Under the pieces are notes generated by a model. It did no database searches and had not been told where the DNA came from. It saw only the letters and a program-made list of their open reading frames with translations. Of a stretch of DNA of 64,000 nucleotides, positions 1 to 64,000 are shown one piece after another. This DNA comes from Janibacter cremeus (GTDB lineage Bacteria; Actinomycetota; Actinomycetes; Actinomycetales; Dermatophilaceae): NCBI RefSeq assembly GCF_029395675.1, contig NZ_CP115184.1, forward strand, positions 1,116,001-1,180,000. Reading direction: 5' to 3'. The translations under genes were made by a program, and so were the position numbers. Numbering within the stretch: the first letter of the stretch is position 1; every line of letters starts with the position of its first letter.

Positions 1-2
1 CC

Positions 3-3000
3 TCAGCCGGCCTTCTTGGCCCGCCTGGCCGCTGCACCGGCAGCACTGGAGACCTCGGCCTTCTTCGTGGCCTGGGCGGCGCTGCGAGGGGCCTTCTTGG
101 TGGGCTTCCTCGCGGCCTTCTTCCGCGCTCCCTTCCCGGGGAGGGCGGGGGTCTCCTCCTCGACGAGCTCGCCGATGACCGGGGTGGTGTCCGACTTCGC
201 CAGCACGGGGGCGAGGAACTGCCCGGTGTAGGAGTCCGGGGAGGCGGCCACCTCCTCCGGGGTGCCGGTGGCCACCACTCGGCCGCCCCCGTCACCGCCC
301 TCGGGGCCCATGTCGACGATCCAGTCGGCGCTCTTGACGACGTCGAGGTTGTGCTCGATGACCAGGACGCTGTTGCCCTTGTCGACGAGTCCCTGCAGGA
401 CGAGCAGGAGCTTGCGGATGTCCTCGAAGTGCAGACCGGTGGTCGGCTCGTCGAGCACGTAGATGGTGCGGCCGTTGGAGCGCTTCTGCAGCTCGGACGC
501 CAGCTTCACCCGCTGCGCCTCGCCGCCGGAGAGGGTCGTGGCGGGCTGCCCGAGGCGCACGTACCCCAGACCCACCGCGTTGAGCGTCTTCATGTGTCGC
601 GCGATCGCCGGGACCGCGGCGAAGAAGTCCTCCGCCTCCTCGATCGGCATGTCGAGCACCTCGGCGATGTTCTTGCCCTTGAAGTGCACCTCCAGCGTCT
701 CGCGGTTGTAGCGGGCGCCGTGGCACACCTCGCACGGGACGTAGACGTCGGGCAGGAAGTTCATCTCGATCTTCAGCGTCCCGTCGCCGGAGCACGCATC
801 GCACCGCCCGCCCTTGACGTTGAAGGAGAAACGGCCGGGCTGGTACCCACGCACCTTGGCCTCGCTCGTCTCGGCGAAGAGGCGGCGCACGTGGTCGAAC
901 ACGCCCGTGTACGTCGCCGGGTTCGACCGCGGCGTCCGACCGATCGGGCTCTGGTCGACGTGGACCACCTTGTCGAGGTGGTCCAGCCCCGTCACCGTCT
1001 TGTGCCGACCGGGCACCTGCCGCGCGCCGTTGAGCTTGTTGGCCAGCACGCGGTAGAGGATGTCGTTGACGAGCGTGGACTTGCCCGAGCCGGACACACC
1101 GGTGATCGCGATGAAGTTACCGAGCGGGAAGGCGACCTCGATGTCGTGCAGGTTGTGCTCGCGCGCTCCCTTGACGGTCAGCTCCCGACCGGGCCGCTGC
1201 GGCCGGCGGGTCGCCGGCAGCGGGATCTCCAGCTCACCGGCCAGGTAGCGCCCGGTCGCCGAGCGCTCGTTGGTCAGCAGCTCCGAGAGCGGCCCCGAGT
1301 GCACGACGTCGCCGCCGTGCTCGCCGGCACCGGGGCCGATGTCGACGACCCAGTCGGACGAGGCGATCGTGTCCTCGTCGTGCTCGACGACGATGAGGGT
1401 GTTGCCCAGGTCGCGCAGTCGGGTCAGGGTCTCGATGAGGCGGTGGTTGTCCCGCTGGTGCAGTCCGATGCTCGGCTCGTCGAGGACGTAGAGGACCCCG
1501 ACGAGGCCGGACCCGATCTGGGTGGCCAGCCGGATGCGCTGGGCCTCACCGCCGGACAGCGTCCCGGCGGCACGGGAGAGCGAGAGGTACTCCAGGCCCA
1601 CGTCGAGGAGGAAACCGAGCCGGGCGTTGATCTCCTTGATCACCTGCTCGGCGATCTGCAGCTCCCGGTCGGTGAAGTCGACGGTCCCCAGGAAGCCCGC
1701 GGCCCGCGCGATGGACATGGACGAGACGTCGGCGATGCTGTGGCCCCCGACGAGGACGGCCAGGGACTCCGGCTTCAGCCGGGTCCCCTTGCACGTGGGG
1801 CACGGGATCTCGCGCATGTAACCCTCGTAGCGCTCCCGGCTCCAGTCCGAGTCCGTCTCCAGGTGCCGACGCTTCACGAAGGGGATGACCCCCTCGAAGC
1901 CCGTGCTGTAGGCGCGCTCGCGACCGAAACGGTTGCGGTAGCGCACGTGCACCTTGTGCTTGTGGCCGTGGAGCAGGGCCCCGCGGGCACGCTCCGGCAG
2001 CGCCCGCCACGGGGTGTCCATGTCGAAGCCGAGGTCGTCGCCGAGGGCGGCCATCGTGCGCTGGAAGTACTGGGCCGACTGGGTCCCCTTCGCCCACGGG
2101 GCGATCGCCCCCTCGCCGAGGCTGAGGTCGTCGTCCGGGACCACGAGCTCGGGGTCGACCTCCAGCTCGGTGCCCAGACCGGTGCACACCGGGCAGGCGC
2201 CGAAGGGGGAGTTGAAGGAGAACGAGCGCGGCTCGATCTCGTCGATGTCGAGGGGGTGGTCGTTCGGGCAGGCCATCGTCTCCGAGTAGCGACGCTGGCG
2301 CTGCGGGTCGTCCTCCGCCAGGTCGACGTAGTCGATGACGACGACGCCCCCGGCCAGACCCAGCGCGGTCTCGACCGAGTCGGTCAGGCGCTGCTTGTTC
2401 GCCCGGTCCTCCGCCCCCTTCGCCACGAGCCGGTCGACGACCACGTCGATGGTGTGCTTGACCTGCTTCTCCAGCGTCGGCGGCTCCGAGAGGGAGATCA
2501 CCTCGCCGTCGACGAGGGCGCGGCTGTACCCCTTGGTCCGCAGCTCGTCGAAGAGGTCGACGAACTCACCCTTGCGGGCGCGCACCACCGGGGCGAGCAC
2601 CTGGAAACGGGTGCGCTCCGGCAGCTCGAGCAGCCGGTCGACGATCTGCTGCGGGCTCTGCCGGGTGATGGGCTCGCCGCAAACGGGGCAGTGCGGGCGA
2701 CCCACGCGGGCGAAGAGCAGGCGGAGGTAGTCGTGGACCTCGGTGATCGTGCCGACGGTCGAGCGCGGGTTGCGGTTCGTCGACTTCTGGTCGATGGAGA
2801 CGGCCGGCGAGAGTCCCTCGATGAAGTCGACGTCGGGCTTGTCCATCTGCCCGAGGAACTGCCGGGCGTAGGCGGACAGCGACTCGACGTAGCGACGCTG
2901 GCCCTCGGCGAAGATGGTGTCGAAGGCGAGCGACGACTTGCCCGACCCGGAGAGGCCGGTGAAGACCACGAGCGCGTCCCGTGGGATGTCGATGTGGATG

Positions 3001-3080
3001 TTCTTGAGGTTGTGCTCGCGGGCCCCCTGGACGACGATCCGGTCGTGCAGTCGGGAACCAGCGGCCTTGGCAGCAGTCAC
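3..3080 (-). CDS. uvrA: UvrA, excinuclease ABC subunit A
   Basis: ATPase subunit of the UvrABC nucleotide-excision repair complex; it finds bulky DNA lesions and loads UvrB. Visible parts: a first Walker A (GLSGSGKSS, about residues 42-50), the CPVC zinc-binding insertion, a first ABC signature [12 protein letters not shown] near 508, a second Walker A (GVSGSGKST) near 660, a second zinc module (CDAC...CEVC) near 760-785 and a second signature near 850. The length is 1025 residues, slightly long for the family because of a Lys/Ala-rich C-terminal tail of about 40 residues. I chose GTG at 3080 rather than the longer upstream ATG (3110), because a TAAGGT -10 box lies exactly 7 bases before it, giving a leaderless mRNA. 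The divergent neighbour is a GH15 enzyme. The stop lies at the window edge, so the gene is complete. Confidence 0.97.
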
Positions 3081-3087
3081 CCACCAC

Positions 3088-3093
3088 ACCTTA
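3088..3093 (-). promoter_or_regulatory. -10 box of leaderless uvrA promoter
   Basis: TAAGGT on the minus strand, 7 bases upstream of the uvrA GTG. TANNNT spaced this way puts the transcription start on the start codon. No convincing -35 is visible. Confidence 0.6.
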
Positions 3094-3141
3094 GGTGCCG
3101 CCCCTGACAACCCACGCCCGCCTCCCGGCGACCGGACCGCC

Positions 3142-3147
3142 TAGCCT
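3142..3147 (+). promoter_or_regulatory. -10 box of leaderless GH15 promoter
   Basis: TAGCCT on the plus strand, 7 bases upstream of the ATG at 3155. It lies back to back with the uvrA promoter in a 74-base divergent region. Confidence 0.6.
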
Positions 3148-3154
3148 GTGGTGG

Positions 3155-5005
3155 ATGAGCACCCCCATCGAGGAGTACGCCGCCGTCGGCGACACCGAGA
3201 CCGTTGCCCTCATCTCGCGGCGCGGATCGGTGGACTGGTTGTGCCTGCCGCGCTTCGACTCCCCCTCGAGCTTCACCGCCCTGCTCGGCACCCCCGACCA
3301 CGGACGGTGGCTCATCGGCCCCGTCGACGAGGCGACGTCCACCCGCTCCTACCGGGACGACACGTTCATCCTCGAGACGACCCACCGCACCGCCACCGGG
3401 GCGGTCAAGGTGACCGATCTCATGCCGCTCGGTGACGGACGAGCGGACCTGATCCGGGTTGTCGAGGGGCTCGAGGGCGAGGTGGAGATGGAGCACGAGT
3501 GGATCGTGCGTCCGAACTACGGCCGGACCCGCCCGTGGGTCGCCCACTCCCCCGGCCACGTGCGCGACCACGACGTCATCACGGCGATCGCCGGCAACGA
3601 CATGCTCGTGCTGCGTGGATCGCGCCTGCCGCACGCGGACGAAGGACACCACTACGACCGCTGGACCGTACGGGCCGGGGAGCGCTACAACTTCTCCACC
3701 ACGTGGTTCGCCTCGCACAAGCCGATCCCACCGCCCCTGGACATCGACGCACGGATCCGGGTGACGTACGAGCGCTCCATGGAGTGGGCCTCCCAGTGCA
3801 CCTACGAGGGACCGTACAGGGACGAGGTCGTCCGCTCCCTGCTCACCCTCCGGCTGCTCACCGACACCCGCCGTGGCGGCATCGTCGCGGCACCGACGAC
3901 GAGCCTTCCCGAGGACTTCGGCGGGGTGCGCAACTGGGACTACCGGTACTGCTGGCTGCGGGACGCCTCCCTCACGCTCGAGTCGCTGCTGAAGTCGGGG
4001 TACATCGGGGCCACCAGGCTCTGGCGGGACTGGCTGGTGCGGGCGATCGCGGGTGACCCCGAGGACATGCAGATCATGTACGCCGTCGACGGAGGTCGGT
4101 ACCTGCCCGAGCGCGAGCTCGACCACCTGCCCGGGTACGCGAACTCCCGCCCGGTGCGCGTGGGCAACGGCGCGGTCGACCAGAAGCAGACGGACGTGCT
4201 CGGCGAGGTGATGATCGCCCTCGAGGACGCCCGGGCACAGGGGTTGGAGGAGTCCGACCAGTCCTGGGCCATCCAGCGCGCCCTCGTCAACAACCTCGCC
4301 GAGCACTGGGACCAGGCCGACCACGGGCTGTGGGAGATCCGCGGGCCCCGGCGCCACTTCACCCACTCCAGGGTGATGGTCTGGGCCGCATTCGACCGGG
4401 CGATCCGCGCTGTGGAGGTCCACGGGTACGAGGGCGACCTCGAGCTGTGGCGCGACCTGCGCGAGCGGGTGCGCGCCGACATCCTCGACCGCGGCTGGAA
4501 CGAGGAGAAGCAGACCTTCACCCAGCACTACGACACCGACGAGGTGGACGCGTCCCTGCTGCTGATCCCCATGGTCGGGTTCCTCCCGCCGGAGGACCCC
4601 CGGGTGCTCGGGACGATCGCGGCCATCGAACGCGACCTCATGCGCGACGGCTTCCTGCTGCGGTACCGCACGGAGAGCGGGATCGACGGCCTCGCCGGCG
4701 ACGAGCACCCCTTCCTCGCCTGCTCCTGGTGGCTCGTCAGCGCCTACGCCCTCACCGGTCAGACGGAGAAGGGCCATGCACTGATGCGGCGCCTGGTGTC
4801 CCTGCTCAACGACGTCGGCCTCATCGCCGAGGAGTACGACGTGCACGCCGACCACCAGGTCGGCAACTTCCCGCAGGCGTTCAGCCACCTCACCCTCATC
4901 GGCGCCGCCTACGCCCTGCGGGACGCCGACGCCGCCGTCGAGCGCGGCACCGAACCCGATACCGAGACGATCGCCACCCCCATCCATCCCGTGGAGGACG
5001 ACTGA
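3155..5005 (+). CDS. Glycoside hydrolase family 15 protein (trehalase/glucoamylase-like)
   Basis: 616 residues. The N-terminal beta-domain signature (IEEYAAVGDTETVALISRRG, SVDWLCLPRFDSPS) and the catalytic (alpha/alpha)6 toroid with NWDYRYCWLRDASLTL near 257-272 are typical of actinobacterial GH15 enzymes. The best-characterised close relatives (M. smegmatis / Rv2402 type) are trehalases, so hydrolysis of trehalose or a short alpha-glucan is the likely reaction; the exact substrate cannot be read from sequence. There is no signal peptide, so it is probably cytosolic. The ATG at 3155 was chosen over upstream in-frame codons because the homology starts there and a TAGCCT -10 box sits 7 bases before it. 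One base separates its stop from the start of the downstream metallo-hydrolase, so the two are probably co-transcribed. Confidence 0.9.
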   Translation: MSTPIEEYAAVGDTETVALISRRGSVDWLCLPRFDSPSSFTALLGTPDHGRWLIGPVDEATSTRSYRDDTFILETTHRTATGAVKVTDLMPLGDGRADLIRVVEGLEGEVEMEHEWIVRPNYGRTRPWVAHSPGHVRDHDVITAIAGNDMLVLRGSRLPHADEGHHYDRWTVRAGERYNFSTTWFASHKPIPPPLDIDARIRVTYERSMEWASQCTYEGPYRDEVVRSLLTLRLLTDTRRGGIVAAPTTSLPEDFGGVRNWDYRYCWLRDASLTLESLLKSGYIGATRLWRDWLVRAIAGDPEDMQIMYAVDGGRYLPERELDHLPGYANSRPVRVGNGAVDQKQTDVLGEVMIALEDARAQGLEESDQSWAIQRALVNNLAEHWDQADHGLWEIRGPRRHFTHSRVMVWAAFDRAIRAVEVHGYEGDLELWRDLRERVRADILDRGWNEEKQTFTQHYDTDEVDASLLLIPMVGFLPPEDPRVLGTIAAIERDLMRDGFLLRYRTESGIDGLAGDEHPFLACSWWLVSAYALTGQTEKGHALMRRLVSLLNDVGLIAEEYDVHADHQVGNFPQAFSHLTLIGAAYALRDADAAVERGTEPDTETIATPIHPVEDD

Positions 5006-5006
5006 C

Positions 5007-5675
5007 ATGACCACCACCTACGACCCCGACGTCCAGCCCGGAGGCCCGGTCGCGGTACGCACGCTTCCGGGGCTGACGATCCGCAAGATGTCCGTGTCGC
5101 AGATGCACAACAACGTCTACCTGCTCACCTGCGCCGGTACGGGCGAGCAGCTGCTCATCGACGCCGCCGACGAGGCCGACCGGATCAACGAGCTCATCGC
5201 CTCCGGAGGCAGCGGGCTCGACCACCTCGTGACGACGCACCAGCACTGGGACCACGTCCGCGCGCTCGCCGAGATCAGCCGCGACCACACCCCGGAGATG
5301 TACGCCGGGGAGGACGACGCGCCGGCCCTGCCCGTGCGCCCCGACCACCGCCTGCGGCACGGTGACACCATCCGCTTCGGCGACGTCTCGCTCGACGTGA
5401 TCCACCTGCGGGGACACACCCCCGGCTCGGTGGCCCTGGCCTACGACGACCCGGAGGGGCACGTCCACCTCTTCACCGGCGACAGCCTCTTCCCGGGAGG
5501 CGTCGGGGCCACGCACCGCCCCGGACAGAGCTTCGAGTCGCTCTACGCGGACGTGACCGAGCGCGTCTTCGACGTCTACGACGACGACACCTGGGTCTAC
5601 CCCGGGCACGGCTCGGACACGACGCTCGGGGCGGAGCGGCCCCACCTGGAGGAGTGGCGAGAGCGGGGGTGGTGA
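5007..5675 (+). CDS. MBL-fold metallo-hydrolase (glyoxalase II-like)
   Basis: 222 residues with the metallo-beta-lactamase metal motif THQHWDH (about residues 76-82), the later histidine in LRGHTPG, the aspartate in FTGDSLF and a C-terminal VYPGHG. This is the hydroxyacylglutathione-hydrolase-like branch, usually thioester or lactone hydrolases; in an actinobacterium the thiol would be mycothiol rather than glutathione (inference). ATG starts one base after the GH15 stop. Its own end overlaps the next gene. The substrate is unknown. Confidence 0.88.
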   Translation: MTTTYDPDVQPGGPVAVRTLPGLTIRKMSVSQMHNNVYLLTCAGTGEQLLIDAADEADRINELIASGGSGLDHLVTTHQHWDHVRALAEISRDHTPEMYAGEDDAPALPVRPDHRLRHGDTIRFGDVSLDVIHLRGHTPGSVALAYDDPEGHVHLFTGDSLFPGGVGATHRPGQSFESLYADVTERVFDVYDDDTWVYPGHGSDTTLGAERPHLEEWRERGW

Positions 5676-6556
5676 CCGCCCCGGGGCTCGTCCCCGCCCC
5701 CCTCCTCGTGCTGGGGGCCGTCGTCTCCGTCCAGTTCGGCGGCGCACTCGCGGCCACCCTCGTGCCGCAGATCGGCGCGGCCGGCTCGGTCGTGCTGCGT
5801 CTCGCCTTCGCCACCGCGATCCTGCTGGCCTTCGCCCGTCCGCGCTGGCGCGGGCACAGCCGCCGTGCATGGCTGACCGTCGTGGCCTTCGGCGTGGCCA
5901 TGGGACTGATGAACTTCGCCTTCTACGGGTCGCTGGCCCACCTGCCCATCGGCGTGGCCGTCACCATCGAGTTCACCGGACCGCTCACCCTCGCGGCCGT
6001 GCTCTCCCGCCGCCCACGGGACCTGTTCGCGGTCGCCGCGGCCGCCGTCGGTGTCCTGCTCATCTCGCAGGCGCTCAGCGTTCCCCTGGCGCAGCTCGAG
6101 GGCACCGGCATCGTCCTCGCGTTCCTCGCGGGTGTCTGCTGGGCCGGCTACATCATCTTCTCCGGTCGCGCGGGTGCCGAGTTCCCTGCGCTCGAGGGAC
6201 TGGCCCTGGCCATGGTGGTGGCCACCCTCGTCGTCCTGCCCTTCGGGCTCTGGGACGTCACGGTCCACGGCACGAGCGCCTGGAGCGGCGCGGTCGTCCT
6301 CACCGGCCTCGGTGTCGCCGTGCTGTCCTCGGTCCTGCCCTACTCGCTCGAGCTGCACGCCCTGCGGCGGCTGCCGGCGAAGGTCTTCGGCATCCTGCTC
6401 AGCCTCGAGCCGGCGGTTGCCGCACTCGCCGGGCTGGTCGTGCTCGGGCAACGCCTCGACCCGGTCCAGCTCGGCGGCATGGCCCTCGTCGTGCTCGCCA
6501 GCGCCATGGTGCTCGGCCTCGGCGCCCGCAGCGAGCGGGAGGCGGCCACCACCTGA
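5672..6556 (+). CDS. EamA/RhtA-type DMT superfamily exporter
   Basis: 294 residues, about ten hydrophobic helices in two EamA repeats (for example FGVAMGLMNFAFYGSLAHLP and a C-terminal half ending in LVVLASAMVLGLGA). This is the RhtA/EamA family of amino-acid or small-metabolite exporters of the inner membrane. I prefer GTG at 5672, whose bases overlap the metallo-hydrolase TGA (GTGA) and which follows a G-rich stretch; a GTG at 5654 would add six residues. It probably belongs to the GH15-MBL transcription unit, which ends at the palindromic terminator just downstream. The substrate cannot be assigned. Confidence 0.85.
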   Translation: MTAPGLVPAPLLVLGAVVSVQFGGALAATLVPQIGAAGSVVLRLAFATAILLAFARPRWRGHSRRAWLTVVAFGVAMGLMNFAFYGSLAHLPIGVAVTIEFTGPLTLAAVLSRRPRDLFAVAAAAVGVLLISQALSVPLAQLEGTGIVLAFLAGVCWAGYIIFSGRAGAEFPALEGLALAMVVATLVVLPFGLWDVTVHGTSAWSGAVVLTGLGVAVLSSVLPYSLELHALRRLPAKVFGILLSLEPAVAALAGLVVLGQRLDPVQLGGMALVVLASAMVLGLGARSEREAATT

Positions 6557-6563
6557 GCACGGA

Positions 6564-6601
6564 CGAAGGGGGGCCGGTCACCGCGCGGTGACCGGCCCCC
6601 C
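6564..6601 (+). terminator. Perfect 34-base palindromic terminator
   Basis: From 6568 to 6601 the sequence is a perfect inverted repeat, 17+17 bases with centre CGCGCG, between the convergent EamA and TerC genes. It would work in both directions. There is no U-tract, as is common in high-GC actinobacteria. The left side begins with the CGAAGGGGG 9-mer (6564-6572), but the right side lacks the TTCG partner, unlike the other three terminators here. Confidence 0.8.
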
Positions 6602-6614
6602 AACGTGTGCGGGC

Positions 6615-7649
6615 TCAGCTGCCGGAGTGGGTCCGGGCCTGCTCGTCCTTCTTCGTCTTCCACAGGCTGGCGACCGTCGTGACGCCGAGGATGACGACGA
6701 TGGCGCCGAGGGAGACGCCGATCGGGATCTCCGGGACCGAGACGTGCTCGCCACCGTTGATGAAGGGCACCTCGTTCTCGTGGAGGGCGTGCAGGACCAG
6801 CTTGACGCCGATGAAGGCGAGCAGCACCGACAGGCCGATCGTGAGGTAGACCAGCCTCTTCAGCAGACCACCGATGAGGAAGTACAGCTGTCGCAGCCCC
6901 ATCAGGGCGAAGAGGTTGGCCGTGAGGACGATGTACGGCTCGCGGGTCAGGCCGTAGATCGCCGGGATGGAGTCGAGCGCGAAGAGCAGGTCGGTCATGC
7001 CCAGGGCGAAGACCGCGATGAACATCGGGGTGGCGACCAGCTTCGCGTTCTTCCGCGTGACCAGCTTCGAGGACCACTCGCTCGTGCTGGGCAGGGTCTT
7101 CTGCATCCAGATGACGACGCGGTTCTGCTCGTACTCCTCCTCCGCCTCCCCCTCGGTGGCCAGCTTGATGGCGGTGTAGATGAGGAAGGCACCGAAGATG
7201 TAGAAGACCCAGGAGAACTGGTTGATCGCGGCGGCGCCGAGGAAGATGAAGATCGTGCGCAGGACGATCGCGATGATGATGCCCCACAGCAGCGCCGTCT
7301 GCTGGAACTTCTGCGGCACCCCGAACTTCGCCATGATCAGCAGGAAGATGAACAGGTTGTCGATCGAGAGCGAGTACTCGGTCAGCCATCCTGCGAAGAA
7401 CTCGGTCCCGCGCTCGGAACCCGCCATGATCCACATGCCGATGCCGAAGAGGATCGCCGCGGAGATGTAGATCCCCAGGACGACGGAGACCTCACGGGTG
7501 GAGGGGACGTGCGGGTTGCGGGCCACCCAGATGATGTCGAAGAGCAGGATGAGCGCGGCCACGCCGAGCGTGAGGAGCCACACCCAGGTGGGCACGACCA
7601 TCGTGCCGCCGCTGATGATCGCCGGCTGCAGTGCGGAGAACGTTGACAA
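6615..7649 (-). CDS. TerC family integral membrane protein
   Basis: 344 residues and about nine membrane helices. TerC signatures are clear: LTEYSLSIDNLFIFLLIMAK with the conserved acidic residue, ALLWGIIIAIVLR, and FALDSIPAIYGLT with the second conserved Asp. The family (TerC/Alx/YkoY) is now linked to Mn2+ export and metalation of exported proteins. I take TTG at 7649 as the start, since GGAAGG lies 7 bases upstream; an in-frame ATG at 7601 has no Shine-Dalgarno sequence. The gene is preceded by a yybP-ykoY type Mn2+ riboswitch, which supports a manganese role. It converges on the EamA gene. Confidence 0.92.
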   Translation of the reverse strand: MSTFSALQPAIISGGTMVVPTWVWLLTLGVAALILLFDIIWVARNPHVPSTREVSVVLGIYISAAILFGIGMWIMAGSERGTEFFAGWLTEYSLSIDNLFIFLLIMAKFGVPQKFQQTALLWGIIIAIVLRTIFIFLGAAAINQFSWVFYIFGAFLIYTAIKLATEGEAEEEYEQNRVVIWMQKTLPSTSEWSSKLVTRKNAKLVATPMFIAVFALGMTDLLFALDSIPAIYGLTREPYIVLTANLFALMGLRQLYFLIGGLLKRLVYLTIGLSVLLAFIGVKLVLHALHENEVPFINGGEHVSVPEIPIGVSLGAIVVILGVTTVASLWKTKKDEQARTHSGS

Positions 7650-7677
7650 TGGTTACCTTCCGGACAGGGACATCACG

Positions 7678-7772
7678 TCCGGAGGTCTCTCCCGCCCATG
7701 GGACCGCTGCCCCGGGGCGGTGAGGACCGACCGTGATGACGAGGCGAGCGCGCGGGGATACTCCCCTCCGAC
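7678..7772 (-). promoter_or_regulatory. yybP-ykoY type manganese riboswitch
   Basis: Read on the minus strand, the leader of terC starts with CGGAGGGGAGTATCCCC and ends with GGGAGAGACCTCCGG. CGGAGG (7765-7770) pairs with CCTCCG (7680-7685) as P1; GGGGAGTA matches the conserved 5' GGGGAGUA block, and GAGAGACCTCC matches the 3' GCAAGACC-type block. A GC-rich arm lies between them. These are the conserved halves of the yybP-ykoY Mn2+ aptamer, commonly found ahead of terC/alx/mntP genes. It ends about 28 bases before the TTG start, so regulation may be at translation initiation. I folded it by eye only. Confidence 0.8.
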
Positions 7773-7821
7773 GTCAGCCATGTTCCCACACGAGGGCGGA
7801 CGCGGCGCACTTCCCGTGGGC

Positions 7822-9909
7822 TCAGCGAGTGGCCGCCGTCATCTGGCGCAGCTCCTTCTTCAGGTCGCTGATCTCGTCACGCAGCCGGGCGGCGAGCTCG
7901 AAGTGCAGGTCCGTCGCCGCCTGGTGCATCTGGTCGGTCAGCTCCTGGATGAGCCGCGCCAGATCCGTCGCCGGCAGGTCGCGCTCGCGGCCCCCTGCAG
8001 GTGCGCTCGAGGACGCGCGCGTCGACTTGCCCCGCGACTGGGCGCGGGCCGACCCGAGCAGCTCGTCGGTGTCGGCGTCCTCGCGCTGCAGCATGTCGGT
8101 GATGTCGGCGATCTTCTTGCGCAGCGGCTGCGGGTCCAGTCCGCGCTCCGTGTTGTAGGCGATCTGCTTCTCCCGACGACGGTTGGTCTCGTCGAGGGCC
8201 TCCTGCATCGACGGCGTGACCTTGTCGGCGTACATGTGCACCTGGCCGGAGACGTTGCGGGCGGCGCGGCCGATCGTCTGGATCAGCGACCGCGCGCTGC
8301 GCAGGAACCCCTCCTTGTCCGCGTCCAGAATGCTCACGAGCGACACCTCGGGCAGGTCGAGGCCCTCGCGCAGCAGGTTGATGCCGACGAGCACGTCGAA
8401 CTCGCCCAGCCGCAGCTCCCGCAGCAGCTCCACCCGGCGCAGGGTGTCGATGTCGGAGTGGAGGTAACGCACCCGGACCCCCTTGTCGAGGAGGTAGTCG
8501 GTGAGGTCCTCGGCCATCTTCTTCGTCAGGGTCGTCACGAGCACCCGCTCGTTGCGGTCCGCCCGCTCCCGGATCTCGTGCAGGAGGTCGTCGATCTGCC
8601 CCTTGGTGGGCTTGAGGACCACCTCCGGGTCGACGAGACCGGTCGGCCGGATGACCTGCTCGACGTGGCCGTCGGCCTTGGCCAGCTCGTAGTCGCCCGG
8701 CGTCGCGGAGAGGTAGACGGTCTGGCCGATGCGCTCGAGGAACTCCTCCCACGTCAGGGGCCGGTTGTCCATGGCGCTCGGCAGGCGGAAGCCGTGCTCG
8801 ACGAGCGTGCGCTTGCGGGAGGCGTCGCCCTCGTACATGGCCCCGATCTGCGGCACCGTCTGGTGCGACTCGTCGATGACGAGGAGGAAGTCCTCCGGGA
8901 AGTAGTCGAGGAGGCAGTTGGGCGCGCTGCCGGGCGAGCGTCCGTCGATGTGCATCGAGTAGTTCTCGATCCCGGCGCACGAGCCGATCTGCCGCATCAT
9001 CTCGATGTCGTAGGTGGTGCGCATGCGCAGCCGCTGGGCCTCGAGCATCTTGCCCTGCCGCTCGAGGTCCTCCAGCCGCTCGCCGAGCTCCTTCTCGATC
9101 CCGGCGACCGCTCGCTCCATCCGCTCCGGGCCGGCGACGTAGTGGGTGGCGGGGAAGATGTAGATCTCGCTCTCCTCGCGCACGACCTCGCCGGTGAGCG
9201 GGTGCAGGGTGTGGATCCGCTCGATCTCGTCGCCGAAGAACTCGATGCGCACCGCGAGCTCCTCGTACATGGGGATGATCTCGACGGTGTCGCCCCGCAC
9301 GCGGAAGGTCCCGCGGGTGAAGGCCAGGTCGTTGCGGGTGTACTGCATCGTCACGAACTGGCGCAGCAGGTCGTCGCGCTCGATCTCGTCCCCGAGGCGC
9401 AACGGCACCATCCGGTCGACGTACTCCTGCGGGGTGCCCAGGCCGTAGATGCAGGACACGGAGGCCACGACGACGACGTCCCGCCGGGTGAGCAGGCTGT
9501 TGGTCGCCGAGTGGCGCAGGCGCTCGACCTCCTCGTTGACCGAGGAGTCCTTCTCGATGTAGGTGTCGCTCTGCGGGACGTACGCCTCGGGCTGGAAGTA
9601 GTCGTAGTAGCTGACGAAGTACTCGACCGCGTTGTTGGGCAGCAGGTCACGGAACTCGTTGGCCAGCTGGGCCGCGAGCGTCTTGTTGGGCGCCATGACG
9701 AGGGTCGGTCGCTGGACCTCCTCGATCAGCCAGGCCGTCGTCGCCGACTTGCCGGTACCGGTGGCGCCGAGCAGGACGATGTCCTGCTCGCCCGCCCGCA
9801 CGCGCGCGGCGAGGTCGGCGATCGCGGTGGGCTGGTCGCCGGCGGGCTCGAACTCCGAGACGACCTCGAAGGGAGCCACCGTGCGTTGCAGGTCGGTTAC
9901 CGGGCGCAT
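7822..9909 (-). CDS. uvrB: UvrB, excinuclease ABC subunit B
   Basis: 695 residues; the DEAD-like helicase subunit that verifies damage and positions UvrC. Walker A GATGTGKS lies near residue 44-51, followed by the UvrB beta-hairpin region ([16 protein letters not shown]), DESHQTVPQ, the helicase C domain with [17 protein letters not shown], and a C-terminal UVR motif (near 655-690) that contacts UvrC. ATG at 9909 is preferred over GTG at 9918: the protein then begins [10 protein letters not shown] like other actinobacterial UvrB proteins, and a TACCGT -10 box lies exactly 7 bases before the ATG. The 172 bases between its end and terC hold the terC leader. Confidence 0.97.
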
Positions 9910-9916
9910 GGTCCTC

Positions 9917-9922
9917 ACGGTA
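9917..9922 (-). promoter_or_regulatory. -10 box of leaderless uvrB promoter
   Basis: TACCGT on the minus strand, 7 bases before the uvrB ATG. The alternative GTG start would fall between this box and the ATG, which argues against it. Confidence 0.55.
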
Positions 9923-9989
9923 TGTCAGGGGGGTGACAGGGCAGTCCCTCCCACCAACGCCGACCGGGTTCCCCGGATTCCCCCCGCCG

Positions 9990-10310
9990 TCAGGCCCGGC
10001 CGGAGCGGACCGTGCGCCAGTGCCGACCCGGCCCCCGGCGCAGCGTCCACCGGCCGAGGTGGGCGATCGCGCCCAGGTCACGGGCCATGGTCCGCACGGC
10101 ATCCTCGGCGACATCGTCCTCCCGGGCACCGTGGCTCGCCGGGACGAGGAAACGCAGGTGCAGCTGCGCCTGGCCCCGGACGACCTCCACGGAGCGGTCC
10201 TCCACCAGGTGCGTGCGCGCCAGCAGCTCCTCGGCCCGCGGCAGGACGGTCGGCGGCTCCACCCCGGCAGGCACACCGAGGACGTCGAGGGCGACCCGGT
10301 AGGAGGGCAT
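9990..10310 (-). CDS. Hypothetical protein coupled to coaE
   Basis: 106 residues. I do not recognise a family with confidence. It is soluble, with no signal or membrane segment. It starts MPSYRVALDVLGVPAG and has a basic C-terminus. Its ATG overlaps the coaE TGA in an ATGA, so it is almost certainly translated from the coaE message. The alternation of hydrophobic strands suggests a small alpha/beta domain. Function unknown; the coupling to coaE is the only functional hint. Confidence 0.75.
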   Translation of the reverse strand: MPSYRVALDVLGVPAGVEPPTVLPRAEELLARTHLVEDRSVEVVRGQAQLHLRFLVPASHGAREDDVAEDAVRTMARDLGAIAHLGRWTLRRGPGRHWRTVRSGRA

Positions 10311-11509
10311 CAGGAGTCGCCGCGCGGTGGTGTCCACCCGGTCTCGCGCGCCCAGGCCTCCAGACGCGCGTGGATGCCGTCGAACCACGGCTCCTTGGCC
10401 GCGGCGTACTCTCCGCGGGAGCGACCCGACGTCGCGAGCCGCTCCTTCTCCGCGCGGTACTCGGCTCGCGCACCGGGCTCGGCGCGCAGCCAGTCCCGGA
10501 CGAGCAGCGCCCACCGCCACCCCGGGGACCCGACCTCCCGCACGTGCACGTGGACCGGGACGGCCGGGTCACACCCCCGGTGGTACCGCTTGGGCCAGGG
10601 CGCGCCCCCCTTCGGGTTGTCCTGCCGGACGTCCTCCCGGCGCGGCCATCCGCCCTCGGCCGTGGCCCGCAGGAAGTCCGCCCCGTCGGCCACCTCGAGG
10701 GACTCGACGCCGACCTGCAGGTCGATGATCGGCTTGGCGTACATCGGCACCGAGGTCGAGCCGATGTGGTCGACGGTGACGGCGAGGTCACCGAGTCGGT
10801 GTCGCAGGCGGGCGATCTCCCGCGCGGCCTGCGCCGCCCACGCGGGATCCGGCTCGGTCAGGACGAGCTCGTCGGGAGCGGTCACCGGACGCATCGCGGC
10901 GAGGTTGTCGGCGAAGGGGGCCAGCCGCTCCTCCCAGAGCCGGTCCACCGCCGTCAGGAGGGCCCCGGGCGTGCCGTTGTTGTCGAGCAGGACGTCGGCG
11001 ACCGCCCGTCGCTCCTCGTCGTCCGCCTGCGCCGCCACCCGTGAGCGGGCCTCGTGCTCCGGTGTGCCGCGCAGCTCGACGAGACGCCGCACCCGCTCCT
11101 CCTCCGCGGTGTCGACGACGACGACGAGGTGGTACTCCCCCGCCATCCGCTTCTCGACGAGCAGCGGCATGTCGTGCACCGCGACCCGGCTGCCCCCCGA
11201 CTCCGCTGCCTCGAGCCGCTGAGCCGTGCGCTCCCAGATGGCCGGGTGGGTGATGCCCTCCAGTGCCGCCAGCGCCTCCGGGTCACCGAAGACCACCCGG
11301 CCCAGCGCCGGACGGTCCAGTGCCCCCTTCGCGTCGAAGACCTGGTCCCCGAAACGCGCCCGGATCAGCTCCAGCGCCGGCTCCCCCGGCTCGACCACCT
11401 CCCGCGCGATGAGGTCGGCGTCCACGACGACCGCCCCGAGCTCGGCCAGACGCCTCGAGACGGTCGACTTGCCGGAACCGATCCCACCGGTGAGGCCCAC
11501 GCGCAGCAT
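10310..11509 (-). CDS. coaE: Dephospho-CoA kinase with C-terminal GrpB domain
   Basis: 399 residues. The N-terminal half (about 1-200) is dephospho-CoA kinase, the last step of CoA synthesis: P-loop GLTGGIGSGKST at residues 5-16, the DADLIAREV block and the lid region. The C-terminal half (about 210-385) is a GrpB/UPF0157 domain of the nucleotidyltransferase superfamily (VDHIGSTSVPMYAKPIIDLQ). The same fusion is known in mycobacterial CoaE, which is about this length. ATG at 11509 is fixed by the P-loop position and by a TAGGAT -10 box 7 bases upstream. Much longer upstream reading-frame extensions run antisense through the transporter gene and were discarded. Confidence 0.95.
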   Translation of the reverse strand: MLRVGLTGGIGSGKSTVSRRLAELGAVVVDADLIAREVVEPGEPALELIRARFGDQVFDAKGALDRPALGRVVFGDPEALAALEGITHPAIWERTAQRLEAAESGGSRVAVHDMPLLVEKRMAGEYHLVVVVDTAEEERVRRLVELRGTPEHEARSRVAAQADDEERRAVADVLLDNNGTPGALLTAVDRLWEERLAPFADNLAAMRPVTAPDELVLTEPDPAWAAQAAREIARLRHRLGDLAVTVDHIGSTSVPMYAKPIIDLQVGVESLEVADGADFLRATAEGGWPRREDVRQDNPKGGAPWPKRYHRGCDPAVPVHVHVREVGSPGWRWALLVRDWLRAEPGARAEYRAEKERLATSGRSRGEYAAAKEPWFDGIHARLEAWARETGWTPPRGDS

Positions 11510-11516
11510 GCCGGCG

Positions 11517-11522
11517 ATCCTA
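11517..11522 (-). promoter_or_regulatory. -10 box of leaderless coaE promoter
   Basis: TAGGAT on the minus strand, 7 bases before the coaE ATG. Confidence 0.6.
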
Positions 11523-11559
11523 ACCACGCTCGGTGGAGCACACCGGCGGGTGTCGTGGG

Positions 11560-11565
11560 TAGCGT
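11560..11565 (+). promoter_or_regulatory. -10 box of leaderless CNNM-family promoter
   Basis: TAGCGT on the plus strand, 7 bases before the GTG at 11573. There is no Shine-Dalgarno sequence before that GTG, so the box decides the start. It lies divergent to the coaE promoter, 37 bases away. Confidence 0.5.
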
Positions 11566-11572
11566 CGACGTC

Positions 11573-12862
11573 GTGGACTCCCAGACACTCGTCAACCTGC
11601 TGCTCGTCATGGTCTTCGTCCTCGTCGGGGGTGTCTTCGCCGCCACCGAGATGGCGATCGTGACCCTGCGCGAGGGACAGGTCCGTGCCCTCGAGGAGGG
11701 CAGTGGGCGGGAGCAGCGACTGGCCGGCCTGGTGCGCAACCCGAACCAGTTCCTGTCCGCGGTGCAGATCGGCGTGACCGTGGCCGGTTTCTTCTCCTCC
11801 GCCTACGGTGGTTCCACCATCGCCCCGGACCTCGTGCCCGGACTCGTCGCCGTCGGCATCCCCGAGCCCGCCGCCGCCACCCTCGCGCTCGTCGCGATGA
11901 CCCTGCTCATCGCCTACCTGTCCCTCGTCTTCGGCGAGCTGGCGCCCAAGCGCCTGGCGATGCAGAACAACCTGGCCTTCACCCGGGTCCTGGGGACCCC
12001 CCTGCGGCTCTTCGCCACGGTGGTCCGGCCCGTGATCTGGCTGCTGTCGGTCTCCACCAATGCCGTCGTCCGGCTCGCCGGAGGCAACCCCTCGGCCTCG
12101 GAGGACGAGATGACTCCCGAGGAGATCCGTGACCTCATCGAGGGGCACCAGGGGCTGCGCCCCTACCCGCGGCGGATCCTCACCGACGTCTTCCGGGCCG
12201 GCGAGCGGTCGCTGACGCGGGTGATGCGCCCACGCACGGACGTGGAGTTCCTCGCCGCGGACCTCACGCTCGAGGAGGCCAGGGAGCGGGTGCTCGACCT
12301 CCCGCACTCGCGCTTCCCCGTCACCGGGAGGGATCTCGACGACATCATCGGCTTCGTCCACATCCGTGACCTGCTCATGTCGCCGTCGCCGGAGAGCGGG
12401 GCCACCCGCGTGCGCGACCTCGCCCGCACGATCCTCGCCGTGCCCGACAGTCTCGAGGTCCTGGCCGCGCTGTCCCGGCTGCGGTCGGAGAAGCAGCCCC
12501 TGGCCATCGTCGTCGACGAGTACGGGGGGACCGACGGACTGATCACGATGGAGGACCTCGTCGAGGAGTTCGTCGGCGAGATCTACGACGAGCACGACCG
12601 GGGCGCCGAGCCCGAGGACACCGCCCGGCGCCGTGGGGAGACCCTCGTCGTCGACGGGTCGCTCAACGTCGAGGAGCTGTCCGAGCTCATCGGGACCGAC
12701 GTCTCCGACGAGGACGTGGACTCGGCCGGCGGACTCGTCATGTCCCGGCTGGGGCGGTTGGCCGCGGTCGGCGACGTCGTCGAGGTGGCCGGGCAGCGAC
12801 TGGAGGTGCTCTCCGTCGACGGCCGTCGCGTGGCGCGACTGCGGATCACCCCGCTCGAGTGA
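11573..12862 (+). CDS. CNNM/CorC-type transporter (HlyC/CorC family, CBS domains)
   Basis: 429 residues. The N-terminal DUF21/CNNM membrane domain (about 1-190) has three to four helices and motifs such as ATEMAIVTLREGQVRALEEG and FGELAPKRLA; it is followed by a CBS pair (about 205-330, with RVMRPRTDVEFL and VVDEYGGTDGLITMEDLVEE) and a C-terminal CorC_HlyC domain. Family members move or sense Mg2+/Co2+; the older 'hemolysin' name is misleading. The start is GTG at 11573, chosen by the leaderless -10 spacing; GTG at 11555 is the alternative. It converges with rpsA across a hairpin terminator. Confidence 0.92.
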   Translation: MDSQTLVNLLLVMVFVLVGGVFAATEMAIVTLREGQVRALEEGSGREQRLAGLVRNPNQFLSAVQIGVTVAGFFSSAYGGSTIAPDLVPGLVAVGIPEPAAATLALVAMTLLIAYLSLVFGELAPKRLAMQNNLAFTRVLGTPLRLFATVVRPVIWLLSVSTNAVVRLAGGNPSASEDEMTPEEIRDLIEGHQGLRPYPRRILTDVFRAGERSLTRVMRPRTDVEFLAADLTLEEARERVLDLPHSRFPVTGRDLDDIIGFVHIRDLLMSPSPESGATRVRDLARTILAVPDSLEVLAALSRLRSEKQPLAIVVDEYGGTDGLITMEDLVEEFVGEIYDEHDRGAEPEDTARRRGETLVVDGSLNVEELSELIGTDVSDEDVDSAGGLVMSRLGRLAAVGDVVEVAGQRLEVLSVDGRRVARLRITPLE

Positions 12863-12878
12863 CCGGCCCGACCCATGA

Positions 12879-12919
12879 CGAAGGGGGCGCCGCACCGGTT
12901 CGGTGCGACGCCCCCTTCG
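12879..12919. terminator. Bidirectional terminator built from inverted CGAAGGGGG copies
   Basis: Between the convergent transporter and rpsA. The outer stem is CGAAGGGGGCG against CGCCCCCTTCG with a small bulge; an inner stem CCGCACCG/CGGTGCG closes on TT. Both arms end in the over-represented 9-mer. There is no U-tract. Confidence 0.8.
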
Positions 12920-12934
12920 AGGGTGCTGCTCGGG

Positions 12935-14458
12935 TCAGTTGCCCGTGAGCTTCTCGCGAAGCGCGGCCAGCGCCTCGTCCGAGGCCAGCGTGCCCTCGTT
13001 GGTCGGCGCGGCGGGGGCCGCTGCGCCGGAGCTGCCGGAGCTGGCGGAGCTGCTGCTCGGGGCCGGGGTGCTGCTGTCGGAGCTGTACGAGGTGGTCGCG
13101 ACGTCGTCGCCACCCTCGGCGGCGGCCGCGTCGTCCGCAGCAGCCTTCTCCATCTGGGCGCGGTGCGCCTCCCAGCGGGCGTGCGCGTCCGCGTACTGCT
13201 TCTCCCAGGCCTCGCGCTGGGCCTCGTAGCCCTCGAGCCACTCGTTGGTCTCGGGGTCGAAGCCCTCGGGGTACTTGTAGTTCCCCTGCTCGTCGTACTC
13301 CGCGGCCATGCCGTAGAGCGTCGGGTCGAACTCGGTGAGGTTGGCACCGTCCTCGTTGGCCTGCTTGAGGCTCAGCGAGATGCGGCGACGCTCGAGGTCG
13401 ATGTCGATGACCTTGACGAAGATCTCCTGGCCGACGTTGACGACCTGCTCAGGCAGCTCGACGTGGCGCTCGGCCAGCTCGGAGATGTGCACCAGGCCCT
13501 CGATGCCGTCCTCGACGCGCACGAACGCACCGAACGGGACGAGCTTGGTGACCTTGCCCGGGACGACCTGGCCGATCGCGTGGGTCCGGGCGAAGTGCTG
13601 CCACGGGTCCTCCTGCGTCGCCTTGAGCGAGAGGGAGACGCGCTCGCGGTCCATGTCGACGTCCAGGACCTCGACCGTGACCTCGTCGCCGACCTCGACG
13701 ACCTCGGACGGGTGGTCGATGTGCTTCCAGGACAGCTCGGAGACGTGGACGAGACCGTCGACGCCACCGAGGTCCACGAAGGCACCGAAGTTGACGATCG
13801 AGGAGACGACGCCCGTGCGGACCTGGCCCTTCTGCAGCTCCTTGAGGAAGGTGGTGCGCACCTCGGACTGCGTCTGCTCGAGCCACGCACGACGCGAGAG
13901 CACGACGTTGTTGCGGTTCTTGTCGAGCTCGATGATCTTGGCCTCGATCTCCTTGCCGACGTACGGCTGGAGGTCGCGGACGCGACGCATCTCCACGAGG
14001 GAGGCGGGGAGGAAGCCGCGCAGGCCGATGTCGAGGATGAGACCACCCTTGACGACCTCGATGACGGTGCCGGTGACGACGCCGTCCTCTTCCTTGATCT
14101 TCTCGATGGTGCCCCAGGCACGCTCGTACTGAGCGCGCTTCTTGGACAGGATCAGGCGGCCTTCCTTGTCCTCCTTCTGGAGGACGAGGGCCTCGACCTC
14201 GTCGCCGACGGCGACGATCTCGGAGGGGTCGACGTCGTGCTTGATGGACAGCTCGCGCGAGGGGATGACGCCCTCGGTCTTGTAGCCGATGTCGAGGAGC
14301 ACCTCGTCGCGGTCGACCTTGACGATGTGGCCCTCGACGATGTCGCCATCGTTGAAGTCCTTGATCGTGGCGTCGATGGCGGCGAGAAGATCTTCCTCAG
14401 AGCCGATGTCGTTGACGGCGATCTGAGGGGCGGTCGTGTCGACCGTGCTGGCAGTCAT
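12935..14458 (-). CDS. rpsA: 30S ribosomal protein S1
   Basis: 507 residues. Four S1 RNA-binding repeats (roughly 40-105, 125-190, 210-280 and 295-365) with typical DGDIVEGHIVKV, GIGLRGFLPAS-like and GLVHVSELSWKH blocks; the third and fourth are the most canonical. The last 100 residues are a low-complexity Glu/Gln then Ser/Ala-rich tail, normal in actinobacteria. S1 helps recruit leadered mRNAs to the 30S subunit, which matters here because many genes appear leaderless. ATG at 14458 has GGAG about 11 bases upstream and a TACGAT-like -10 further up. In M. tuberculosis rpsA lies next to polA; here about 26 kb of envelope genes separate them. Confidence 0.97.
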   Translation of the reverse strand: MTASTVDTTAPQIAVNDIGSEEDLLAAIDATIKDFNDGDIVEGHIVKVDRDEVLLDIGYKTEGVIPSRELSIKHDVDPSEIVAVGDEVEALVLQKEDKEGRLILSKKRAQYERAWGTIEKIKEEDGVVTGTVIEVVKGGLILDIGLRGFLPASLVEMRRVRDLQPYVGKEIEAKIIELDKNRNNVVLSRRAWLEQTQSEVRTTFLKELQKGQVRTGVVSSIVNFGAFVDLGGVDGLVHVSELSWKHIDHPSEVVEVGDEVTVEVLDVDMDRERVSLSLKATQEDPWQHFARTHAIGQVVPGKVTKLVPFGAFVRVEDGIEGLVHISELAERHVELPEQVVNVGQEIFVKVIDIDLERRRISLSLKQANEDGANLTEFDPTLYGMAAEYDEQGNYKYPEGFDPETNEWLEGYEAQREAWEKQYADAHARWEAHRAQMEKAAADDAAAAEGGDDVATTSYSSDSSTPAPSSSSASSGSSGAAAPAAPTNEGTLASDEALAALREKLTGN

Positions 14459-14568
14459 GTAGTAGGAACTCCGATTGTGGACAGTTGATCGTACGGACAG
14501 GTGGATACACAAAGAGTGCCCACCCATGCTAGTCGCCGGGGGCCATGCGGACAAAACCCCCTCCGGGT

Positions 14569-14574
14569 TACGGT
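14569..14574 (+). promoter_or_regulatory. -10 box of leaderless methyltransferase promoter
   Basis: TACGGT, 6 bases before the ATG at 14581. There is no Shine-Dalgarno sequence there. Confidence 0.55.
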
Positions 14575-14580
14575 CCGTCC

Positions 14581-15411
14581 ATGGGTGATGGCTGGTCCGA
14601 CGGGACGAACTCGGTGGCACGCCGGGAGAGCGGGCAGGCCGAGACGGTCACCGCGAACCGGTCCTGGTGGGACCGTGAGGCCGAGGACTACCTCGACGAG
14701 CACGGCGACTTCCTCGGCGACGCCGAGCTGGTGTGGGGGCCCGAGGGGTGGACGGAGTCGCAGCTGCGCGTGCTCGGTCCGCCCGAGGTCCTGCGTGGCG
14801 CCGACGTGCTGGAGTTCGGGGGCGGTGCGGCCCAGGGTGGGCGGTGGTGCGCCGCGCAGGGCGCACGCGTGGTCTCCAGCGACCTGTCGGGCGGGATGCT
14901 GCGCACCGCACGGCGGATCGATGCCCGCTCCCCCGGTCCCGCGCCGGCGCTGCTGCAGGCCGACGCCACACGCCTGGGTCTGGCCGACTCGAGCTTCGAC
15001 ATCGTCTTCTCCGCCTACGGCGCGACCCCCTTCGTCGCGGACAGCGCCGGGCTCATGGTCGAGCTGGCTCGGGTCCTGCGGCCCGGTGGCACGCTCGCCT
15101 TCTCCACCTCGCACCCGATCCGCTGGGCCTTCCCCGACGTGCCCGGGCCGGAGGGCCTGACGGCCACGGCCTCGTACTTCGACGAGACCCCCTACGTCGA
15201 GGACGAAGGGGGTCGGGCCGGTTACGTCGAGCACCACCGCACGATGGGCCACCGGATCGCCGAGATCCTCGACGCCGGGCTGGTGCTGCGCGCGGTGCTC
15301 GAGCCGGAGTGGCCGGCCGACAACACCGCGGTGTGGGGAGGCTGGTCGCCGTTGCGCGGGCAGCACTTCCCGGGGACGGTCATCTTCGTGGCCACGCGCC
15401 CGCTCGGATGA
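14581..15411 (+). CDS. Class I SAM-dependent methyltransferase
   Basis: 276 residues. A Rossmann-type methyltransferase with motif I VLEFGGGAAQGGRW (about 75-88), VVSSDLSGGML (motif II), ATPFVADS and ARVLRPGGTLAF (motif IV/post). It begins MGDGWSDGTNSVARR and carries the NRSWWDREAEDYLDEHG segment seen in a common actinobacterial methyltransferase family of unknown substrate. Soluble. It stands alone, divergent from rpsA and convergent with the DUF3068 gene, with a leaderless promoter. Confidence 0.88.
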   Translation: MGDGWSDGTNSVARRESGQAETVTANRSWWDREAEDYLDEHGDFLGDAELVWGPEGWTESQLRVLGPPEVLRGADVLEFGGGAAQGGRWCAAQGARVVSSDLSGGMLRTARRIDARSPGPAPALLQADATRLGLADSSFDIVFSAYGATPFVADSAGLMVELARVLRPGGTLAFSTSHPIRWAFPDVPGPEGLTATASYFDETPYVEDEGGRAGYVEHHRTMGHRIAEILDAGLVLRAVLEPEWPADNTAVWGGWSPLRGQHFPGTVIFVATRPLG

Positions 15412-15441
15412 GGCCGCCCGGCGGCCACCGCTGGTCGTGCG

Positions 15442-16464
15442 TCAGCCGCGGCGCAGACGGGTGGTGTCGTCGTCGCCGAAGACCGGGTCGCCGCGGTCGT
15501 CCGCATAGGCCGGCGTCGTGTCACGGCGCTTGCCACGGCCGATGATGACCGACAGGACCAGGCCGAGGAGCAGCAGGACCAGTCCGATGGCGGTGAAGGC
15601 GATCGGCAGGGTGGTGTGGACCAGCGCCAGCAGCTTGGAGCTGGACTTGTAGTCCTCGACGTTGGTGTCGACGGTCTCCTGCGTGAAGCTCGAGGTGGTC
15701 GTCAGGGCGTTGACGCTCTCACCACCGTGGCGGAACTCCTGGTGCTGGTCCTCGACACGGTCGATGATGACGCCCGTCACCGGGTCCACCCAGAAGGTGC
15801 GCTCGTTGGAGTAGAAGCGGTCGGCCTCGACGGCCGGGGAGGAGGGGGCCAGGCCGAAGAGCGATCCCGGCAGCTCCATAGTCGTGTACTTGGTGAGCGG
15901 GACCTCGCTGGTGAACTTGTACAGGTCCATCCCCTGGATCGTGTCCTCGCCCACGTACGTGACGGGGTAGGCCTTGCCCACGGTCGCGTCCCACCACTGG
16001 TAGGTGTCGACGGGCTTGGTGTCGAACGGGAACTTCACGACCTGTCCCTCGCGCTCGACCTCCTCGCCGTTCTCGGACTCGCCGCAGCAGTTGATCGCCT
16101 CGCCGGTGTGGCGGTCGAAGACGGCGACGGATGTGCTGCCGGCCATCGGCATGTTGTCACCGTTGTTGTCGCTGACCTGGCCCATGTTCCACACCGCGAC
16201 GTCGCGGCCGGTCTCCTCGGATGCGGCCTCGGAGGCCTCCGGGTCACCGATGATGCGCACGGTGGTGGTCAGCTCGCCCGAGCCCGGCTCGACGTTGTCG
16301 GCGTCGAAGTAGGTCGCGTCGGGGTCCTGGACGACCGACGTCGAGTTCTGGTTGGTCGGGACCACCGCGAGGTTCGGGTAGGCATAGAACCGGAAGAGCA
16401 GTCCCATGGTGAGGATGAACGCGCCGACGCCCATGATGATCGCCGGCAGCAGATACTTGCGCAC
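15442..16464 (-). CDS. DUF3068 (PorA-like) membrane protein
   Basis: 340 residues. One membrane helix near residues 5-27, a large extracytoplasmic domain (about 30-280) with a vicinal NCCGE pair, a second helix near 285-310 and a short basic/acidic cytoplasmic tail. This is the DUF3068 architecture of mycobacterial Rv0227c, an essential envelope protein of unclear function encoded in the arabinan-related cluster. The start is GTG at 16464, decided by AAGGAGG 9 bases upstream; the longer frame extension to 16509 lacks support. It is the first gene of the envelope locus after the rpsA side. Confidence 0.85.
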   Translation of the reverse strand: MRKYLLPAIIMGVGAFILTMGLLFRFYAYPNLAVVPTNQNSTSVVQDPDATYFDADNVEPGSGELTTTVRIIGDPEASEAASEETGRDVAVWNMGQVSDNNGDNMPMAGSTSVAVFDRHTGEAINCCGESENGEEVEREGQVVKFPFDTKPVDTYQWWDATVGKAYPVTYVGEDTIQGMDLYKFTSEVPLTKYTTMELPGSLFGLAPSSPAVEADRFYSNERTFWVDPVTGVIIDRVEDQHQEFRHGGESVNALTTTSSFTQETVDTNVEDYKSSSKLLALVHTTLPIAFTAIGLVLLLLGLVLSVIIGRGKRRDTTPAYADDRGDPVFGDDDTTRLRRG

Positions 16465-16499
16465 GAGAGTAACCCTCCTTGGCCTGAACAACTTACCGG

Positions 16500-16505
16500 A
16501 CGGTA
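16500..16505 (-). promoter_or_regulatory. Probable -10 box for the DUF3068 gene
   Basis: TACCGT on the minus strand, about 35 bases before the GTG, leaving room for a short leader that contains AAGGAGG. No good -35 is seen. Confidence 0.4.
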
Positions 16506-16540
16506 GCACCTCTCCGGCCTCGCTTCACGCGGGACGCACC

Positions 16541-17110
16541 CTAGAGGACGTGTCCTTCGCCACCGTTGACATCGGGGCGCTCGTCACCGGGCGTCGTCGA
16601 GCCCAGAAGTCGGTCGACCACGACAGCGATCCCCGCGTCCTCGCCGACCCGGGTCGTCCGCATCCCGAGACCTGCGGCGGGCGCGAGGTCGGTCGGCATG
16701 TCACCGATCATCAGGCAGCGGCCCGCCCGCGCCCAGGGCGCTCGGGCGAGCGCTGCGCGGAAGAGGCCGTCCCGCGGCTTGCGGCAGGCGCACTCCCCCT
16801 CCTCGTGCGGGCACACCGCGATCGCGTCGAGACGGCCACCCCCACGGGCCAGCTCCTCGGTGAGGTACCCGTGCACGGACTCGAGGTCGTCGCCGCTCAT
16901 CCGGCCGCGCGCGACGCCCCGCTGGTTGGTCACGAGGACGGTGCGGCACCCGGCCGCCGTGATCCGGCCGACGGCACGGGCGGCTCCCGGCAGCAGGACC
17001 AGCTCCTCCGGACGGGTGACGTACCCGTCCTCGACGCGCACGTTGAGCGTCCCGTCCCGGTCGAGCAGGACGAGGTCGAAGGGCGCCCCCGGCGCGGCGG
17101 GGTCGATCAC
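16541..17110 (-). CDS. gmhB: D-glycero-D-manno-heptose 1,7-bisphosphate phosphatase (HAD-IIIA)
   Basis: About 189 residues. HAD motif I LLDRDGTLN, motif II LVTNQRG, and the GmhB-type zinc loop CPHEEGECACRKP, followed by MIGDMPTDLAPA (motif IV). This pattern defines GmhB-like phosphatases that remove the 7-phosphate of heptose 1,7-bisphosphate; histidinol-phosphatase-like relatives share it. It is the third gene of a hddA-gmhA-gmhB operon. The start is uncertain: GTG at 17110 is standard but has no Shine-Dalgarno sequence, while a CTG at 17143 overlaps the gmhA stop (CTGA) and has AGGAG 5 bases before it. Confidence 0.85.
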   Translation of the reverse strand: MIDPAAPGAPFDLVLLDRDGTLNVRVEDGYVTRPEELVLLPGAARAVGRITAAGCRTVLVTNQRGVARGRMSGDDLESVHGYLTEELARGGGRLDAIAVCPHEEGECACRKPRDGLFRAALARAPWARAGRCLMIGDMPTDLAPAAGLGMRTTRVGEDAGIAVVVDRLLGSTTPGDERPDVNGGEGHVL

Positions 17111-17139
17111 CGCGGGACCGAACCACCACGGCTGCGGGA

Positions 17140-17751
17140 TCAGCCCTGCTCCTGCATCGCGTGGTCGACCGCCTCGCACCAGGTGTGCGCCCACAGGAGG
17201 TGGACCTCCTGGATCCGCGGTGTCTCCTGCGACGGCACGACGAGGAGGTGGTCGGCGTGGTCGCCCAGGCCGGCCCCCTTCGCCCCGGTCATGAGGATCG
17301 TGACGAGACCGCGTGAGCGCGCCTCCGCGAGCGCGGCGACGATGTTGGGACTGCTGCCCGAGGTGGACATCGCGAGGAGGACGTCCCCGGGTCGGCCGAA
17401 GGCCTGCACCCCCCGCAGGAACACCTGGTCGAAGCCGTAGTCGTTGCCGATCGCGGTCAGCGAGGAGTGCGACTCGGCCAGGCTGATGGCCGGCAGCGGG
17501 TGACGGTCGGCGACGCACTTGCCGAGGAACTCCGCGGCGACGTGGCTGGAGATCGCGGCGCTGCCGCCGTTGCCGGCGACGAGGAGGGTCCGCCCCGAGC
17601 CCAGGGCCGTCAGCACCGCCCGGCCGGCCGCGTGGGCGCGGTCGCGCAGGTCGGGGGCCGCGACCCGGGCCGCCAGCTCGCCCCACGCCGCGATCCCGGC
17701 GTCGAGCCGTGCCGCGACGTCGTCGCTCGCCGTGGTGTCGTCGGTGGTCAT
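17140..17751 (-). CDS. gmhA: Sedoheptulose 7-phosphate isomerase (SIS domain)
   Basis: 203 residues. SIS-domain fold with GNGGSAA (sugar-phosphate binding) and STSGSSPN, and the C-terminal QEVHLLWAHTWCEAVD helix with the catalytic His. It converts sedoheptulose 7-phosphate to D-glycero-D-manno-heptose 7-phosphate in the cytosol. ATG overlaps the upstream kinase TGA (ATGA), and the phosphatase follows. The three adjacent steps make the heptose assignment firm compared with other SIS isomerases. Confidence 0.92.
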   Translation of the reverse strand: MTTDDTTASDDVAARLDAGIAAWGELAARVAAPDLRDRAHAAGRAVLTALGSGRTLLVAGNGGSAAISSHVAAEFLGKCVADRHPLPAISLAESHSSLTAIGNDYGFDQVFLRGVQAFGRPGDVLLAMSTSGSSPNIVAALAEARSRGLVTILMTGAKGAGLGDHADHLLVVPSQETPRIQEVHLLWAHTWCEAVDHAMQEQG

Positions 17752-18791
17752 TGCCTGCCCTTCCACGTGGTGACGCCCTGCTTGGTGAAGGTGAACTCCG
17801 AGACCGACAGGCCCAGGTCGATCAGGGCGTCGGCGACGACGTGGCGCCGCTCGAACTCGCAGATGAAGATCAGGTGGCCGCCACCCCCGGCTCCCGTGAC
17901 CTTGCCCCCGAGCGCGCCGCTGTGCATGGCACGGTCGACGGCCCGGGTGATGAGCGGGGTGGTGATGCGCGAGGACATCCGCTGCTTCTCGCGCCACGCC
18001 TCGCCGAGCAGGTGGCCGACCTCGTCGACCCGCCCCCTCAGGAGCGCGACGCGCATCGCGTCGGCGAGGTCGCGCTGCGCCCGCAGCCCGGCGACGGCGT
18101 CGACGTTGCCGGTCTCGTAGCGGGCGACCTGGTCCTCGATGATGTGGTCGCTGACGCGGGTGCGCCCGGTGTACGCGAGGAGCATGTTGTGCTCGAGCTC
18201 GTGCACGGTGTCGGGGCGGACGCGCAGGGGGTTGACGACGACCTGGCCGTCGGTGCGGAACTCCATGAAGTTGAAGCCGCCGAAGGCGGCGGCGTACTGG
18301 TCCTGGGAGCCACCGGGGATCGCGAGGTCCTCGCGCTCGAGTCGGTAGGCGAGCTCCGCGATCTCGTACGGACCCAGGTCGAGGCCGCAGTGGCGGCCGA
18401 CGAGGTCGATGACGGCCACCATCACGGCACTCGAGCTGCCCAGGCCCGAGCCGGGCGGGGCGTTGGTGTGCAGGAAGAGGTCGAAGCCGTCGGAGGCCAT
18501 CGCCCCCTCGAGCGTCATGATCCTCGCGATCGCCGCCTTGGGCAGGTCCAGCTCGCCGTCGAGCTCGAGCGGTGCGCCGACGTCGTAGCCGATCGATGTG
18601 CCGTAGTCGTGCGACTCGACGGTGATGTGCCCGTCATCGCGCGGACGCAGGGTCGCGTAGGCGTAGCTGCCGATCGTCGCGCTGAGGACCGCGCCCCCTT
18701 CGCGCTCCGGGAAGGGGGCCACGTCGGAGCCGCCGCCGGCGAAGCTGACCCGTAGGGGCGCACGGGCACGCAGAACCGGGCGCACGGTCAT
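17748..18791 (-). CDS. hddA: D-glycero-D-manno-heptose 7-phosphate kinase (GHMP family)
   Basis: 347 residues. N-terminal RAPLRVSFAGGGSDVAPF, the GHMP ATP loop PPGSGLGSSSA near 126-136, and the C-terminal KVTGAGGGGHLIF are typical of HddA-type kinases. It should phosphorylate heptose 7-phosphate at C1 to the alpha-1,7-bisphosphate, committing to the GDP-heptose branch. ATG at 18791 follows AGGGAG. It leads the hddA-gmhA-gmhB operon, with a TACTAT-like -10 about 40 bases upstream, divergent from the acyltransferase. Similar genes exist in M. tuberculosis (Rv0113-Rv0115). Confidence 0.9.
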   Translation of the reverse strand: MTVRPVLRARAPLRVSFAGGGSDVAPFPEREGGAVLSATIGSYAYATLRPRDDGHITVESHDYGTSIGYDVGAPLELDGELDLPKAAIARIMTLEGAMASDGFDLFLHTNAPPGSGLGSSSAVMVAVIDLVGRHCGLDLGPYEIAELAYRLEREDLAIPGGSQDQYAAAFGGFNFMEFRTDGQVVVNPLRVRPDTVHELEHNMLLAYTGRTRVSDHIIEDQVARYETGNVDAVAGLRAQRDLADAMRVALLRGRVDEVGHLLGEAWREKQRMSSRITTPLITRAVDRAMHSGALGGKVTGAGGGGHLIFICEFERRHVVADALIDLGLSVSEFTFTKQGVTTWKGRQ

Positions 18792-18837
18792 GGATCTCCC
18801 TCTCATGGAGCACAATCGACTTGATACCGAATAGTAG

Positions 18838-20048
18838 GTGACGACATCGACACGCCCCCGCACGCCCGGCCACGCATCCTCGGCCTCGACCTGCTCCGCG
18901 CGGTCGCGGCCTGGCTCGTCCTGCTGTCCCACGTCGCCTTCTGGACGGGGAAGAGCAGCGAGGGCGTCGTCGGCGGGCTCGCCGCCCGGGGTGAGCTCGG
19001 GGTCGCGGTCTTCTTCGCCCTGTCGGCCTTCCTGCTGTCCGCCCCCTTCGTCCGGCGGGCGCTGGGACGACCCGCCCGGTGGTCGCCCGGCACCTACCTC
19101 GTCCGCCGAGCGGCCCGGATCATGCCGGCCTACCTGCTCGCCCTGGCCGGTGTCGTCACCGCGGCCGCGCTGCTCGGTGGGGCCGCGGCGGACGTGCTCG
19201 ACGTCCCGACCGTGCTCGTCCACCTCGTCATCGGCCAGGGGTGGACGGGCCGCACCTTCCCGTCGTTCACCCAGACGTGGAGCCTGACGACCGAGGTCAC
19301 CTTCTACCTGCTCCTCCCCCTCGTCGCCCTCCTGCTGGCCCGTCCGACGAAGGGAGCCGCGCCCACCGCGACGGCCCGGCGCCTGCTCGTGGCCTGCGGT
19401 GTCGTCGCCGTCGTGGGGCTGCTCGGCCAGGGCTTCACCGGTGTGCTGCCCGACCCCGACCCCGCAGGGGTCCTGGGCACCTCGGTGGCCGGGCACGCCG
19501 CGTGGTTCGCCCTCGGGACCGCCGTCACGGTCGTCATCGAGGCCGAGCAGGCGGGCCACCCCCTCACCCGGCACCCCGCCGTGGAGTTCCTGCGCACGAG
19601 TCCCGGGACCCTGCTCGTCCTCGCCGGTGTGCTCTGGCTGGTCGCGTCCACGGACGTGGCCGGGCCCCGGGGGCTGGAGCCGGCGAGCGGTGCCGAGTCG
19701 GTCGCGGCCGAGGCCCTCTACGGGCTCGTCGCCGGGTGCCTGCTGCTCGCGGCGACGACCCGCGGCCTGACGGAGCTGCTCACCGACTCACCGCTCGCCG
19801 GGCCGGCCCGGTGGCTCGGCGACACCTCCTACGCCGTCTTCCTCTGGCACGTCCTCGTGCTCCAGGTCAGCTTCGCGCTGCTGGACCTGCAGCTCTTCGC
19901 CGCCCCCTTCGTCCTCACCCTGGTGCTGACCACGGTCCTCAGTCTGGGTCTGGCGCACCTGTCGTGGAGCCTCGTGGAGCGCCCGGTGCTGGCCCTGGCC
20001 CATCGACGCCGGCACGCACCAGTGCCGCAGCCAGCACCCCGAGCGTGA
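18838..20048 (+). CDS. Acyltransferase 3 family membrane protein, apparent frameshift near its start
   Basis: About 400 residues. An acyltransferase-3 protein with RILGLDLLRAVAAWLVLLSHV at the N-terminus, GELGVAVFFALSAFLLSAPF, about ten helices and LSWSLVERPVLALAHRR at the end; it O-acylates envelope sugars, and an Rv0228-like protein is expected in this position. The conserved reading frame (from about 18858) has no upstream start codon: it opens after a stop at 18822. The only plausible start is GTG at 18838, with TACCGA 7 bases before it, in the neighbouring frame. One extra C in the C5 run at 18855-18859 would join the two frames. This is either a sequencing error, a mutation or slippage. 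A later ATG at 19122 would lose the conserved first third. Confidence 0.75.
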
Positions 20049-23000
20049 GGGCCCCCAGGGCCTGCGCCACCCAGGCCCCGGTCGACTGACGCTCCGCGAC
20101 ACCGAGGACGGACAGTCCCACCCCGGCGCCGGCGAGCACCAGCGCCACCGCGATCGCCCGGAACCGCACGGGCACGAGCGCCCCCACCACGGCCGTGAGC
20201 ACGCCGAGGGGACCGGCCACGATGACCCCGACGGCCGCCGCGGTCAGGACACCGAGCACGATCGGACCCCGTCCGGGCCCCGCCGGCCCGACCGGCCGCG
20301 CGGTCGGGGTCGTCGGGGTCGCCCGCGGGAGGGCGGGGACGGACCGCCCGCGCCGGTGCAGGACCAGCTCCACGGCCCCCCACAGCAGGAGGAGCACGGT
20401 CGCGAGGGCGCCGACGGCCAGGGCAGATCGGTGGGTGCCGTTCGGCGTGAACTCGACGCTGACCGTCGTCGCCGGCCCCTCGGGCAGGACGAACGCCTGC
20501 CGCCACCCGTCGACGGTGGTCGCCCGCAGGCGCTCGCCGTCGGCGGTGGCCCGCCAGCCCTCGTTGGCGCCCTGGGTGAGCACGAGCAGCGAACGCTCCC
20601 CCGGCCCGACGTCGAGGGTCCAGCTGCCGGCGTGCTCGCGGTCGCTGTCCACGGTCCGCGCCCCGGTGACCTCGGGGGTGGTCCAGTCCCGGGGGACCAG
20701 GGCGACCCGCTCGGCCACGAGTCCGGGGACGGCGACGGCCGTGACCGTCCCGTCGCCGGCAGGCAGGTCACCGCAGGCCGTGGCAGGGACGGCCTCGCCG
20801 GCGATGAGGGACTGCCGTGGTGCGCTGAGGGAGAGGCCGATGCGACCGTCCTCCCGTCCGACGGCGCCCGCCTGCGAGCAGTCCAACCGGACCTGCTCCT
20901 GCGGTCCGTCGGTCCCCGGCACGCTCACCTCCGGTGCCGACCACGCGGCCAACCCGGGAGGCCGGGAGAAGGTCAGGGCGAGGTGCCGCGTCCGCTGCCT
21001 CGGGATCGTCAGCGTGGTCCCGCCGGGCAGCACGTGGCGCTCGGAGTCCGTCGCCACGGTGACCCGCCCGACGGCCCGGTCGAGGCGGATGGTCCCGACC
21101 TCCTGCTCGGATCCCAGGTCGATGGCCAGGACGGGGTCGGCCACCCCGGACGCGGGGGTCCACCGGGTGTCCGGGTCGCCGTCGAGAGCGGCCACGGGCC
21201 AGTGCTCGAGGTCCGAGGACGAGGCGAAGGCGTCCGGAAGGGTGCTGCCGTGCAACCGCCACGGTGCAGCGACCAGGTCCTGCCCGGCCGCACCGGGCCG
21301 GATGCGCACGGTGGCCGAGATCTGCGTCCTCGGGAGCTGCCCGACACGCCGCACGAGGCTGCTCGGGTCCTCCCCCGCGGTGAGGTCGGCGCCGGCCCGC
21401 GGGTCCCGGGTGAGCAGGACCGGGCCGCTGCCCCCGGGCAGCTCGAGACCCGTGCCGAGCTCCGGCCCGCCGCCGAGCTCGATCTCACGCACGCCCACCG
21501 GGCGGGCGTCGCCATCGTCATCCTCCGGCTGCGTGCTCAGCTCGATCGTGACCTCGTCGCGCTCGGTGCCGTCGAGGGGGACGCGCCAGGTCATCGAGTC
21601 CTCCGGGCGGGTCCCCTCCTCACCGTCGACGGTGACCGAGACGAGGCGTCCGAGGTCGCCGCCCCACGCCTCGTGGACGAGCACCTCGTGCGGGGAGGCG
21701 GATTCGTCGAGGTGGAGGGTGACCCGCTGCGTCGCGGCGCCGTCACCACTGACCCAGGCGGTCTCCGGGTCACCGTCGACGAGCGCCGGGGCGCCCTCCC
21801 CCGCACTCCCCGGGGCGGGGGCGAAGGGGGATGCGGCACTCGAGCTGGTGGCGATCCCGGACAGGCCGGTCCAGAAGCGGGTCGTCCACCCCCGGGTCGC
21901 GTCCTCTCCGTGCGTCGCGGGACCGGTGAGCGCCCGGCTGCCCACGAGCGCGGGCCGGGCGTCCGCGGCGGTCAGGGTCGGACCGCTGCCACCGGCCGGT
22001 GGGCGGCCGGAGTTGAGCGCCTGCCAGCGAAGGGTGTCGGTGCGCACCTCGGCCGGCCGGTCCGCGGTGGGTTGCCGCATCACCGACTCGGGGTCGAGGA
22101 GGCCCGCCGCGACGAGGGAGAACCACCCATCGGGCGATGCCGCCGCCGTGACCACGGTGTCGATCGGGACCGCGGTCGCCGGTGACACCGGCTCCTCGAG
22201 CCGCCAGATGCTGATCTCCTCGCTGCCCTCCCCGTGGGACCACGTGCGCGTGAGCCCCGGGGACGCCTCGAGGGTGGCGGCCACCTGTCGCGGGTCCACG
22301 GTCGCGAGGTCCGCCCTCAGCCCTCCGCGCACGACGACGCGCGAGATCCCCATCCGGCGCAGGCCCGCGGCCAGCTGCGGCTGGCTGCGCCCGGTGGCCG
22401 CGAGCGCGTCCACGTGGTCGAGCACGCGGGTGGCCCCCGGGTGCCCCAGCGGTGCGGCGGCCCGGACGAGGACCGGCGAGGACGCCAGGGCGCGCAGCGG
22501 CTCGTCGGTGACGCGGCCCCAGGTGAAGTCGGCCGTGCGCGCTCCGGGCAGGACCAGGGTCGTCCCTCCGTCCTCCTCGGCCAGGGCATCCACCCGCGCG
22601 GCGGTCTGCGACCAGGTCGCGGGGATGCCACCCGGCGCCCAGGCGTCACCGACCCGCCCCTGCCACACCGGCGACAGCGCCCCGACGAGGGCCAGGACGG
22701 TGGTGACCACGACGGCCTGCCGGACGACGGGCCCGGCCCCCCGGTCGACCCGGGTCGCCCAGTGGCTCAGCAGACCGACGCCGACGGCGACCGGCAGCCG
22801 CACGAGCAGGTCGGCCTTGTGGACGTTGCGGAAGGGGGCGAGCGGCCCGTCCAGAAGGTTCTGGACCGGCTCGGCGAGGATCCCCGAGGCGGCGCCCGTC
22901 CGGCCCATCGTCATGGTGACCGCGCCCAGGAGGACCAGCACGAGGGCCCACCGCGTGAGGTGGACCGAGCCCCCTTCGTCCTCGGTCGTGACCGGCTCGG

Positions 23001-23991
23001 ACCGCCGCCGCACGAGTCCGGCGAGCCCGAGCCCCGCGAGCACCGTCGTCGCGATGATCGCGGTCACCGACTGCGCGAGCACCCACCCGCTCTGCCACGT
23101 CGGGTGGTCCCCCGCGGTGAGGATGAAGGCGATCCAGTGCTCGGTCCCCCGCAGCACGTTGGTCACCGACGCCACGGCCGTGGTCGTGGCGGCCACCTCG
23201 ATGTGGTCGAGGAAGGGGTAGGAGTAGCGCCCGAGGACGACCAGCGGCCCGAGCCACCACAGGGCACCCAGGCCGCTCCCGAGCAGCCACCACGGCAGGG
23301 CCCGCCCCCTCTGCCTGCCGGCCGGCGCGAGCACGACCCACGCCGCCGCCGGCACGAGGGCGACGAGGGAGACCGTGGCGTTGACCCCACCGAGGCAGGC
23401 CGTGAGGAGGCCGGTGGCCGCGGCGCCGCCACGGCGGCCCACCACCCCGCTCCCGAGGCCGACCATCCGGTCGGCGGCGAGCACCAGCCAGGGCGCCAGC
23501 GCGTACGGCCACACCTCGACGGAGATCTCGGCCAGGACCGTGAGGACCCGCGGTGACAGGGCGAAGACGGCGCCGGTGACCAGTGCGGGCACCGTCGGCA
23601 GGCCGGCCACGCGACGGGCGAGCCTCTCCGCGCCCACGAAGGCGACGACGAGGAGGAGGGTCCACCAGAGCCTCTGGGTGACCCAGCCCGACAGCCCGAC
23701 CGCGTCGCCGGCGAGGAAGAGGGTGCCCATCGGCCAGAGGTAGCCGTAGGCCTGGTTCTGCAGCTCGCCGATGCCGGTGTGGTCGTTCCACGCCCACAGG
23801 GCACGCTGCAGGTACCTGGAGGGCGCGACCACGAGGTCGGTCTTGGTGTCCGGCTGGAGGCGGCCGGGGGCGATGAGCCACGGCAGGACGCCCACGAGCA
23901 CCGTCGCCGCGAGCCGCTGCACCCGCCGCCGGACCTCCTCGACGGCTCCCCCGGCGTCCGTCGGCGACCCGGGGTCCTGCGGCGCGGTCAT
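19939..23991 (-). CDS. aftD: AftD-like arabinofuranosyltransferase (GT-C, DUF3367)
   Basis: 1350 residues. A GT-C glycosyltransferase: an N-terminal multi-helix domain with the lumenal acidic motif PDTKTDL near 52-58 and QNQAYGYLWPMG, a central extracytoplasmic region with two discoidin-like carbohydrate-binding modules (DGDPETAW near 739 and DGDPDTRW near 937), and C-terminal helices near 1195-1310. The architecture and length match AftD, which adds alpha-(1->3) arabinofuranose branches in the mycobacterial wall. Donor and acceptor in this organism are unknown. ATG overlaps the upstream methyltransferase stop (ATGA). Its 3' end overlaps the convergent acyltransferase by 110 bases. Confidence 0.88.
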   Translation of the reverse strand: MTAPQDPGSPTDAGGAVEEVRRRVQRLAATVLVGVLPWLIAPGRLQPDTKTDLVVAPSRYLQRALWAWNDHTGIGELQNQAYGYLWPMGTLFLAGDAVGLSGWVTQRLWWTLLLVVAFVGAERLARRVAGLPTVPALVTGAVFALSPRVLTVLAEISVEVWPYALAPWLVLAADRMVGLGSGVVGRRGGAAATGLLTACLGGVNATVSLVALVPAAAWVVLAPAGRQRGRALPWWLLGSGLGALWWLGPLVVLGRYSYPFLDHIEVAATTTAVASVTNVLRGTEHWIAFILTAGDHPTWQSGWVLAQSVTAIIATTVLAGLGLAGLVRRRSEPVTTEDEGGSVHLTRWALVLVLLGAVTMTMGRTGAASGILAEPVQNLLDGPLAPFRNVHKADLLVRLPVAVGVGLLSHWATRVDRGAGPVVRQAVVVTTVLALVGALSPVWQGRVGDAWAPGGIPATWSQTAARVDALAEEDGGTTLVLPGARTADFTWGRVTDEPLRALASSPVLVRAAAPLGHPGATRVLDHVDALAATGRSQPQLAAGLRRMGISRVVVRGGLRADLATVDPRQVAATLEASPGLTRTWSHGEGSEEISIWRLEEPVSPATAVPIDTVVTAAASPDGWFSLVAAGLLDPESVMRQPTADRPAEVRTDTLRWQALNSGRPPAGGSGPTLTAADARPALVGSRALTGPATHGEDATRGWTTRFWTGLSGIATSSSAASPFAPAPGSAGEGAPALVDGDPETAWVSGDGAATQRVTLHLDESASPHEVLVHEAWGGDLGRLVSVTVDGEEGTRPEDSMTWRVPLDGTERDEVTIELSTQPEDDDGDARPVGVREIELGGGPELGTGLELPGGSGPVLLTRDPRAGADLTAGEDPSSLVRRVGQLPRTQISATVRIRPGAAGQDLVAAPWRLHGSTLPDAFASSSDLEHWPVAALDGDPDTRWTPASGVADPVLAIDLGSEQEVGTIRLDRAVGRVTVATDSERHVLPGGTTLTIPRQRTRHLALTFSRPPGLAAWSAPEVSVPGTDGPQEQVRLDCSQAGAVGREDGRIGLSLSAPRQSLIAGEAVPATACGDLPAGDGTVTAVAVPGLVAERVALVPRDWTTPEVTGARTVDSDREHAGSWTLDVGPGERSLLVLTQGANEGWRATADGERLRATTVDGWRQAFVLPEGPATTVSVEFTPNGTHRSALAVGALATVLLLLWGAVELVLHRRGRSVPALPRATPTTPTARPVGPAGPGRGPIVLGVLTAAAVGVIVAGPLGVLTAVVGALVPVRFRAIAVALVLAGAGVGLSVLGVAERQSTGAWVAQALGALTLGVLAAALVRAGVDGPGPAPGAPRGSTTGAPDPD

Positions 23992-25628
23992 CGCCGCCGG
24001 AGGATGAGCAGGAGGTTCCACGTGACGACCTCCCGGACGCCGGGCAGCCGCAGGACCGGCGCGCACCAGTCGGGCAGGTAGCGCGGACGGGCCGCGAGGA
24101 CGTCGGCGTCCGCCGACCGGGCCCACTCCAGCCCCTGGCGCACCGAGACGCGGTGGAGGGTCTCACCGACCCGGTTCTTCGGCGGGTGCCCGTGCCTGCG
24201 CTCGTAGCGGCGGATGGCCCGCTGGCCCCCGAGCCAGTGCCAGGGCGAGGTCTCGTGCCCGCCCCAGGGCGAGAGCCAGTTGGTGTAGGAGAGGAAGACG
24301 ATCCCCCCGGGCCGGGTCACGCGCAGCAGCTCGTCGGCCACCGCCTCGGGGTCCGGGACGTGCTCCCACATGTTGCTCGAGAAGACGACGTCGACCGAGC
24401 CGTCGGCCAGCGGCAGCTGCCGGGCGTCCCCGACCACGCCCTGCTCGCTCACGGAGGCGACCGTCGCGTCGTGGTCGAGGGGGAGGTACCGCGCCCCCTC
24501 CTGGCGGAAGGCCTGCGCGAACTCGCTCGGGCCCGCTCCGACGTCCAGCACCGTCCGCCCGCGCAGCTCGGTGTGCTCCCGCAGGAGGTCGATCGAGTCC
24601 GCCGCCAGCTCCGAGTAGAAGCGGTGCGGGTCCGTCTGCTCGACGAGGAAGGAGGAGAAGAGGCGCACCGAGCGTCGGATCCCGCGATGCGCGGCGGGCG
24701 GGCTGGTCATCGGCACGTCACCCATCGGCGGAACGCCACCATGGCCACCGGATCCGTCCTGCCGACGGGCGACCAGCTGCAGCGTCGGCCGGGTCCGTGG
24801 CCGCACGAGGCGCTGGGCGAGCACGAGCGGCAGGCTCGCGACCGCGGAGGCCACCACGGCCCTCGAACCGAGCACGCCGTGGGGTCGCGGGCCCGGTCGC
24901 AGGGCCCGGGCCACGCTCGCGGCGTCGACGCTGAGGCTGTCGAGCAGGAGGCGACGGACCTCGATGTCGACGAAGCCCGCGGCCTCGGCCGCCCGCGCGA
25001 GCGAGTCGGCCGTGAAGAACCGCACGTGCGTGGGGTCCTCGAGCATCCACCACGCCGCCCCGTAGCGCTCGAGTGCCGTGCTGTCACCGGCCGGGGTGAG
25101 GAAGCTCACGCGCCCGCCCGGGCGCAGCAGGTCGTGGGAGACCGCGAGCGCCCGGTGGGGGTCCGCCACGTGCTCGAGCACGTGGACACCGTAGACGAGG
25201 TCCTGCTCGCCCGGCAGCGCCGACGCGTCCTCGATCCCGCCCACGCGCAGGTCACCCCGGGCCCGCACCACCGGGTCCACGTCGACGAGCAGCTGGTCCG
25301 GGTCGACGCCGGAGACCTCGGCGCCGTCGTCGAGGAAGCGGCGCAGGAGGGCGCCCGACCCGTACCCGATCTCGAGGACACGGGCCGGGAGGCCGTCACG
25401 CACCAGCTCCCGGTGGGTCAGGTCCAGACGGATCCGGTCGAGGGTGGGCTCACCCCCGTAGGCCAGGTCACGGTGATCGGCCGGGCAGCGCCCGAGATCG
25501 CGCCGGAGGTGGCCGCACCGGGTGCAGCGGTCGAGGACGCCCCCACCCCTGAGGGCCTCGCCGAGGACCAAGGAGCCGCACATCTCACACTGCGATCGGG
25601 GCGTTTGGCCTACCGTTGGGTAACTCAC
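23988..25628 (-). CDS. Fused double SAM-dependent methyltransferase
   Basis: 546 residues in one uninterrupted frame containing two complete class I methyltransferase domains. Domain 1 (about 1-290) begins with a zinc-ribbon CEMC...CTRCG, then VLEIGYGSGALLRRF and VYGVHVLEHVADPHRAL. Domain 2 (about 310-546) has TVLDVGAGPSEFAQAF and VVFSSNMWEHVPDPEAV, and ends NLLLILRRR, resembling mycobacterial Rv0224c. The two are joined by a Gly/Pro-rich linker containing in-frame ATGs but no stop. Likely role: methylation of envelope sugars (inference from aftD coupling). GTG at 25628 has a TAGGCT -10 box 6 bases upstream. Confidence 0.85.
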   Translation of the reverse strand: MSYPTVGQTPRSQCEMCGSLVLGEALRGGGVLDRCTRCGHLRRDLGRCPADHRDLAYGGEPTLDRIRLDLTHRELVRDGLPARVLEIGYGSGALLRRFLDDGAEVSGVDPDQLLVDVDPVVRARGDLRVGGIEDASALPGEQDLVYGVHVLEHVADPHRALAVSHDLLRPGGRVSFLTPAGDSTALERYGAAWWMLEDPTHVRFFTADSLARAAEAAGFVDIEVRRLLLDSLSVDAASVARALRPGPRPHGVLGSRAVVASAVASLPLVLAQRLVRPRTRPTLQLVARRQDGSGGHGGVPPMGDVPMTSPPAAHRGIRRSVRLFSSFLVEQTDPHRFYSELAADSIDLLREHTELRGRTVLDVGAGPSEFAQAFRQEGARYLPLDHDATVASVSEQGVVGDARQLPLADGSVDVVFSSNMWEHVPDPEAVADELLRVTRPGGIVFLSYTNWLSPWGGHETSPWHWLGGQRAIRRYERRHGHPPKNRVGETLHRVSVRQGLEWARSADADVLAARPRYLPDWCAPVLRLPGVREVVTWNLLLILRRR

Positions 25629-25644
25629 AGCAGTAGCCTACTGT
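25616..25644 (+). promoter_or_regulatory. Promoter of the GT4 gene
   Basis: TTGGGT (25616-25621), a 17-base spacer and TACTGT (25639-25644). This is the best -35/-10 pair in the window. It overlaps the oppositely directed -10 of the methyltransferase. Confidence 0.6.
25635..25640 (-). promoter_or_regulatory. -10 box of leaderless methyltransferase-fusion promoter
   Basis: TAGGCT on the minus strand, 6 bases before the GTG at 25628. It shares two bases with the plus-strand -10 of the neighbouring GT4 gene. Confidence 0.6.
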
Positions 25645-25680
25645 CGGCGCCGGATCTCCCGGTGTCGGCAAGGAGAGACG

Positions 25681-26931
25681 ATGACGACGAGCAGGACCTC
25701 GCCGAAGACCCCCCTTCGGGTGCTGTACCTGTCCTGGCGCGACCGCGAGAACCCGGAAGCGGGCGGGGCCGAGACCTTCACCGAGCGGACCTCCGAGGTC
25801 CTTACCCGGCAGGGCCACGAGGTGACGATCTTCACCGCCTCCTACCCCGGTGCCAGCCCACGCACCCGGCACGGTGACGTGCAGGTCGTCCGCCGCGGCT
25901 CGAAGTTCAGCGTCTACCTGCACGGGATGTGGCACCTCCTGCGGCACGGCCGCGACTACGACATCGTGCTCGACGTGCAGAACGGCGTGCCCTTCTGGTC
26001 ACCGCTGGTGTCGAGGGCCCCGGTCATCAACATCGTCCACCACGTCCACCGGGAGCAGTGGGGTGTCGTGTTCAACGAGTCCGTGGCGCGCCTGGGGTGG
26101 CTCCTGGAGTCGAAGGTCGCCCCCTGGGTCTACCGCAGGAACCGGTACGTGACGGTCTCCAAGTCGACCCGTGACGAGCTCGCGGGCCTGGGCGTCGACC
26201 CCGGCCGGGTCGACCTGGTCTACTCGGGCAACGACCGACCGGAGGACCTGGACCGCTTCGCGGCCATGGAGCGCACCGAGACCCCTTCGATCCTCTTCCT
26301 GGGTCGCCTCGTGCCGCACAAGCACGTCGAGCAGGCCGTCGACATCCTCGCCTCACGGGCGGCGACCCACCCCACTCTCGAGCTGCACGTCGTCGGTGGC
26401 GGCTACTGGGAGGCGGAGATCGCCAAGCACGCCCAGGAGCGTGGTGTGGCCGAGCGCGTCCACCTCCACGGCTTCGTCGACGAGCCGGTCAAGCACGAGC
26501 TGCTGGCCCGCGCGTGGGCCGTCGTCATGCCCTCGCACAAGGAGGGGTGGGGCCTGACGATCGTCGAGGCCGGCCTGCACGGCACCCCGGCCGTCGCCTA
26601 CTCCTTCGCCGGCGGGCCGAGCGAGTCCATCGTGCACGGCCGCACCGGTCTGCTGGCCGACTCGGTCGAGCAGTTCGAGGAGCACGTGATCGACCTCATC
26701 GACGACCCCGTGCTCCGGCGCACCCTGGGCCGCACCGCCCGCCTCTACGCCAGCTCCTTCGACTGGGGCCGCACCGGACGACGTCTGGAGTCGGTGATCG
26801 CGTCCGTCGTCGGCCACGCCGACCGGTACCGCGACGACGTCATCGACCTCGACGCCCTCATCGCCACCCGTCCGCCCGAGGCCGCCGCCGACGGCGCCCA
26901 CGAGGAGGAGCTGGAGGCCATCGCGTCCTGA
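25681..26931 (+). CDS. GT4 family glycosyltransferase (Rv0225-like)
   Basis: 416 residues, GT-B fold. The N-terminal NPEAGGAETFTERTSEVL block binds acceptor; the C-terminal EGWGLTIVE (EX7E motif, near 287-295) and AGGPSESIVHG bind the nucleotide-sugar. Retaining transferase of the GT4 family, cytosolic face of the membrane. ATG at 25681 is preceded by AAGGAGA with good spacing. It is divergent from the methyltransferase-aftD operon. The last 30 residues are acidic. In mycobacteria the equivalent gene lies beside the methyltransferase Rv0224c; donor and acceptor are not predictable. Confidence 0.9.
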   Translation: MTTSRTSPKTPLRVLYLSWRDRENPEAGGAETFTERTSEVLTRQGHEVTIFTASYPGASPRTRHGDVQVVRRGSKFSVYLHGMWHLLRHGRDYDIVLDVQNGVPFWSPLVSRAPVINIVHHVHREQWGVVFNESVARLGWLLESKVAPWVYRRNRYVTVSKSTRDELAGLGVDPGRVDLVYSGNDRPEDLDRFAAMERTETPSILFLGRLVPHKHVEQAVDILASRAATHPTLELHVVGGGYWEAEIAKHAQERGVAERVHLHGFVDEPVKHELLARAWAVVMPSHKEGWGLTIVEAGLHGTPAVAYSFAGGPSESIVHGRTGLLADSVEQFEEHVIDLIDDPVLRRTLGRTARLYASSFDWGRTGRRLESVIASVVGHADRYRDDVIDLDALIATRPPEAAADGAHEEELEAIAS

Positions 26932-26962
26932 TCGACGCGAGCACCCCACTCCCCGGGCACCG

Positions 26963-27000
26963 CGAAGGGGGCCGTCCGCACCGGCGGACGGCCCCCTTCG
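26963..27000. terminator. Bidirectional terminator with perfect 16-bp stem
   Basis: CGAAGGGGGCCGTCCG pairs perfectly with CGGACGGCCCCCTTCG around a 6-base loop, between the convergent GT4 and DUF2613 genes. Each arm ends in the over-represented 9-mer. Confidence 0.85.
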
Positions 27001-27010
27001 TCGTGCGGGG

Positions 27011-27163
27011 TCAGCTGTTGTAGTTGATGACCTGCTGGTTCTCCTGCGGGATGGATGCGTTGTTCTGGGACTGGACGATGCCAAAGATGGCCAGGGCCGC
27101 GACGAGCGCGCCCAGAACGGTGCCGCCGACGTTGTAGGCGATCTTCTTCGAGCCGGTGTTCAC
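27011..27163 (-). CDS. DUF2613-type small membrane protein
   Basis: 50 residues: a short basic N-terminus (NTGSKKIAYNV), one hydrophobic segment of about 21 residues (GGTVLGALVAALAIFGIV) and a Gln/Asn-rich C-terminal tail. It matches the small actinobacterial DUF2613 family, whose M. tuberculosis member (Rv0236A) sits beside aftD. GTG at 27163 is fixed by an excellent GGAGGG 7 bases upstream. It lies alone between the GT4 terminator and the GT-C operon. It may be a small partner of the arabinosyltransferases, by context only. Confidence 0.75.
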   Translation of the reverse strand: MNTGSKKIAYNVGGTVLGALVAALAIFGIVQSQNNASIPQENQQVINYNS

Positions 27164-27197
27164 TGCAGAGCCCTCCAGGAGTGGATGTCTTTCGTCC

Positions 27198-27203
27198 ATG
27201 GTA
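27198..27203 (-). promoter_or_regulatory. Probable -10 box for the DUF2613 gene
   Basis: TACCAT on the minus strand, about 35 bases before the GTG; the leader contains GGAGGG. It lies in a locally AT-richer stretch. Confidence 0.4.
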
Positions 27204-27242
27204 TACCCACGAGTCACTAGGGCGCGACCGTTGCGTCCGGTG

Positions 27243-28931
27243 TCACGTCCCGGATCGGCGGGTCCGCACGGCCAGGCCGACGGACACGAGGACGGCCACC
27301 AGCGTACCGACCAGGCCCGCGGCCGCCACCGGGTCGGGGGACGCCGTCGTGTCCGGGGCCGGTCCGAGGTCGTGGACCTCGAGGTCACCGGCCACGAGCA
27401 CCGGTCGACCGGGCAGGTCCGGCACCGACCCGGGAGGGGCCGGCTGGTCCGTCTGGATGATGACCCACCGCACGCCCTCCCGCTCCAGGACCTCGGTCAC
27501 CTCGCCTCCCGTGGCCAGCGACTCGGCCACGGCGGCCGCCGCCGGGTCCTCCCCCGCGACCGTCGGCTCCCCCCGGAGGGCGAGGCGGTCGTCGGAGACG
27601 ACGCGCTGCGGCAGCAGCCGGTTCCAGGGGTCGAGGAGGACCCGGTCCTCGTTCCAGTCGTAGCGTCGGTACGTCGACCACGGGAAGACCGCCACCGCCT
27701 CGTTCGAGGTCGACAGCTCTGCGGTGACGGTCTCGACCTCCTGCGGCCAGCCGACGCTGCCCCACGTTCCCGAGTGGCCCCACGCCAGCGTCGGGAGGGT
27801 GGCCACCGGCCAGACCACGGCGACGGCGAGCAGGACCACCGGGAGCCGGTGCAGCCGGACGCGGTCGACGACCTGCGCGGACGCGACGGCGACGAGGAGC
27901 ACCCACAGCGCGGTGAACTTCTGCGCGTCCCGCAGGATCCCCCCGCCGGGGACGGAGGTCACCACGGCCTCCAGGAGGGGGGAGCCACCCGGCAGGACCG
28001 CCAGCCCCGCCAGCACCAACCCCAGGGCACCGGCAGCCGTGGCTCCCCGGGGCAGTGGATCGGCCCACCACTGCCTGCGCCGGAGGGAGAGCAGGAGCAG
28101 CGCGAGGACCGCCACGAGTGCGCCCGTGGCCACCGGCCAGGTCGTGCGCTCGACGAACCACGTCCGTTCGTGCCAGAGGCCACCGCCGAGGAGCAGGGAG
28201 CCGAGGGGGCCGAAGGGGGTGTCGGCCGCCGCGGCGAAGGCGCTCGCCCCATCGGGGTCGGCCGCGTGGGAGGCCGACCGCAGGAAGGGGTACCACCAGG
28301 AGGCATTGGCCAGCAGGGCCGTGCCGACGACGATGGCGAGGTGCCGCGGACGTGGCCGTCCCGGCCGCCCCGGGGTGAGCACGACGACCGCCGCGAGGAG
28401 GGTCGCAAGGACCCCCGGGGTCGAGCCGGCGAGGGCGGATGCGGTCAGGGTCACGACGAGGGCCGTGGCCCCCTTCCCCGAGGAGCGCAGACGGGCCGCG
28501 GCCAGGAGGACCCACGGCAGCAGGGCGAAGCCGATGAGGTAGCCCCAGTGACCGATGCCGAGGCGCTCACCCACCCAGGGGTTCCACGACCACCAGGTCG
28601 CCGCGGCCAGGGCCCCGGCGCGGGTGGTGGCCAGCCGGCCGGCCCCGGCACCGCCGAGCACGAAGCTGCCCAGGAGCAGGAGCTTCTGCACCACCCATCC
28701 CGGCAGCGCCATGGATGCGAGCGCGACGAGCAGGTCGTTCGGCACCGCGCGCGGGACGCTCCCGTCGGTGCCCAGGGTCCGCGCCGACAGCGGTGGATCG
28801 GGGACGAATACGAGGTCGTAGTGCAGCGTGTAACCCGGTGCGAGGGCGGGCCCGAGGACGAGGACCCCGAGCACCAGGCCGACCACTCCCCCGATCGTCC
28901 CCGGGCGCACCCGAGCGCGCGCGGCGTCCAT
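27243..28931 (-). CDS. GT-C-like polytopic membrane protein (Rv0226c-like)
   Basis: 562 residues with roughly a dozen helices. The N-terminal loop HYDLVFVPDPPLSART carries acidic residues after the first helix, as in GT-C glycosyltransferases, and NPWVGERLGIGHWGYLIGFALLPW resembles AftD-type loops. Later extracytoplasmic stretches (WGHSGTWGSVGWPQEVETV) precede a last helix and a basic end. No family name can be given with certainty; position and topology match Rv0226c, an envelope membrane protein. The start ATG overlaps the upstream GT4 stop (TGATG). It is the last gene of a four-gene operon. Confidence 0.8.
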   Translation of the reverse strand: MDAARARVRPGTIGGVVGLVLGVLVLGPALAPGYTLHYDLVFVPDPPLSARTLGTDGSVPRAVPNDLLVALASMALPGWVVQKLLLLGSFVLGGAGAGRLATTRAGALAAATWWSWNPWVGERLGIGHWGYLIGFALLPWVLLAAARLRSSGKGATALVVTLTASALAGSTPGVLATLLAAVVVLTPGRPGRPRPRHLAIVVGTALLANASWWYPFLRSASHAADPDGASAFAAAADTPFGPLGSLLLGGGLWHERTWFVERTTWPVATGALVAVLALLLLSLRRRQWWADPLPRGATAAGALGLVLAGLAVLPGGSPLLEAVVTSVPGGGILRDAQKFTALWVLLVAVASAQVVDRVRLHRLPVVLLAVAVVWPVATLPTLAWGHSGTWGSVGWPQEVETVTAELSTSNEAVAVFPWSTYRRYDWNEDRVLLDPWNRLLPQRVVSDDRLALRGEPTVAGEDPAAAAVAESLATGGEVTEVLEREGVRWVIIQTDQPAPPGSVPDLPGRPVLVAGDLEVHDLGPAPDTTASPDPVAAAGLVGTLVAVLVSVGLAVRTRRSGT

Positions 28932-30049
28932 CAGCGGGACCGGTGCAGTGCCTCGACCTCGCTGAAGGCCTCCCCCATCGCCACGCACTGGGTCGCCAGG
29001 TCGTGGTGCGCCACGGCATGACGTCGGTTGGCCGCCCCGACCGCGACCCGCCGCGCCGGGTCGGACAGGTGGTGGAGGAGCCCCTCGGCCAGGGCCTCCG
29101 CCGAGTCCTCCACGAGATGGTTCGGCGGGTGGACCGCCTCGTCGTTCGTGCCGCACCGGGTCGTGACGATCGGCAGCCCGCTGGCGAGGGCCTCGAGGTA
29201 GGCCAGGCCCAGCTGCTCGGTCCACTTCCACGTCGGGCGTGGCGCCGTCGTGAAGACGGCCGCGGAGCGCATCAGCTCGGCGACCCCACCGGTGTCGAGC
29301 GACCCCATGAGCTCGACCCCGCTGCGCGGGTCGTCCGCCTCGGCCCGCACGAGGTGCTCCAGCGGCCCCCTCCCGGCGACCCGCAACCGCGCCTCCGGGA
29401 TCGAGCGACGCACGATCCGCATGGCCTCCAGGACGCGGTCGATGCCCTTGTTCTCCGCCAGGGGCGACGCGAAGACGACGACCGGCTCCTCCGTCGGCGT
29501 CGGCGCCGGGTGGAACAGCTGCGTGTCGACACCGGGTTTGACGACCCGGATCAGCTCCTCGTCGAAGCCGTTGGCCAGCAGGTGGTCCCGCGCCGCGTCG
29601 ACCATGCACAGGAGCAGATCGGCGTCACGGCAGGAGTTCAGCGCCTGCCGGTAGGGCGGGATCGTGTACAGGGGCTGGTCGGGGAGGTTCTCCCACGTGA
29701 TCACGGCCTGCAGCGGACGCGGCGAGCCGGCGGCACGCGCCTTGCGGCGCCACCCCGAGGCCTGCCCCGTGACGAGTGAGCAGAGCTCGAGCGAGGCCAC
29801 CCAGTCGTACTCCCCCGGGTCCTGCTCGTCCAGGCCCCGGACCCAGGCGAGCGCCCCCGCCTCGACGAAGCGCTTGATCGGACGGCGGTAGGTGCTGGGG
29901 ATCCAGTCGACGTCCCCCACGGGCTCCTGCCGGGCCATGGCCCGTACCTGCGTGCCGGGCATGCGCGACATCCAGTACAGCTCGCGCCGGGCCCGCTGGT
30001 CGGGCAGCGAGACCCAGAGCATGCGCCGGACGTCGTCCGCCACGCTCAT
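28931..30049 (-). CDS. GT4 family glycosyltransferase
   Basis: 372 residues, GT-B fold. The C-terminal half has VVVFASPLAENKGIDRVLEA and the EQLGLAYLE (EX7E) nucleotide-sugar motif followed by ASGLPIVTTRCGTNDE. The N-terminal half is divergent from the common family and has no clear lipid anchor. Third gene of the minus-strand operon: ATG overlaps the GT2 stop (ATGA), and its stop overlaps the membrane-protein ATG. It probably adds one sugar to a lipid-linked intermediate; the specificity is unknown. Confidence 0.86.
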   Translation of the reverse strand: MSVADDVRRMLWVSLPDQRARRELYWMSRMPGTQVRAMARQEPVGDVDWIPSTYRRPIKRFVEAGALAWVRGLDEQDPGEYDWVASLELCSLVTGQASGWRRKARAAGSPRPLQAVITWENLPDQPLYTIPPYRQALNSCRDADLLLCMVDAARDHLLANGFDEELIRVVKPGVDTQLFHPAPTPTEEPVVVFASPLAENKGIDRVLEAMRIVRRSIPEARLRVAGRGPLEHLVRAEADDPRSGVELMGSLDTGGVAELMRSAAVFTTAPRPTWKWTEQLGLAYLEALASGLPIVTTRCGTNDEAVHPPNHLVEDSAEALAEGLLHHLSDPARRVAVGAANRRHAVAHHDLATQCVAMGEAFSEVEALHRSR

Positions 30050-30897
30050 CGCGCCGCCCGCGCGACCCGGTCACGGCGGCCCCTGCGGGCACCGAGGGCG
30101 TAGCCGCCGGCCTCCAGGACGCGCAGCAGGACCATCCCCGCGGCGTGGCCGGGACGCCTCAGCAGGCGGCGGTGGTTGCGCACGTACGACATCAGGACGG
30201 CCCGGCCCTGCGCCGTCACGGCACCGTCGTGCTCCTGCGCGAAGGCAGGGATGCTGCGGCCGTAGTAGTACCGCTTGCGCATCACGTCGGCGACCGTGAG
30301 CCGGCCCTCGTCGTGGTCGATGATGATCGGGGCCAGCTCGATGCCGGCGCCGGCCGCGCGCATCTTCATCCGCAGGTCGGCGTCCTCCGGCCCGGACATG
30401 TCCGGGTGGAAGGCGCCCTCCCCGAGGAGGTAGTCACGCCGCACCAGCCTCGGGTTGTGCAGCCACGGGTCGTCGAGATAGCACTCCCGCTCCAGCGCGC
30501 GGCAGGCCGTCCAGAAGCCGTCACCGATCGTGCGCTCGGGCAGGGCGATCCCCGTCGCACCCGTCGCGTGCGCCGTCTCCAGCGCCAGGGCGATCGTCCT
30601 CGGCGGCAGGATCATGTCGCTGTCGAGCCACAGCACCCACTCGGACGTCGCCGCCCGCACGCCGGTGTTGCGCTGGGCCGATCGTTCCGGTCCGGCGGTG
30701 ATGACCCGGTCGGCGATGCCCTCGGCGATCTGCCGGGTGCCGTCACTGCTGTGGTTGTCCACGACGATCAGCTCGACGTGCGGGTGCGTCTGGTCGGTGA
30801 CAGAGCGCAGGCACGCCTCGATCGTCCGCAGGTTGTCGCGGGTCGGGACCACGACGGTCACGGAGTCCGCACGATGCCGCTCCACTGGTCCGGTCAC
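30046..30897 (-). CDS. GT2 family glycosyltransferase
   Basis: 283 residues, GT-A fold. VTVVVPTRDNLRTIEACLRSV at the N-terminus, VDNHSSDGT, and the metal-binding DXD motif in LWLDSDMILPP; a PEDADLRMKM acceptor-site segment follows. Inverting transferase acting at the cytoplasmic face. It starts at a GTG that overlaps the TGA of the upstream AftD-like gene (GTGA), so it is coupled to it. The C-terminal 80 residues are basic and may touch the membrane. Confidence 0.88.
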   Translation of the reverse strand: MTGPVERHRADSVTVVVPTRDNLRTIEACLRSVTDQTHPHVELIVVDNHSSDGTRQIAEGIADRVITAGPERSAQRNTGVRAATSEWVLWLDSDMILPPRTIALALETAHATGATGIALPERTIGDGFWTACRALERECYLDDPWLHNPRLVRRDYLLGEGAFHPDMSGPEDADLRMKMRAAGAGIELAPIIIDHDEGRLTVADVMRKRYYYGRSIPAFAQEHDGAVTAQGRAVLMSYVRNHRRLLRRPGHAAGMVLLRVLEAGGYALGARRGRRDRVARAAR

Positions 30898-33800
30898 AGG
30901 TCGGGCTCCTCTGGTTCGTCGTGGCGCATGAAGGTACCGAGGACCGCGAGCACGAGTCCGGCACCTGCGATGTGGTGGGGCACGAGTGCCGACTTGACCG
31001 CATCGGCATCGACGGTACCCAAGGTGTCGGTGATGAGGGCGGCGTACAGGACGAAGACCGCCGCCGAGAGCAGGACGAGCCCGGCACCGGCAGTGATGAG
31101 CAGTCCGGGCCGCGGGTCCGTGCGGCGCACGAGGAGCACGACCACCAGCGCAGCCAGGCCACCACCGATGCCGGTGACCGCTGCCGTCCCGAGCACGAGT
31201 GCGCCCTCGACCGCGAGGCGGCGACCACCGCGTCGCTGCGTCAGCACCTCGGTGAGGCCCCGGGTGACGGGACGGTGCGGCACCTCGGCGCCGGACTCCG
31301 CCTCGGTCGTCGACGCGCGCGGCGTCCCCCCACGGGAGAACGGGTCGTCCCCGGGCACGTCGCCGGTGAGGAACGCGTCGTCCTCGCGCGAGGACGTGGG
31401 CTGCGCGGCCGGCTCCCGGCCCCACTCGCTCGCGCGCTCCGCGCGCACCCTGGACACCCGGCGACGCACCAACGGGGCGAAGAAGACCGCGAGCGCGACG
31501 AGCAGAGCGACACCGGAGAGCACCAGGGCGACGTTCGCCCGGCGCTGCGGCCCGTACCCGATGTGCACGGTGTGCTCGTCGAGGTCGTCGACGTACCAGC
31601 CGACGGCGTACCCGTTGACGACGACCGGCTCACCCAGGTCCGTGCCGTCCTCGAGCGTGGCGTTCCACCGGGGGTCGAAGCCCTGGCCGATGGACAGGAA
31701 GTAGGGCTTCTGCGCCCGGCCCACGTCGACGGTCATGGCCGAGGTGAAGGTCCTGCGCTCCACCTCGACGACCGGCGAGGGCACCTCCTGCGCGACCTCG
31801 CTCCCCCGGACGTCGCGCAGGCTGAGCTCGTCGAGCTGGAAGTCGTCCACGGGGCGCAACCGGTGCTCTCCCCAGACGAGCGACTGCTCGCCGCACCCGA
31901 CCCACGGCGTGCCGTGGCCATCGGTCCCGCCGATCTCCTCCGGGTCCTCCGGCCGCATGCGCACGGGCTCGCCGTCGATCGTGGCGATCGTGACGCATGG
32001 ACGACCAGTGTCTCCCCCGGTGATCGTGGCACCGGTGTCGATGCTCACGAAGCTCGCGGGGCGCTCGCCCCGCGAGGTGTCCAGCTCGTCGATCCGCAGG
32101 CGCACGGTCCTGCCGCTCGTGCCCGGCGGCAGCTCGATCGTGGCCCTGCCGGGGCGCAGCTCCCCGGTCGCGACCTCCTCGCCGTCGACGAGGACGGTCG
32201 CGGAGGTCGCCCAGGCGGTGTCGTCCTCGTCGCCCGGGCCCGCCTCCTGCCTGACCGTGACCTGCGAGAGGTCCCGCCGCGGCCCGGTGATCTGCCACCA
32301 CGCCTCGGCGGGATCCCCACCCGGGACCCAGGCCGTCTCCGCCGACCCGTCGGCCGCCTTCGACGCGCGGCGTGCCAGCGAGTCGAAGTACGTCCGGCTG
32401 GAGCGGGCCCGGTAGGTGTCGTCCTTCCCGGAGAGGCGGTCGGCCACCAGCTCGAGGTCACCGCGCGCTCGCACCCGGGCGGCGAGCTCGAAGGTCCGGT
32501 CGTCCGGCAGCGTGAAGTTGCGGCTCAGGTCCGTCTCCGTGTCGTCGCCGGGGTCGGAGGTGTTGGTCACCCGGGTGAAGAGCACATCGAGCGGCACCGT
32601 GCCGAAGGTCTGCCGCTCATCAGCGGACAGGTCGCCGTAGAGGCGCGAGAAGGTGTCGGGGGCCGCGATCGCGCGCTCGGCGACGAGGTCGTCGTCGCCG
32701 AGGTCGATCTCGGACACGCCGACCAGGCTGACGCCCTCGCCCTGCAGCTCCCCGACGGTCAGCTCCACCTCGTCGGCGCTCACGCCCCCCAGGTCGAGCG
32801 TCGCCGTGCCGTCCTCGTCCACCTCGACGGTCCTGGTCACGCCACCGGCGCGGAGGTGGAAGGAGGAGATCGACACGCCCCCCAGGGCCGTGGTGTCGAT
32901 GGTCACCGTGTCCAGGGTGCGCTCCTGCGGCAGCCGGAGGGTGAGTGACTCACCCTCGGCGCGGCGGAAGTCGCCGAAGAGCCACGAGGTCGACGGGTCC
33001 CCGTCCACGGCGTTCTCCGCCATTCCGTGCGGCAGGTCGAAGAAGGCGCCGCCCTCGCTGGTCGCCTCGACGAGCACGCCGCTCGCGGCGAGCGTGCTCT
33101 GGTCCTCGGCCTCGCCGAGGGCCCGGGTGATCGCCGGCTCCTCCTCCGGGGGGAGCACGGCTCCCTGGTTCGCCGTCAGCCGGTTGGTGATGGCCGCACG
33201 ACGCTGGTTGGTGTCGGTGAGGACCATCCGGGGCTCCTGCTCGAGGAGACGAGCGAGCTCTTCCCCCGAGAGGTCCTGCGCGTACCGCATCGCCGGCGAG
33301 CCCGCGAGGAGCCCCTGCTGGGCCATCGGGGGGATCGCCCACGCGTCACCGGCCACGACGACGCTGCCGGTCGCGGGCGTCGCGCGCACCATCCCCCGGG
33401 AGTCCTTGACCCCGTACAGCTGCAGGGGCGGCAGGAGGGCCTCGGTCTGGGACTGCGGCGGCACGGACCGGGTGAACATGTTCTGCCCGGACCGGCCGAA
33501 GTTCCGCAGTCCCTGCAGGCCCTCGTCCTCACTCAGCGCCTGGGCGGTGTGGGCCGGGCGGGCCCCTCCGGAGTCCTCCCACTCCACGTCGTGGCGCAGC
33601 AGGACGTGGTCGACCCCCAGGTAGCGGGCGAAGGGGGACACGTCCGTGCTCCCGGCCGTCCCCGACTGCAGGGTGGAGTTCAGCGCGGCGAGGTAGTTCC
33701 CTCCCCACTGGGAGGTGTTCGGGACCGTCTCGGGGATGACGGCGTCACGCTCGAGCAGGGAGTTGGGCAGGTCGTCCGGTCGCTCGGGGCTCCAGCGGTA

Positions 33801-35192
33801 GTCGGACCGCGTCTGCCCGGGCAGCAGGAGCGCCCGTTGGTTGGGGTCGCCCGTGTCGACGGTGTCAGCGGCCTCCTCCCAGTAGTCGGGGACGTCCAGC
33901 GCCGAGACGTAGAGGTTGCCGGTCACGGCGGGGGCGACGAGGGCGAGCACGGTCGCCGTGCCCAGGGTGCCGACGATCGGTCCACCGCCGGGCCGGCGGA
34001 CCACCGCGGGCACGAGACGGACGAGGGCCCACCCGATCACGAGCGCGAAGGCCAGCGCGAGGCCGGCACCGATCTTGTTGGTGGTCCGGAAGGCGACGAG
34101 CGGCCCGATGTCCTCGAGGGCCCAGCGCAGGACGGCGGCGAAGGGGGACCCGCCGTTGCCCCCCGGGTAGAGCCCGACCATGATCACGGCGACCATGCCG
34201 GTCGCCACCGCCGACAGCCGCGCCAGACGCGTGGGCACCACCCTGAGCGAGAGCAGGGCCAGGGCCGGCCAGAGCATGGTGAGCAGGATGATCACGGCGC
34301 TGGCGAAGTACATGGCGAACTGCGGCAGCCAGGGTCCGGCGTCCCCGGAGCCGTAGTACGACCACAGCCCCAGGCCGCGGAGCACCTCGACGAAGGAGCT
34401 CGTCCGGGCGATCCCGTCGAGGGACTCGGACCCGGCCGCGATCTGGCTGCCCGTCTCGCTGGCGGCAGCGCCCGGGATGAGCCAGTAGAGGGAGACGAGG
34501 ATGACGAAGAGGGCGCTCTTGCCCAGTGCGGCCGCCACCCGGGACCACCGCAGCCCCTGCTCGGCGCGCACGTAGAGGGCCACCGGGATGATCAGCAGGA
34601 GCTGGTAGACGGGGACGACGCCCACGTTCATCCCGCTCATGCCGAAGAAGACCAGCCCGACCGCGGCCGGCCACGCCCAGCCCGAGGGGTCGCGCAGCGA
34701 CTTCGTCACCGCGACGAGCAGCCAGGGCAGCAGTGCCATCGGCAGGGCCACCGCCAGCGTGCTTCCCGCCGCAACGGCGTAGGGGTTGGCGATGTAGGCC
34801 ACACCGGCGAGCAGGCCCGCCCAGACGCCCGCACCGGGCACGAGGGTGCGCAGGAGGCGGTTGGTCCCCCAGGCGGCCAGCGCCCAGAGGATGAGGTGGT
34901 AGACCTTGAAGGCCATCTCGGGGTCGAGACCGATGCCGCGCAGGAGCGCCGTCGTGGCCAGGACCGGCACCAGCCCGACGTTGAAGTTCGGCGACCCGAG
35001 ATAGGGCGAGGAGGTCCAGGCCGACAGGTACCGCGGCAGCGTCTCACCGGGGTTGAGGTAGACCTCTGGTTTGATGTCGGTCTGGAAGACACCCCAGCTG
35101 TTGGCGAAGACGATGACCGCCAGGAGCACGAAGAGGATGACGGAGATCATCCGCACGGAGACCGCGCGGGGTAGCCGGAGCCGGCTGCGCAC
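30894..35192 (-). CDS. Second AftD-like arabinofuranosyltransferase family protein
   Basis: 1432 residues. The N-terminal GT-C core has a single first helix, the lumenal acidic motif TDIKPEVY near 38-45, and about ten more helices up to about 440. Two discoidin-like modules follow (DGDPSTSW near 730 and DGSAETAW near 949). The C-terminus has helices near 1230 and 1330-1410 separated by an acidic Ser-rich cytoplasmic loop. It shares the AftD plan with the 19939 gene but is clearly a different paralogue. GTG at 35192 has GAGGAG 8 bases upstream. It opens the operon with GT2, GT4 and the GT-C-like protein. Confidence 0.82.
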   Translation of the reverse strand: MRSRLRLPRAVSVRMISVILFVLLAVIVFANSWGVFQTDIKPEVYLNPGETLPRYLSAWTSSPYLGSPNFNVGLVPVLATTALLRGIGLDPEMAFKVYHLILWALAAWGTNRLLRTLVPGAGVWAGLLAGVAYIANPYAVAAGSTLAVALPMALLPWLLVAVTKSLRDPSGWAWPAAVGLVFFGMSGMNVGVVPVYQLLLIIPVALYVRAEQGLRWSRVAAALGKSALFVILVSLYWLIPGAAASETGSQIAAGSESLDGIARTSSFVEVLRGLGLWSYYGSGDAGPWLPQFAMYFASAVIILLTMLWPALALLSLRVVPTRLARLSAVATGMVAVIMVGLYPGGNGGSPFAAVLRWALEDIGPLVAFRTTNKIGAGLALAFALVIGWALVRLVPAVVRRPGGGPIVGTLGTATVLALVAPAVTGNLYVSALDVPDYWEEAADTVDTGDPNQRALLLPGQTRSDYRWSPERPDDLPNSLLERDAVIPETVPNTSQWGGNYLAALNSTLQSGTAGSTDVSPFARYLGVDHVLLRHDVEWEDSGGARPAHTAQALSEDEGLQGLRNFGRSGQNMFTRSVPPQSQTEALLPPLQLYGVKDSRGMVRATPATGSVVVAGDAWAIPPMAQQGLLAGSPAMRYAQDLSGEELARLLEQEPRMVLTDTNQRRAAITNRLTANQGAVLPPEEEPAITRALGEAEDQSTLAASGVLVEATSEGGAFFDLPHGMAENAVDGDPSTSWLFGDFRRAEGESLTLRLPQERTLDTVTIDTTALGGVSISSFHLRAGGVTRTVEVDEDGTATLDLGGVSADEVELTVGELQGEGVSLVGVSEIDLGDDDLVAERAIAAPDTFSRLYGDLSADERQTFGTVPLDVLFTRVTNTSDPGDDTETDLSRNFTLPDDRTFELAARVRARGDLELVADRLSGKDDTYRARSSRTYFDSLARRASKAADGSAETAWVPGGDPAEAWWQITGPRRDLSQVTVRQEAGPGDEDDTAWATSATVLVDGEEVATGELRPGRATIELPPGTSGRTVRLRIDELDTSRGERPASFVSIDTGATITGGDTGRPCVTIATIDGEPVRMRPEDPEEIGGTDGHGTPWVGCGEQSLVWGEHRLRPVDDFQLDELSLRDVRGSEVAQEVPSPVVEVERRTFTSAMTVDVGRAQKPYFLSIGQGFDPRWNATLEDGTDLGEPVVVNGYAVGWYVDDLDEHTVHIGYGPQRRANVALVLSGVALLVALAVFFAPLVRRRVSRVRAERASEWGREPAAQPTSSREDDAFLTGDVPGDDPFSRGGTPRASTTEAESGAEVPHRPVTRGLTEVLTQRRGGRRLAVEGALVLGTAAVTGIGGGLAALVVVLLVRRTDPRPGLLITAGAGLVLLSAAVFVLYAALITDTLGTVDADAVKSALVPHHIAGAGLVLAVLGTFMRHDEPEEPDL

Positions 35193-35253
35193 GCTGACGT
35201 CTCCTCTCGTCCGGTCCTGGGGTGTGACGCACCTGCAGCACGCCGGTCGAGCG

Positions 35254-35259
35254 ATCCTA
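35254..35259 (-). promoter_or_regulatory. Probable -10 box of the AftD-like operon
   Basis: TAGGAT on the minus strand, about 60 bases before the GTG at 35192. It predicts a leader that holds the GAGGAG site. The 142-base divergent gap to the flippase holds nothing else I can identify. Confidence 0.4.
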
Positions 35260-35334
35260 ACCGACGGGGCCGATACCGCTACCGGGGCGTAACATCAGAT
35301 CCGTCCCTCGTCGACGACTGCATCAGGAGTGCCA

Positions 35335-36603
35335 TTGACGTCGCGCACTCGCCAGGTGCTGCCGACTGCCGGGCTGTTGCTCGGCGTCGCGATGGGGCTG
35401 GCCAATGTCATGGGCTACGTCTTCGTCGCCCTCGTCTCGGCGACCCTGGGACCCGCGGACTTCGGGGGCTACTCGGCGCTGAACACCTACGGCGTCCTGC
35501 TCGCGATGCCGGCCGGCGCCTTCCAGGTGATCGTGGCCCGCCGGCAGACCCGGATGCACCGCGACCTGCAGCGGCACGTGACCGGCCTGGGGAGCTCGCT
35601 GGTCGTCGGCCTCGTCCTCGCGGCGATCACGATCGCCCTGGCTCCGCTGCTGCGCGACCTCCTCCGGCTCGAGACCGCCTGGTCGGTCGTCTGGCTGGCG
35701 CTGATGCTCCCGCCGATGACAGTCACGGGCGCCCTGCAGGGGGTGCTGCTCGGACGTGAGGCCTACGGGCGGCTGTCGGCCGTCTACCTCGTGACGGCCG
35801 GGACCCGGCTCGCTGCCGCCGGTCTCGCCGTCGGCTGGAGCTACGACGTCGTCGAGGTCTTCGCCGCGACGCTCGTCGCCGCAGTGGTCACGGTCGGGGT
35901 CGCGCTCGCGCTCGTCCGCGGGGACCTGGGCACCGGGACCAACGCGCCCCGGCTCCTCGAGCTGCTCGCCGACCTCGTCCGCAGCAACATCGCCCTCGCC
36001 GGCCTCATGGCCCTGTCGAGCCTCGACGTGGTCCTCGCCCGGACGGTCCTGACCGACCACGACAGCGGCTCCTACGCCCTTGCCGCCCTCTTCGGCAAGG
36101 TGGTCTTCTGGGGGACGCAGTTCGTCGCCCTGGCCATCGTGCCCCGCCTGGCCGAGGCCGGCACCGGCGGACACGTGCGCGCGACCCTGCACCGTTCCGC
36201 CCTGGGTGTGCTGCTGATCGGCTCCGTGGTCTCCCTCGGATGTGCCCTCGCGCCGGGGCCGCTCGTCGCGCTCTCGGGTGGGCCGGCCTTCGTCGACGCC
36301 GAACCCCTCCTGGTGTGGGCAGCCGTCACCGGGACCCTGTGGGCGATCGTCCAGGTGTGGCTCTTCGCCGGGATGAGCCGTGGTGACCACGTCATGACGG
36401 CCGTGGTCTGGCTCGCCGCCGGCGTCCAGGCCGTCCTCGTGCTCCTCGCGTTCAACGACTCGCCCTACGAGGTCTTCGCGACCGTGGGTGGCACCGCCGG
36501 CGTGGTTGCCGTCATCGGGCTCCTGCGGGTGCCCAGGGGAGGGATGACGCCCGCCCCGGACTCGGCGGAGACCGCCGAGGCCCTCGGGATGACGCGGGAG
36601 TGA
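35335..36603 (+). CDS. Wzx-like polysaccharide flippase
   Basis: 422 residues, 12-14 hydrophobic helices. The first helices (GLLLGVAMGLANVMGYVFVA followed by LGPADFGGYSALNTYG) carry the RfbX/Wzx (MOP superfamily) signature of lipid-linked oligosaccharide flippases. TTG at 35335 is chosen because AGGAG lies 5 bases before it; a GTG at 35329 overlaps that Shine-Dalgarno site. It is divergent from the glycosyltransferase operon, which suggests it moves their product across the membrane. It ends 14 bases from the convergent methyltransferase. Confidence 0.88.
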   Translation: MTSRTRQVLPTAGLLLGVAMGLANVMGYVFVALVSATLGPADFGGYSALNTYGVLLAMPAGAFQVIVARRQTRMHRDLQRHVTGLGSSLVVGLVLAAITIALAPLLRDLLRLETAWSVVWLALMLPPMTVTGALQGVLLGREAYGRLSAVYLVTAGTRLAAAGLAVGWSYDVVEVFAATLVAAVVTVGVALALVRGDLGTGTNAPRLLELLADLVRSNIALAGLMALSSLDVVLARTVLTDHDSGSYALAALFGKVVFWGTQFVALAIVPRLAEAGTGGHVRATLHRSALGVLLIGSVVSLGCALAPGPLVALSGGPAFVDAEPLLVWAAVTGTLWAIVQVWLFAGMSRGDHVMTAVVWLAAGVQAVLVLLAFNDSPYEVFATVGGTAGVVAVIGLLRVPRGGMTPAPDSAETAEALGMTRE

Positions 36604-36617
36604 CCCGCGAGGCGAGG

Positions 36618-37460
36618 TCAGCTCCGGTCGATGGAGCTGGCCTTCTTCGACGGGTAGAGCCTCTTGGCGAGCGGGATGAGCTCCGGGAAGTGGTGGATCG
36701 CCTTCCAGGCCGCCTTCTGGCCGGGACCGAGGGAGGCCAGGTAGGCCAGTCGACGCCACCGCACGTCCCAGGGCTCGTCGCGCCCCCGAGCCGTCGCCTC
36801 GTCACGGTGGAAGCTGAGGGCGTGCAGACCGTTGGCCCACCGGGGGTCACCATTGACCTCGGCGTCCCAGCGACGCTCGACGCGCCACTGCGGGTGCCGG
36901 GCGATGAACTCCTCGTGGGCGCCGCTGACCATCGGGTAGCTCGCGTCGTCGACGAGGACGATCGCCTCGTCCGCCAGCCACGGCTCGATGATCCCCAGCG
37001 CGAGGTAGTGCGAGAGCCCCGTGTGCTCCCCGTCGTAGAAGTAGACCCCGACCGGCCGGTCGATGATGCCGGGGCGACGCAGCAGCGAGAAGCAGTTGCC
37101 CTCGATCAGCCGCACGTCCGCGTGGTCGGCGTACGTGGCCAGGTTGCGCTCCAGCTCGGCCCGGGCCTCCTGGCCCTGCATGCCGAACTCGAGGTAGTTC
37201 TCCACGACGTAGAACGCCTTGTCGTCCACGTCCTGCACCGCGGCGCACATGGAGCGGCCCTTGTAGCTCCCGACCTCCAGGTAGCACTCGTCGGGGGGCA
37301 TCACCCGGGCGGCGGCGTTGAGCACCGCGAGCTCGTTGGCCGAGGTGTAGCCGGCCACCGAGTCCGCGATCCCCGCGAAGCGCCGGTCCCGTGGCGAGCT
37401 CGTCCTCGGGTCGCCGTCGAACGCCCGCTCGACCTCCGCGAGGAACTCCTCGACCCGCAT
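36618..37460 (-). CDS. Class I SAM-dependent methyltransferase (Methyltransf_24-like)
   Basis: 280 residues. Motif I is YLEVGSYKGRSM, followed by FYVVENY and a VYFYDGEHTGLSH segment typical of glycan-linked methyltransferases of this fold; the C-terminal third is Arg/Trp-rich and family-specific. Cytosolic. ATG overlaps the stop of the upstream membrane protein by one base (TGATG). Placed within the envelope locus, sugar O-methylation is a reasonable guess, but the substrate is unknown. Confidence 0.82.
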   Translation of the reverse strand: MRVEEFLAEVERAFDGDPRTSSPRDRRFAGIADSVAGYTSANELAVLNAAARVMPPDECYLEVGSYKGRSMCAAVQDVDDKAFYVVENYLEFGMQGQEARAELERNLATYADHADVRLIEGNCFSLLRRPGIIDRPVGVYFYDGEHTGLSHYLALGIIEPWLADEAIVLVDDASYPMVSGAHEEFIARHPQWRVERRWDAEVNGDPRWANGLHALSFHRDEATARGRDEPWDVRWRRLAYLASLGPGQKAAWKAIHHFPELIPLAKRLYPSKKASSIDRS

Positions 37461-38008
37461 CAGCGCCAGCCGTCCGAGGACCAGTCGTCGTCCGCACGGC
37501 GCCGGGGTCCCGGATCCGTGAAGTCGTCGTCCCGCAGCACGGAGCGGCGCCCGCCCGCCCGCCGACGGGCCGAGCGGCTGTCCTCGGGGGCGAGGTCGTC
37601 GTCGCGGTCACGCAGGTCGGTGTCGCGCTCGCGCGCGTCGGCGCGCAAGTCGATGTCGTCGTGGCGCCGGCGGCGCGGGCGGTCGTCGTCGTCATCGTCC
37701 CAGTCGTCGTCACCGCGCTGGCCACGCAGCAGCCACACCGCGCCCAGCCCGACGAGGGAGGCCCCGGAGAGACCGGAGTAGATCGCCTTGTTGCGGGCGA
37801 TCGTCTCGGGGTCGTTGCAGACGTTCTTCGCGTCGGTGTTCGGTGAGCTCGGGGACCCGCACTTGAAGATGCCCTGCTGTCCCCCGGTCTCCAGGACGAC
37901 GGGAGTGGTGTAGAAGAACACCGCGGCGAAGATCAACGGGATCCCGAGGATGATCGCGAGGGGGGCGATCTGGCGTGTGGTGGACGTCGCCTCGGTGTGG
38001 TCGGTCAT
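37460..38008 (-). CDS. Membrane protein with Asp/Arg-rich tail
   Basis: 182 residues. Two hydrophobic helices (about 15-35 and 77-95) flank a 40-residue extracytoplasmic loop with two cysteines (FKCGSP and NVCNDP) that could form a disulfide. The last 85 residues are almost entirely Asp and Arg, including a run of six Asp and RPRRRR, a disordered zwitterionic cytoplasmic tail. I recognise no domain. ATG at 38008 has a TAATGT -10 box 7 bases upstream (leaderless). It is co-transcribed with the downstream methyltransferase. Confidence 0.72.
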   Translation of the reverse strand: MTDHTEATSTTRQIAPLAIILGIPLIFAAVFFYTTPVVLETGGQQGIFKCGSPSSPNTDAKNVCNDPETIARNKAIYSGLSGASLVGLGAVWLLRGQRGDDDWDDDDDDRPRRRRHDDIDLRADARERDTDLRDRDDDLAPEDSRSARRRAGGRRSVLRDDDFTDPGPRRRADDDWSSDGWR

Positions 38009-38015
38009 GCCGCGA

Positions 38016-38021
38016 ACATTA
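38016..38021 (-). promoter_or_regulatory. -10 box of leaderless membrane-protein promoter
   Basis: TAATGT on the minus strand, 7 bases before the ATG at 38008. A TAATAA at 38035-38040 on the plus strand may serve the divergent acyltransferase. Confidence 0.55.
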
Positions 38022-38066
38022 CCCGCCGGTCGGGTAATAATGGGGCGCCCCCTTCGGAATCAGGTC

Positions 38067-40016
38067 ATGACCGCGACAGTCTCAGCCCGCCAGCACACGT
38101 CCCTGCCCTATCGCCCCGCCATCGACGGCCTGCGGGCGTTCGCCGTCCTCTCCGTCATCTGCTTCCACCTCCTCCCGGCGAGCATGCCCGGGGGCTGGTT
38201 CGGCGTGGACGTGTTCTTCGTCATCTCCGGCTTCCTCATCACGGCGCTGCTGCTGGCCGAGTACCGGCGTGAGCGGGGCCACATCGACCTCGTCGGCTTC
38301 TGGTTCGCCCGTGCCCGACGGCTCCTCCCCGCGCTCTTCCTCGTGCTCGCCGCCGTCCTCGTCGGGGCGACCTTCCTCACCGTCTCGGGACGCACCGGCA
38401 ACGTGGCCGGGGACGTCCTGGCCACCCTGGGGTACGTCGCGAACTGGCGTTTCGTGCTCGGCGACGAGGCGTACTTCGGCCAGGTGGCCTCGCCCTCGCC
38501 GCTGCGGCACGCCTGGTCGCTGGCGGTCGAGGAGCAGTTCTACCTCGCCTACCCCGTGCTCCTCATCGGACTGCTCGCGCTCATCCGCCGGCGGGCCACC
38601 CTCGTCGCGGTCCTCGTGGTCGCCAGCGCTGCCTCCGCGGTGCTCATGGCGCACCTGCACCATCCGGGGCTCGACCCGAGCCGCGTCTACTACGGCACCG
38701 ACACCCGCGCCCACCAGCTGCTCGTGGGCGCTGCCGTCGCCGCCGTGATCAGCGGGGGCCCCGGAGCGATCGACCGCGAGAAGGTGCGGATCCTCGACAT
38801 GTGGTGCCGTCGGCTCGCCCTGCCGGCGCTGCTCGTGGTGGTGTCGACCTTCTGGTGGGCCGGTCCCGCCCAGGACGCCATCTTCGAGGGCCTGGCCGTG
38901 CCGCTCTCCCTGACCGTCTGCGTGGTCCTCGTCGCCGCGACGAGCCCCACGCCGTCGCGGGCCCGCAGGCTGCTCTCGTGGGAGCCGCTGCGGCGGATCG
39001 GGATGGTCTCGTACGGCCTGTACCTGTGGCACTGGCCCATCATCATCTTCCTCAACGACCAGGTCCTGCCCACACCGACCGCACCACGCGTCGCGCTGCA
39101 GGCGGGACTCACCGCCCTCCTGACCTGGTTGTCCTACCGGTACGTCGAGCGCCCGGTCCGCCGGGGGGGCATCAGGGCTCTGGTCCCCCGACTGCCCAGG
39201 GCGAGCGCGGTCGTGGCCTGGGCGGCGGTCCCCGCGCTGGTCGTCGGTGCGGTCACGATGCCGGCGGCTGCCCGCACCGTCGCGACGACGACGGCGTCGG
39301 CCGGCGAGCTGACCATCCCCCAGCCCGCGTACCGCCCCACCGGCGAGATGATCTCGGTCACCTTCGTCGGCAACTCGGTCCCACGGAGCCTGATCACCTA
39401 CTTCACCTCCTCGAACCACCCGGACATCCGCCTCCACGACACGACGAACATCGGCTGCGACCCCTTGGCGGCACCCAAGTTCAGCGACGGGAAGGTCCAG
39501 CCGGAGCAGGACGGGTGCTCTGCCTGGCGGGCCGGATTGGGTGAGGAGATCGCGGCAGACGACCCCGACGTGGTCGTCTGGTTCGCGGCGCACACCATGG
39601 TGACCGACCGGATCGTCCACGGCCGGGTGGTCGAGTTCGGTTCGCCCGCGTGGGTCGATCTCATCGAGGACGGACTGGACAGGGCCCGATCGGCCGCCGG
39701 GAGCAGTGAGTTCGCCGTCATGAACGTCGCCTGCCACGAGATGCCGACCTTCAACAGCGAGGAGATCCAGCGCGTCAACGACCCGGAGTACGTCACGACC
39801 CTCAACCGGACGGTCTCGGCCTGGGCGGAGGAGAACGACGTGCCGGTCCTGGACCAGTACTCCCTCCTGTGCCCGGGCGATAAGTACCACGACACGATCA
39901 ACGACGTTCCGCTGTACCAGGACTCGATCCACTTCACGGGCGAGTCCGGACCGGTCTTCTGGCGGTGGCTCGCCCCGCGCCTGCAGCGGATCTCCCGTGG
40001 GCAGGACCTCTCGTGA
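38067..40016 (+). CDS. Acyltransferase 3 / SGNH hydrolase-like protein (OatA-type)
   Basis: 649 residues. The N-terminal acyltransferase-3 membrane domain starts YRPAIDGLRAFAVLSVICFHL, with WFGVDVFFVISGFLI and about ten helices to about 400. The C-terminal extracytoplasmic SGNH domain (about 425-640) has block I as FVGNSVPRS (GNS instead of the usual GDS) near 431-439 and the DSIH dyad near 616-619. Such proteins acetylate peptidoglycan or wall glycans, passing the acyl group from the membrane to the SGNH domain. ATG at 38067 is preferred; an in-frame ATG at 38040 is possible. Its stop overlaps the next gene (GTGA). Confidence 0.88.
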   Translation: MTATVSARQHTSLPYRPAIDGLRAFAVLSVICFHLLPASMPGGWFGVDVFFVISGFLITALLLAEYRRERGHIDLVGFWFARARRLLPALFLVLAAVLVGATFLTVSGRTGNVAGDVLATLGYVANWRFVLGDEAYFGQVASPSPLRHAWSLAVEEQFYLAYPVLLIGLLALIRRRATLVAVLVVASAASAVLMAHLHHPGLDPSRVYYGTDTRAHQLLVGAAVAAVISGGPGAIDREKVRILDMWCRRLALPALLVVVSTFWWAGPAQDAIFEGLAVPLSLTVCVVLVAATSPTPSRARRLLSWEPLRRIGMVSYGLYLWHWPIIIFLNDQVLPTPTAPRVALQAGLTALLTWLSYRYVERPVRRGGIRALVPRLPRASAVVAWAAVPALVVGAVTMPAAARTVATTTASAGELTIPQPAYRPTGEMISVTFVGNSVPRSLITYFTSSNHPDIRLHDTTNIGCDPLAAPKFSDGKVQPEQDGCSAWRAGLGEEIAADDPDVVVWFAAHTMVTDRIVHGRVVEFGSPAWVDLIEDGLDRARSAAGSSEFAVMNVACHEMPTFNSEEIQRVNDPEYVTTLNRTVSAWAEENDVPVLDQYSLLCPGDKYHDTINDVPLYQDSIHFTGESGPVFWRWLAPRLQRISRGQDLS

Positions 40017-41044
40017 GCCGCACCGACGCCGTGGTCCTCGCCGGCGGCCTGGGCCGACGGATGCACCCGCTCACGCTGGACTGCCCCAAGCCGCTGCTCC
40101 CCGTCGGTCCGTGGACCCTCATGGAGCACCAGGTCGCGGCCCTCGCCCGCGCCGGCGTCGAGCGGATCGTCCTGTCCACCGGGTACCGCCACGACGACTT
40201 CGAGGAGCTCGTCACCGCACTCCGGGCGAAGGGGGTGGACCTCACCACGGTCGTCGAGGACAGCCCCCTGGGCACCGGAGGGGGCCTGCGTGAGGCCCTG
40301 CGGTCCCTGCCCGGGGCGGATGCCGTCATCGTCCTCAACGGGGACCTGCTCACCGGGCACGACCTCGCCGCGCAGGTGGACCTCCTGCGAGCGGCGCCCC
40401 CCACCGTGATCGCCTCGGTCCACGTGCGCACGGTCCCCGACGCCCGGCCGTACGGCAGCGCCCTCGTGGCCGGCGACGGACGCATCACCGCCTTCGTCGA
40501 GAAGTCGGCCACGCCCCCTTCGCCCACGGTCAACGCCGGTACCTACGTCGTGCGCCCCGGGCTGCTGCTCGACGCCGTCCCCGGCACCGGTGTCGCCTCG
40601 CTCGAACGGGACGTCTTCCCCGGGCTCGCGGAGCGGGGCGCCCTGCTCGCCCACCGCGAGGACGCCTACTTCCTCGACGTCGGCTCACCCGCCGCGCTCG
40701 TCGAGGCCACGCGTGACCTCCTGCTCGCCCCGTGGCCCGGCGCGGCACCGACGCCCCGCGGTGAGTTCCTCGCCCTGCCGGGGGCCGACGTCGCACCGGA
40801 CGCCCGACTGTCGGCAGGGACCGTCGTCCACCCGGGCGCGCGCATCGGCCCGGGAGCACGGTTGGAGTCGGCCGTCGTGCTCGCGGGTGCGCGGGTCGAC
40901 GAGGGCGCCGAGGTGGTCCGCTCGGTGGTCGGACGCCACGCCCGCGTCGGCGCCCGCTCCCGGGTCGTGGACACCGCCCTCGGCAGCGGCCAGCAGGTGG
41001 CCCCGCACACGCACCTCACCGACACGGTCCGCCCCGGCGCCTGA
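40013..41044 (+). CDS. Sugar-phosphate nucleotidyltransferase with left-handed beta-helix
   Basis: 343 residues. The N-terminal nucleotidyltransferase domain has VVLAGGLGRRMHPLT and PKPLLPVG, VLNGDLLTG (metal-binding Asp) and VEKSATPP. From about 245 a hexapeptide-repeat beta-helix follows (PDARLSAGTVVHPGARIGPG). It resembles mannose-1-phosphate guanylyltransferases and the HddC enzymes that make GDP-heptose from heptose 1-phosphate. As the only nucleotidyltransferase in the locus, it may complete the hddA-gmhA-gmhB pathway; that is inference, and GDP-mannose synthesis is the main alternative. GTG overlaps the upstream TGA. Confidence 0.85.
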   Translation: MSRTDAVVLAGGLGRRMHPLTLDCPKPLLPVGPWTLMEHQVAALARAGVERIVLSTGYRHDDFEELVTALRAKGVDLTTVVEDSPLGTGGGLREALRSLPGADAVIVLNGDLLTGHDLAAQVDLLRAAPPTVIASVHVRTVPDARPYGSALVAGDGRITAFVEKSATPPSPTVNAGTYVVRPGLLLDAVPGTGVASLERDVFPGLAERGALLAHREDAYFLDVGSPAALVEATRDLLLAPWPGAAPTPRGEFLALPGADVAPDARLSAGTVVHPGARIGPGARLESAVVLAGARVDEGAEVVRSVVGRHARVGARSRVVDTALGSGQQVAPHTHLTDTVRPGA

Positions 41045-41062
41045 TCCGGGTCGGCCTCCCGC

Positions 41063-43732
41063 TCAGTGGGCGGCGCTGTGCCAGGTGTCGCCGAGCCCGA
41101 TGGACACGTCGAGCGGGACGTCCATCTCGACAGCAGCGCCCATCTCGGCGCGGACCATCGCCTCGACCTGCTCCGCCTCGCCCGGTGCCACCTCGATGAC
41201 GAGCTCGTCGTGCACCTGCAGCAGCACCCGGGAGTCGAGTGCCGAGCGGGTCAGCCCCTCGTCGACACGCAGCATCGCCACCTTCATGATGTCGGCCGCG
41301 GAGCCCTGGATCGGCGCGTTGAGCGCCATCCGCTCCGCCATCTGACGGCGCTGTCGGTTGTCGCTGCCGAGGTCGGGCAGGTACCGGCGGCGGCCGAGCA
41401 TCGTCTCGGTCCAACCGGTGGCGCGGGCGCGGTCGACGATCTCCTCGAGGTAGTCACGCACCCCGCCGAAGCGCTCGAAGTACTCCTCCATGAGGCCGGA
41501 CGCCTCGCCCGTGGAGATGCCCAGCTGCTTGGACAGCCCGAAGGCACTCAGGCCGTACGCCAGGCCGTAGGACATCGCCTTGACCTTGCTGCGCATCTCC
41601 GGTGTCACCTCCTCCGGCGCGACGGAGAAGACGCGCGCGCCGACGAATCGGTGCAGGTCCTCGCCCGTGCGGAAGGCCTCGATGAGTCCCTCGTCACCGG
41701 ACAGGTGCGCCATCACGCGCATCTCGATCTGGCTGTAGTCGGCCGACATCAGGGTCTCGTAGCCGGGTCCGACGACGAAGACCTCGCGGATGCGTCGCCC
41801 CTCCTCGGTGCGGATCGGGATGTTCTGCAGGTTGGGATCGGTCGAGGACAACCGCCCCGTGGCCGCGATCGTCTGCTGGTAGGTCGTGTGGATCCGACCG
41901 TCGTCGGCGATGGACTTGATCAGGCCCTCGACGGTGACGCGCAGGCGGGTGGCGTCACGATGGCGCAGCAGGGCCTCCAGGAAGGGGTGCTCCGTCTTGG
42001 CGTAGAGGTCCGCCAGCGCGTCCGCGTCCGTGGTGTACCCCGTCTTGGTCCTGCGGGTCTTCGGCAGACCCAGGGTGTCGAAGAGCACGGCCTGCAGCTG
42101 CTTCGGTGAGCCGAGGTTGATCTGCTCGTCACCGATCGCCGCCCACGCGTCGGCCTGGGCCGCAGCGACCTTGCCGGCGAAGTCCGACTCGAGCCCGTCC
42201 AGGGCGTCGCGGTCGACGGCGATCCCCGCCGACTCCATCCGGGCGAGGACGCCCACGACGGGCAGCTCGACGTCACGCATGAGCCGGGTGCCACCCGTCT
42301 CCTCGACCTGCACCTCGAGCACCTCGGCGAGCTCCACGGCGGCCGCCGCGCGGACCATCGCGCCCCGGCCGGCCTCGGTGTCGTCGGCCGAGAAGTCAAG
42401 CATCCCCTGGTCCTGCGGCTCCTCGTCGCCCCCGGAGAGGTCCCGACCGAGGTGGCGCACCGCGAGGTCGGCCAGGTCGTAGGAGCGCTGGTCGGGTCGC
42501 ACGAGGTAGGCCGCGATGGCCGTGTCGACGACGAGCCCGGACAGCGGCAGGCCGGTGGCCGCGAGGGCGAGCATCGGGCCCTTCGCGTCGTGGAGGACCT
42601 TGGGTCGCTCGCCGTCGGTGATCCAGTCCCGCAGTGCCTTCTCGTCGGCCGCGTCGAGGCCGGGGACACTGACGAATGCCGCGGTCCCGTCGACCGTGGC
42701 GAGCCCGAGACCGGTGACCTCGCCGCTGCCCCGGCCCCATTCGCCGACGACCTCGACGCCCAGCCGGCCCGAGCCGTGCTCGGCGAGCCACCCGGCCACC
42801 TCACCCTCGGCGAGCACCGTTCCGTCGACCTCGATACCACCGCTGACCTCGGTCTCCGCCGTGTCGAAGGTGGAGAAGAGCCGGTCGCGCAGGACGCGGA
42901 ACTCGAGGCTGTCGAAGAGGGTGTGGACCTTCTCCCGGTCCCACTCCCTGCGCTCGACGTCGGCGATGCCGATGGGGATGGGGGTGTCGCGCACCAGCGC
43001 GTTGAGCCGTCGGTTGCGCAGGACCTGGTCGAGGTTGTCGCGCAGCGACTGCCCGGCCTTGCCGCCGATCTGGTCGACGGCCGCGACGATGCCCTGCAGG
43101 TCGCCGTGGGCGCCCAGCCACTTCGCCGCGGTCTTGGGCCCCACCCCGGGGACGCCCGGGAGGTTGTCACTCGCCTCGCCGACGAGGGCCGCGAGGTCGC
43201 TGTACCGCTCGGGCCCGACGCCGTACTTCTCCAGCACCGCGGCCGGTGTCATCCGGGCGAGGTCGGAGACGCCCTTCCTCGGGTAGAGGACCGTGGTGTG
43301 CTCGTCGATGAGCTGCAGGGTGTCGCGGTCACCCGAGCAGATGAGCACGTCCATGCCCGCCGCGCGCCCCTGCGTGGCGAGGGTGGCGATGATGTCGTCG
43401 GCCTCGTAGCCCTCGAGCTGCACGTGGCTGATGTTCAACGCGTCGAGGACCTCCCGCAGCAGCGGGATCTGGCCGGCGAAGGCATCCGGAGTGGCGTTGC
43501 GGCCGGCCTTGTACTCCGAGTACTCGTCGCTGCGGAAGGTCGCCCGCGAGACGTCGAAGGCCACCGCGACGTGCGTGGGGTCCTCGTCACGCAGCACGTT
43601 GATCAGCATCGCGACGAATCCGTACACGCCGTTGGTGTGCTGGCCCGTGCTCGTCGAGAAGTTCTCCGCGGGCAGGGCGAAGAAGGCGCGGTAGGCGAGG
43701 GAGTGTCCATCCAGCAGCAGTAGTCGACTCAC
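41063..43732 (-). CDS. polA: DNA polymerase I
   Basis: 889 residues. The N-terminal 5' nuclease (about 1-290) has LLLDGHSLAYRAFFALP and YEADDIIATLA; the central 3'-5' exonuclease-like region (about 300-480) reads GVEVVG where the catalytic DxE is expected, so proofreading is probably lost, as is usual in actinobacteria. The polymerase domain has motif A SADYSQIEMRVMAHLSGDEG near 663 and motif C QVHDELVIEV near 838. GTG at 43732 has a TAGGCT -10 box 7 bases upstream (leaderless). In M. tuberculosis it adjoins rpsA. It converges with the nucleotidyltransferase. Confidence 0.97.
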   Translation of the reverse strand: MSRLLLLDGHSLAYRAFFALPAENFSTSTGQHTNGVYGFVAMLINVLRDEDPTHVAVAFDVSRATFRSDEYSEYKAGRNATPDAFAGQIPLLREVLDALNISHVQLEGYEADDIIATLATQGRAAGMDVLICSGDRDTLQLIDEHTTVLYPRKGVSDLARMTPAAVLEKYGVGPERYSDLAALVGEASDNLPGVPGVGPKTAAKWLGAHGDLQGIVAAVDQIGGKAGQSLRDNLDQVLRNRRLNALVRDTPIPIGIADVERREWDREKVHTLFDSLEFRVLRDRLFSTFDTAETEVSGGIEVDGTVLAEGEVAGWLAEHGSGRLGVEVVGEWGRGSGEVTGLGLATVDGTAAFVSVPGLDAADEKALRDWITDGERPKVLHDAKGPMLALAATGLPLSGLVVDTAIAAYLVRPDQRSYDLADLAVRHLGRDLSGGDEEPQDQGMLDFSADDTEAGRGAMVRAAAAVELAEVLEVQVEETGGTRLMRDVELPVVGVLARMESAGIAVDRDALDGLESDFAGKVAAAQADAWAAIGDEQINLGSPKQLQAVLFDTLGLPKTRRTKTGYTTDADALADLYAKTEHPFLEALLRHRDATRLRVTVEGLIKSIADDGRIHTTYQQTIAATGRLSSTDPNLQNIPIRTEEGRRIREVFVVGPGYETLMSADYSQIEMRVMAHLSGDEGLIEAFRTGEDLHRFVGARVFSVAPEEVTPEMRSKVKAMSYGLAYGLSAFGLSKQLGISTGEASGLMEEYFERFGGVRDYLEEIVDRARATGWTETMLGRRRYLPDLGSDNRQRRQMAERMALNAPIQGSAADIMKVAMLRVDEGLTRSALDSRVLLQVHDELVIEVAPGEAEQVEAMVRAEMGAAVEMDVPLDVSIGLGDTWHSAAH

Positions 43733-43739
43733 GCGCGCC

Positions 43740-43745
43740 AGCCTA
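43740..43745 (-). promoter_or_regulatory. -10 box of leaderless polA promoter
   Basis: TAGGCT on the minus strand, 7 bases before the polA GTG; there is no Shine-Dalgarno sequence in between. Confidence 0.55.
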
Positions 43746-43855
43746 CGACGGAGACGACGGCCACCGCCGCGCCCCGCGTGACGGTGGCCCGGTCGCCCGG
43801 CCCCCGGGCGTCATGGCAGGCTGGCCCACGACCACAACAGATGTAGGAGCCATCG

Positions 43856-44299
43856 ATGACCGAGACCACCGGACCCGCCGGAGCCACGGCCTTCTCCCTC
43901 GAGGCGCTCAACGCCCACCGGGGCTCCCTCGGTGAGCGCATGGGCATCGAGATCCTCGAGGCGGCTCCGGAGCGCGTGGTGGCACGCATGCCCGTCGAGG
44001 GGAACACCCAGCCGTACGGCCTGCTCCACGGCGGGGCGAACGTCGTGCTCGCGGAGACGGTCGGGTCGATCGGCTCGGCGATGCACGGCGCTCTCTCGGG
44101 CAAGATCTCGGTCGGTCTCGACATCAACGCCACCCACCACCGGGCCGCTCGTGCCGGCTGGGTGACGGCCACGGCCGTGCCGGTCGCGCTCGGCGGCACG
44201 CTCACGAGCTACGAGATCACCATCACCGACGACGGAGGTCGCCGTACCTGCACCTGCAGGCTCACGTGCCTGCTGCGCGACCAGCCGCCCGGCAGCTGA
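43856..44299 (+). CDS. PaaI family hotdog thioesterase
   Basis: 147 residues, a single hotdog domain. PYGLLHGGANVVLAETVGS (about 53-71) with the catalytic Glu and the G-D-like GLDINATHHRAARAG segment are typical of PaaI/MenI acyl-CoA thioesterases. A role in menaquinone synthesis (DHNA-CoA hydrolysis) or general acyl-CoA clearance is possible; nothing nearby decides it. ATG follows TAGGAG with 6-base spacing. It is divergent from polA, as in mycobacteria, and its stop abuts the next start. Confidence 0.88.
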   Translation: MTETTGPAGATAFSLEALNAHRGSLGERMGIEILEAAPERVVARMPVEGNTQPYGLLHGGANVVLAETVGSIGSAMHGALSGKISVGLDINATHHRAARAGWVTATAVPVALGGTLTSYEITITDDGGRRTCTCRLTCLLRDQPPGS

Positions 44300-45973
44300 G
44301 TGCCACCCGGCGCCCTCCCGCACGCCCTCGACCCCCGCGACTGGAGCCCCGCTGACCGCTTCGTCGCCGTCGCCCTCCTCGCGGTCGTGCTCGCGCCCCT
44401 GGTCGCGGTGATCACGGCGATCTCCCACGACTGGGCGCCCAACGGCGACGACGCGACCATCGCCCTGCGCACTGCCGGAGTCCTCGACGGTCACCTGCCG
44501 CTGACCGGTATGCGCAGCACCGCCGGCGACGGCGAGGACGTCAGCCTCTCCACGCACCACCTCGGGCCGCTGCAGTTCTACCTGCTCGCGCTCCCCCTCG
44601 CCCTGACCGGTGGCACCGCGGCCGGCATCGCGATCGGCGGCGCGCTCATCGCCGCCGTGGCGTCGGCACTCACCGTCGTGTGGGCACGCCGCCTCGGGGG
44701 CACCCTCGGGGTCGGGGTGTTCACCAGCGGCCTGCTCCTGGCGCAGTGGGCCATCGGGGCGGAGGCGATGTTCCGGCCGCTCAACCCCTATGCGCCACTC
44801 CTGCCGACCTATCTCGCGCTCCTGCTCCTGTGGGCCCTCGTCCGTGGGGACCACCGGGCGCTCCCCGCCTTCGTCGTCGTCGTCTCGCTCCTGGCCCAGA
44901 GCAACCTCGCCTTCCTGCCGCTGGCCGCCGTGCTCACCCTGGCCGCGGTCGCAGTGGCCGTGCGGCCGCCCCGGGACCAGCCCCGCGCCCGGGTCACGCG
45001 CGCCCACCGCCGGTCCCGGCGGTGGGCCATCGGGCTGGGCGTCCTCGTGTGGCTGCCGAGTCTGCTCGAGCTGCTCGTCCACCACCCGAACAACCTGCGC
45101 CAGTTCGTGCGCTGGGCCACCTCCGGGTCCGGCGACCCGATCGGTGTGGTCGCCGGGCTCGAGCACCTGAGCCTGCTGGCGCCGGTCCCCGGAGGATTCC
45201 GCCACTACTCGCAGGACCTGCTGACCACCGGCACCTCGACGGGCACGGTGCTCGGGCTCGTGGTGCTGCTCCTGCTCGCGGCGATCAGCACCGGGTGGCG
45301 TGTCCCCCGGGGCCGGGCGAGCAGCGCTTGGCCCGCACGTGTCGCCCTCGTGGCCAACCTCGGCATGGTCGCGACCGCGTCCCGTCTGCCGGAGTGGCCG
45401 GCCGCCCCCTACTGGGTCATCACCTGGCTGCCTGTCGCGGCCTTCACCTGGGCCGCCCTCGTCTGGCGGGGCCTGGCCTACCTCGAGAGCGCGAGCCCCC
45501 GGCTGCCGGGGAGGATCGCGATGCCCCTGGCCGGCGGGCTCGTCGTCGGCGGTCTCGCGGCATCCGTGCTCGCCGTGCAGCCGGACTGGTCCGAGTCCCG
45601 CTCGATGAGCACGGTCGCCCGCACGACGGTGTCCGGGATGGGCCCCGGCGAGGGCCGTGCCGTGCGCATCAGGGGGTACGGCTTCGTCCCGACCCTCGGC
45701 GCGGCCCCCGCGATCGCCTGGGAGGCGCACCGGGCCGGGTGGGAGCCGCACTACCTGAGCTCCTGGCCCTTCGAGGAGGACGCCGAGTACCTCTGGACCG
45801 CAACGGCTCCCGAGGGCTCGGATGAGCTCTTCGTCATCGACAGCACCGAGCCCGAGTTCCGTGGGAGCGTCCCCGGGACGGCCCGGGAGGTCTCCACGGT
45901 CGACCTGGCACACCGCGACGGGACCATCTCGGTCTACCGTGAGCCCGGGCCGGCCGCCCGGCCGGGCCAGTGA
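44300..45973 (+). CDS. GT-C-like polytopic membrane protein
   Basis: 557 residues, about ten to twelve helices. After the first helix comes NGDDATIALRTAGVLDGHLPLTG and then HHLGPLQFYLLALPLALTGG, the lumenal acidic plus HxGP pattern of GT-C glycosyltransferase relatives that use polyprenyl-phosphate sugars. The last 130 residues form an extracytoplasmic domain with no recognised motif. GTG begins immediately after the thioesterase TGA, with no gap, so translation is probably coupled. It could add a sugar to an envelope glycan; substrate unknown. Confidence 0.75.
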   Translation: MPPGALPHALDPRDWSPADRFVAVALLAVVLAPLVAVITAISHDWAPNGDDATIALRTAGVLDGHLPLTGMRSTAGDGEDVSLSTHHLGPLQFYLLALPLALTGGTAAGIAIGGALIAAVASALTVVWARRLGGTLGVGVFTSGLLLAQWAIGAEAMFRPLNPYAPLLPTYLALLLLWALVRGDHRALPAFVVVVSLLAQSNLAFLPLAAVLTLAAVAVAVRPPRDQPRARVTRAHRRSRRWAIGLGVLVWLPSLLELLVHHPNNLRQFVRWATSGSGDPIGVVAGLEHLSLLAPVPGGFRHYSQDLLTTGTSTGTVLGLVVLLLLAAISTGWRVPRGRASSAWPARVALVANLGMVATASRLPEWPAAPYWVITWLPVAAFTWAALVWRGLAYLESASPRLPGRIAMPLAGGLVVGGLAASVLAVQPDWSESRSMSTVARTTVSGMGPGEGRAVRIRGYGFVPTLGAAPAIAWEAHRAGWEPHYLSSWPFEEDAEYLWTATAPEGSDELFVIDSTEPEFRGSVPGTAREVSTVDLAHRDGTISVYREPGPAARPGQ

Positions 45974-45993
45974 CCACGACGAAGGGTGGATGA

Positions 45994-46746
45994 GTGGACT
46001 TCATCGGTTCGGGCACCGTCCTGAACGTCATCACGGTCGTCATCGGCGCCCTGGCCGGCATGGCCATCGGCGGCCGGCTCCCGCAGGCGACCCGGGACGT
46101 GGTCACCGACTGCCTCGGGCTGGTGACCCTCCTCATGGCGGCCCTGTCCGCCATGGAGGTCCTCTCCCCGCCCCTGGGCGCAGCGGTCGGGTCGAGCGCA
46201 CCGGTGCTCATCGTCCTCGGCTCGCTGCTCGTCGGCAGCATCCTCGGGTCCCTCGTGGGCATCGAGCGTCGTCTGGAGACGCTCGCCGGTCGGGTCCAGG
46301 GGTACCTGGGCCGGGGGCGCAGCGACCACGACGCACGGGAGCGCTTCATCGAGGGGTGGCTGACCGCGAGCCTGCTCTTCTGCGTCGGGCCCCTGACGAT
46401 CCTCGGCAGCCTCGACGACGGACTGGGGCGAGGGATCGACAAGCTCGCGCTGAAGTCAGCGCTCGACGGCTTCGCCGCCCTGGCCTTCGCCTCGACCTTC
46501 GGTCTGGGCGTGCTCATGTCCGCGGTGAGCGTGGCCGTGGTCCAGGGCTCGCTCACCCTCGCGGGTGTCGCGCTCGGCGCGGTGCTGCCGGACGCACACA
46601 TCGCGGCCCTCACGGCCACCGGAGGTCTGATCCTCGTCGGGATCGCCCTGCGGCTGCTGCGGATCCGTCAGATCCCGGTGGGTGACATGCTCCCGGCCCT
46701 GGTCGTCGCGCCGGTGCTGACGCACCTCGTCATCGTGCTCGGCTGA
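45994..46746 (+). CDS. DUF554 family membrane protein
   Basis: 250 residues, about seven helices. GTVLNVITVVIGALAGMAIG at the N-terminus, LLFCVGPLTILGSLDDGLG and SALDGFAALAFASTFGLGV are hallmark DUF554 (YdfK-like) blocks with two similar halves. The function of the family is unknown; a small-ion or solute channel has been suggested. GTG at 45994 is preceded by GGGTGGATGA. It probably forms the last gene of a thioesterase/GT-C unit and converges with the ANTAR regulator. Confidence 0.9.
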   Translation: MDFIGSGTVLNVITVVIGALAGMAIGGRLPQATRDVVTDCLGLVTLLMAALSAMEVLSPPLGAAVGSSAPVLIVLGSLLVGSILGSLVGIERRLETLAGRVQGYLGRGRSDHDARERFIEGWLTASLLFCVGPLTILGSLDDGLGRGIDKLALKSALDGFAALAFASTFGLGVLMSAVSVAVVQGSLTLAGVALGAVLPDAHIAALTATGGLILVGIALRLLRIRQIPVGDMLPALVVAPVLTHLVIVLG

Positions 46747-46765
46747 GGGCGCTGCGCAGCGACGG

Positions 46766-47365
46766 TCAGGACTTGTCCATGCCGGCGACGACCGCGTCGG
46801 CGACCTCGCGCATGCCCAGCCGCCGGTCCATCGCCGTCTTCTGGATCCACCGGAAGGCCTCGGCCTCGGAGATCTTCAGCTTCTTCATCAGCACGCCCTT
46901 GGCCTTCTCCACGGCCTTGCGGGTCTCGAGCCGCTCACCGAGGTCCGCAACCTCCGACTCGAGGGCCTTCAGCTCGGCCCAGCGCGAGAGCGCCACCTCG
47001 ACGGCCGGGGTGACGTCGGAGACGGTGAAGGGCTTGACGATGTAGGCCATGACGCCCGCGTCGCGGGCGCGCTCGACGAGCTCCTTCTGCGAGAAGGCGG
47101 TGAGCATGATCACGGGGCAGATCCGCTGCTCCCCGATCGTCTCGGCCGCGGTGAGCCCGTCCATGACCGGCATCTTGATGTCCATGATGATCAGGTCGGG
47201 CTGCAGCGACTCGGCCAGGGAGACTGCCTCCTCCCCGTTGCTCGCCTGCCCGACGACCTCGTACCCGGCCTCGGTGAGCATCTCGGCCAGGTCGAGGCGG
47301 ATCAGCGCCTCGTCCTCGGCGAGCAGCACCCGCTGGCCCTGCTGGGCCTCCGTCTCAGCCGTCAT
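46766..47365 (-). CDS. pdtaR: ANTAR-domain response regulator (PdtaR-like)
   Basis: 199 residues. The receiver domain (about 15-130) has [13 protein letters not shown], the phospho-acceptor Asp in [12 protein letters not shown] near 65, and VKPFTVSD; the C-terminal ANTAR RNA-binding helices (about 140-195) contain [15 protein letters not shown] and [17 protein letters not shown] proteins bind paired hexanucleotide stem-loops and prevent termination; the mycobacterial homologue is PdtaR (Rv1626), whose kinase is PdtaS. No kinase gene is in this window. The ATG lies only 30 bases after the tRNA-Leu 3' end, with AAGGATGG in that gap. Confidence 0.93.
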
Positions 47366-47395
47366 GGTCCATCCTTCGTCGTTGGGGGGAGTCCT

Positions 47396-47481
47396 TGGTG
47401 CCGAGGGCGGGACTCGAACCCGCACGCCCTTGCGGGCAGAGCATTTTGAGTGCTCCGTGTCTGCCATTCCACCACCCCGGC
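47396..47481 (-). tRNA. tRNA-Leu (anticodon CAA)
   Basis: An 86-base cloverleaf ending in an encoded CCA. The acceptor arms GCCGGGG and CCTCGGC pair with one G-U; the anticodon loop CTCAAAA sits on a GAGCA/TGCTC stem, giving CAA; a variable arm GCCCGCAAGGGC and T loop GTTCGAGTCC follow. The long variable arm fits leucine. It lies between pyk and the ANTAR regulator on the same strand. Confidence 0.95.
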
Positions 47482-47495
47482 AGGAGTGCGCCGCA

Positions 47496-47501
47496 AGCAT
47501 A
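47496..47501 (-). promoter_or_regulatory. Probable -10 box of the tRNA-Leu gene
   Basis: TATGCT on the minus strand, 14 bases before the mature tRNA 5' end. It predicts a pre-tRNA leader of about 7-8 bases. There is no clear -35. Confidence 0.45.
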
Positions 47502-47526
47502 CCGACCCGAGGAGACGGTGCCGGTG

Positions 47527-49011
47527 TCAGCCCATCCCACCGGGCAGTGCACCGTCCACCGAGGTGGCGTCCTCCTGGTAGGCCACCGCCGTCTTGTTGC
47601 GGGCGTCGCCGATGCGGTGGACCCGCAGGGCATTGGTCGACCCGGGCACGCCGGGGGGCGATCCGGCGACGATGACGACCAGATCCCCCTCCTGGCACCA
47701 GTCCACACCGAGGAGGTGCTCGTCGACCTGCAGGGCGTACTGGTCGGTGTGGGTGACCGGTGTGGTCAGGAAGGTCTGGATCCCCCAGACCAGGGACAGC
47801 TGGGACCGGGTGTCCTGCACCGGCGAGAAGGCGAGCATCGGCAGGCCGGAGCGCACCTGGGCGAGGCGACGGGCGCTCCCGCCGAGCTGGGTGAAGGCGA
47901 TGAGGTACTTCACCCCGAGGGCCTGCCCCACCTCTGCTGCCGCAGCCGTGACGACGCCGCCCTGGGAGGTGGGCGGGGCCATCAGGTCGCGCATGCGACC
48001 GAGCCCTTCCCTCTCGGTGGCGGCGATGATCCGGGACATCGTCCGCACCACCTCGGTGGGGAACTTGCCGACGGCCGTCTCCCCCGAGAGCATCAGCGCG
48101 TCGGCGCCGTCGAGGACCGCATTGGCCGCGTCCGAGGCCTCGGCCCGGGTCGGCCGGGAGTTGTCGATCATCGACTCGAGCACCTGGGTGGCCACGATCA
48201 CCGGCTTGGCCCGCTGGCGGCTCAGCTCGACGGCCCGCTTCTGCACGAGCGGCACCTCCTCGAGGGGCATCTCCACACCGAGGTCGCCGCGAGCGACCAT
48301 GATGCCGTCGAAGGCGTCGATGATCTCCTCGAGTGCGTCGACGGCCTGGGGCTTCTCGATCTTGGCGATGACCGGCAGCCGCACCCCGGCCTCGTCCATG
48401 ATCTCGTGCACACGGTCGATGTCCCGCGGCGAGCGGACGAAGCTGAGGGCGACGTAGTCGGCGCGCAGGCCCAGCGCCCAGCGCAGGTCCTGCTCGTCCT
48501 TCTCGGACATGGCGGGTGCGCTGACGGCGGCGCCGGGGAGGTTGATGCCCTTGTTGTCCGAGAGCGGCCCGCCGTACACGACGACGCAGCGCACGTCGGT
48601 CGCGTCGACCTCCTCGACGGTCAGCATGATCTTGCCGTCGTCGACGAGGATCCGGTCGCCGACGCTGACGTCGTCGGCGAGACCCGAGTGGGTCGTGCCG
48701 ACGACCTCCTGGTCACCCTCGACGTCACGGGTGGTGATCGTGAAGTGGTCCCCCTCGTCGAGCCGGATCGGCCCGTCGGCGAACCTGCCGATGCGGATCT
48801 TGGGGCCCTGCAGGTCGACGAGCACTCCGACGGCGCGACCGACGGCGTCGCTCGCGGCGCGCACGCTGCGGTAGTTGGCCTCGTGGACCGGGTAGTCACC
48901 GTGGGAGAGGTTGAACCGCGCCACGTCGACGCCGGCAGTCACGAGCTCGTGGATGCTCTCGGGGGTGGAGGTCGAAGGGCCGAGGGTGGAGACGATCTTG
49001 GCGCGTCGCAT
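47527..49011 (-). CDS. pyk: Pyruvate kinase
   Basis: 494 residues, full length. [13 protein letters not shown] at the N-terminus, [10 protein letters not shown], the substrate/K+ site [17 protein letters not shown] near 212-228, [17 protein letters not shown] near 236-252, the [16 protein letters not shown] stretch and the C-terminal effector domain. It makes pyruvate and ATP from phosphoenolpyruvate and ADP. ATG at 49011 has TAGGGT 6 bases upstream (leaderless), although GGAG also lies in that spacer. It follows gltBD across a terminator, so it has its own promoter. Confidence 0.97.
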
Positions 49012-49017
49012 GTCTCC

Positions 49018-49023
49018 ACCCTA
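49018..49023 (-). promoter_or_regulatory. -10 box of the pyk promoter
   Basis: TAGGGT on the minus strand, 6 bases before the pyk ATG. Confidence 0.5.
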
Positions 49024-49048
49024 TGCCGACGCCGGGCCACCGGTGGAT

Positions 49049-49089
49049 GGACGAAGGGGGCGCGACCGGCGGGCGCGCCCCCTTCGTCC
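49049..49089. terminator. Terminator downstream of gltD, perfect 16-bp stem
   Basis: GGACGAAGGGGGCGCG pairs with CGCGCCCCCTTCGTCC around a 9-base loop, between the end of gltD and the pyk promoter. Again both arms contain the CGAAGGGGG 9-mer, and there is no U-tract. Confidence 0.85.
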
Positions 49090-49099
49090 CCGGACCGGG

Positions 49100-50549
49100 T
49101 CAGGCCGTGAGCGGCCGATCCGTCGGGTTGACCGGGCGGGGCAGCTGGGAGCTGCCCATGAGGAAGGTGTCCACGCCGTGGGCTGCGGCACGGCCCTCGG
49201 CGATGGCCCAGACGATGAGCGACTGCCCCCGGCCGGCGTCCCCGGCGACGAAGACGCCCGGGACGTCGGTCTGGTAGTCGCGGCCCCGCACGATGTTCGA
49301 GCGCTCGTCGGTCGACAGGCCCAGCTGGGCGACGATGCCGTCCGGCTCCGGGCCGACGAAGCCCATGGCGAGGAGCACCAGCTGCGCGGGCAGGACCCGC
49401 TCGGTCCCCGGCACCGGCTCGAAGCCGGACGCGGTGCGCGTGACCTCGGTCAGGCGCAGGCCACCGACCCGGCCCTCGCCGTCGTCGAGGATCTCCGTCG
49501 TCGACACCGCGTAGACCCGGTCGCCTCCCTCCTCGTGGGCCGAGGCGACCCGGAAGAGCATCGGGTAGGTCGGCCAGGGCTGGTCAGCCGGCCGCTCCGG
49601 ACCCGGCTGGGGCATGATCTCCAGGCTGGTGACCGAACGGGCACCCTGACGGATCGAGGTACCGAGGCAGTCGGCGCCGGTGTCGCCACCGCCGATGATG
49701 ATGACGTCCTTGTCCTCCGCCGTGACCTGCCCCTCGACCTCCTCGCCGAGGGCCACCCGGTTGGCCGGGGGCAGGAAGTCCATCGCCTGGACGACCCCGT
49801 CGAGGTCACGACCGGGGACGGGCAGGTCCCTCGGGACGGTCGAGCCGGTGGCGAGCACGACGGCGTCGTAGCGGTCACGCAGCTGCTGACCGGTCAGCTC
49901 GCCGCCCACATCGATCCCGGAGCGGAAGCGGGTGCCCTCGGCCTTCATCTGCTGGATCCGGCGGTCGACGATCCGCTTCTCCATCTTGAACTCCGGGATC
50001 CCGTAGCGCAGGAGCCCACCTGGGGCGTCCGCCCGCTCGTACACGGCGACCGTGTGACCGGCGCGGGTGAGCTGCTGCGCGGCGGCCAGACCGGCCGGGC
50101 CGGAGCCGACCACGGCCACGGTCTTGCCGGTGAGGCGGTCCGGGATCTGAGGCGGGACGTCACCGCGGCCGAAGGCCTCCTCGATGGTCGTCACCTCGAC
50201 CTGCTTGATCGTCACGGCCGGCTGGTTGATGCCGAGCACGCAGGCGGTCTCGCAGGGCGCCGGGCACAGCCGGCCGGTGAACTCCGGGAAGTTGTTCGTC
50301 GCGTGCAGGCGCTCGATGGCGTCGTGCCAGTGACCGCGCCACGCGAGGTCGTTCCACTCCGGGATGAGGTTGCCCAGCGGGCAGCCCGAGTGGCAGAACG
50401 GGATGCCGCAGTCCATGCAGCGCCCGGCCTGGCGTTGCAGCTCGCCGGCCTGCTGCTCCTCGTAGACCTCCTTCCAGTCCTTGATGCGGACGTCGACGGG
50501 TCGCCGCGCGGGCAGCTCGCGCTCGCGGGTGGTGAGAAAGCCGTGCGGG

Positions 50550-50557
<8 letters not shown>
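49100..50557 (-). CDS. gltD: Glutamate synthase (NADPH) small subunit
   Basis: 485 residues. The N-terminal cysteine cluster ([30 protein letters not shown]) binds the Fe-S centres, then the FAD fold [20 protein letters not shown] and the NADPH fold [32 protein letters not shown] ends the FAD site. It feeds NADPH electrons to GltB. GTG at 50557 follows GGAGG and overlaps the end of gltB by 8 bases, so the two are translationally coupled. A longer upstream frame extension is antisense noise inside gltB. Confidence 0.96.
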
Positions 50558-55106
<4,549 letters not shown>

Positions 55107-55277
55107 GTCGGGTCACCGTCCTCGGGTGAAATCGGGGCGGGCAGGCTCCCGTCGATCTGGGATGACGGTGCGGATGCCTGCTTGATGGGATCCGCAGACA
55201 GCAGTGGCCGCGGTGCGGAGAAGAGTACCAGCGACCAGTCTTGCCTATTGAGAGGCACAATCCCACCTAGTGAGATT

Positions 55278-56114
55278 TCACACGCGAGGGCGCTCACGCT
55301 TCCCGAAAATCCGGAACATCGCCACCCCGAGCGTGAAGACGATCACACTGACCCAGATATTCACACGGAGTCCGAGGATGGTGTTCGCCTCGTCCGTGCG
55401 CATCATCTCGATGAAGAGCCGACCAGCGGGGTACCCGGCGACGTAGAGGGCGAAGACCTGCCCGCGGGCGAGGGCGGCCCGACGGTCCACGACGAGCAGG
55501 ACGATCGCCAGCGCGAAGAGGAAGAGCGACTCGTAGAGGAAGGTCGGATGGAAGGTGCCGAGCACGATCGGGTCCCCCGCGGCGTCGACCACCGCCCGGC
55601 CCGCGGCCGCGTCGAAACGGTGGACCTCCAGGCCCCACGGCAGGTCGGTGGGCTCGCCGTAGATCTCGTTGTTGAACCAGTTGCCCCAGCGGCCGATCCC
55701 CTGGGCGATGAGCACGCCCGGAGCGACGGCGTCGGTGAAATCGAGGAAGCGGACACCGGTCGAGCGCAGTCCGATCCAGGCGCCGACGGCGCCGAGGGCG
55801 ACCGCGCCCCAGATGCCGAGCCCGCCCTGCCAGATCTTCAGTGCGTCGAGCGGGGTGCCGCCCTCCCCGAAGTACGGCTGGGGCGTGGTGATGACGTGGT
55901 ACAGCCGACCACCGATGATGCCGAAGGGGACGGCCCACACGGCCACGTCGAGGACCACCCCCTCCTCCGCGCCGCGGTCGCGCAGGCGCCGGTCCCCCAT
56001 CCAGATCGCCACCGCGATCCCGGCGAGGATGCAGAGGGCGTAGGCGTGGATGGTCAGCGGGCCGAGCTCGATCGCGGCCGTGGTGGGCGAAGGGAGTGTC
56101 CCCGGACGGGTCAC
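55278..56114 (-). CDS. lgt: Prolipoprotein diacylglyceryl transferase
   Basis: 278 residues, seven helices. The Lgt signature GRWGNWFNNEIYGEPT (about 144-159) and ARGQVFALYVAGYPAGRLFIE with the essential Arg are present, as is IWQGGLGIWGA. It transfers diacylglycerol to the lipobox Cys of prolipoproteins in the inner membrane. GTG overlaps the DsbA-like gene stop (GTGA), making it the last gene of the trp-redox operon. Shorter than mycobacterial Lgt, which carries a long C-terminal extension. Confidence 0.95.
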   Translation of the reverse strand: MTRPGTLPSPTTAAIELGPLTIHAYALCILAGIAVAIWMGDRRLRDRGAEEGVVLDVAVWAVPFGIIGGRLYHVITTPQPYFGEGGTPLDALKIWQGGLGIWGAVALGAVGAWIGLRSTGVRFLDFTDAVAPGVLIAQGIGRWGNWFNNEIYGEPTDLPWGLEVHRFDAAAGRAVVDAAGDPIVLGTFHPTFLYESLFLFALAIVLLVVDRRAALARGQVFALYVAGYPAGRLFIEMMRTDEANTILGLRVNIWVSVIVFTLGVAMFRIFGKRERPRV

Positions 56115-56899
56115 TGGGTCGCCACCATGTCCTCGGGCACGTCCCCGCTGGTGAGGACCTGCTTCAGGGTCTCGGTGTCGACCTCACCGCTCTGCTGGTC
56201 GATCACGCTGCTCCAGTTGAACTGCGTCCCGTCGACCACGACGGTCGGCGTCGCCCGGATGCCCTCCTCGGTCGTCGCGTCGTCGACGCCCTGGACGTAG
56301 TCCACGTAGGTCCCGTCGTCGGTGCACTGCTGCCACTCGTCGAGGGCATCTCCGCTGAGCCCGGCCCGCTCGGCGGCCTGCGTGTAGGTCTCCTCCGCGA
56401 AGCCGCTGCGGTCCTCGCTCTCGGGCTGCAGGGCGAAGAGCGCCTCGTGGTACCCGGTCCACGCGCCCTGGTCCAGGGCGCAGACGGCGCTCGAGCCCGC
56501 GACGGCCGACGACTCGCCACCCGTCACGCTGTCGATGACGGTCTTGAGGTGGATGCGCAGCCGGATCCTGCCGTCCTGGGCCAGCTCGGTCACGGTCCCA
56601 CCGAGGTACTCCTCGTACACCTTGCACGCCGGGCAGCGGAAGTCCTCGTAGACGTCGACGACCGGGGCGTCCTTCGGTGGGTTCGCGTCGGCGTAGGGCT
56701 CGAGGGGCTCACCCGCGGCGACACCCTGCGGCAGCTCGCTCGCCCCGCCGCTGTCGCGGACGGAGTTGACGACGACTGCGCCGACGACGAGGACGATCGC
56801 CACGATGACGACGACGCCGCCGATGACCACGGCATTGGCGCCCCTGCCCGTGCTCCCGGCGGCGGCCTGCGCCTTGGCCTTGCGGTCCTGGTTGCTCAC
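56111..56899 (-). CDS. DsbA-family thioredoxin-fold membrane protein
   Basis: 262 residues. A short basic cytoplasmic N-terminus, one helix (about 26-48), then an extracytoplasmic DsbA-type domain with the redox motif FRCPACKVYEEY near 87-98 and a cis-Pro segment IRATPTVVVDG near 214-224. A second Cys pair lies at AVCALDQG and QQCTDDG, in the helical insert. Likely a membrane-tethered thiol-disulfide oxidoreductase for exported proteins. GTG at 56899 follows AAGGAG and overlaps the MauE-like gene stop (GTGA). Confidence 0.9.
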   Translation of the reverse strand: MSNQDRKAKAQAAAGSTGRGANAVVIGGVVVIVAIVLVVGAVVVNSVRDSGGASELPQGVAAGEPLEPYADANPPKDAPVVDVYEDFRCPACKVYEEYLGGTVTELAQDGRIRLRIHLKTVIDSVTGGESSAVAGSSAVCALDQGAWTGYHEALFALQPESEDRSGFAEETYTQAAERAGLSGDALDEWQQCTDDGTYVDYVQGVDDATTEEGIRATPTVVVDGTQFNWSSVIDQQSGEVDTETLKQVLTSGDVPEDMVATQ

Positions 56900-57378
56900 G
56901 TGCGCTCCTTCGCGTCTCCGAAGAGGAATCGGTCGAGACTGTAGGCGGTGCGGGCTCGCACGAGCAGCCACACCCCGCAGAGGGCGAGACCGAGGTCGCG
57001 GGCGATCTCCTGCCCGTACTCCGTCTCGCCGGCGTCCACCTGGCCACCGCCGCCGAAGCAACCGCAGTCGATGGTCAGGCCGCGGACCCACGCCTGGGTG
57101 ATGCCGATGACGAAGGCCGCCATGAGCAGCGCCCCCAGGAGGGCACTGGTCCGGGTGAAGAGGCCGAGGACGAGGAGCACCCCGATGACGACCTCCACCC
57201 AGGGCAGCGCGTAGCCGATGTACTCGGCCACCTCGAAGGGCATGACGTCGTATCCCTGGACCGCGCGGGCGGACCCGAGCGGGTTGCCGACCTTCAGCCC
57301 ACCCGCGACGAGGAGGACGCCGCCGAGGAGGAGTCGGGCCACCAGCCCGACGTGGTCCAGGACATGCGCTCGGGTCAT
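56896..57378 (-). CDS. MauE/DoxX family membrane protein
   Basis: 160 residues, four helices. LLLGGVLLVAGGLKVGNPLG and YALPWVEVVIGVLLVLGLFT are DoxX/MauE blocks; the loop IDCGCFGGGGQ has a CxC pair. MauE-like proteins often accompany thioredoxin-fold partners in disulfide chemistry. Here it sits directly upstream of, and overlaps, the DsbA-like gene, so a redox partnership is plausible (inference). ATG overlaps the trpA stop (ATGA), placing the pair inside the trp transcription unit. Confidence 0.88.
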   Translation of the reverse strand: MTRAHVLDHVGLVARLLLGGVLLVAGGLKVGNPLGSARAVQGYDVMPFEVAEYIGYALPWVEVVIGVLLVLGLFTRTSALLGALLMAAFVIGITQAWVRGLTIDCGCFGGGGQVDAGETEYGQEIARDLGLALCGVWLLVRARTAYSLDRFLFGDAKERT

Positions 57379-58181
57379 GCCCGTCCCCGCACGCCTTCCG
57401 TCAGCTCACGGGTGAGGTCGCGCAGCGCGGCCAGCCCCTCCTCGGGGTCGCGGTCGAGCATGGTGCTCACGAGGGCGGACCCGACGATGACCCCGTCGGC
57501 GAAGGCGGCCACCTCCGCGGCCTGGGCGCCGGTGCTGACCCCGAGGCCGACGCACAGCGGCAGGTCCGTGGTCGAGCGCACGCGCGCGACGAGCTCGGCC
57601 GCCGTCCCGCCGACGCTGCCCCGGGCTCCGGTGACACCCATCGTGGAGGCGGTGTAGACGAACCCGGTCGTGGCCTCGGTGACCACGGCGATGCGCTCGG
57701 TGGTCGAGCTCGGCGCGACGAGGAAGATGCGGTCGAGCCCGTGCCGCTCGCTGGCCGCGCGCCACTCGCCCGCCTCCTCCGGGATGAGGTCCGGGGTGAT
57801 GATGCCCGCGCCCCCGGCGGCTGCGAGGTCGGCGGCATAGCGGTCGACGCCCCGACGCAGCACGAGGTTCCAGTAGGACATGACCACCGGCACGGCTCCG
57901 GCCTCCCGGGCCGCCGAGACGGCCCGGAAGACGTCGTCGACGTGGACCCCCTTCGCCAGGGCCTCGGTGGCGGCACGCTGGATGACGGGACCGTCCATGA
58001 CGGGGTCGCTGTAGGGCATGCCGACCTCGATGATGTCGGCGCCGGCCTCGGCCAGGGTGCGCACCGCGTCGATCGAGCCCTCGACGCTCGGGTAGCCGAC
58101 GGGCAGGTAGCCGATGAGGGCGGCGCGGCCCTCCTCGCGGCACCGGGTGAAGACGTCGGCCAGGCCTGCGGCCGCGCTCAT
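57375..58181 (-). CDS. trpA: Tryptophan synthase alpha chain
   Basis: 268 residues. TIM barrel with [12 protein letters not shown], the catalytic Glu in [16 protein letters not shown] (about 49-64) and the catalytic Asp region in LIPEEAGEW, and [10 protein letters not shown] near the phosphate site. It cleaves indole-3-glycerol phosphate to indole, channelled to TrpB. ATG at 58181 overlaps the trpB stop (ATGA). An upstream ATG at 58220 would add a basic run from inside trpB and is rejected. Confidence 0.97.
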
Positions 58182-59428
58182 GCCTCCGCTCCTGCGTCGC
58201 CGTCGACGAGACCGAACCACTCGGCGACGGTGTGCATGTCCTTGTCCCCACGGCCGGAGAGGTTGACGAGCAGCAGGGCGTCGGGACCGAGCTCGCGGCC
58301 GATGTCCAGCGTCGCCGACAGGGCGTGCGCCGACTCGAGCGCCGGGATGATGCCCTCGGTGCGACAGAGCAGCTCGAAGGCGTGCATCACCTGCTCGTCC
58401 GTGGCATAGCGGTACTCCGCCCGGCCGGAGTCGCGCAGGTGGGAGTGCTCCGGACCGACGCTCGGGTAGTCCAGACCGGCGGAGACCGAGTGCGTCTCGA
58501 GGGTCTGCCCCTCCGCGTCCTGCATGAGGTAGCTCATCGCCCCGTGGAGGACGCCGGGCTCGGCGGTCGCGAAGCGCGCGGCGTGCCGGCCGGACTCGAT
58601 GCCCTCACCGCCGGCCTCGACACCGATGAGGCGCACGGCCTCGTCGCTGACGAAGCGGTGGAAGATGCCCATGGCGTTGGACCCACCGCCGACGCAGGCG
58701 ATGACGGCGTCGGGGAGACGACCGGTCAGCTCGAGCACCTGCTCACGGGCCTCCTCGCCGATGATCTTGTGGAGGTCACGCACCATCTCCGGGAAGGGGT
58801 GGGGCCCGGTGACCGTGCCCAGGACATAGTGGGTGTGCTCGACATTGGTCACCCAGTCGCGCATGGCCTCGTTGATCGCGTCCTTGAGCGTCGCGCTGCC
58901 GTGCTCGACCGGCACCACGGTGGCCCCGAGGACACGCATGCGGGCGACGTTGAGTGCCTGGCGCTCGGTGTCGACGCGACCCATGTAGACGGTGCACTCC
59001 AGGCCCATCAGTGCCGCGGCCGTCGCGGTCGCGACACCGTGCTGGCCGGCTCCCGTCTCGGCGATGACCCGCCGCTTGCCCATGCGCTTGGTCAGCAGGG
59101 CCTGGCCGAGGACGTTGTTGATCTTGTGGCTGCCGGTGTGGTTGAGGTCCTCGCGCTTGAGGATGACCCGCGCACCTCCGGCGTGCTCCGCGAACCGGGG
59201 CACCTCGGTGATGATGCTCGGTCGACCCGTGTACGTGCGGTGCAGCCGGGCGAGCTCGTCGACGAAGTCTGGGTCGACCATGGCCTTCCGGCGCGCCTCG
59301 TCCAGCTCCTCGAGGGCCGGGATGAGTGCCTCGGGCACGTAGCGGCCCCCGAAGGCACCGAATCGCCCCGGCACCTCCGGCGCGCTCGGCCCGGGGCCGT
59401 CGGTGGTGGGTTGCTGCTCGTCGGTCAT
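58178..59428 (-). CDS. trpB: Tryptophan synthase beta chain
   Basis: 416 residues. [20 protein letters not shown] near the N-terminus, the PLP lysine in [15 protein letters not shown] near 104-118, the [14 protein letters not shown] helix and the phosphate-binding [10 protein letters not shown]. It joins indole and serine to tryptophan. ATG at 59428 overlaps the trpC stop (ATGA). The N-terminal 20 residues are a Pro/Gln-rich extension common in actinobacteria. Confidence 0.97.
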
Positions 59429-60216
59429 CGCGTCACTCCCGCATCGATCATGCTGCGCACCCCGGCCGCGGGGTCTCCCCCGACGACGAGTGCCTCGCCG
59501 ACGAGGATGGCATCGGCTCCGGCGCGGGCGAAGAGCCGCGCCTCCTCGGGGCCCTGCACCCCGGACTCGGCGACGCGCACGCACGTCTCGGGGACGAGCG
59601 GGACCAGCCGGGCGAAGGTGTCGGTGTCGACCTCGAGGGTCTTGAGGTTGCGGTTGTTGATCCCGATCACGGTGGCCCCGAGGTCGACCGCCCGGGCCGT
59701 CTCCGCCTCGTCGTGGACCTCGACCAGGCAGGTCATGCCGAGCTGGCCGGCCAGGGCCATCAACGAGGCCAGCTGCGCGTCGTCCAGGGCCGCGACGATG
59801 AGCAGGACGATGTCGGCGCCCCGGGCCCGGGCCTCCCAGAGCTGGTACTCGCCGACCATGAAGTCCTTGCGCAGCACGGGCACGTCGACCGCCTCGCGGA
59901 CGGCGGTGAGGTCGTCCAGGGAGCCGGAGAAACGACGCTCCTCGGTCAGCACGGAGATGGCGGTGGCACCGCCCTCGGCATAGGCACGCGCGAGGGCCGC
60001 CGGGTCGGCGATCTGCGACAGGTCGCCCTTGCTGGGGCTCCTGCGCTTCACCTCGGCGATCACGGACAGCCCCGGACGCCGCAGCAGGGCGGCCGCGTCG
60101 CGTGGCGCCGGCATGCCGTCGCACTGTCGCCGGAGCTGCTCGAGCGGGACCCGGGCCTCGCGCCCGGCCAGGTCCTCACGGACACCGTCGATGATCTGGT
60201 CGAGGACAGTGGGCAT
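59425..60216 (-). CDS. trpC: Indole-3-glycerol phosphate synthase
   Basis: 263 residues, TIM barrel. [16 protein letters not shown] with the catalytic Lys and Glu, [45 protein letters not shown] and [12 protein letters not shown] are all family motifs. It converts CdRP to indole-3-glycerol phosphate. ATG at 60216 has TAGCCT 6 bases upstream, overlapping the stop of the preceding gene, so trpCBA may also be transcribed from this internal leaderless promoter. Confidence 0.97.
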
Positions 60217-60222
60217 GCCCCA

Positions 60223-60228
60223 AGGCTA
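60223..60228 (-). promoter_or_regulatory. Internal -10 box before trpC
   Basis: TAGCCT on the minus strand, 6 bases before the trpC ATG; its TAG is also the stop codon region of the trp-region membrane protein (60226-60228). Confidence 0.45.
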
Positions 60229-60813
60229 GTCGACGCTCGGGTCGTCCCCGCGCGTGACCCGGTCCCAGTCGGAGTCGACGCGCTCGCCGCGCGCGCCGCC
60301 GACCTCCGTGGTGCCGTCACCGGTCGAACGCTCGTACTTCCCCCCGAGTGCGCCCCACCGGCCACCGCCGCGGACAGCACCGCCCGCGGCGACGAGGAGC
60401 AGCACCGCGCCGACGACGGCGACCCACGGCCAGACGTTGGCCGATCCGGTCGCCTCGAGGGTGCCCGTCGTGCCCGAGCCCTCGGCCGCGACGGTCCCGA
60501 GCACCTCCGGCGCGCTGAGGACGGCCCGCACCGAGAGGGCGATGACCCCGGCCCCGACCCCGACCATGGCCAGGATGCTGACCCACCGGGCGATCCGCCC
60601 GGAGGTCGCCGCGGCGACGGCGGCCGCCATCGCGACCAGCGCCAGCCCGGCCAGCCCCGGAGCGGCGTCGGTTCCGACCGCCGTGGCCTGCGCGGGACCG
60701 GCGACACCGTCGACGGTCCCGGTGATCCACACGGCCCGCCCAGCCGCCAGCATGATGATCCCGGCGGCGATCGCGAGCAGCACCACGACGGGCTTGCGCG
60801 TCAGCATGCTCAT
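60226..60813 (-). CDS. Trp-region conserved membrane protein
   Basis: 195 residues, four helices (PVVVLLAIAAGIIMLAAGRAV, AGLALVAMAAAVAAAT, an IARWVSILAMVGVGAGVIAL segment, and WPWVAVVGAVLLLVAAGGAV) and a polar C-terminal tail. It matches the actinobacterial Trp_oprn_chp family found between trpE and trpC; its role is unknown, though a link to tryptophan transport or regulation is assumed from context. ATG overlaps the trpE stop (ATGA). Only 9 bases separate its stop from the trpC start. Confidence 0.85.
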   Translation of the reverse strand: MSMLTRKPVVVLLAIAAGIIMLAAGRAVWITGTVDGVAGPAQATAVGTDAAPGLAGLALVAMAAAVAAATSGRIARWVSILAMVGVGAGVIALSVRAVLSAPEVLGTVAAEGSGTTGTLEATGSANVWPWVAVVGAVLLLVAAGGAVRGGGRWGALGGKYERSTGDGTTEVGGARGERVDSDWDRVTRGDDPSVD

Positions 60814-62384
60814 CGGGTCGACCTGCGGACGGGACGCATCGCACGGGCGGCGGCGACCGCGGCCAGGGCCGAGCCGGCCTTGTGCACCGTCTCCTCCTGC
60901 TCCAGCACCGGGACGGAGTCCGCGACGATCCCGGCGCCGGCCTGCACGTGCGCGACGCCGTCCTTGATCAGGGCGGTGCGGATGGCGATCGCCATGTCCA
61001 TGTCACCGTGGAAGTCGAGGTAGCCGACCACTCCGCCGTAGACGCCCCGTCGACTGCGCTCGTACTTCTCGATCAGCTGGAGCGCCCGGGGCTTCGGCGC
61101 CCCGGACAGGGTCCCGGCGGGGAAGGTGGCGACGAGGACGTCGAAGGCCGACACCCCCTTCGCCATCTCGCCGACGAGGGTGGACTCGAGGTGGATCACG
61201 TGGCTGTAGCGGCGCAGGTTCATGAACTCGACGCAGTCGACGGTGCCCGCGGCGCACACCTTCTGCAGGTCGTTGCGGCCCAGGTCGACGAGCATGACGT
61301 GCTCGGAGCGCTCCTTGGGGTCGCCGATGAGGTCCTCCTCGAGCCGGAGGTCCTGCTCGGGCGTCTTCCCGCGGGGGCGGGTCCCGGCGATCGGATGGGT
61401 GATCGCCCGTCGTCCGGTCACCTTCACCAGCGCCTCGGGCGAGGAGCCGACGACGTCGTAGGTGGACCCGTCCGGGTGCGGCAGCCGCACGAAGTACATG
61501 TACGGGCTCGGGTTGGAGCGCCGCAGCGCCCGGTAGACGTCGAGCCCGTCGACGGGGCACGGGGTGGAGAAGCGCTGCGAGAGGACGACCTGGAAGACCT
61601 CACCGGCCCGGATGTCCTCCTTGGCCTCCTCGACGATCTCCTCGAAGCGCTCGACGCTGACGTCGCTCTCGACCTCGGTGCGGGCACGCGCCGCCACCTC
61701 GTGGTCGACCGTCGCGACGGTGCTCTCCGCCGGCTCCGCGAGACGCTCGGCCATCGCGTCGATACGGGCCACCGCGTCCCGCCAGGCCTCCTCGACGCGC
61801 TGGTCGGTGTCGTCGTAGTTGATCGCGTTGGCCACGAGCAGCAGCGAGCCGTCGCTGTGGTCGAGCACGGCCACGTCCGTGGCAAGCACCAGACCGAGCT
61901 CCGGGATCCCGAGGACGTCGGGCAGCTCGCTGGGGACCTTCTCCCACCGGCGGACCGCGTCGTAGGAGACCGCGCCGACCATCCCGCTGGTGAAGGGTGG
62001 CAGGCCGTCGACGGGGTCGGTGGAGAGAGCCTCGAGGGTGGCGCGCAGGGCGGCGGTCGGATCACCGTCGGTCGGGACCCCGACGGGCGGCTCGCCGATC
62101 CAGTGGGCCCGACCGTCCTGCTCGGTGAGCGTCGCGCGGCTCTGCGCACCGACGATCGACCAGCGCGACCACACCCCACCGTGCTCGGCCGACTCGAGCA
62201 GGAAGGTCCCCGGCGCGCCGCCACCGAGCTTGCGGTAGACGCCGACCGGTGTCTCGCCGTCGGCGATGAGTCGGCGCACGACCGGCACCACCCGCCGGTC
62301 ACGGGCGAGGACGGTGAAGGCGTCCAGGTCGGGCCAGGTCCGGCCCGGGGCGAGGTCGGGGATCTCGGTGCGGGGCGCACTCAT
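60810..62384 (-). CDS. trpE: Anthranilate synthase component I
   Basis: 524 residues. The chorismate-binding domain has [52 protein letters not shown] and [16 protein letters not shown]. It makes anthranilate from chorismate with ammonia from TrpG. Neither trpG nor trpD is in the window. ATG overlaps the hisI stop (ATGA), joining the his and trp genes in one message. Confidence 0.96.
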
Positions 62385-62761
62385 GGCCGCTCTCCCGGGT
62401 CCGCCCCGAGATCTCCCGCGTCGAAGCAGGTGCGCCGGCCCGTGTGGCAGGCAGCGCCGACCTGGTCGACGCGGACGAGGAGTGCGTCACCGTCGCAGTC
62501 GAGGGCGACCGATCGGACGTGCTGCGTGTGGCCCGAGGTGTCGCCCTTGCGCCAGTACTCCTGGCGGCTGCGGGACCAGAAGGTCACCCGGCCGGACGTC
62601 AGTGTGCGGTGCAGCGCCTCGTCGTCCATCCATCCGAGCATCAGCACCTCACCGGTGTCGTGCTGCTGGATGATGGCCGCGACGAGTCCGGCGGAGTCAC
62701 GGGTCAGGCGCGCCGCGACCTCGGCGGGCAGGGGCGAGGAAGGGGTGGACACGCCTGCCAT
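62381..62761 (-). CDS. hisI: Phosphoribosyl-AMP cyclohydrolase
   Basis: 126 residues. [36 protein letters not shown], and the metal sites [13 protein letters not shown] and [10 protein letters not shown] are complete. Single-function HisI without the HisE pyrophosphohydrolase domain. It opens the AMP ring in histidine synthesis. ATG at 62761 has no Shine-Dalgarno sequence; a GTG three codons later is an alternative. The 151 bases upstream to the divergent gene hold no element I can place with confidence for this strand. Confidence 0.95.
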
Positions 62762-62867
62762 TCTGCACTCCGGCGCCGGCCGCCGCCGAGCCGCCCACCG
62801 CGATGTCAGCCGGGTCTCGAATAGGCCACGGACGCCCCGGCGGCGCCGTCCGTCCAGACGGCGGGGT

Positions 62868-62873
62868 TACCCT
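62868..62873 (+). promoter_or_regulatory. Probable -10 box of the TIGR03085 gene
   Basis: TACCCT, about 40 bases before the ATG at 62913; the leader carries GGAG. No -35 seen. Confidence 0.35.
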
Positions 62874-62912
62874 TCGACGTCATACGACCTGTCTCCCGAC
62901 CCCGGAGTACCG

Positions 62913-63551
62913 ATGATCCGCCATGCCAGCATCGAGCGAGCCGCCCTGTGCGACACCTTCCTCGAGGTCGGGCCCGATGCGCCCACGCTCTGCGGTGACT
63001 GGACCAGCGGAGACCTGCTCGCCCACCTCCTCGTGCGTGAGGGCCGCCCCGATGCCTCCGCGGGCATCTACGTCCCCGCCCTGGCGGGCCGGGCCGAGAA
63101 GGCCATGGCCCGCCTGCGGGCCGAGCACGACCACGAGGCGCTCGTCGAGCGACTGCGCCAGGGCCCACCGGCGTGGCACCCGACGCGCGTCGCCGCGGTG
63201 GACGAGAAGGTCAACCTCGTGGAGTTCTTCGTCCACCACGAGGACGTCCTGCGGGCAGGTCTCGGCGCGCCCCGGCGCTCGTTGAGCGCCGAGCACATCG
63301 CGGCCCTGGGGGACCAGCTCGCGGTGATGGGCAGGATGCTCTTCCGCCGCACGCGTGGGGTCCGGGTCGAGCTCGTCACCGCCAAGCGCCACACGCGGAT
63401 CGGCTCCGGTGACGGACCGGTGGTCCAGATCCACGGGCGTCCGGGCGAGATCCTGCTGTTCGGCTTCGGCCGGCGGGACGTCGCCGAGGTCGAGCTGATC
63501 GGCCCACCGGAGGCCGTCGAGACGGTCCGGACGACCGACTACGGCCTCTAG
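62913..63551 (+). CDS. TIGR03085 family metal-binding protein
   Basis: 212 residues. A DinB/maleylpyruvate-isomerase-like helical bundle: [20 protein letters not shown] near 29-48 and [16 protein letters not shown] near 104-119 carry the conserved histidines; the C-terminal half is a beta-rich SCP2-like region ([19 protein letters not shown]). The family is common in actinobacteria; thiol- or mycothiol-dependent chemistry has been suggested but not settled. ATG follows GGAG. It is inserted antisense between hisI and hisF. Confidence 0.87.
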
Positions 63552-64000
63552 GCGCTGTCCTCCCGGTCACCGGCGTCACCGCGCCGGACGGGGTGGCCCG
63601 CGGCGGCCAGGGCGTCCTTGACCGCCCCGATCGTCACCTCGCCGAAGTGGAAGATGCTCGCCGCGAGCACGGCATCGGCTCCGGCGTCGACCGCCGGCGG
63701 GAAGTGCTCCGCGGTCCCCGCTCCCCCGCTGGCGACCACCGGGATGGTGACCTCGGGACGGACCGCGGCGATCAGCTCGAGGTCGAAGCCGGCCTTCGTG
63801 CCGTCCGCGTCCATCGAGTTCAGGAGGATCTCACCGGCGCCGAGCTCGGCGGCCCGGGCACACCACTCGACCGCATCGATCCCCGTGCCGCGGCGACCCC
63901 CGTGGGTCGTCACCTCGAACCCCTCCCCGAGGGAGCCGTCCGCGGCGCGGCGGCGACGCACGTCTGCGGAGAGGACGAGCACCTGGGCGCCGAACCGGTC
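63548..64000 (-). CDS. hisF: Imidazole glycerol phosphate synthase subunit HisF (C-terminal part)
   Basis: The last 150 residues are present; the start lies beyond the right edge. [33 protein letters not shown] (with the catalytic C-terminal Asp) and [15 protein letters not shown] are HisF barrel motifs. With HisH it makes imidazole-glycerol phosphate and AICAR. Its TAG stop overlaps the TAG of the convergent TIGR03085 gene in a shared CTAG. Confidence 0.95.

Follow-up and report, generated by a model that had tools for sequence, protein, structure and literature searches.

Abundance of the word

What is a nine-base word doing 31 times in 64 kb of the Janibacter cremeus chromosome? The window (the whole stretch of DNA analysed, 64,000 nucleotides) carries CGAAGGGGG 13 times on the plus strand and 18 times on the minus strand, which is exactly the count, copy for copy, of the original prediction; about one copy is expected by chance (mean 1.0, maximum 3 in 100 dinucleotide shuffles). 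Relative to the called genes, these copies fall as 25 single sites and three inverted pairs, as follows (each line is a CGAAGGGGG copy or pair):

2201..2209, plus: copy, antisense in the gene at 3-3089 (minus strand)
2414..2422, minus: copy, sense in the gene at 3-3089 (minus strand)
6564..6572, plus: copy between convergent genes, whose last G's open a strong hairpin (-33.7 kcal/mol)
10606..10614, minus: copy in a called gene
10912..10920, plus: copy in a called gene
11323..11331, minus: copy in a called gene
12879..12919, inverted pair (12879 plus, 12911 minus): between convergent genes, one hairpin (-37.8 kcal/mol, z -5.4)
15026..15034, minus: copy in a called gene
15204..15212, plus: copy in a called gene
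17274..17282, minus: copy in a called gene
18694..18702, minus: copy in a called gene
19042..19050, minus: copy outside called genes, where an uncalled gene may lie
19903..19911, minus: copy outside called genes, where an uncalled gene may lie
21822..21830, plus: copy in a called gene
22970..22978, minus: copy in a called gene
25710..25718, minus: copy between divergent genes
26963..27000, inverted pair (26963 plus, 26992 minus): between convergent genes, one hairpin (-42.6 kcal/mol, z -7.8)
28211..28219, plus: copy in a called gene
33629..33637, plus: copy in a called gene
34139..34147, plus: copy in a called gene
38048..38056, minus: copy right where a called gene starts, the start site being unsure
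40227..40235, plus: copy in a called gene
40514..40522, minus: copy in a called gene
49052..49086, inverted pair (49052 plus, 49078 minus): downstream of the gene at 49100-50557 (minus strand), one hairpin (-41.0 kcal/mol, z -6.2)
50785..50793, plus: copy in a called gene
52201..52209, minus: copy in a called gene
57947..57955, minus: copy in a called gene
61154..61162, minus: copy in a called gene

The over-representation is real, and it is larger in the genome than could be seen in the window. The 3.5-Mb genome contains 1,587 copies (818 forward and 769 reverse), and the same word read backwards, as a control, is present only 34 times (15 + 19). In a 464-kb sample, made up of 20 genome stretches plus the window, CGAAGGGGG is the commonest 9-mer, with 197 copies seen and 7.9–13.6 expected from Markov models of order 0–4; its observed/expected ratio of 14.6 at order 4 is unmatched by any other 9-mer seen 20 times or more. 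At orders 5, 6 and 7 the models expect 56, 138 and 177 copies in the same sample, because CGAAGGGGG itself feeds its sub-words into them, so the comparison at orders 6 and 7 that had been proposed as a possible refutation is uninformative. The codon-preserving shuffle proposed with it is informative, and the excess survives it: a sample of genes contains 150 copies, compared to a mean of 24.2 (sd 4.6, maximum 35) in 100 synonymous-codon shuffles. The core is fixed and its flanks are soft; among 196 copies the core is preceded by G (73%) and then by A or G (84%), and is followed by a base other than G in 86%. A copy number in the hundreds to thousands, well beyond expectation, is one hallmark of the DNA uptake sequences (DUS and USS), and CGAAGGGGG shares it.

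Distribution among related genomes

Two genera, Janibacter and the J. melonis/Marihabitans group, have CGAAGGGGG raised in all of their 19 genomes (each of the 18 closest relatives examined has hundreds of copies), and none of 167 other genomes of the same family does. An order-wide sample of 297 genomes has it raised in only five, all of them from these same two groups. An unrelated word, GTATGCCG, is raised in 109 of the 167 other family members and in none of the 19 CGAAGGGGG genomes. Terrabacter and Phycicoccus elongatus are among its bearers, and within one genus GTATGCCG-rich genomes (G367 and G368) occur beside a GTATGCCG-free one (G366). It too is nearly equal on the two strands (forward/reverse ratios 0.89–1.13) and far above its synonymous-shuffle expectation; outside genes its density is lower or about equal in three or four of seven genome samples, with no consistent excess. 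The two words have no 3-base word in common on either strand, and in 273 genomes sampled from other families of the order neither reaches a comparable excess. Such clade-bound dialects are another hallmark of DUS and USS. In a ComEC tree built by a quick method, all 18 Janibacter and Marihabitans rows form one clade (SH-aLRT 100). A search for a third dialect in sequenced stretches of genera that have neither word gave GACCCGCTC, in genome G235, as its best lead, and a weak one (14 against 2.4 in 68 kb).

Orientation and placement

The original prediction took the near balance of orientations in the window as an argument against a KOPS-like polarity signal, and the genome upholds this: the 818/769 division is matched by balance in each sampled quarter of the chromosome (37/32, 34/42, 42/49 and 57/46, the quarters being set without locating the origin). 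DUS and USS likewise have no genome-wide orientation bias. Inside genes, sense and antisense copies of CGAAGGGGG are also even (74/76 in the 150-copy gene sample and 140/138 in a larger one), whereas uptake sequences of the two known families, the pasteurellacean USS included, generally favour one orientation in reading frames (part of PMC2346458). This preference is general in those families, but it is no defining mechanism of DUS or USS. Neighbouring copies of CGAAGGGGG tend to alternate in orientation, as do those of GTATGCCG, which suggests a putative uptake step that proceeds in a polar manner from a site.

Most sampled copies (278 of 370) are inside called genes, yet the density there is 0.368/kb compared to 0.847/kb outside, a 2.3-fold difference. 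Intergenic density peaks between convergent genes, at 1.86/kb, compared to 0.74 in tandem and 0.81 in divergent gaps. Only 32 of the 370 copies are in close inverted pairs, some of which form hairpins in convergent gaps, and the paired copies downstream of genes have probably been co-opted as terminators. This arrangement, in genes, denser between genes, and with some inverted pairs in terminators, is also characteristic of DUS and USS.

CGAAGGGGG is thin in low-GC DNA. In evenly placed stretches (those chosen for integrases being left out), there are two sites in 36 kb of windows below 64% GC and 186 in 288 kb of windows with at least 72% GC; the chance expectation drops about twofold at low GC, and the density about twelvefold. 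Scarcity in recently acquired DNA would be expected of a DUS or USS, and here the picture is mixed: among six integrase neighbourhoods chosen from 17 integrase matches listed in three genomes, with islands taken from the integrase matches alone, CGAAGGGGG is clearly depleted in three, partly depleted in one and not depleted in two. Between species, 23 of 52 CGAAGGGGG sites share position, compared to 17% for like background words, and this partial sharing fits labels that drift as a population better than regulatory sites that stay put.

Competence genes and receptor candidates

The check for comEA, comEC and pilin genes that accompanied the original prediction finds them present. The ComEA and ComEC genes adjoin each other in genome G000, which also has two Tad clusters resembling those needed for transformation of Micrococcus luteus, and both ComEC and a DUF4244 Flp-like pilin are encoded by 19 of 19 CGAAGGGGG genomes. 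Competence machinery is again a hallmark of DUS and USS hosts; however, it occurs here in motif-free genomes as well (ComEC in 180 and the DUF4244 pilin in 172 of 186 genomes, motif or no motif), so its presence does not predict the motif.

No receptor for CGAAGGGGG was found among the candidates compared. Type IV prepilins (PF07963), the class to which the neisserial receptor ComP belongs, were found in one of 16 genomes examined, which is not G000; with no PF07963 found in the other 15, we do not class this as a system of the ComP type, which has a DUS-binding type IV minor pilin. A secreted LTD/GmrSD_C protein encoded in the G000 tad-2 operon was dropped, having no BLAST match in the other tad loci compared. 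Tad-2 itself looks degenerate in the motif-rich species J. melonis, and no Tad-2-type TadA was recognised in the GTATGCCG-rich genomes G257 and G224. The tad-1 minor pilins TadE and TadF seemed specific to CGAAGGGGG genomes by BLAST, an impression undone by a more sensitive comparison in which relatives without CGAAGGGGG carry more diverged TadE and some of them more diverged TadF; these two proteins are weak receptor candidates.

Proposed role and alternatives

Among the functions that had been listed for the word (DNA uptake, a Chi-like site, methylation or a structural mark), uptake fits best, and from these comparisons of genomes we think it probable that CGAAGGGGG serves the clade of Janibacter and Marihabitans as its DNA uptake sequence. 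CGAAGGGGG and GTATGCCG are likely self-labels by which DNA of the cell's own kind is recognised and taken up. In the mechanism we propose, a predicted receptor for DNA on the cell surface, part of the competence machinery and associated with the Flp/Tad pilus or linked to the wall, would bind CGAAGGGGG outside the cell, so that free DNA bearing the motif would be taken up preferentially; the bound DNA would be passed to ComEA, one strand threaded through ComEC, and that strand recombined into the chromosome. Such biased uptake (molecular drive) would let the motif accumulate wherever it is tolerated, because alleles that bear it would enter more often. On the stem of Janibacter, a shift in what the receptor recognises may have replaced an older GTATGCCG dialect.

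A signal selected inside the cell for recombination, repair or chromosome organisation (Chi-like, a KOPS-like or other architecture sequence, or a nucleoid-protein site) would account for a very high chromosomal density kept through two genera, and Chi words also vary between taxa. The skew of Chi and KOPS follows replication, however, and although CGAAGGGGG resembles them as an over-represented short word, it is without their strand bias; on the balance genome-wide and in quarters we reject a strand-skewed recombination or segregation signal, and the Chi-like option listed originally conflicts with it. An intracellular signal must also contend with the alternation of neighbouring copies, the higher density between convergent genes, the thinness in low-GC DNA and the substitution of an unrelated word in sister genera, and we consider the whole class unlikely. 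It is more doubtful still that the word serves some other DNA transfer, for example a conjugative pump of the TraB/FtsK kind that mobilises the chromosome, or the packaging of DNA into vesicles or particles. Accumulation would then follow from the same bias, and any biased transfer could give balanced strands, thinness in foreign DNA and dialects, but genes for transformation are already to hand, with ComEC and the DUF4244 pilin in every CGAAGGGGG genome.

A short asymmetric word could be a methylation target, recognised by some epigenetic or defence system, whether restriction-modification, BREX-like or another. To our knowledge such sites are not normally over-represented about 15-fold, and this excess and the unrelated word of the sister genera are left unexplained by the methylation option of the original prediction. 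Hairpin pairing and alternation would not follow from it either, and restriction and defence systems usually turn over between strains, whereas the same word is present across 19 genomes of two genera; we judge this explanation very improbable. Least credible is that the word arises as a side effect of terminator hairpins, of codon usage or of mutation bias, even though some copies do form hairpins downstream of genes and the density climbs with local GC. The structural mark suggested originally explains no more than the 32 of 370 copies that sit in close inverted pairs. The scarcity of such pairs and the 278 of 370 copies in called genes, together with the synonymous shuffle (150 seen, 24 expected), lead us to reject an origin from hairpins only or codons only, and the 167 family relatives without CGAAGGGGG contradict a side effect as well.

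Comparison with known uptake systems

As a short word with very many copies per genome, CGAAGGGGG resembles the neisserial DUS, whose receptor is ComP. The DUS dialects follow the tree of the Neisseriaceae, a pattern like that of CGAAGGGGG and GTATGCCG, but they have a common 3-base core (part of PMC3630211), which our two words do not. DUS copies also occur in terminators (part of PMC13020248). Unlike the neisserial case, the host family here is Gram-positive and carries Flp/Tad-type pilus genes. The pasteurellacean USS differs from CGAAGGGGG in word, phylum and pilus type, its proposed receptor being ComN, a type IV minor pilin (part of PMC12616744). A parallel in machinery is Micrococcus luteus, whose natural transformation is Flp/Tad-dependent and which has comEA-comEC and two tad clusters (part of PMC4322843); by eye, the pilins encoded in L087 and L088 look similar to those of M. 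luteus printed in PMC6370729. The phrase "uptake sequence" is absent from the main text (text only) of PMC4322843 and of PMC8467076, consulted for this comparison. A literature search found no paper combining Janibacter with natural transformation, and the matches listed, which mostly do not cover subscription papers, include no report of an actinobacterial uptake sequence.

Uptake sequences have so far been described mainly from two Gram-negative families, the Neisseriaceae and Pasteurellaceae, and it is in these that a 2026 survey of the commonest terminator words reports them (part of PMC13020248). We put the chances at about even for a broader proposition: that a whole Gram-positive family has uptake sequences and reads them with a competence pilus of the Flp/Tad class, that on the Janibacter stem the unrelated CGAAGGGGG wholly displaced an ancestral GTATGCCG, and that the alternation seen with both words is the trace of an uptake step that is polar and one-sided. 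If CGAAGGGGG and GTATGCCG are uptake sequences, self-recognition in transformation would have arisen separately in Gram-positive bacteria, with a different class of pilus; the family's two dialects, unrelated to each other, and its many lineages that have neither would form a comparative set for the receptor hunt and for the study of dialect replacement, and the alternation signal would bear on the direction of uptake.

Abundance and distribution of the word

The 9-mer CGAAGGGGG occurs 31 times in the window, 13 times forward and 18 times in reverse; this exact count bears out the tally made by eye in the original prediction, and dinucleotide shuffles of the window give 1.0. The 3,495,359-base contig that contains the window carries 818 forward and 769 reverse copies, compared with 34 of the same word read backwards (our backward control). 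Across 464 kb of sampled sequence no other 9-mer is commoner (197 copies), and none of those present at least 20 times is more over-represented (13.5 expected, order 4). Two checks on this excess had been suggested. Under order 6–7 Markov models of the 464 kb the expectation nears the observed number, yet this is uninformative, because at orders 5–7 the motif feeds its own sub-words into the model. Under codon-preserving shuffling the excess survives: in 402 genes that a simple script called from codon usage there are 150 copies, while 100 synonymous shuffles average 24.2 (sd 4.6, largest 35). The core is fixed and its flanks are soft; among 196 copies, position -2 is G in 73%, position -1 is A or G in 84%, and the base after the core is not G in 86%.

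CGAAGGGGG is a genome-wide, strand-balanced word with soft flanks, and it is bound to one clade. Among 186 genomes of the family it is raised in 16 of 16 genomes of Janibacter, the window's own genus (396–948 copies per strand; these include J. corallicola NBRC 107790 and J. anophelis NBRC 107843), in all three of the J. melonis/Marihabitans genus (651–985 per strand; these include J. melonis NBRC107855 and M. asiaticum DSM 18935) and in none of the other 167 (3–40 per strand). A sample of 297 genomes from the order has five in which it is raised, all of them from these two genera; the 273 genomes of other families have at most 60 copies per strand, with the maxima in 8 Mb genomes. In a quick-method ComEC tree (79 rows) the Janibacter and Marihabitans rows, 18 in all, form a single clade with a support of 100; ComEC is a single gene and a competence gene, so its tree is a guide and not a species tree.

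Placement, orientation and turnover of the sites

Placement was studied in 864 kb of the window's genome, G000 (40 stretches and the window; 16.8 kb of stretch L170 duplicates part of another stretch and adds no sites). There are 370 copies, 183 of them forward. Called genes contain 278 (0.368 per kb), 140 in sense and 138 in antisense orientation to the reading frame, and the other 92 lie outside called genes (0.847 per kb); convergent, tandem and divergent gaps have 1.86, 0.74 and 0.81 per kb, respectively. Three inverted pairs in the window, all downstream of called genes, form hairpins of -37.8 to -42.6 kcal/mol, each of which beats all 200 of its shuffles; such copies were probably co-opted into terminators. 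Neither long-range strand bias across the sampled stretches nor strong clustering (mean 8.5, variance 12.2 copies in 40 stretches) was seen.

Neighbouring copies do tend to alternate. Among neighbours more than 60 bases apart, orientation is opposite in 188 of 310 in G000 (p 0.0002), 43 of 68 in genome G190 (p 0.04) and 20 of 34 in G343, which has few copies. Pairs within one gene, pooled from G000 and G190, are opposite in 51 cases and the same in 19. G000 has 46 same-orientation neighbours less than 1 kb apart; orientation shuffles give 65.9 (sd 5.0), none of 1,000 reaching so few, and part of this deficit is due to close inverted pairs. Second- to fourth-neighbour orientation gives no clear signal. 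Uptake from the sites may be polar. The nearest published parallel we found is the even spacing of the Pasteurellaceae uptake sequences (USS), credited to Karlin and co-workers in PMC1939737; the H. influenzae data in that paper, in which it made no significant difference to uptake where the strongest site lay or which way it faced, count against polar uptake in that species.

In evenly placed stretches of G000, 2-kb windows below 64% GC add up to 36 kb with 2 copies, and those of at least 72% GC to 288 kb with 186 copies, although composition-expected counts for the two classes differ only about twofold. Three genomes gave a list of 17 integrase matches, and the neighbourhoods of six were inspected: the word is nearly absent from three (G000 ~554–583 kb and ~1,940–1,951 kb, G190 40–60 kb), partly depleted at one (G190 ~1.89 Mb) and not depleted at two (G000 ~2.97 Mb and ~3.07 Mb). 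Separately, L020:1-16822 and L170:3179-20000 (G000:C1:1-16822 and 90679-107500) are 100% identical over at least 16.8 kb and lie ~90.7 kb apart; they are partly low in GC, their gene content by eye suggests transposase and polysaccharide genes, and they were either duplicated recently or produced by misassembly.

When related genomes are aligned, 23 of 52 reference copies have a counterpart at the same position, a match that other 9-mers of similar GC show in 17% of cases, and 26 of 73 unshared copies differ from their partner by one base (18 pairwise comparisons, not independent). Judged from these alignments, partial sharing suits a population of sites undergoing gain and loss.

A second word in sister genera

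A second word, GTATGCCG, behaves like CGAAGGGGG elsewhere in the same family. Spread out along the DNA, it ranked top in 6 of 18 stretches in a k-mer screen of other genera (~20 kb each; 20 fetched, two too short). With a cut-off of 340 copies in total and 2.5 times the backward control, chosen post hoc from the table, 109 of 167 genomes and 30 of 51 genera outside the Janibacter clade count as raised; another 11 genomes are intermediate and the remaining 47 low. The word reaches 2,376 copies per strand, and forward/reverse ratios across the 109 are 0.89–1.13 (for example 1,268/1,273 in G224). The excess is modest in some raised genomes (for example G301 and G303, ratio 2.9) because the backward control is also high. 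It is not raised in the 19 Janibacter-clade genomes (2–23 per strand), and the 273 order-sample genomes of other families have at most 94 per strand, those nearing 94 having equally high controls. In named loci (4–16 kb counted each), Phycicoccus elongatus, Terrabacter, Humibacillus and Intrasporangium are among the rich, Ornithinimicrobium, Serinicoccus and Arsenicicoccus have lower counts, and several other Phycicoccus records have zero. When genes are called by the Janibacter codon model, they contain, for example, 31 copies against 1.4 in synonymous shuffles (G017) and 20 against 1.7 (G224). Density outside genes is higher in only some samples (0.13 vs 0.45 in G034, 2.48 vs 0.81 in G438). 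Alternation recurs for this word: 28 loci, selected for many copies and, some being orthologous, not fully independent, have opposite neighbours in 151 of 239 cases (p 0.00006).

All 12 members of genus g10 lack both words, and a screen of the few available genomes of this kind turned up no clear third one. GACCCGCTC in the g10 member Nostocoides sp. Soil756 (L082, L230, L231 and L267; 14 copies in 68 kb, where 2.4 are expected) is a weak third-dialect candidate. In 20 kb of G320 (L256), GTATGGCG occurs 12 times alongside 9 copies of GTATGCCG and is possibly a sub-dialect. CTACTTGTTT, 11 times in 20 kb of G371 (L262; 0.01 expected) across five 1-kb bins, is a repeat family.

Competence and pilus genes

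In G000, ComEA (271 aa; SLBB and helix-hairpin-helix) adjoins ComEC (797 aa). One Tad pilus cluster (L087) encodes a DUF4244 Flp-like pilin and another (L088) TadE/TadG-like small pilins; by eye the two resemble the pair needed for Micrococcus luteus transformation, as described in PMC4322843, and their pilin N-termini resemble the M. luteus ones in PMC6370729. By gene order and length, L086 and L089 are two more Tad-like clusters. The last gene of the tad-2 operon (L088:2803-4122) encodes a 439-aa protein that looks secreted and carries Big_9, GmrSD_C and lamin-tail domains; the other tad loci compared contain nothing that matches it. ComEC is present in 180 of 186 genomes and DUF4244 in 172, each including 19 of 19 CGAAGGGGG genomes; since both occur with and without the motif, they permit but do not prove an uptake reading. 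J. melonis NBRC107855 (G066) is the motif-richest genome of the family scan (1,939 copies). Its match to the tad-2 small pilin (L271, G066:C3:541515-541823) is partial with an internal stop, and no TadA of the tad-2 type was recognised there. Its tad-2 seems degenerate; the motif could have outlived its machinery, or tad-2 may be dispensable.

Possible role and history of the words

By analogy with the uptake sequences of Neisseriaceae (DUS) and Pasteurellaceae, CGAAGGGGG probably has a role in DNA uptake, and it would have accumulated through biased uptake. The neisserial DUS receptor ComP is a type IV minor pilin, whereas type IV prepilins were found in only 1 of 16 genomes examined; we do not call CGAAGGGGG a ComP-type DUS, since nearly all genomes tested lack receptors of that class, and preferential uptake, the defining property of an uptake sequence, is a prediction here. 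The simplest history would have GTATGCCG as the older word, displaced by CGAAGGGGG on the Janibacter stem and lost in some other lineages. GTATGCCG is not raised in G394, G302 and G366, whose congeners hold hundreds to thousands of copies, and these genomes and their congeners are natural contrasts for a receptor hunt.
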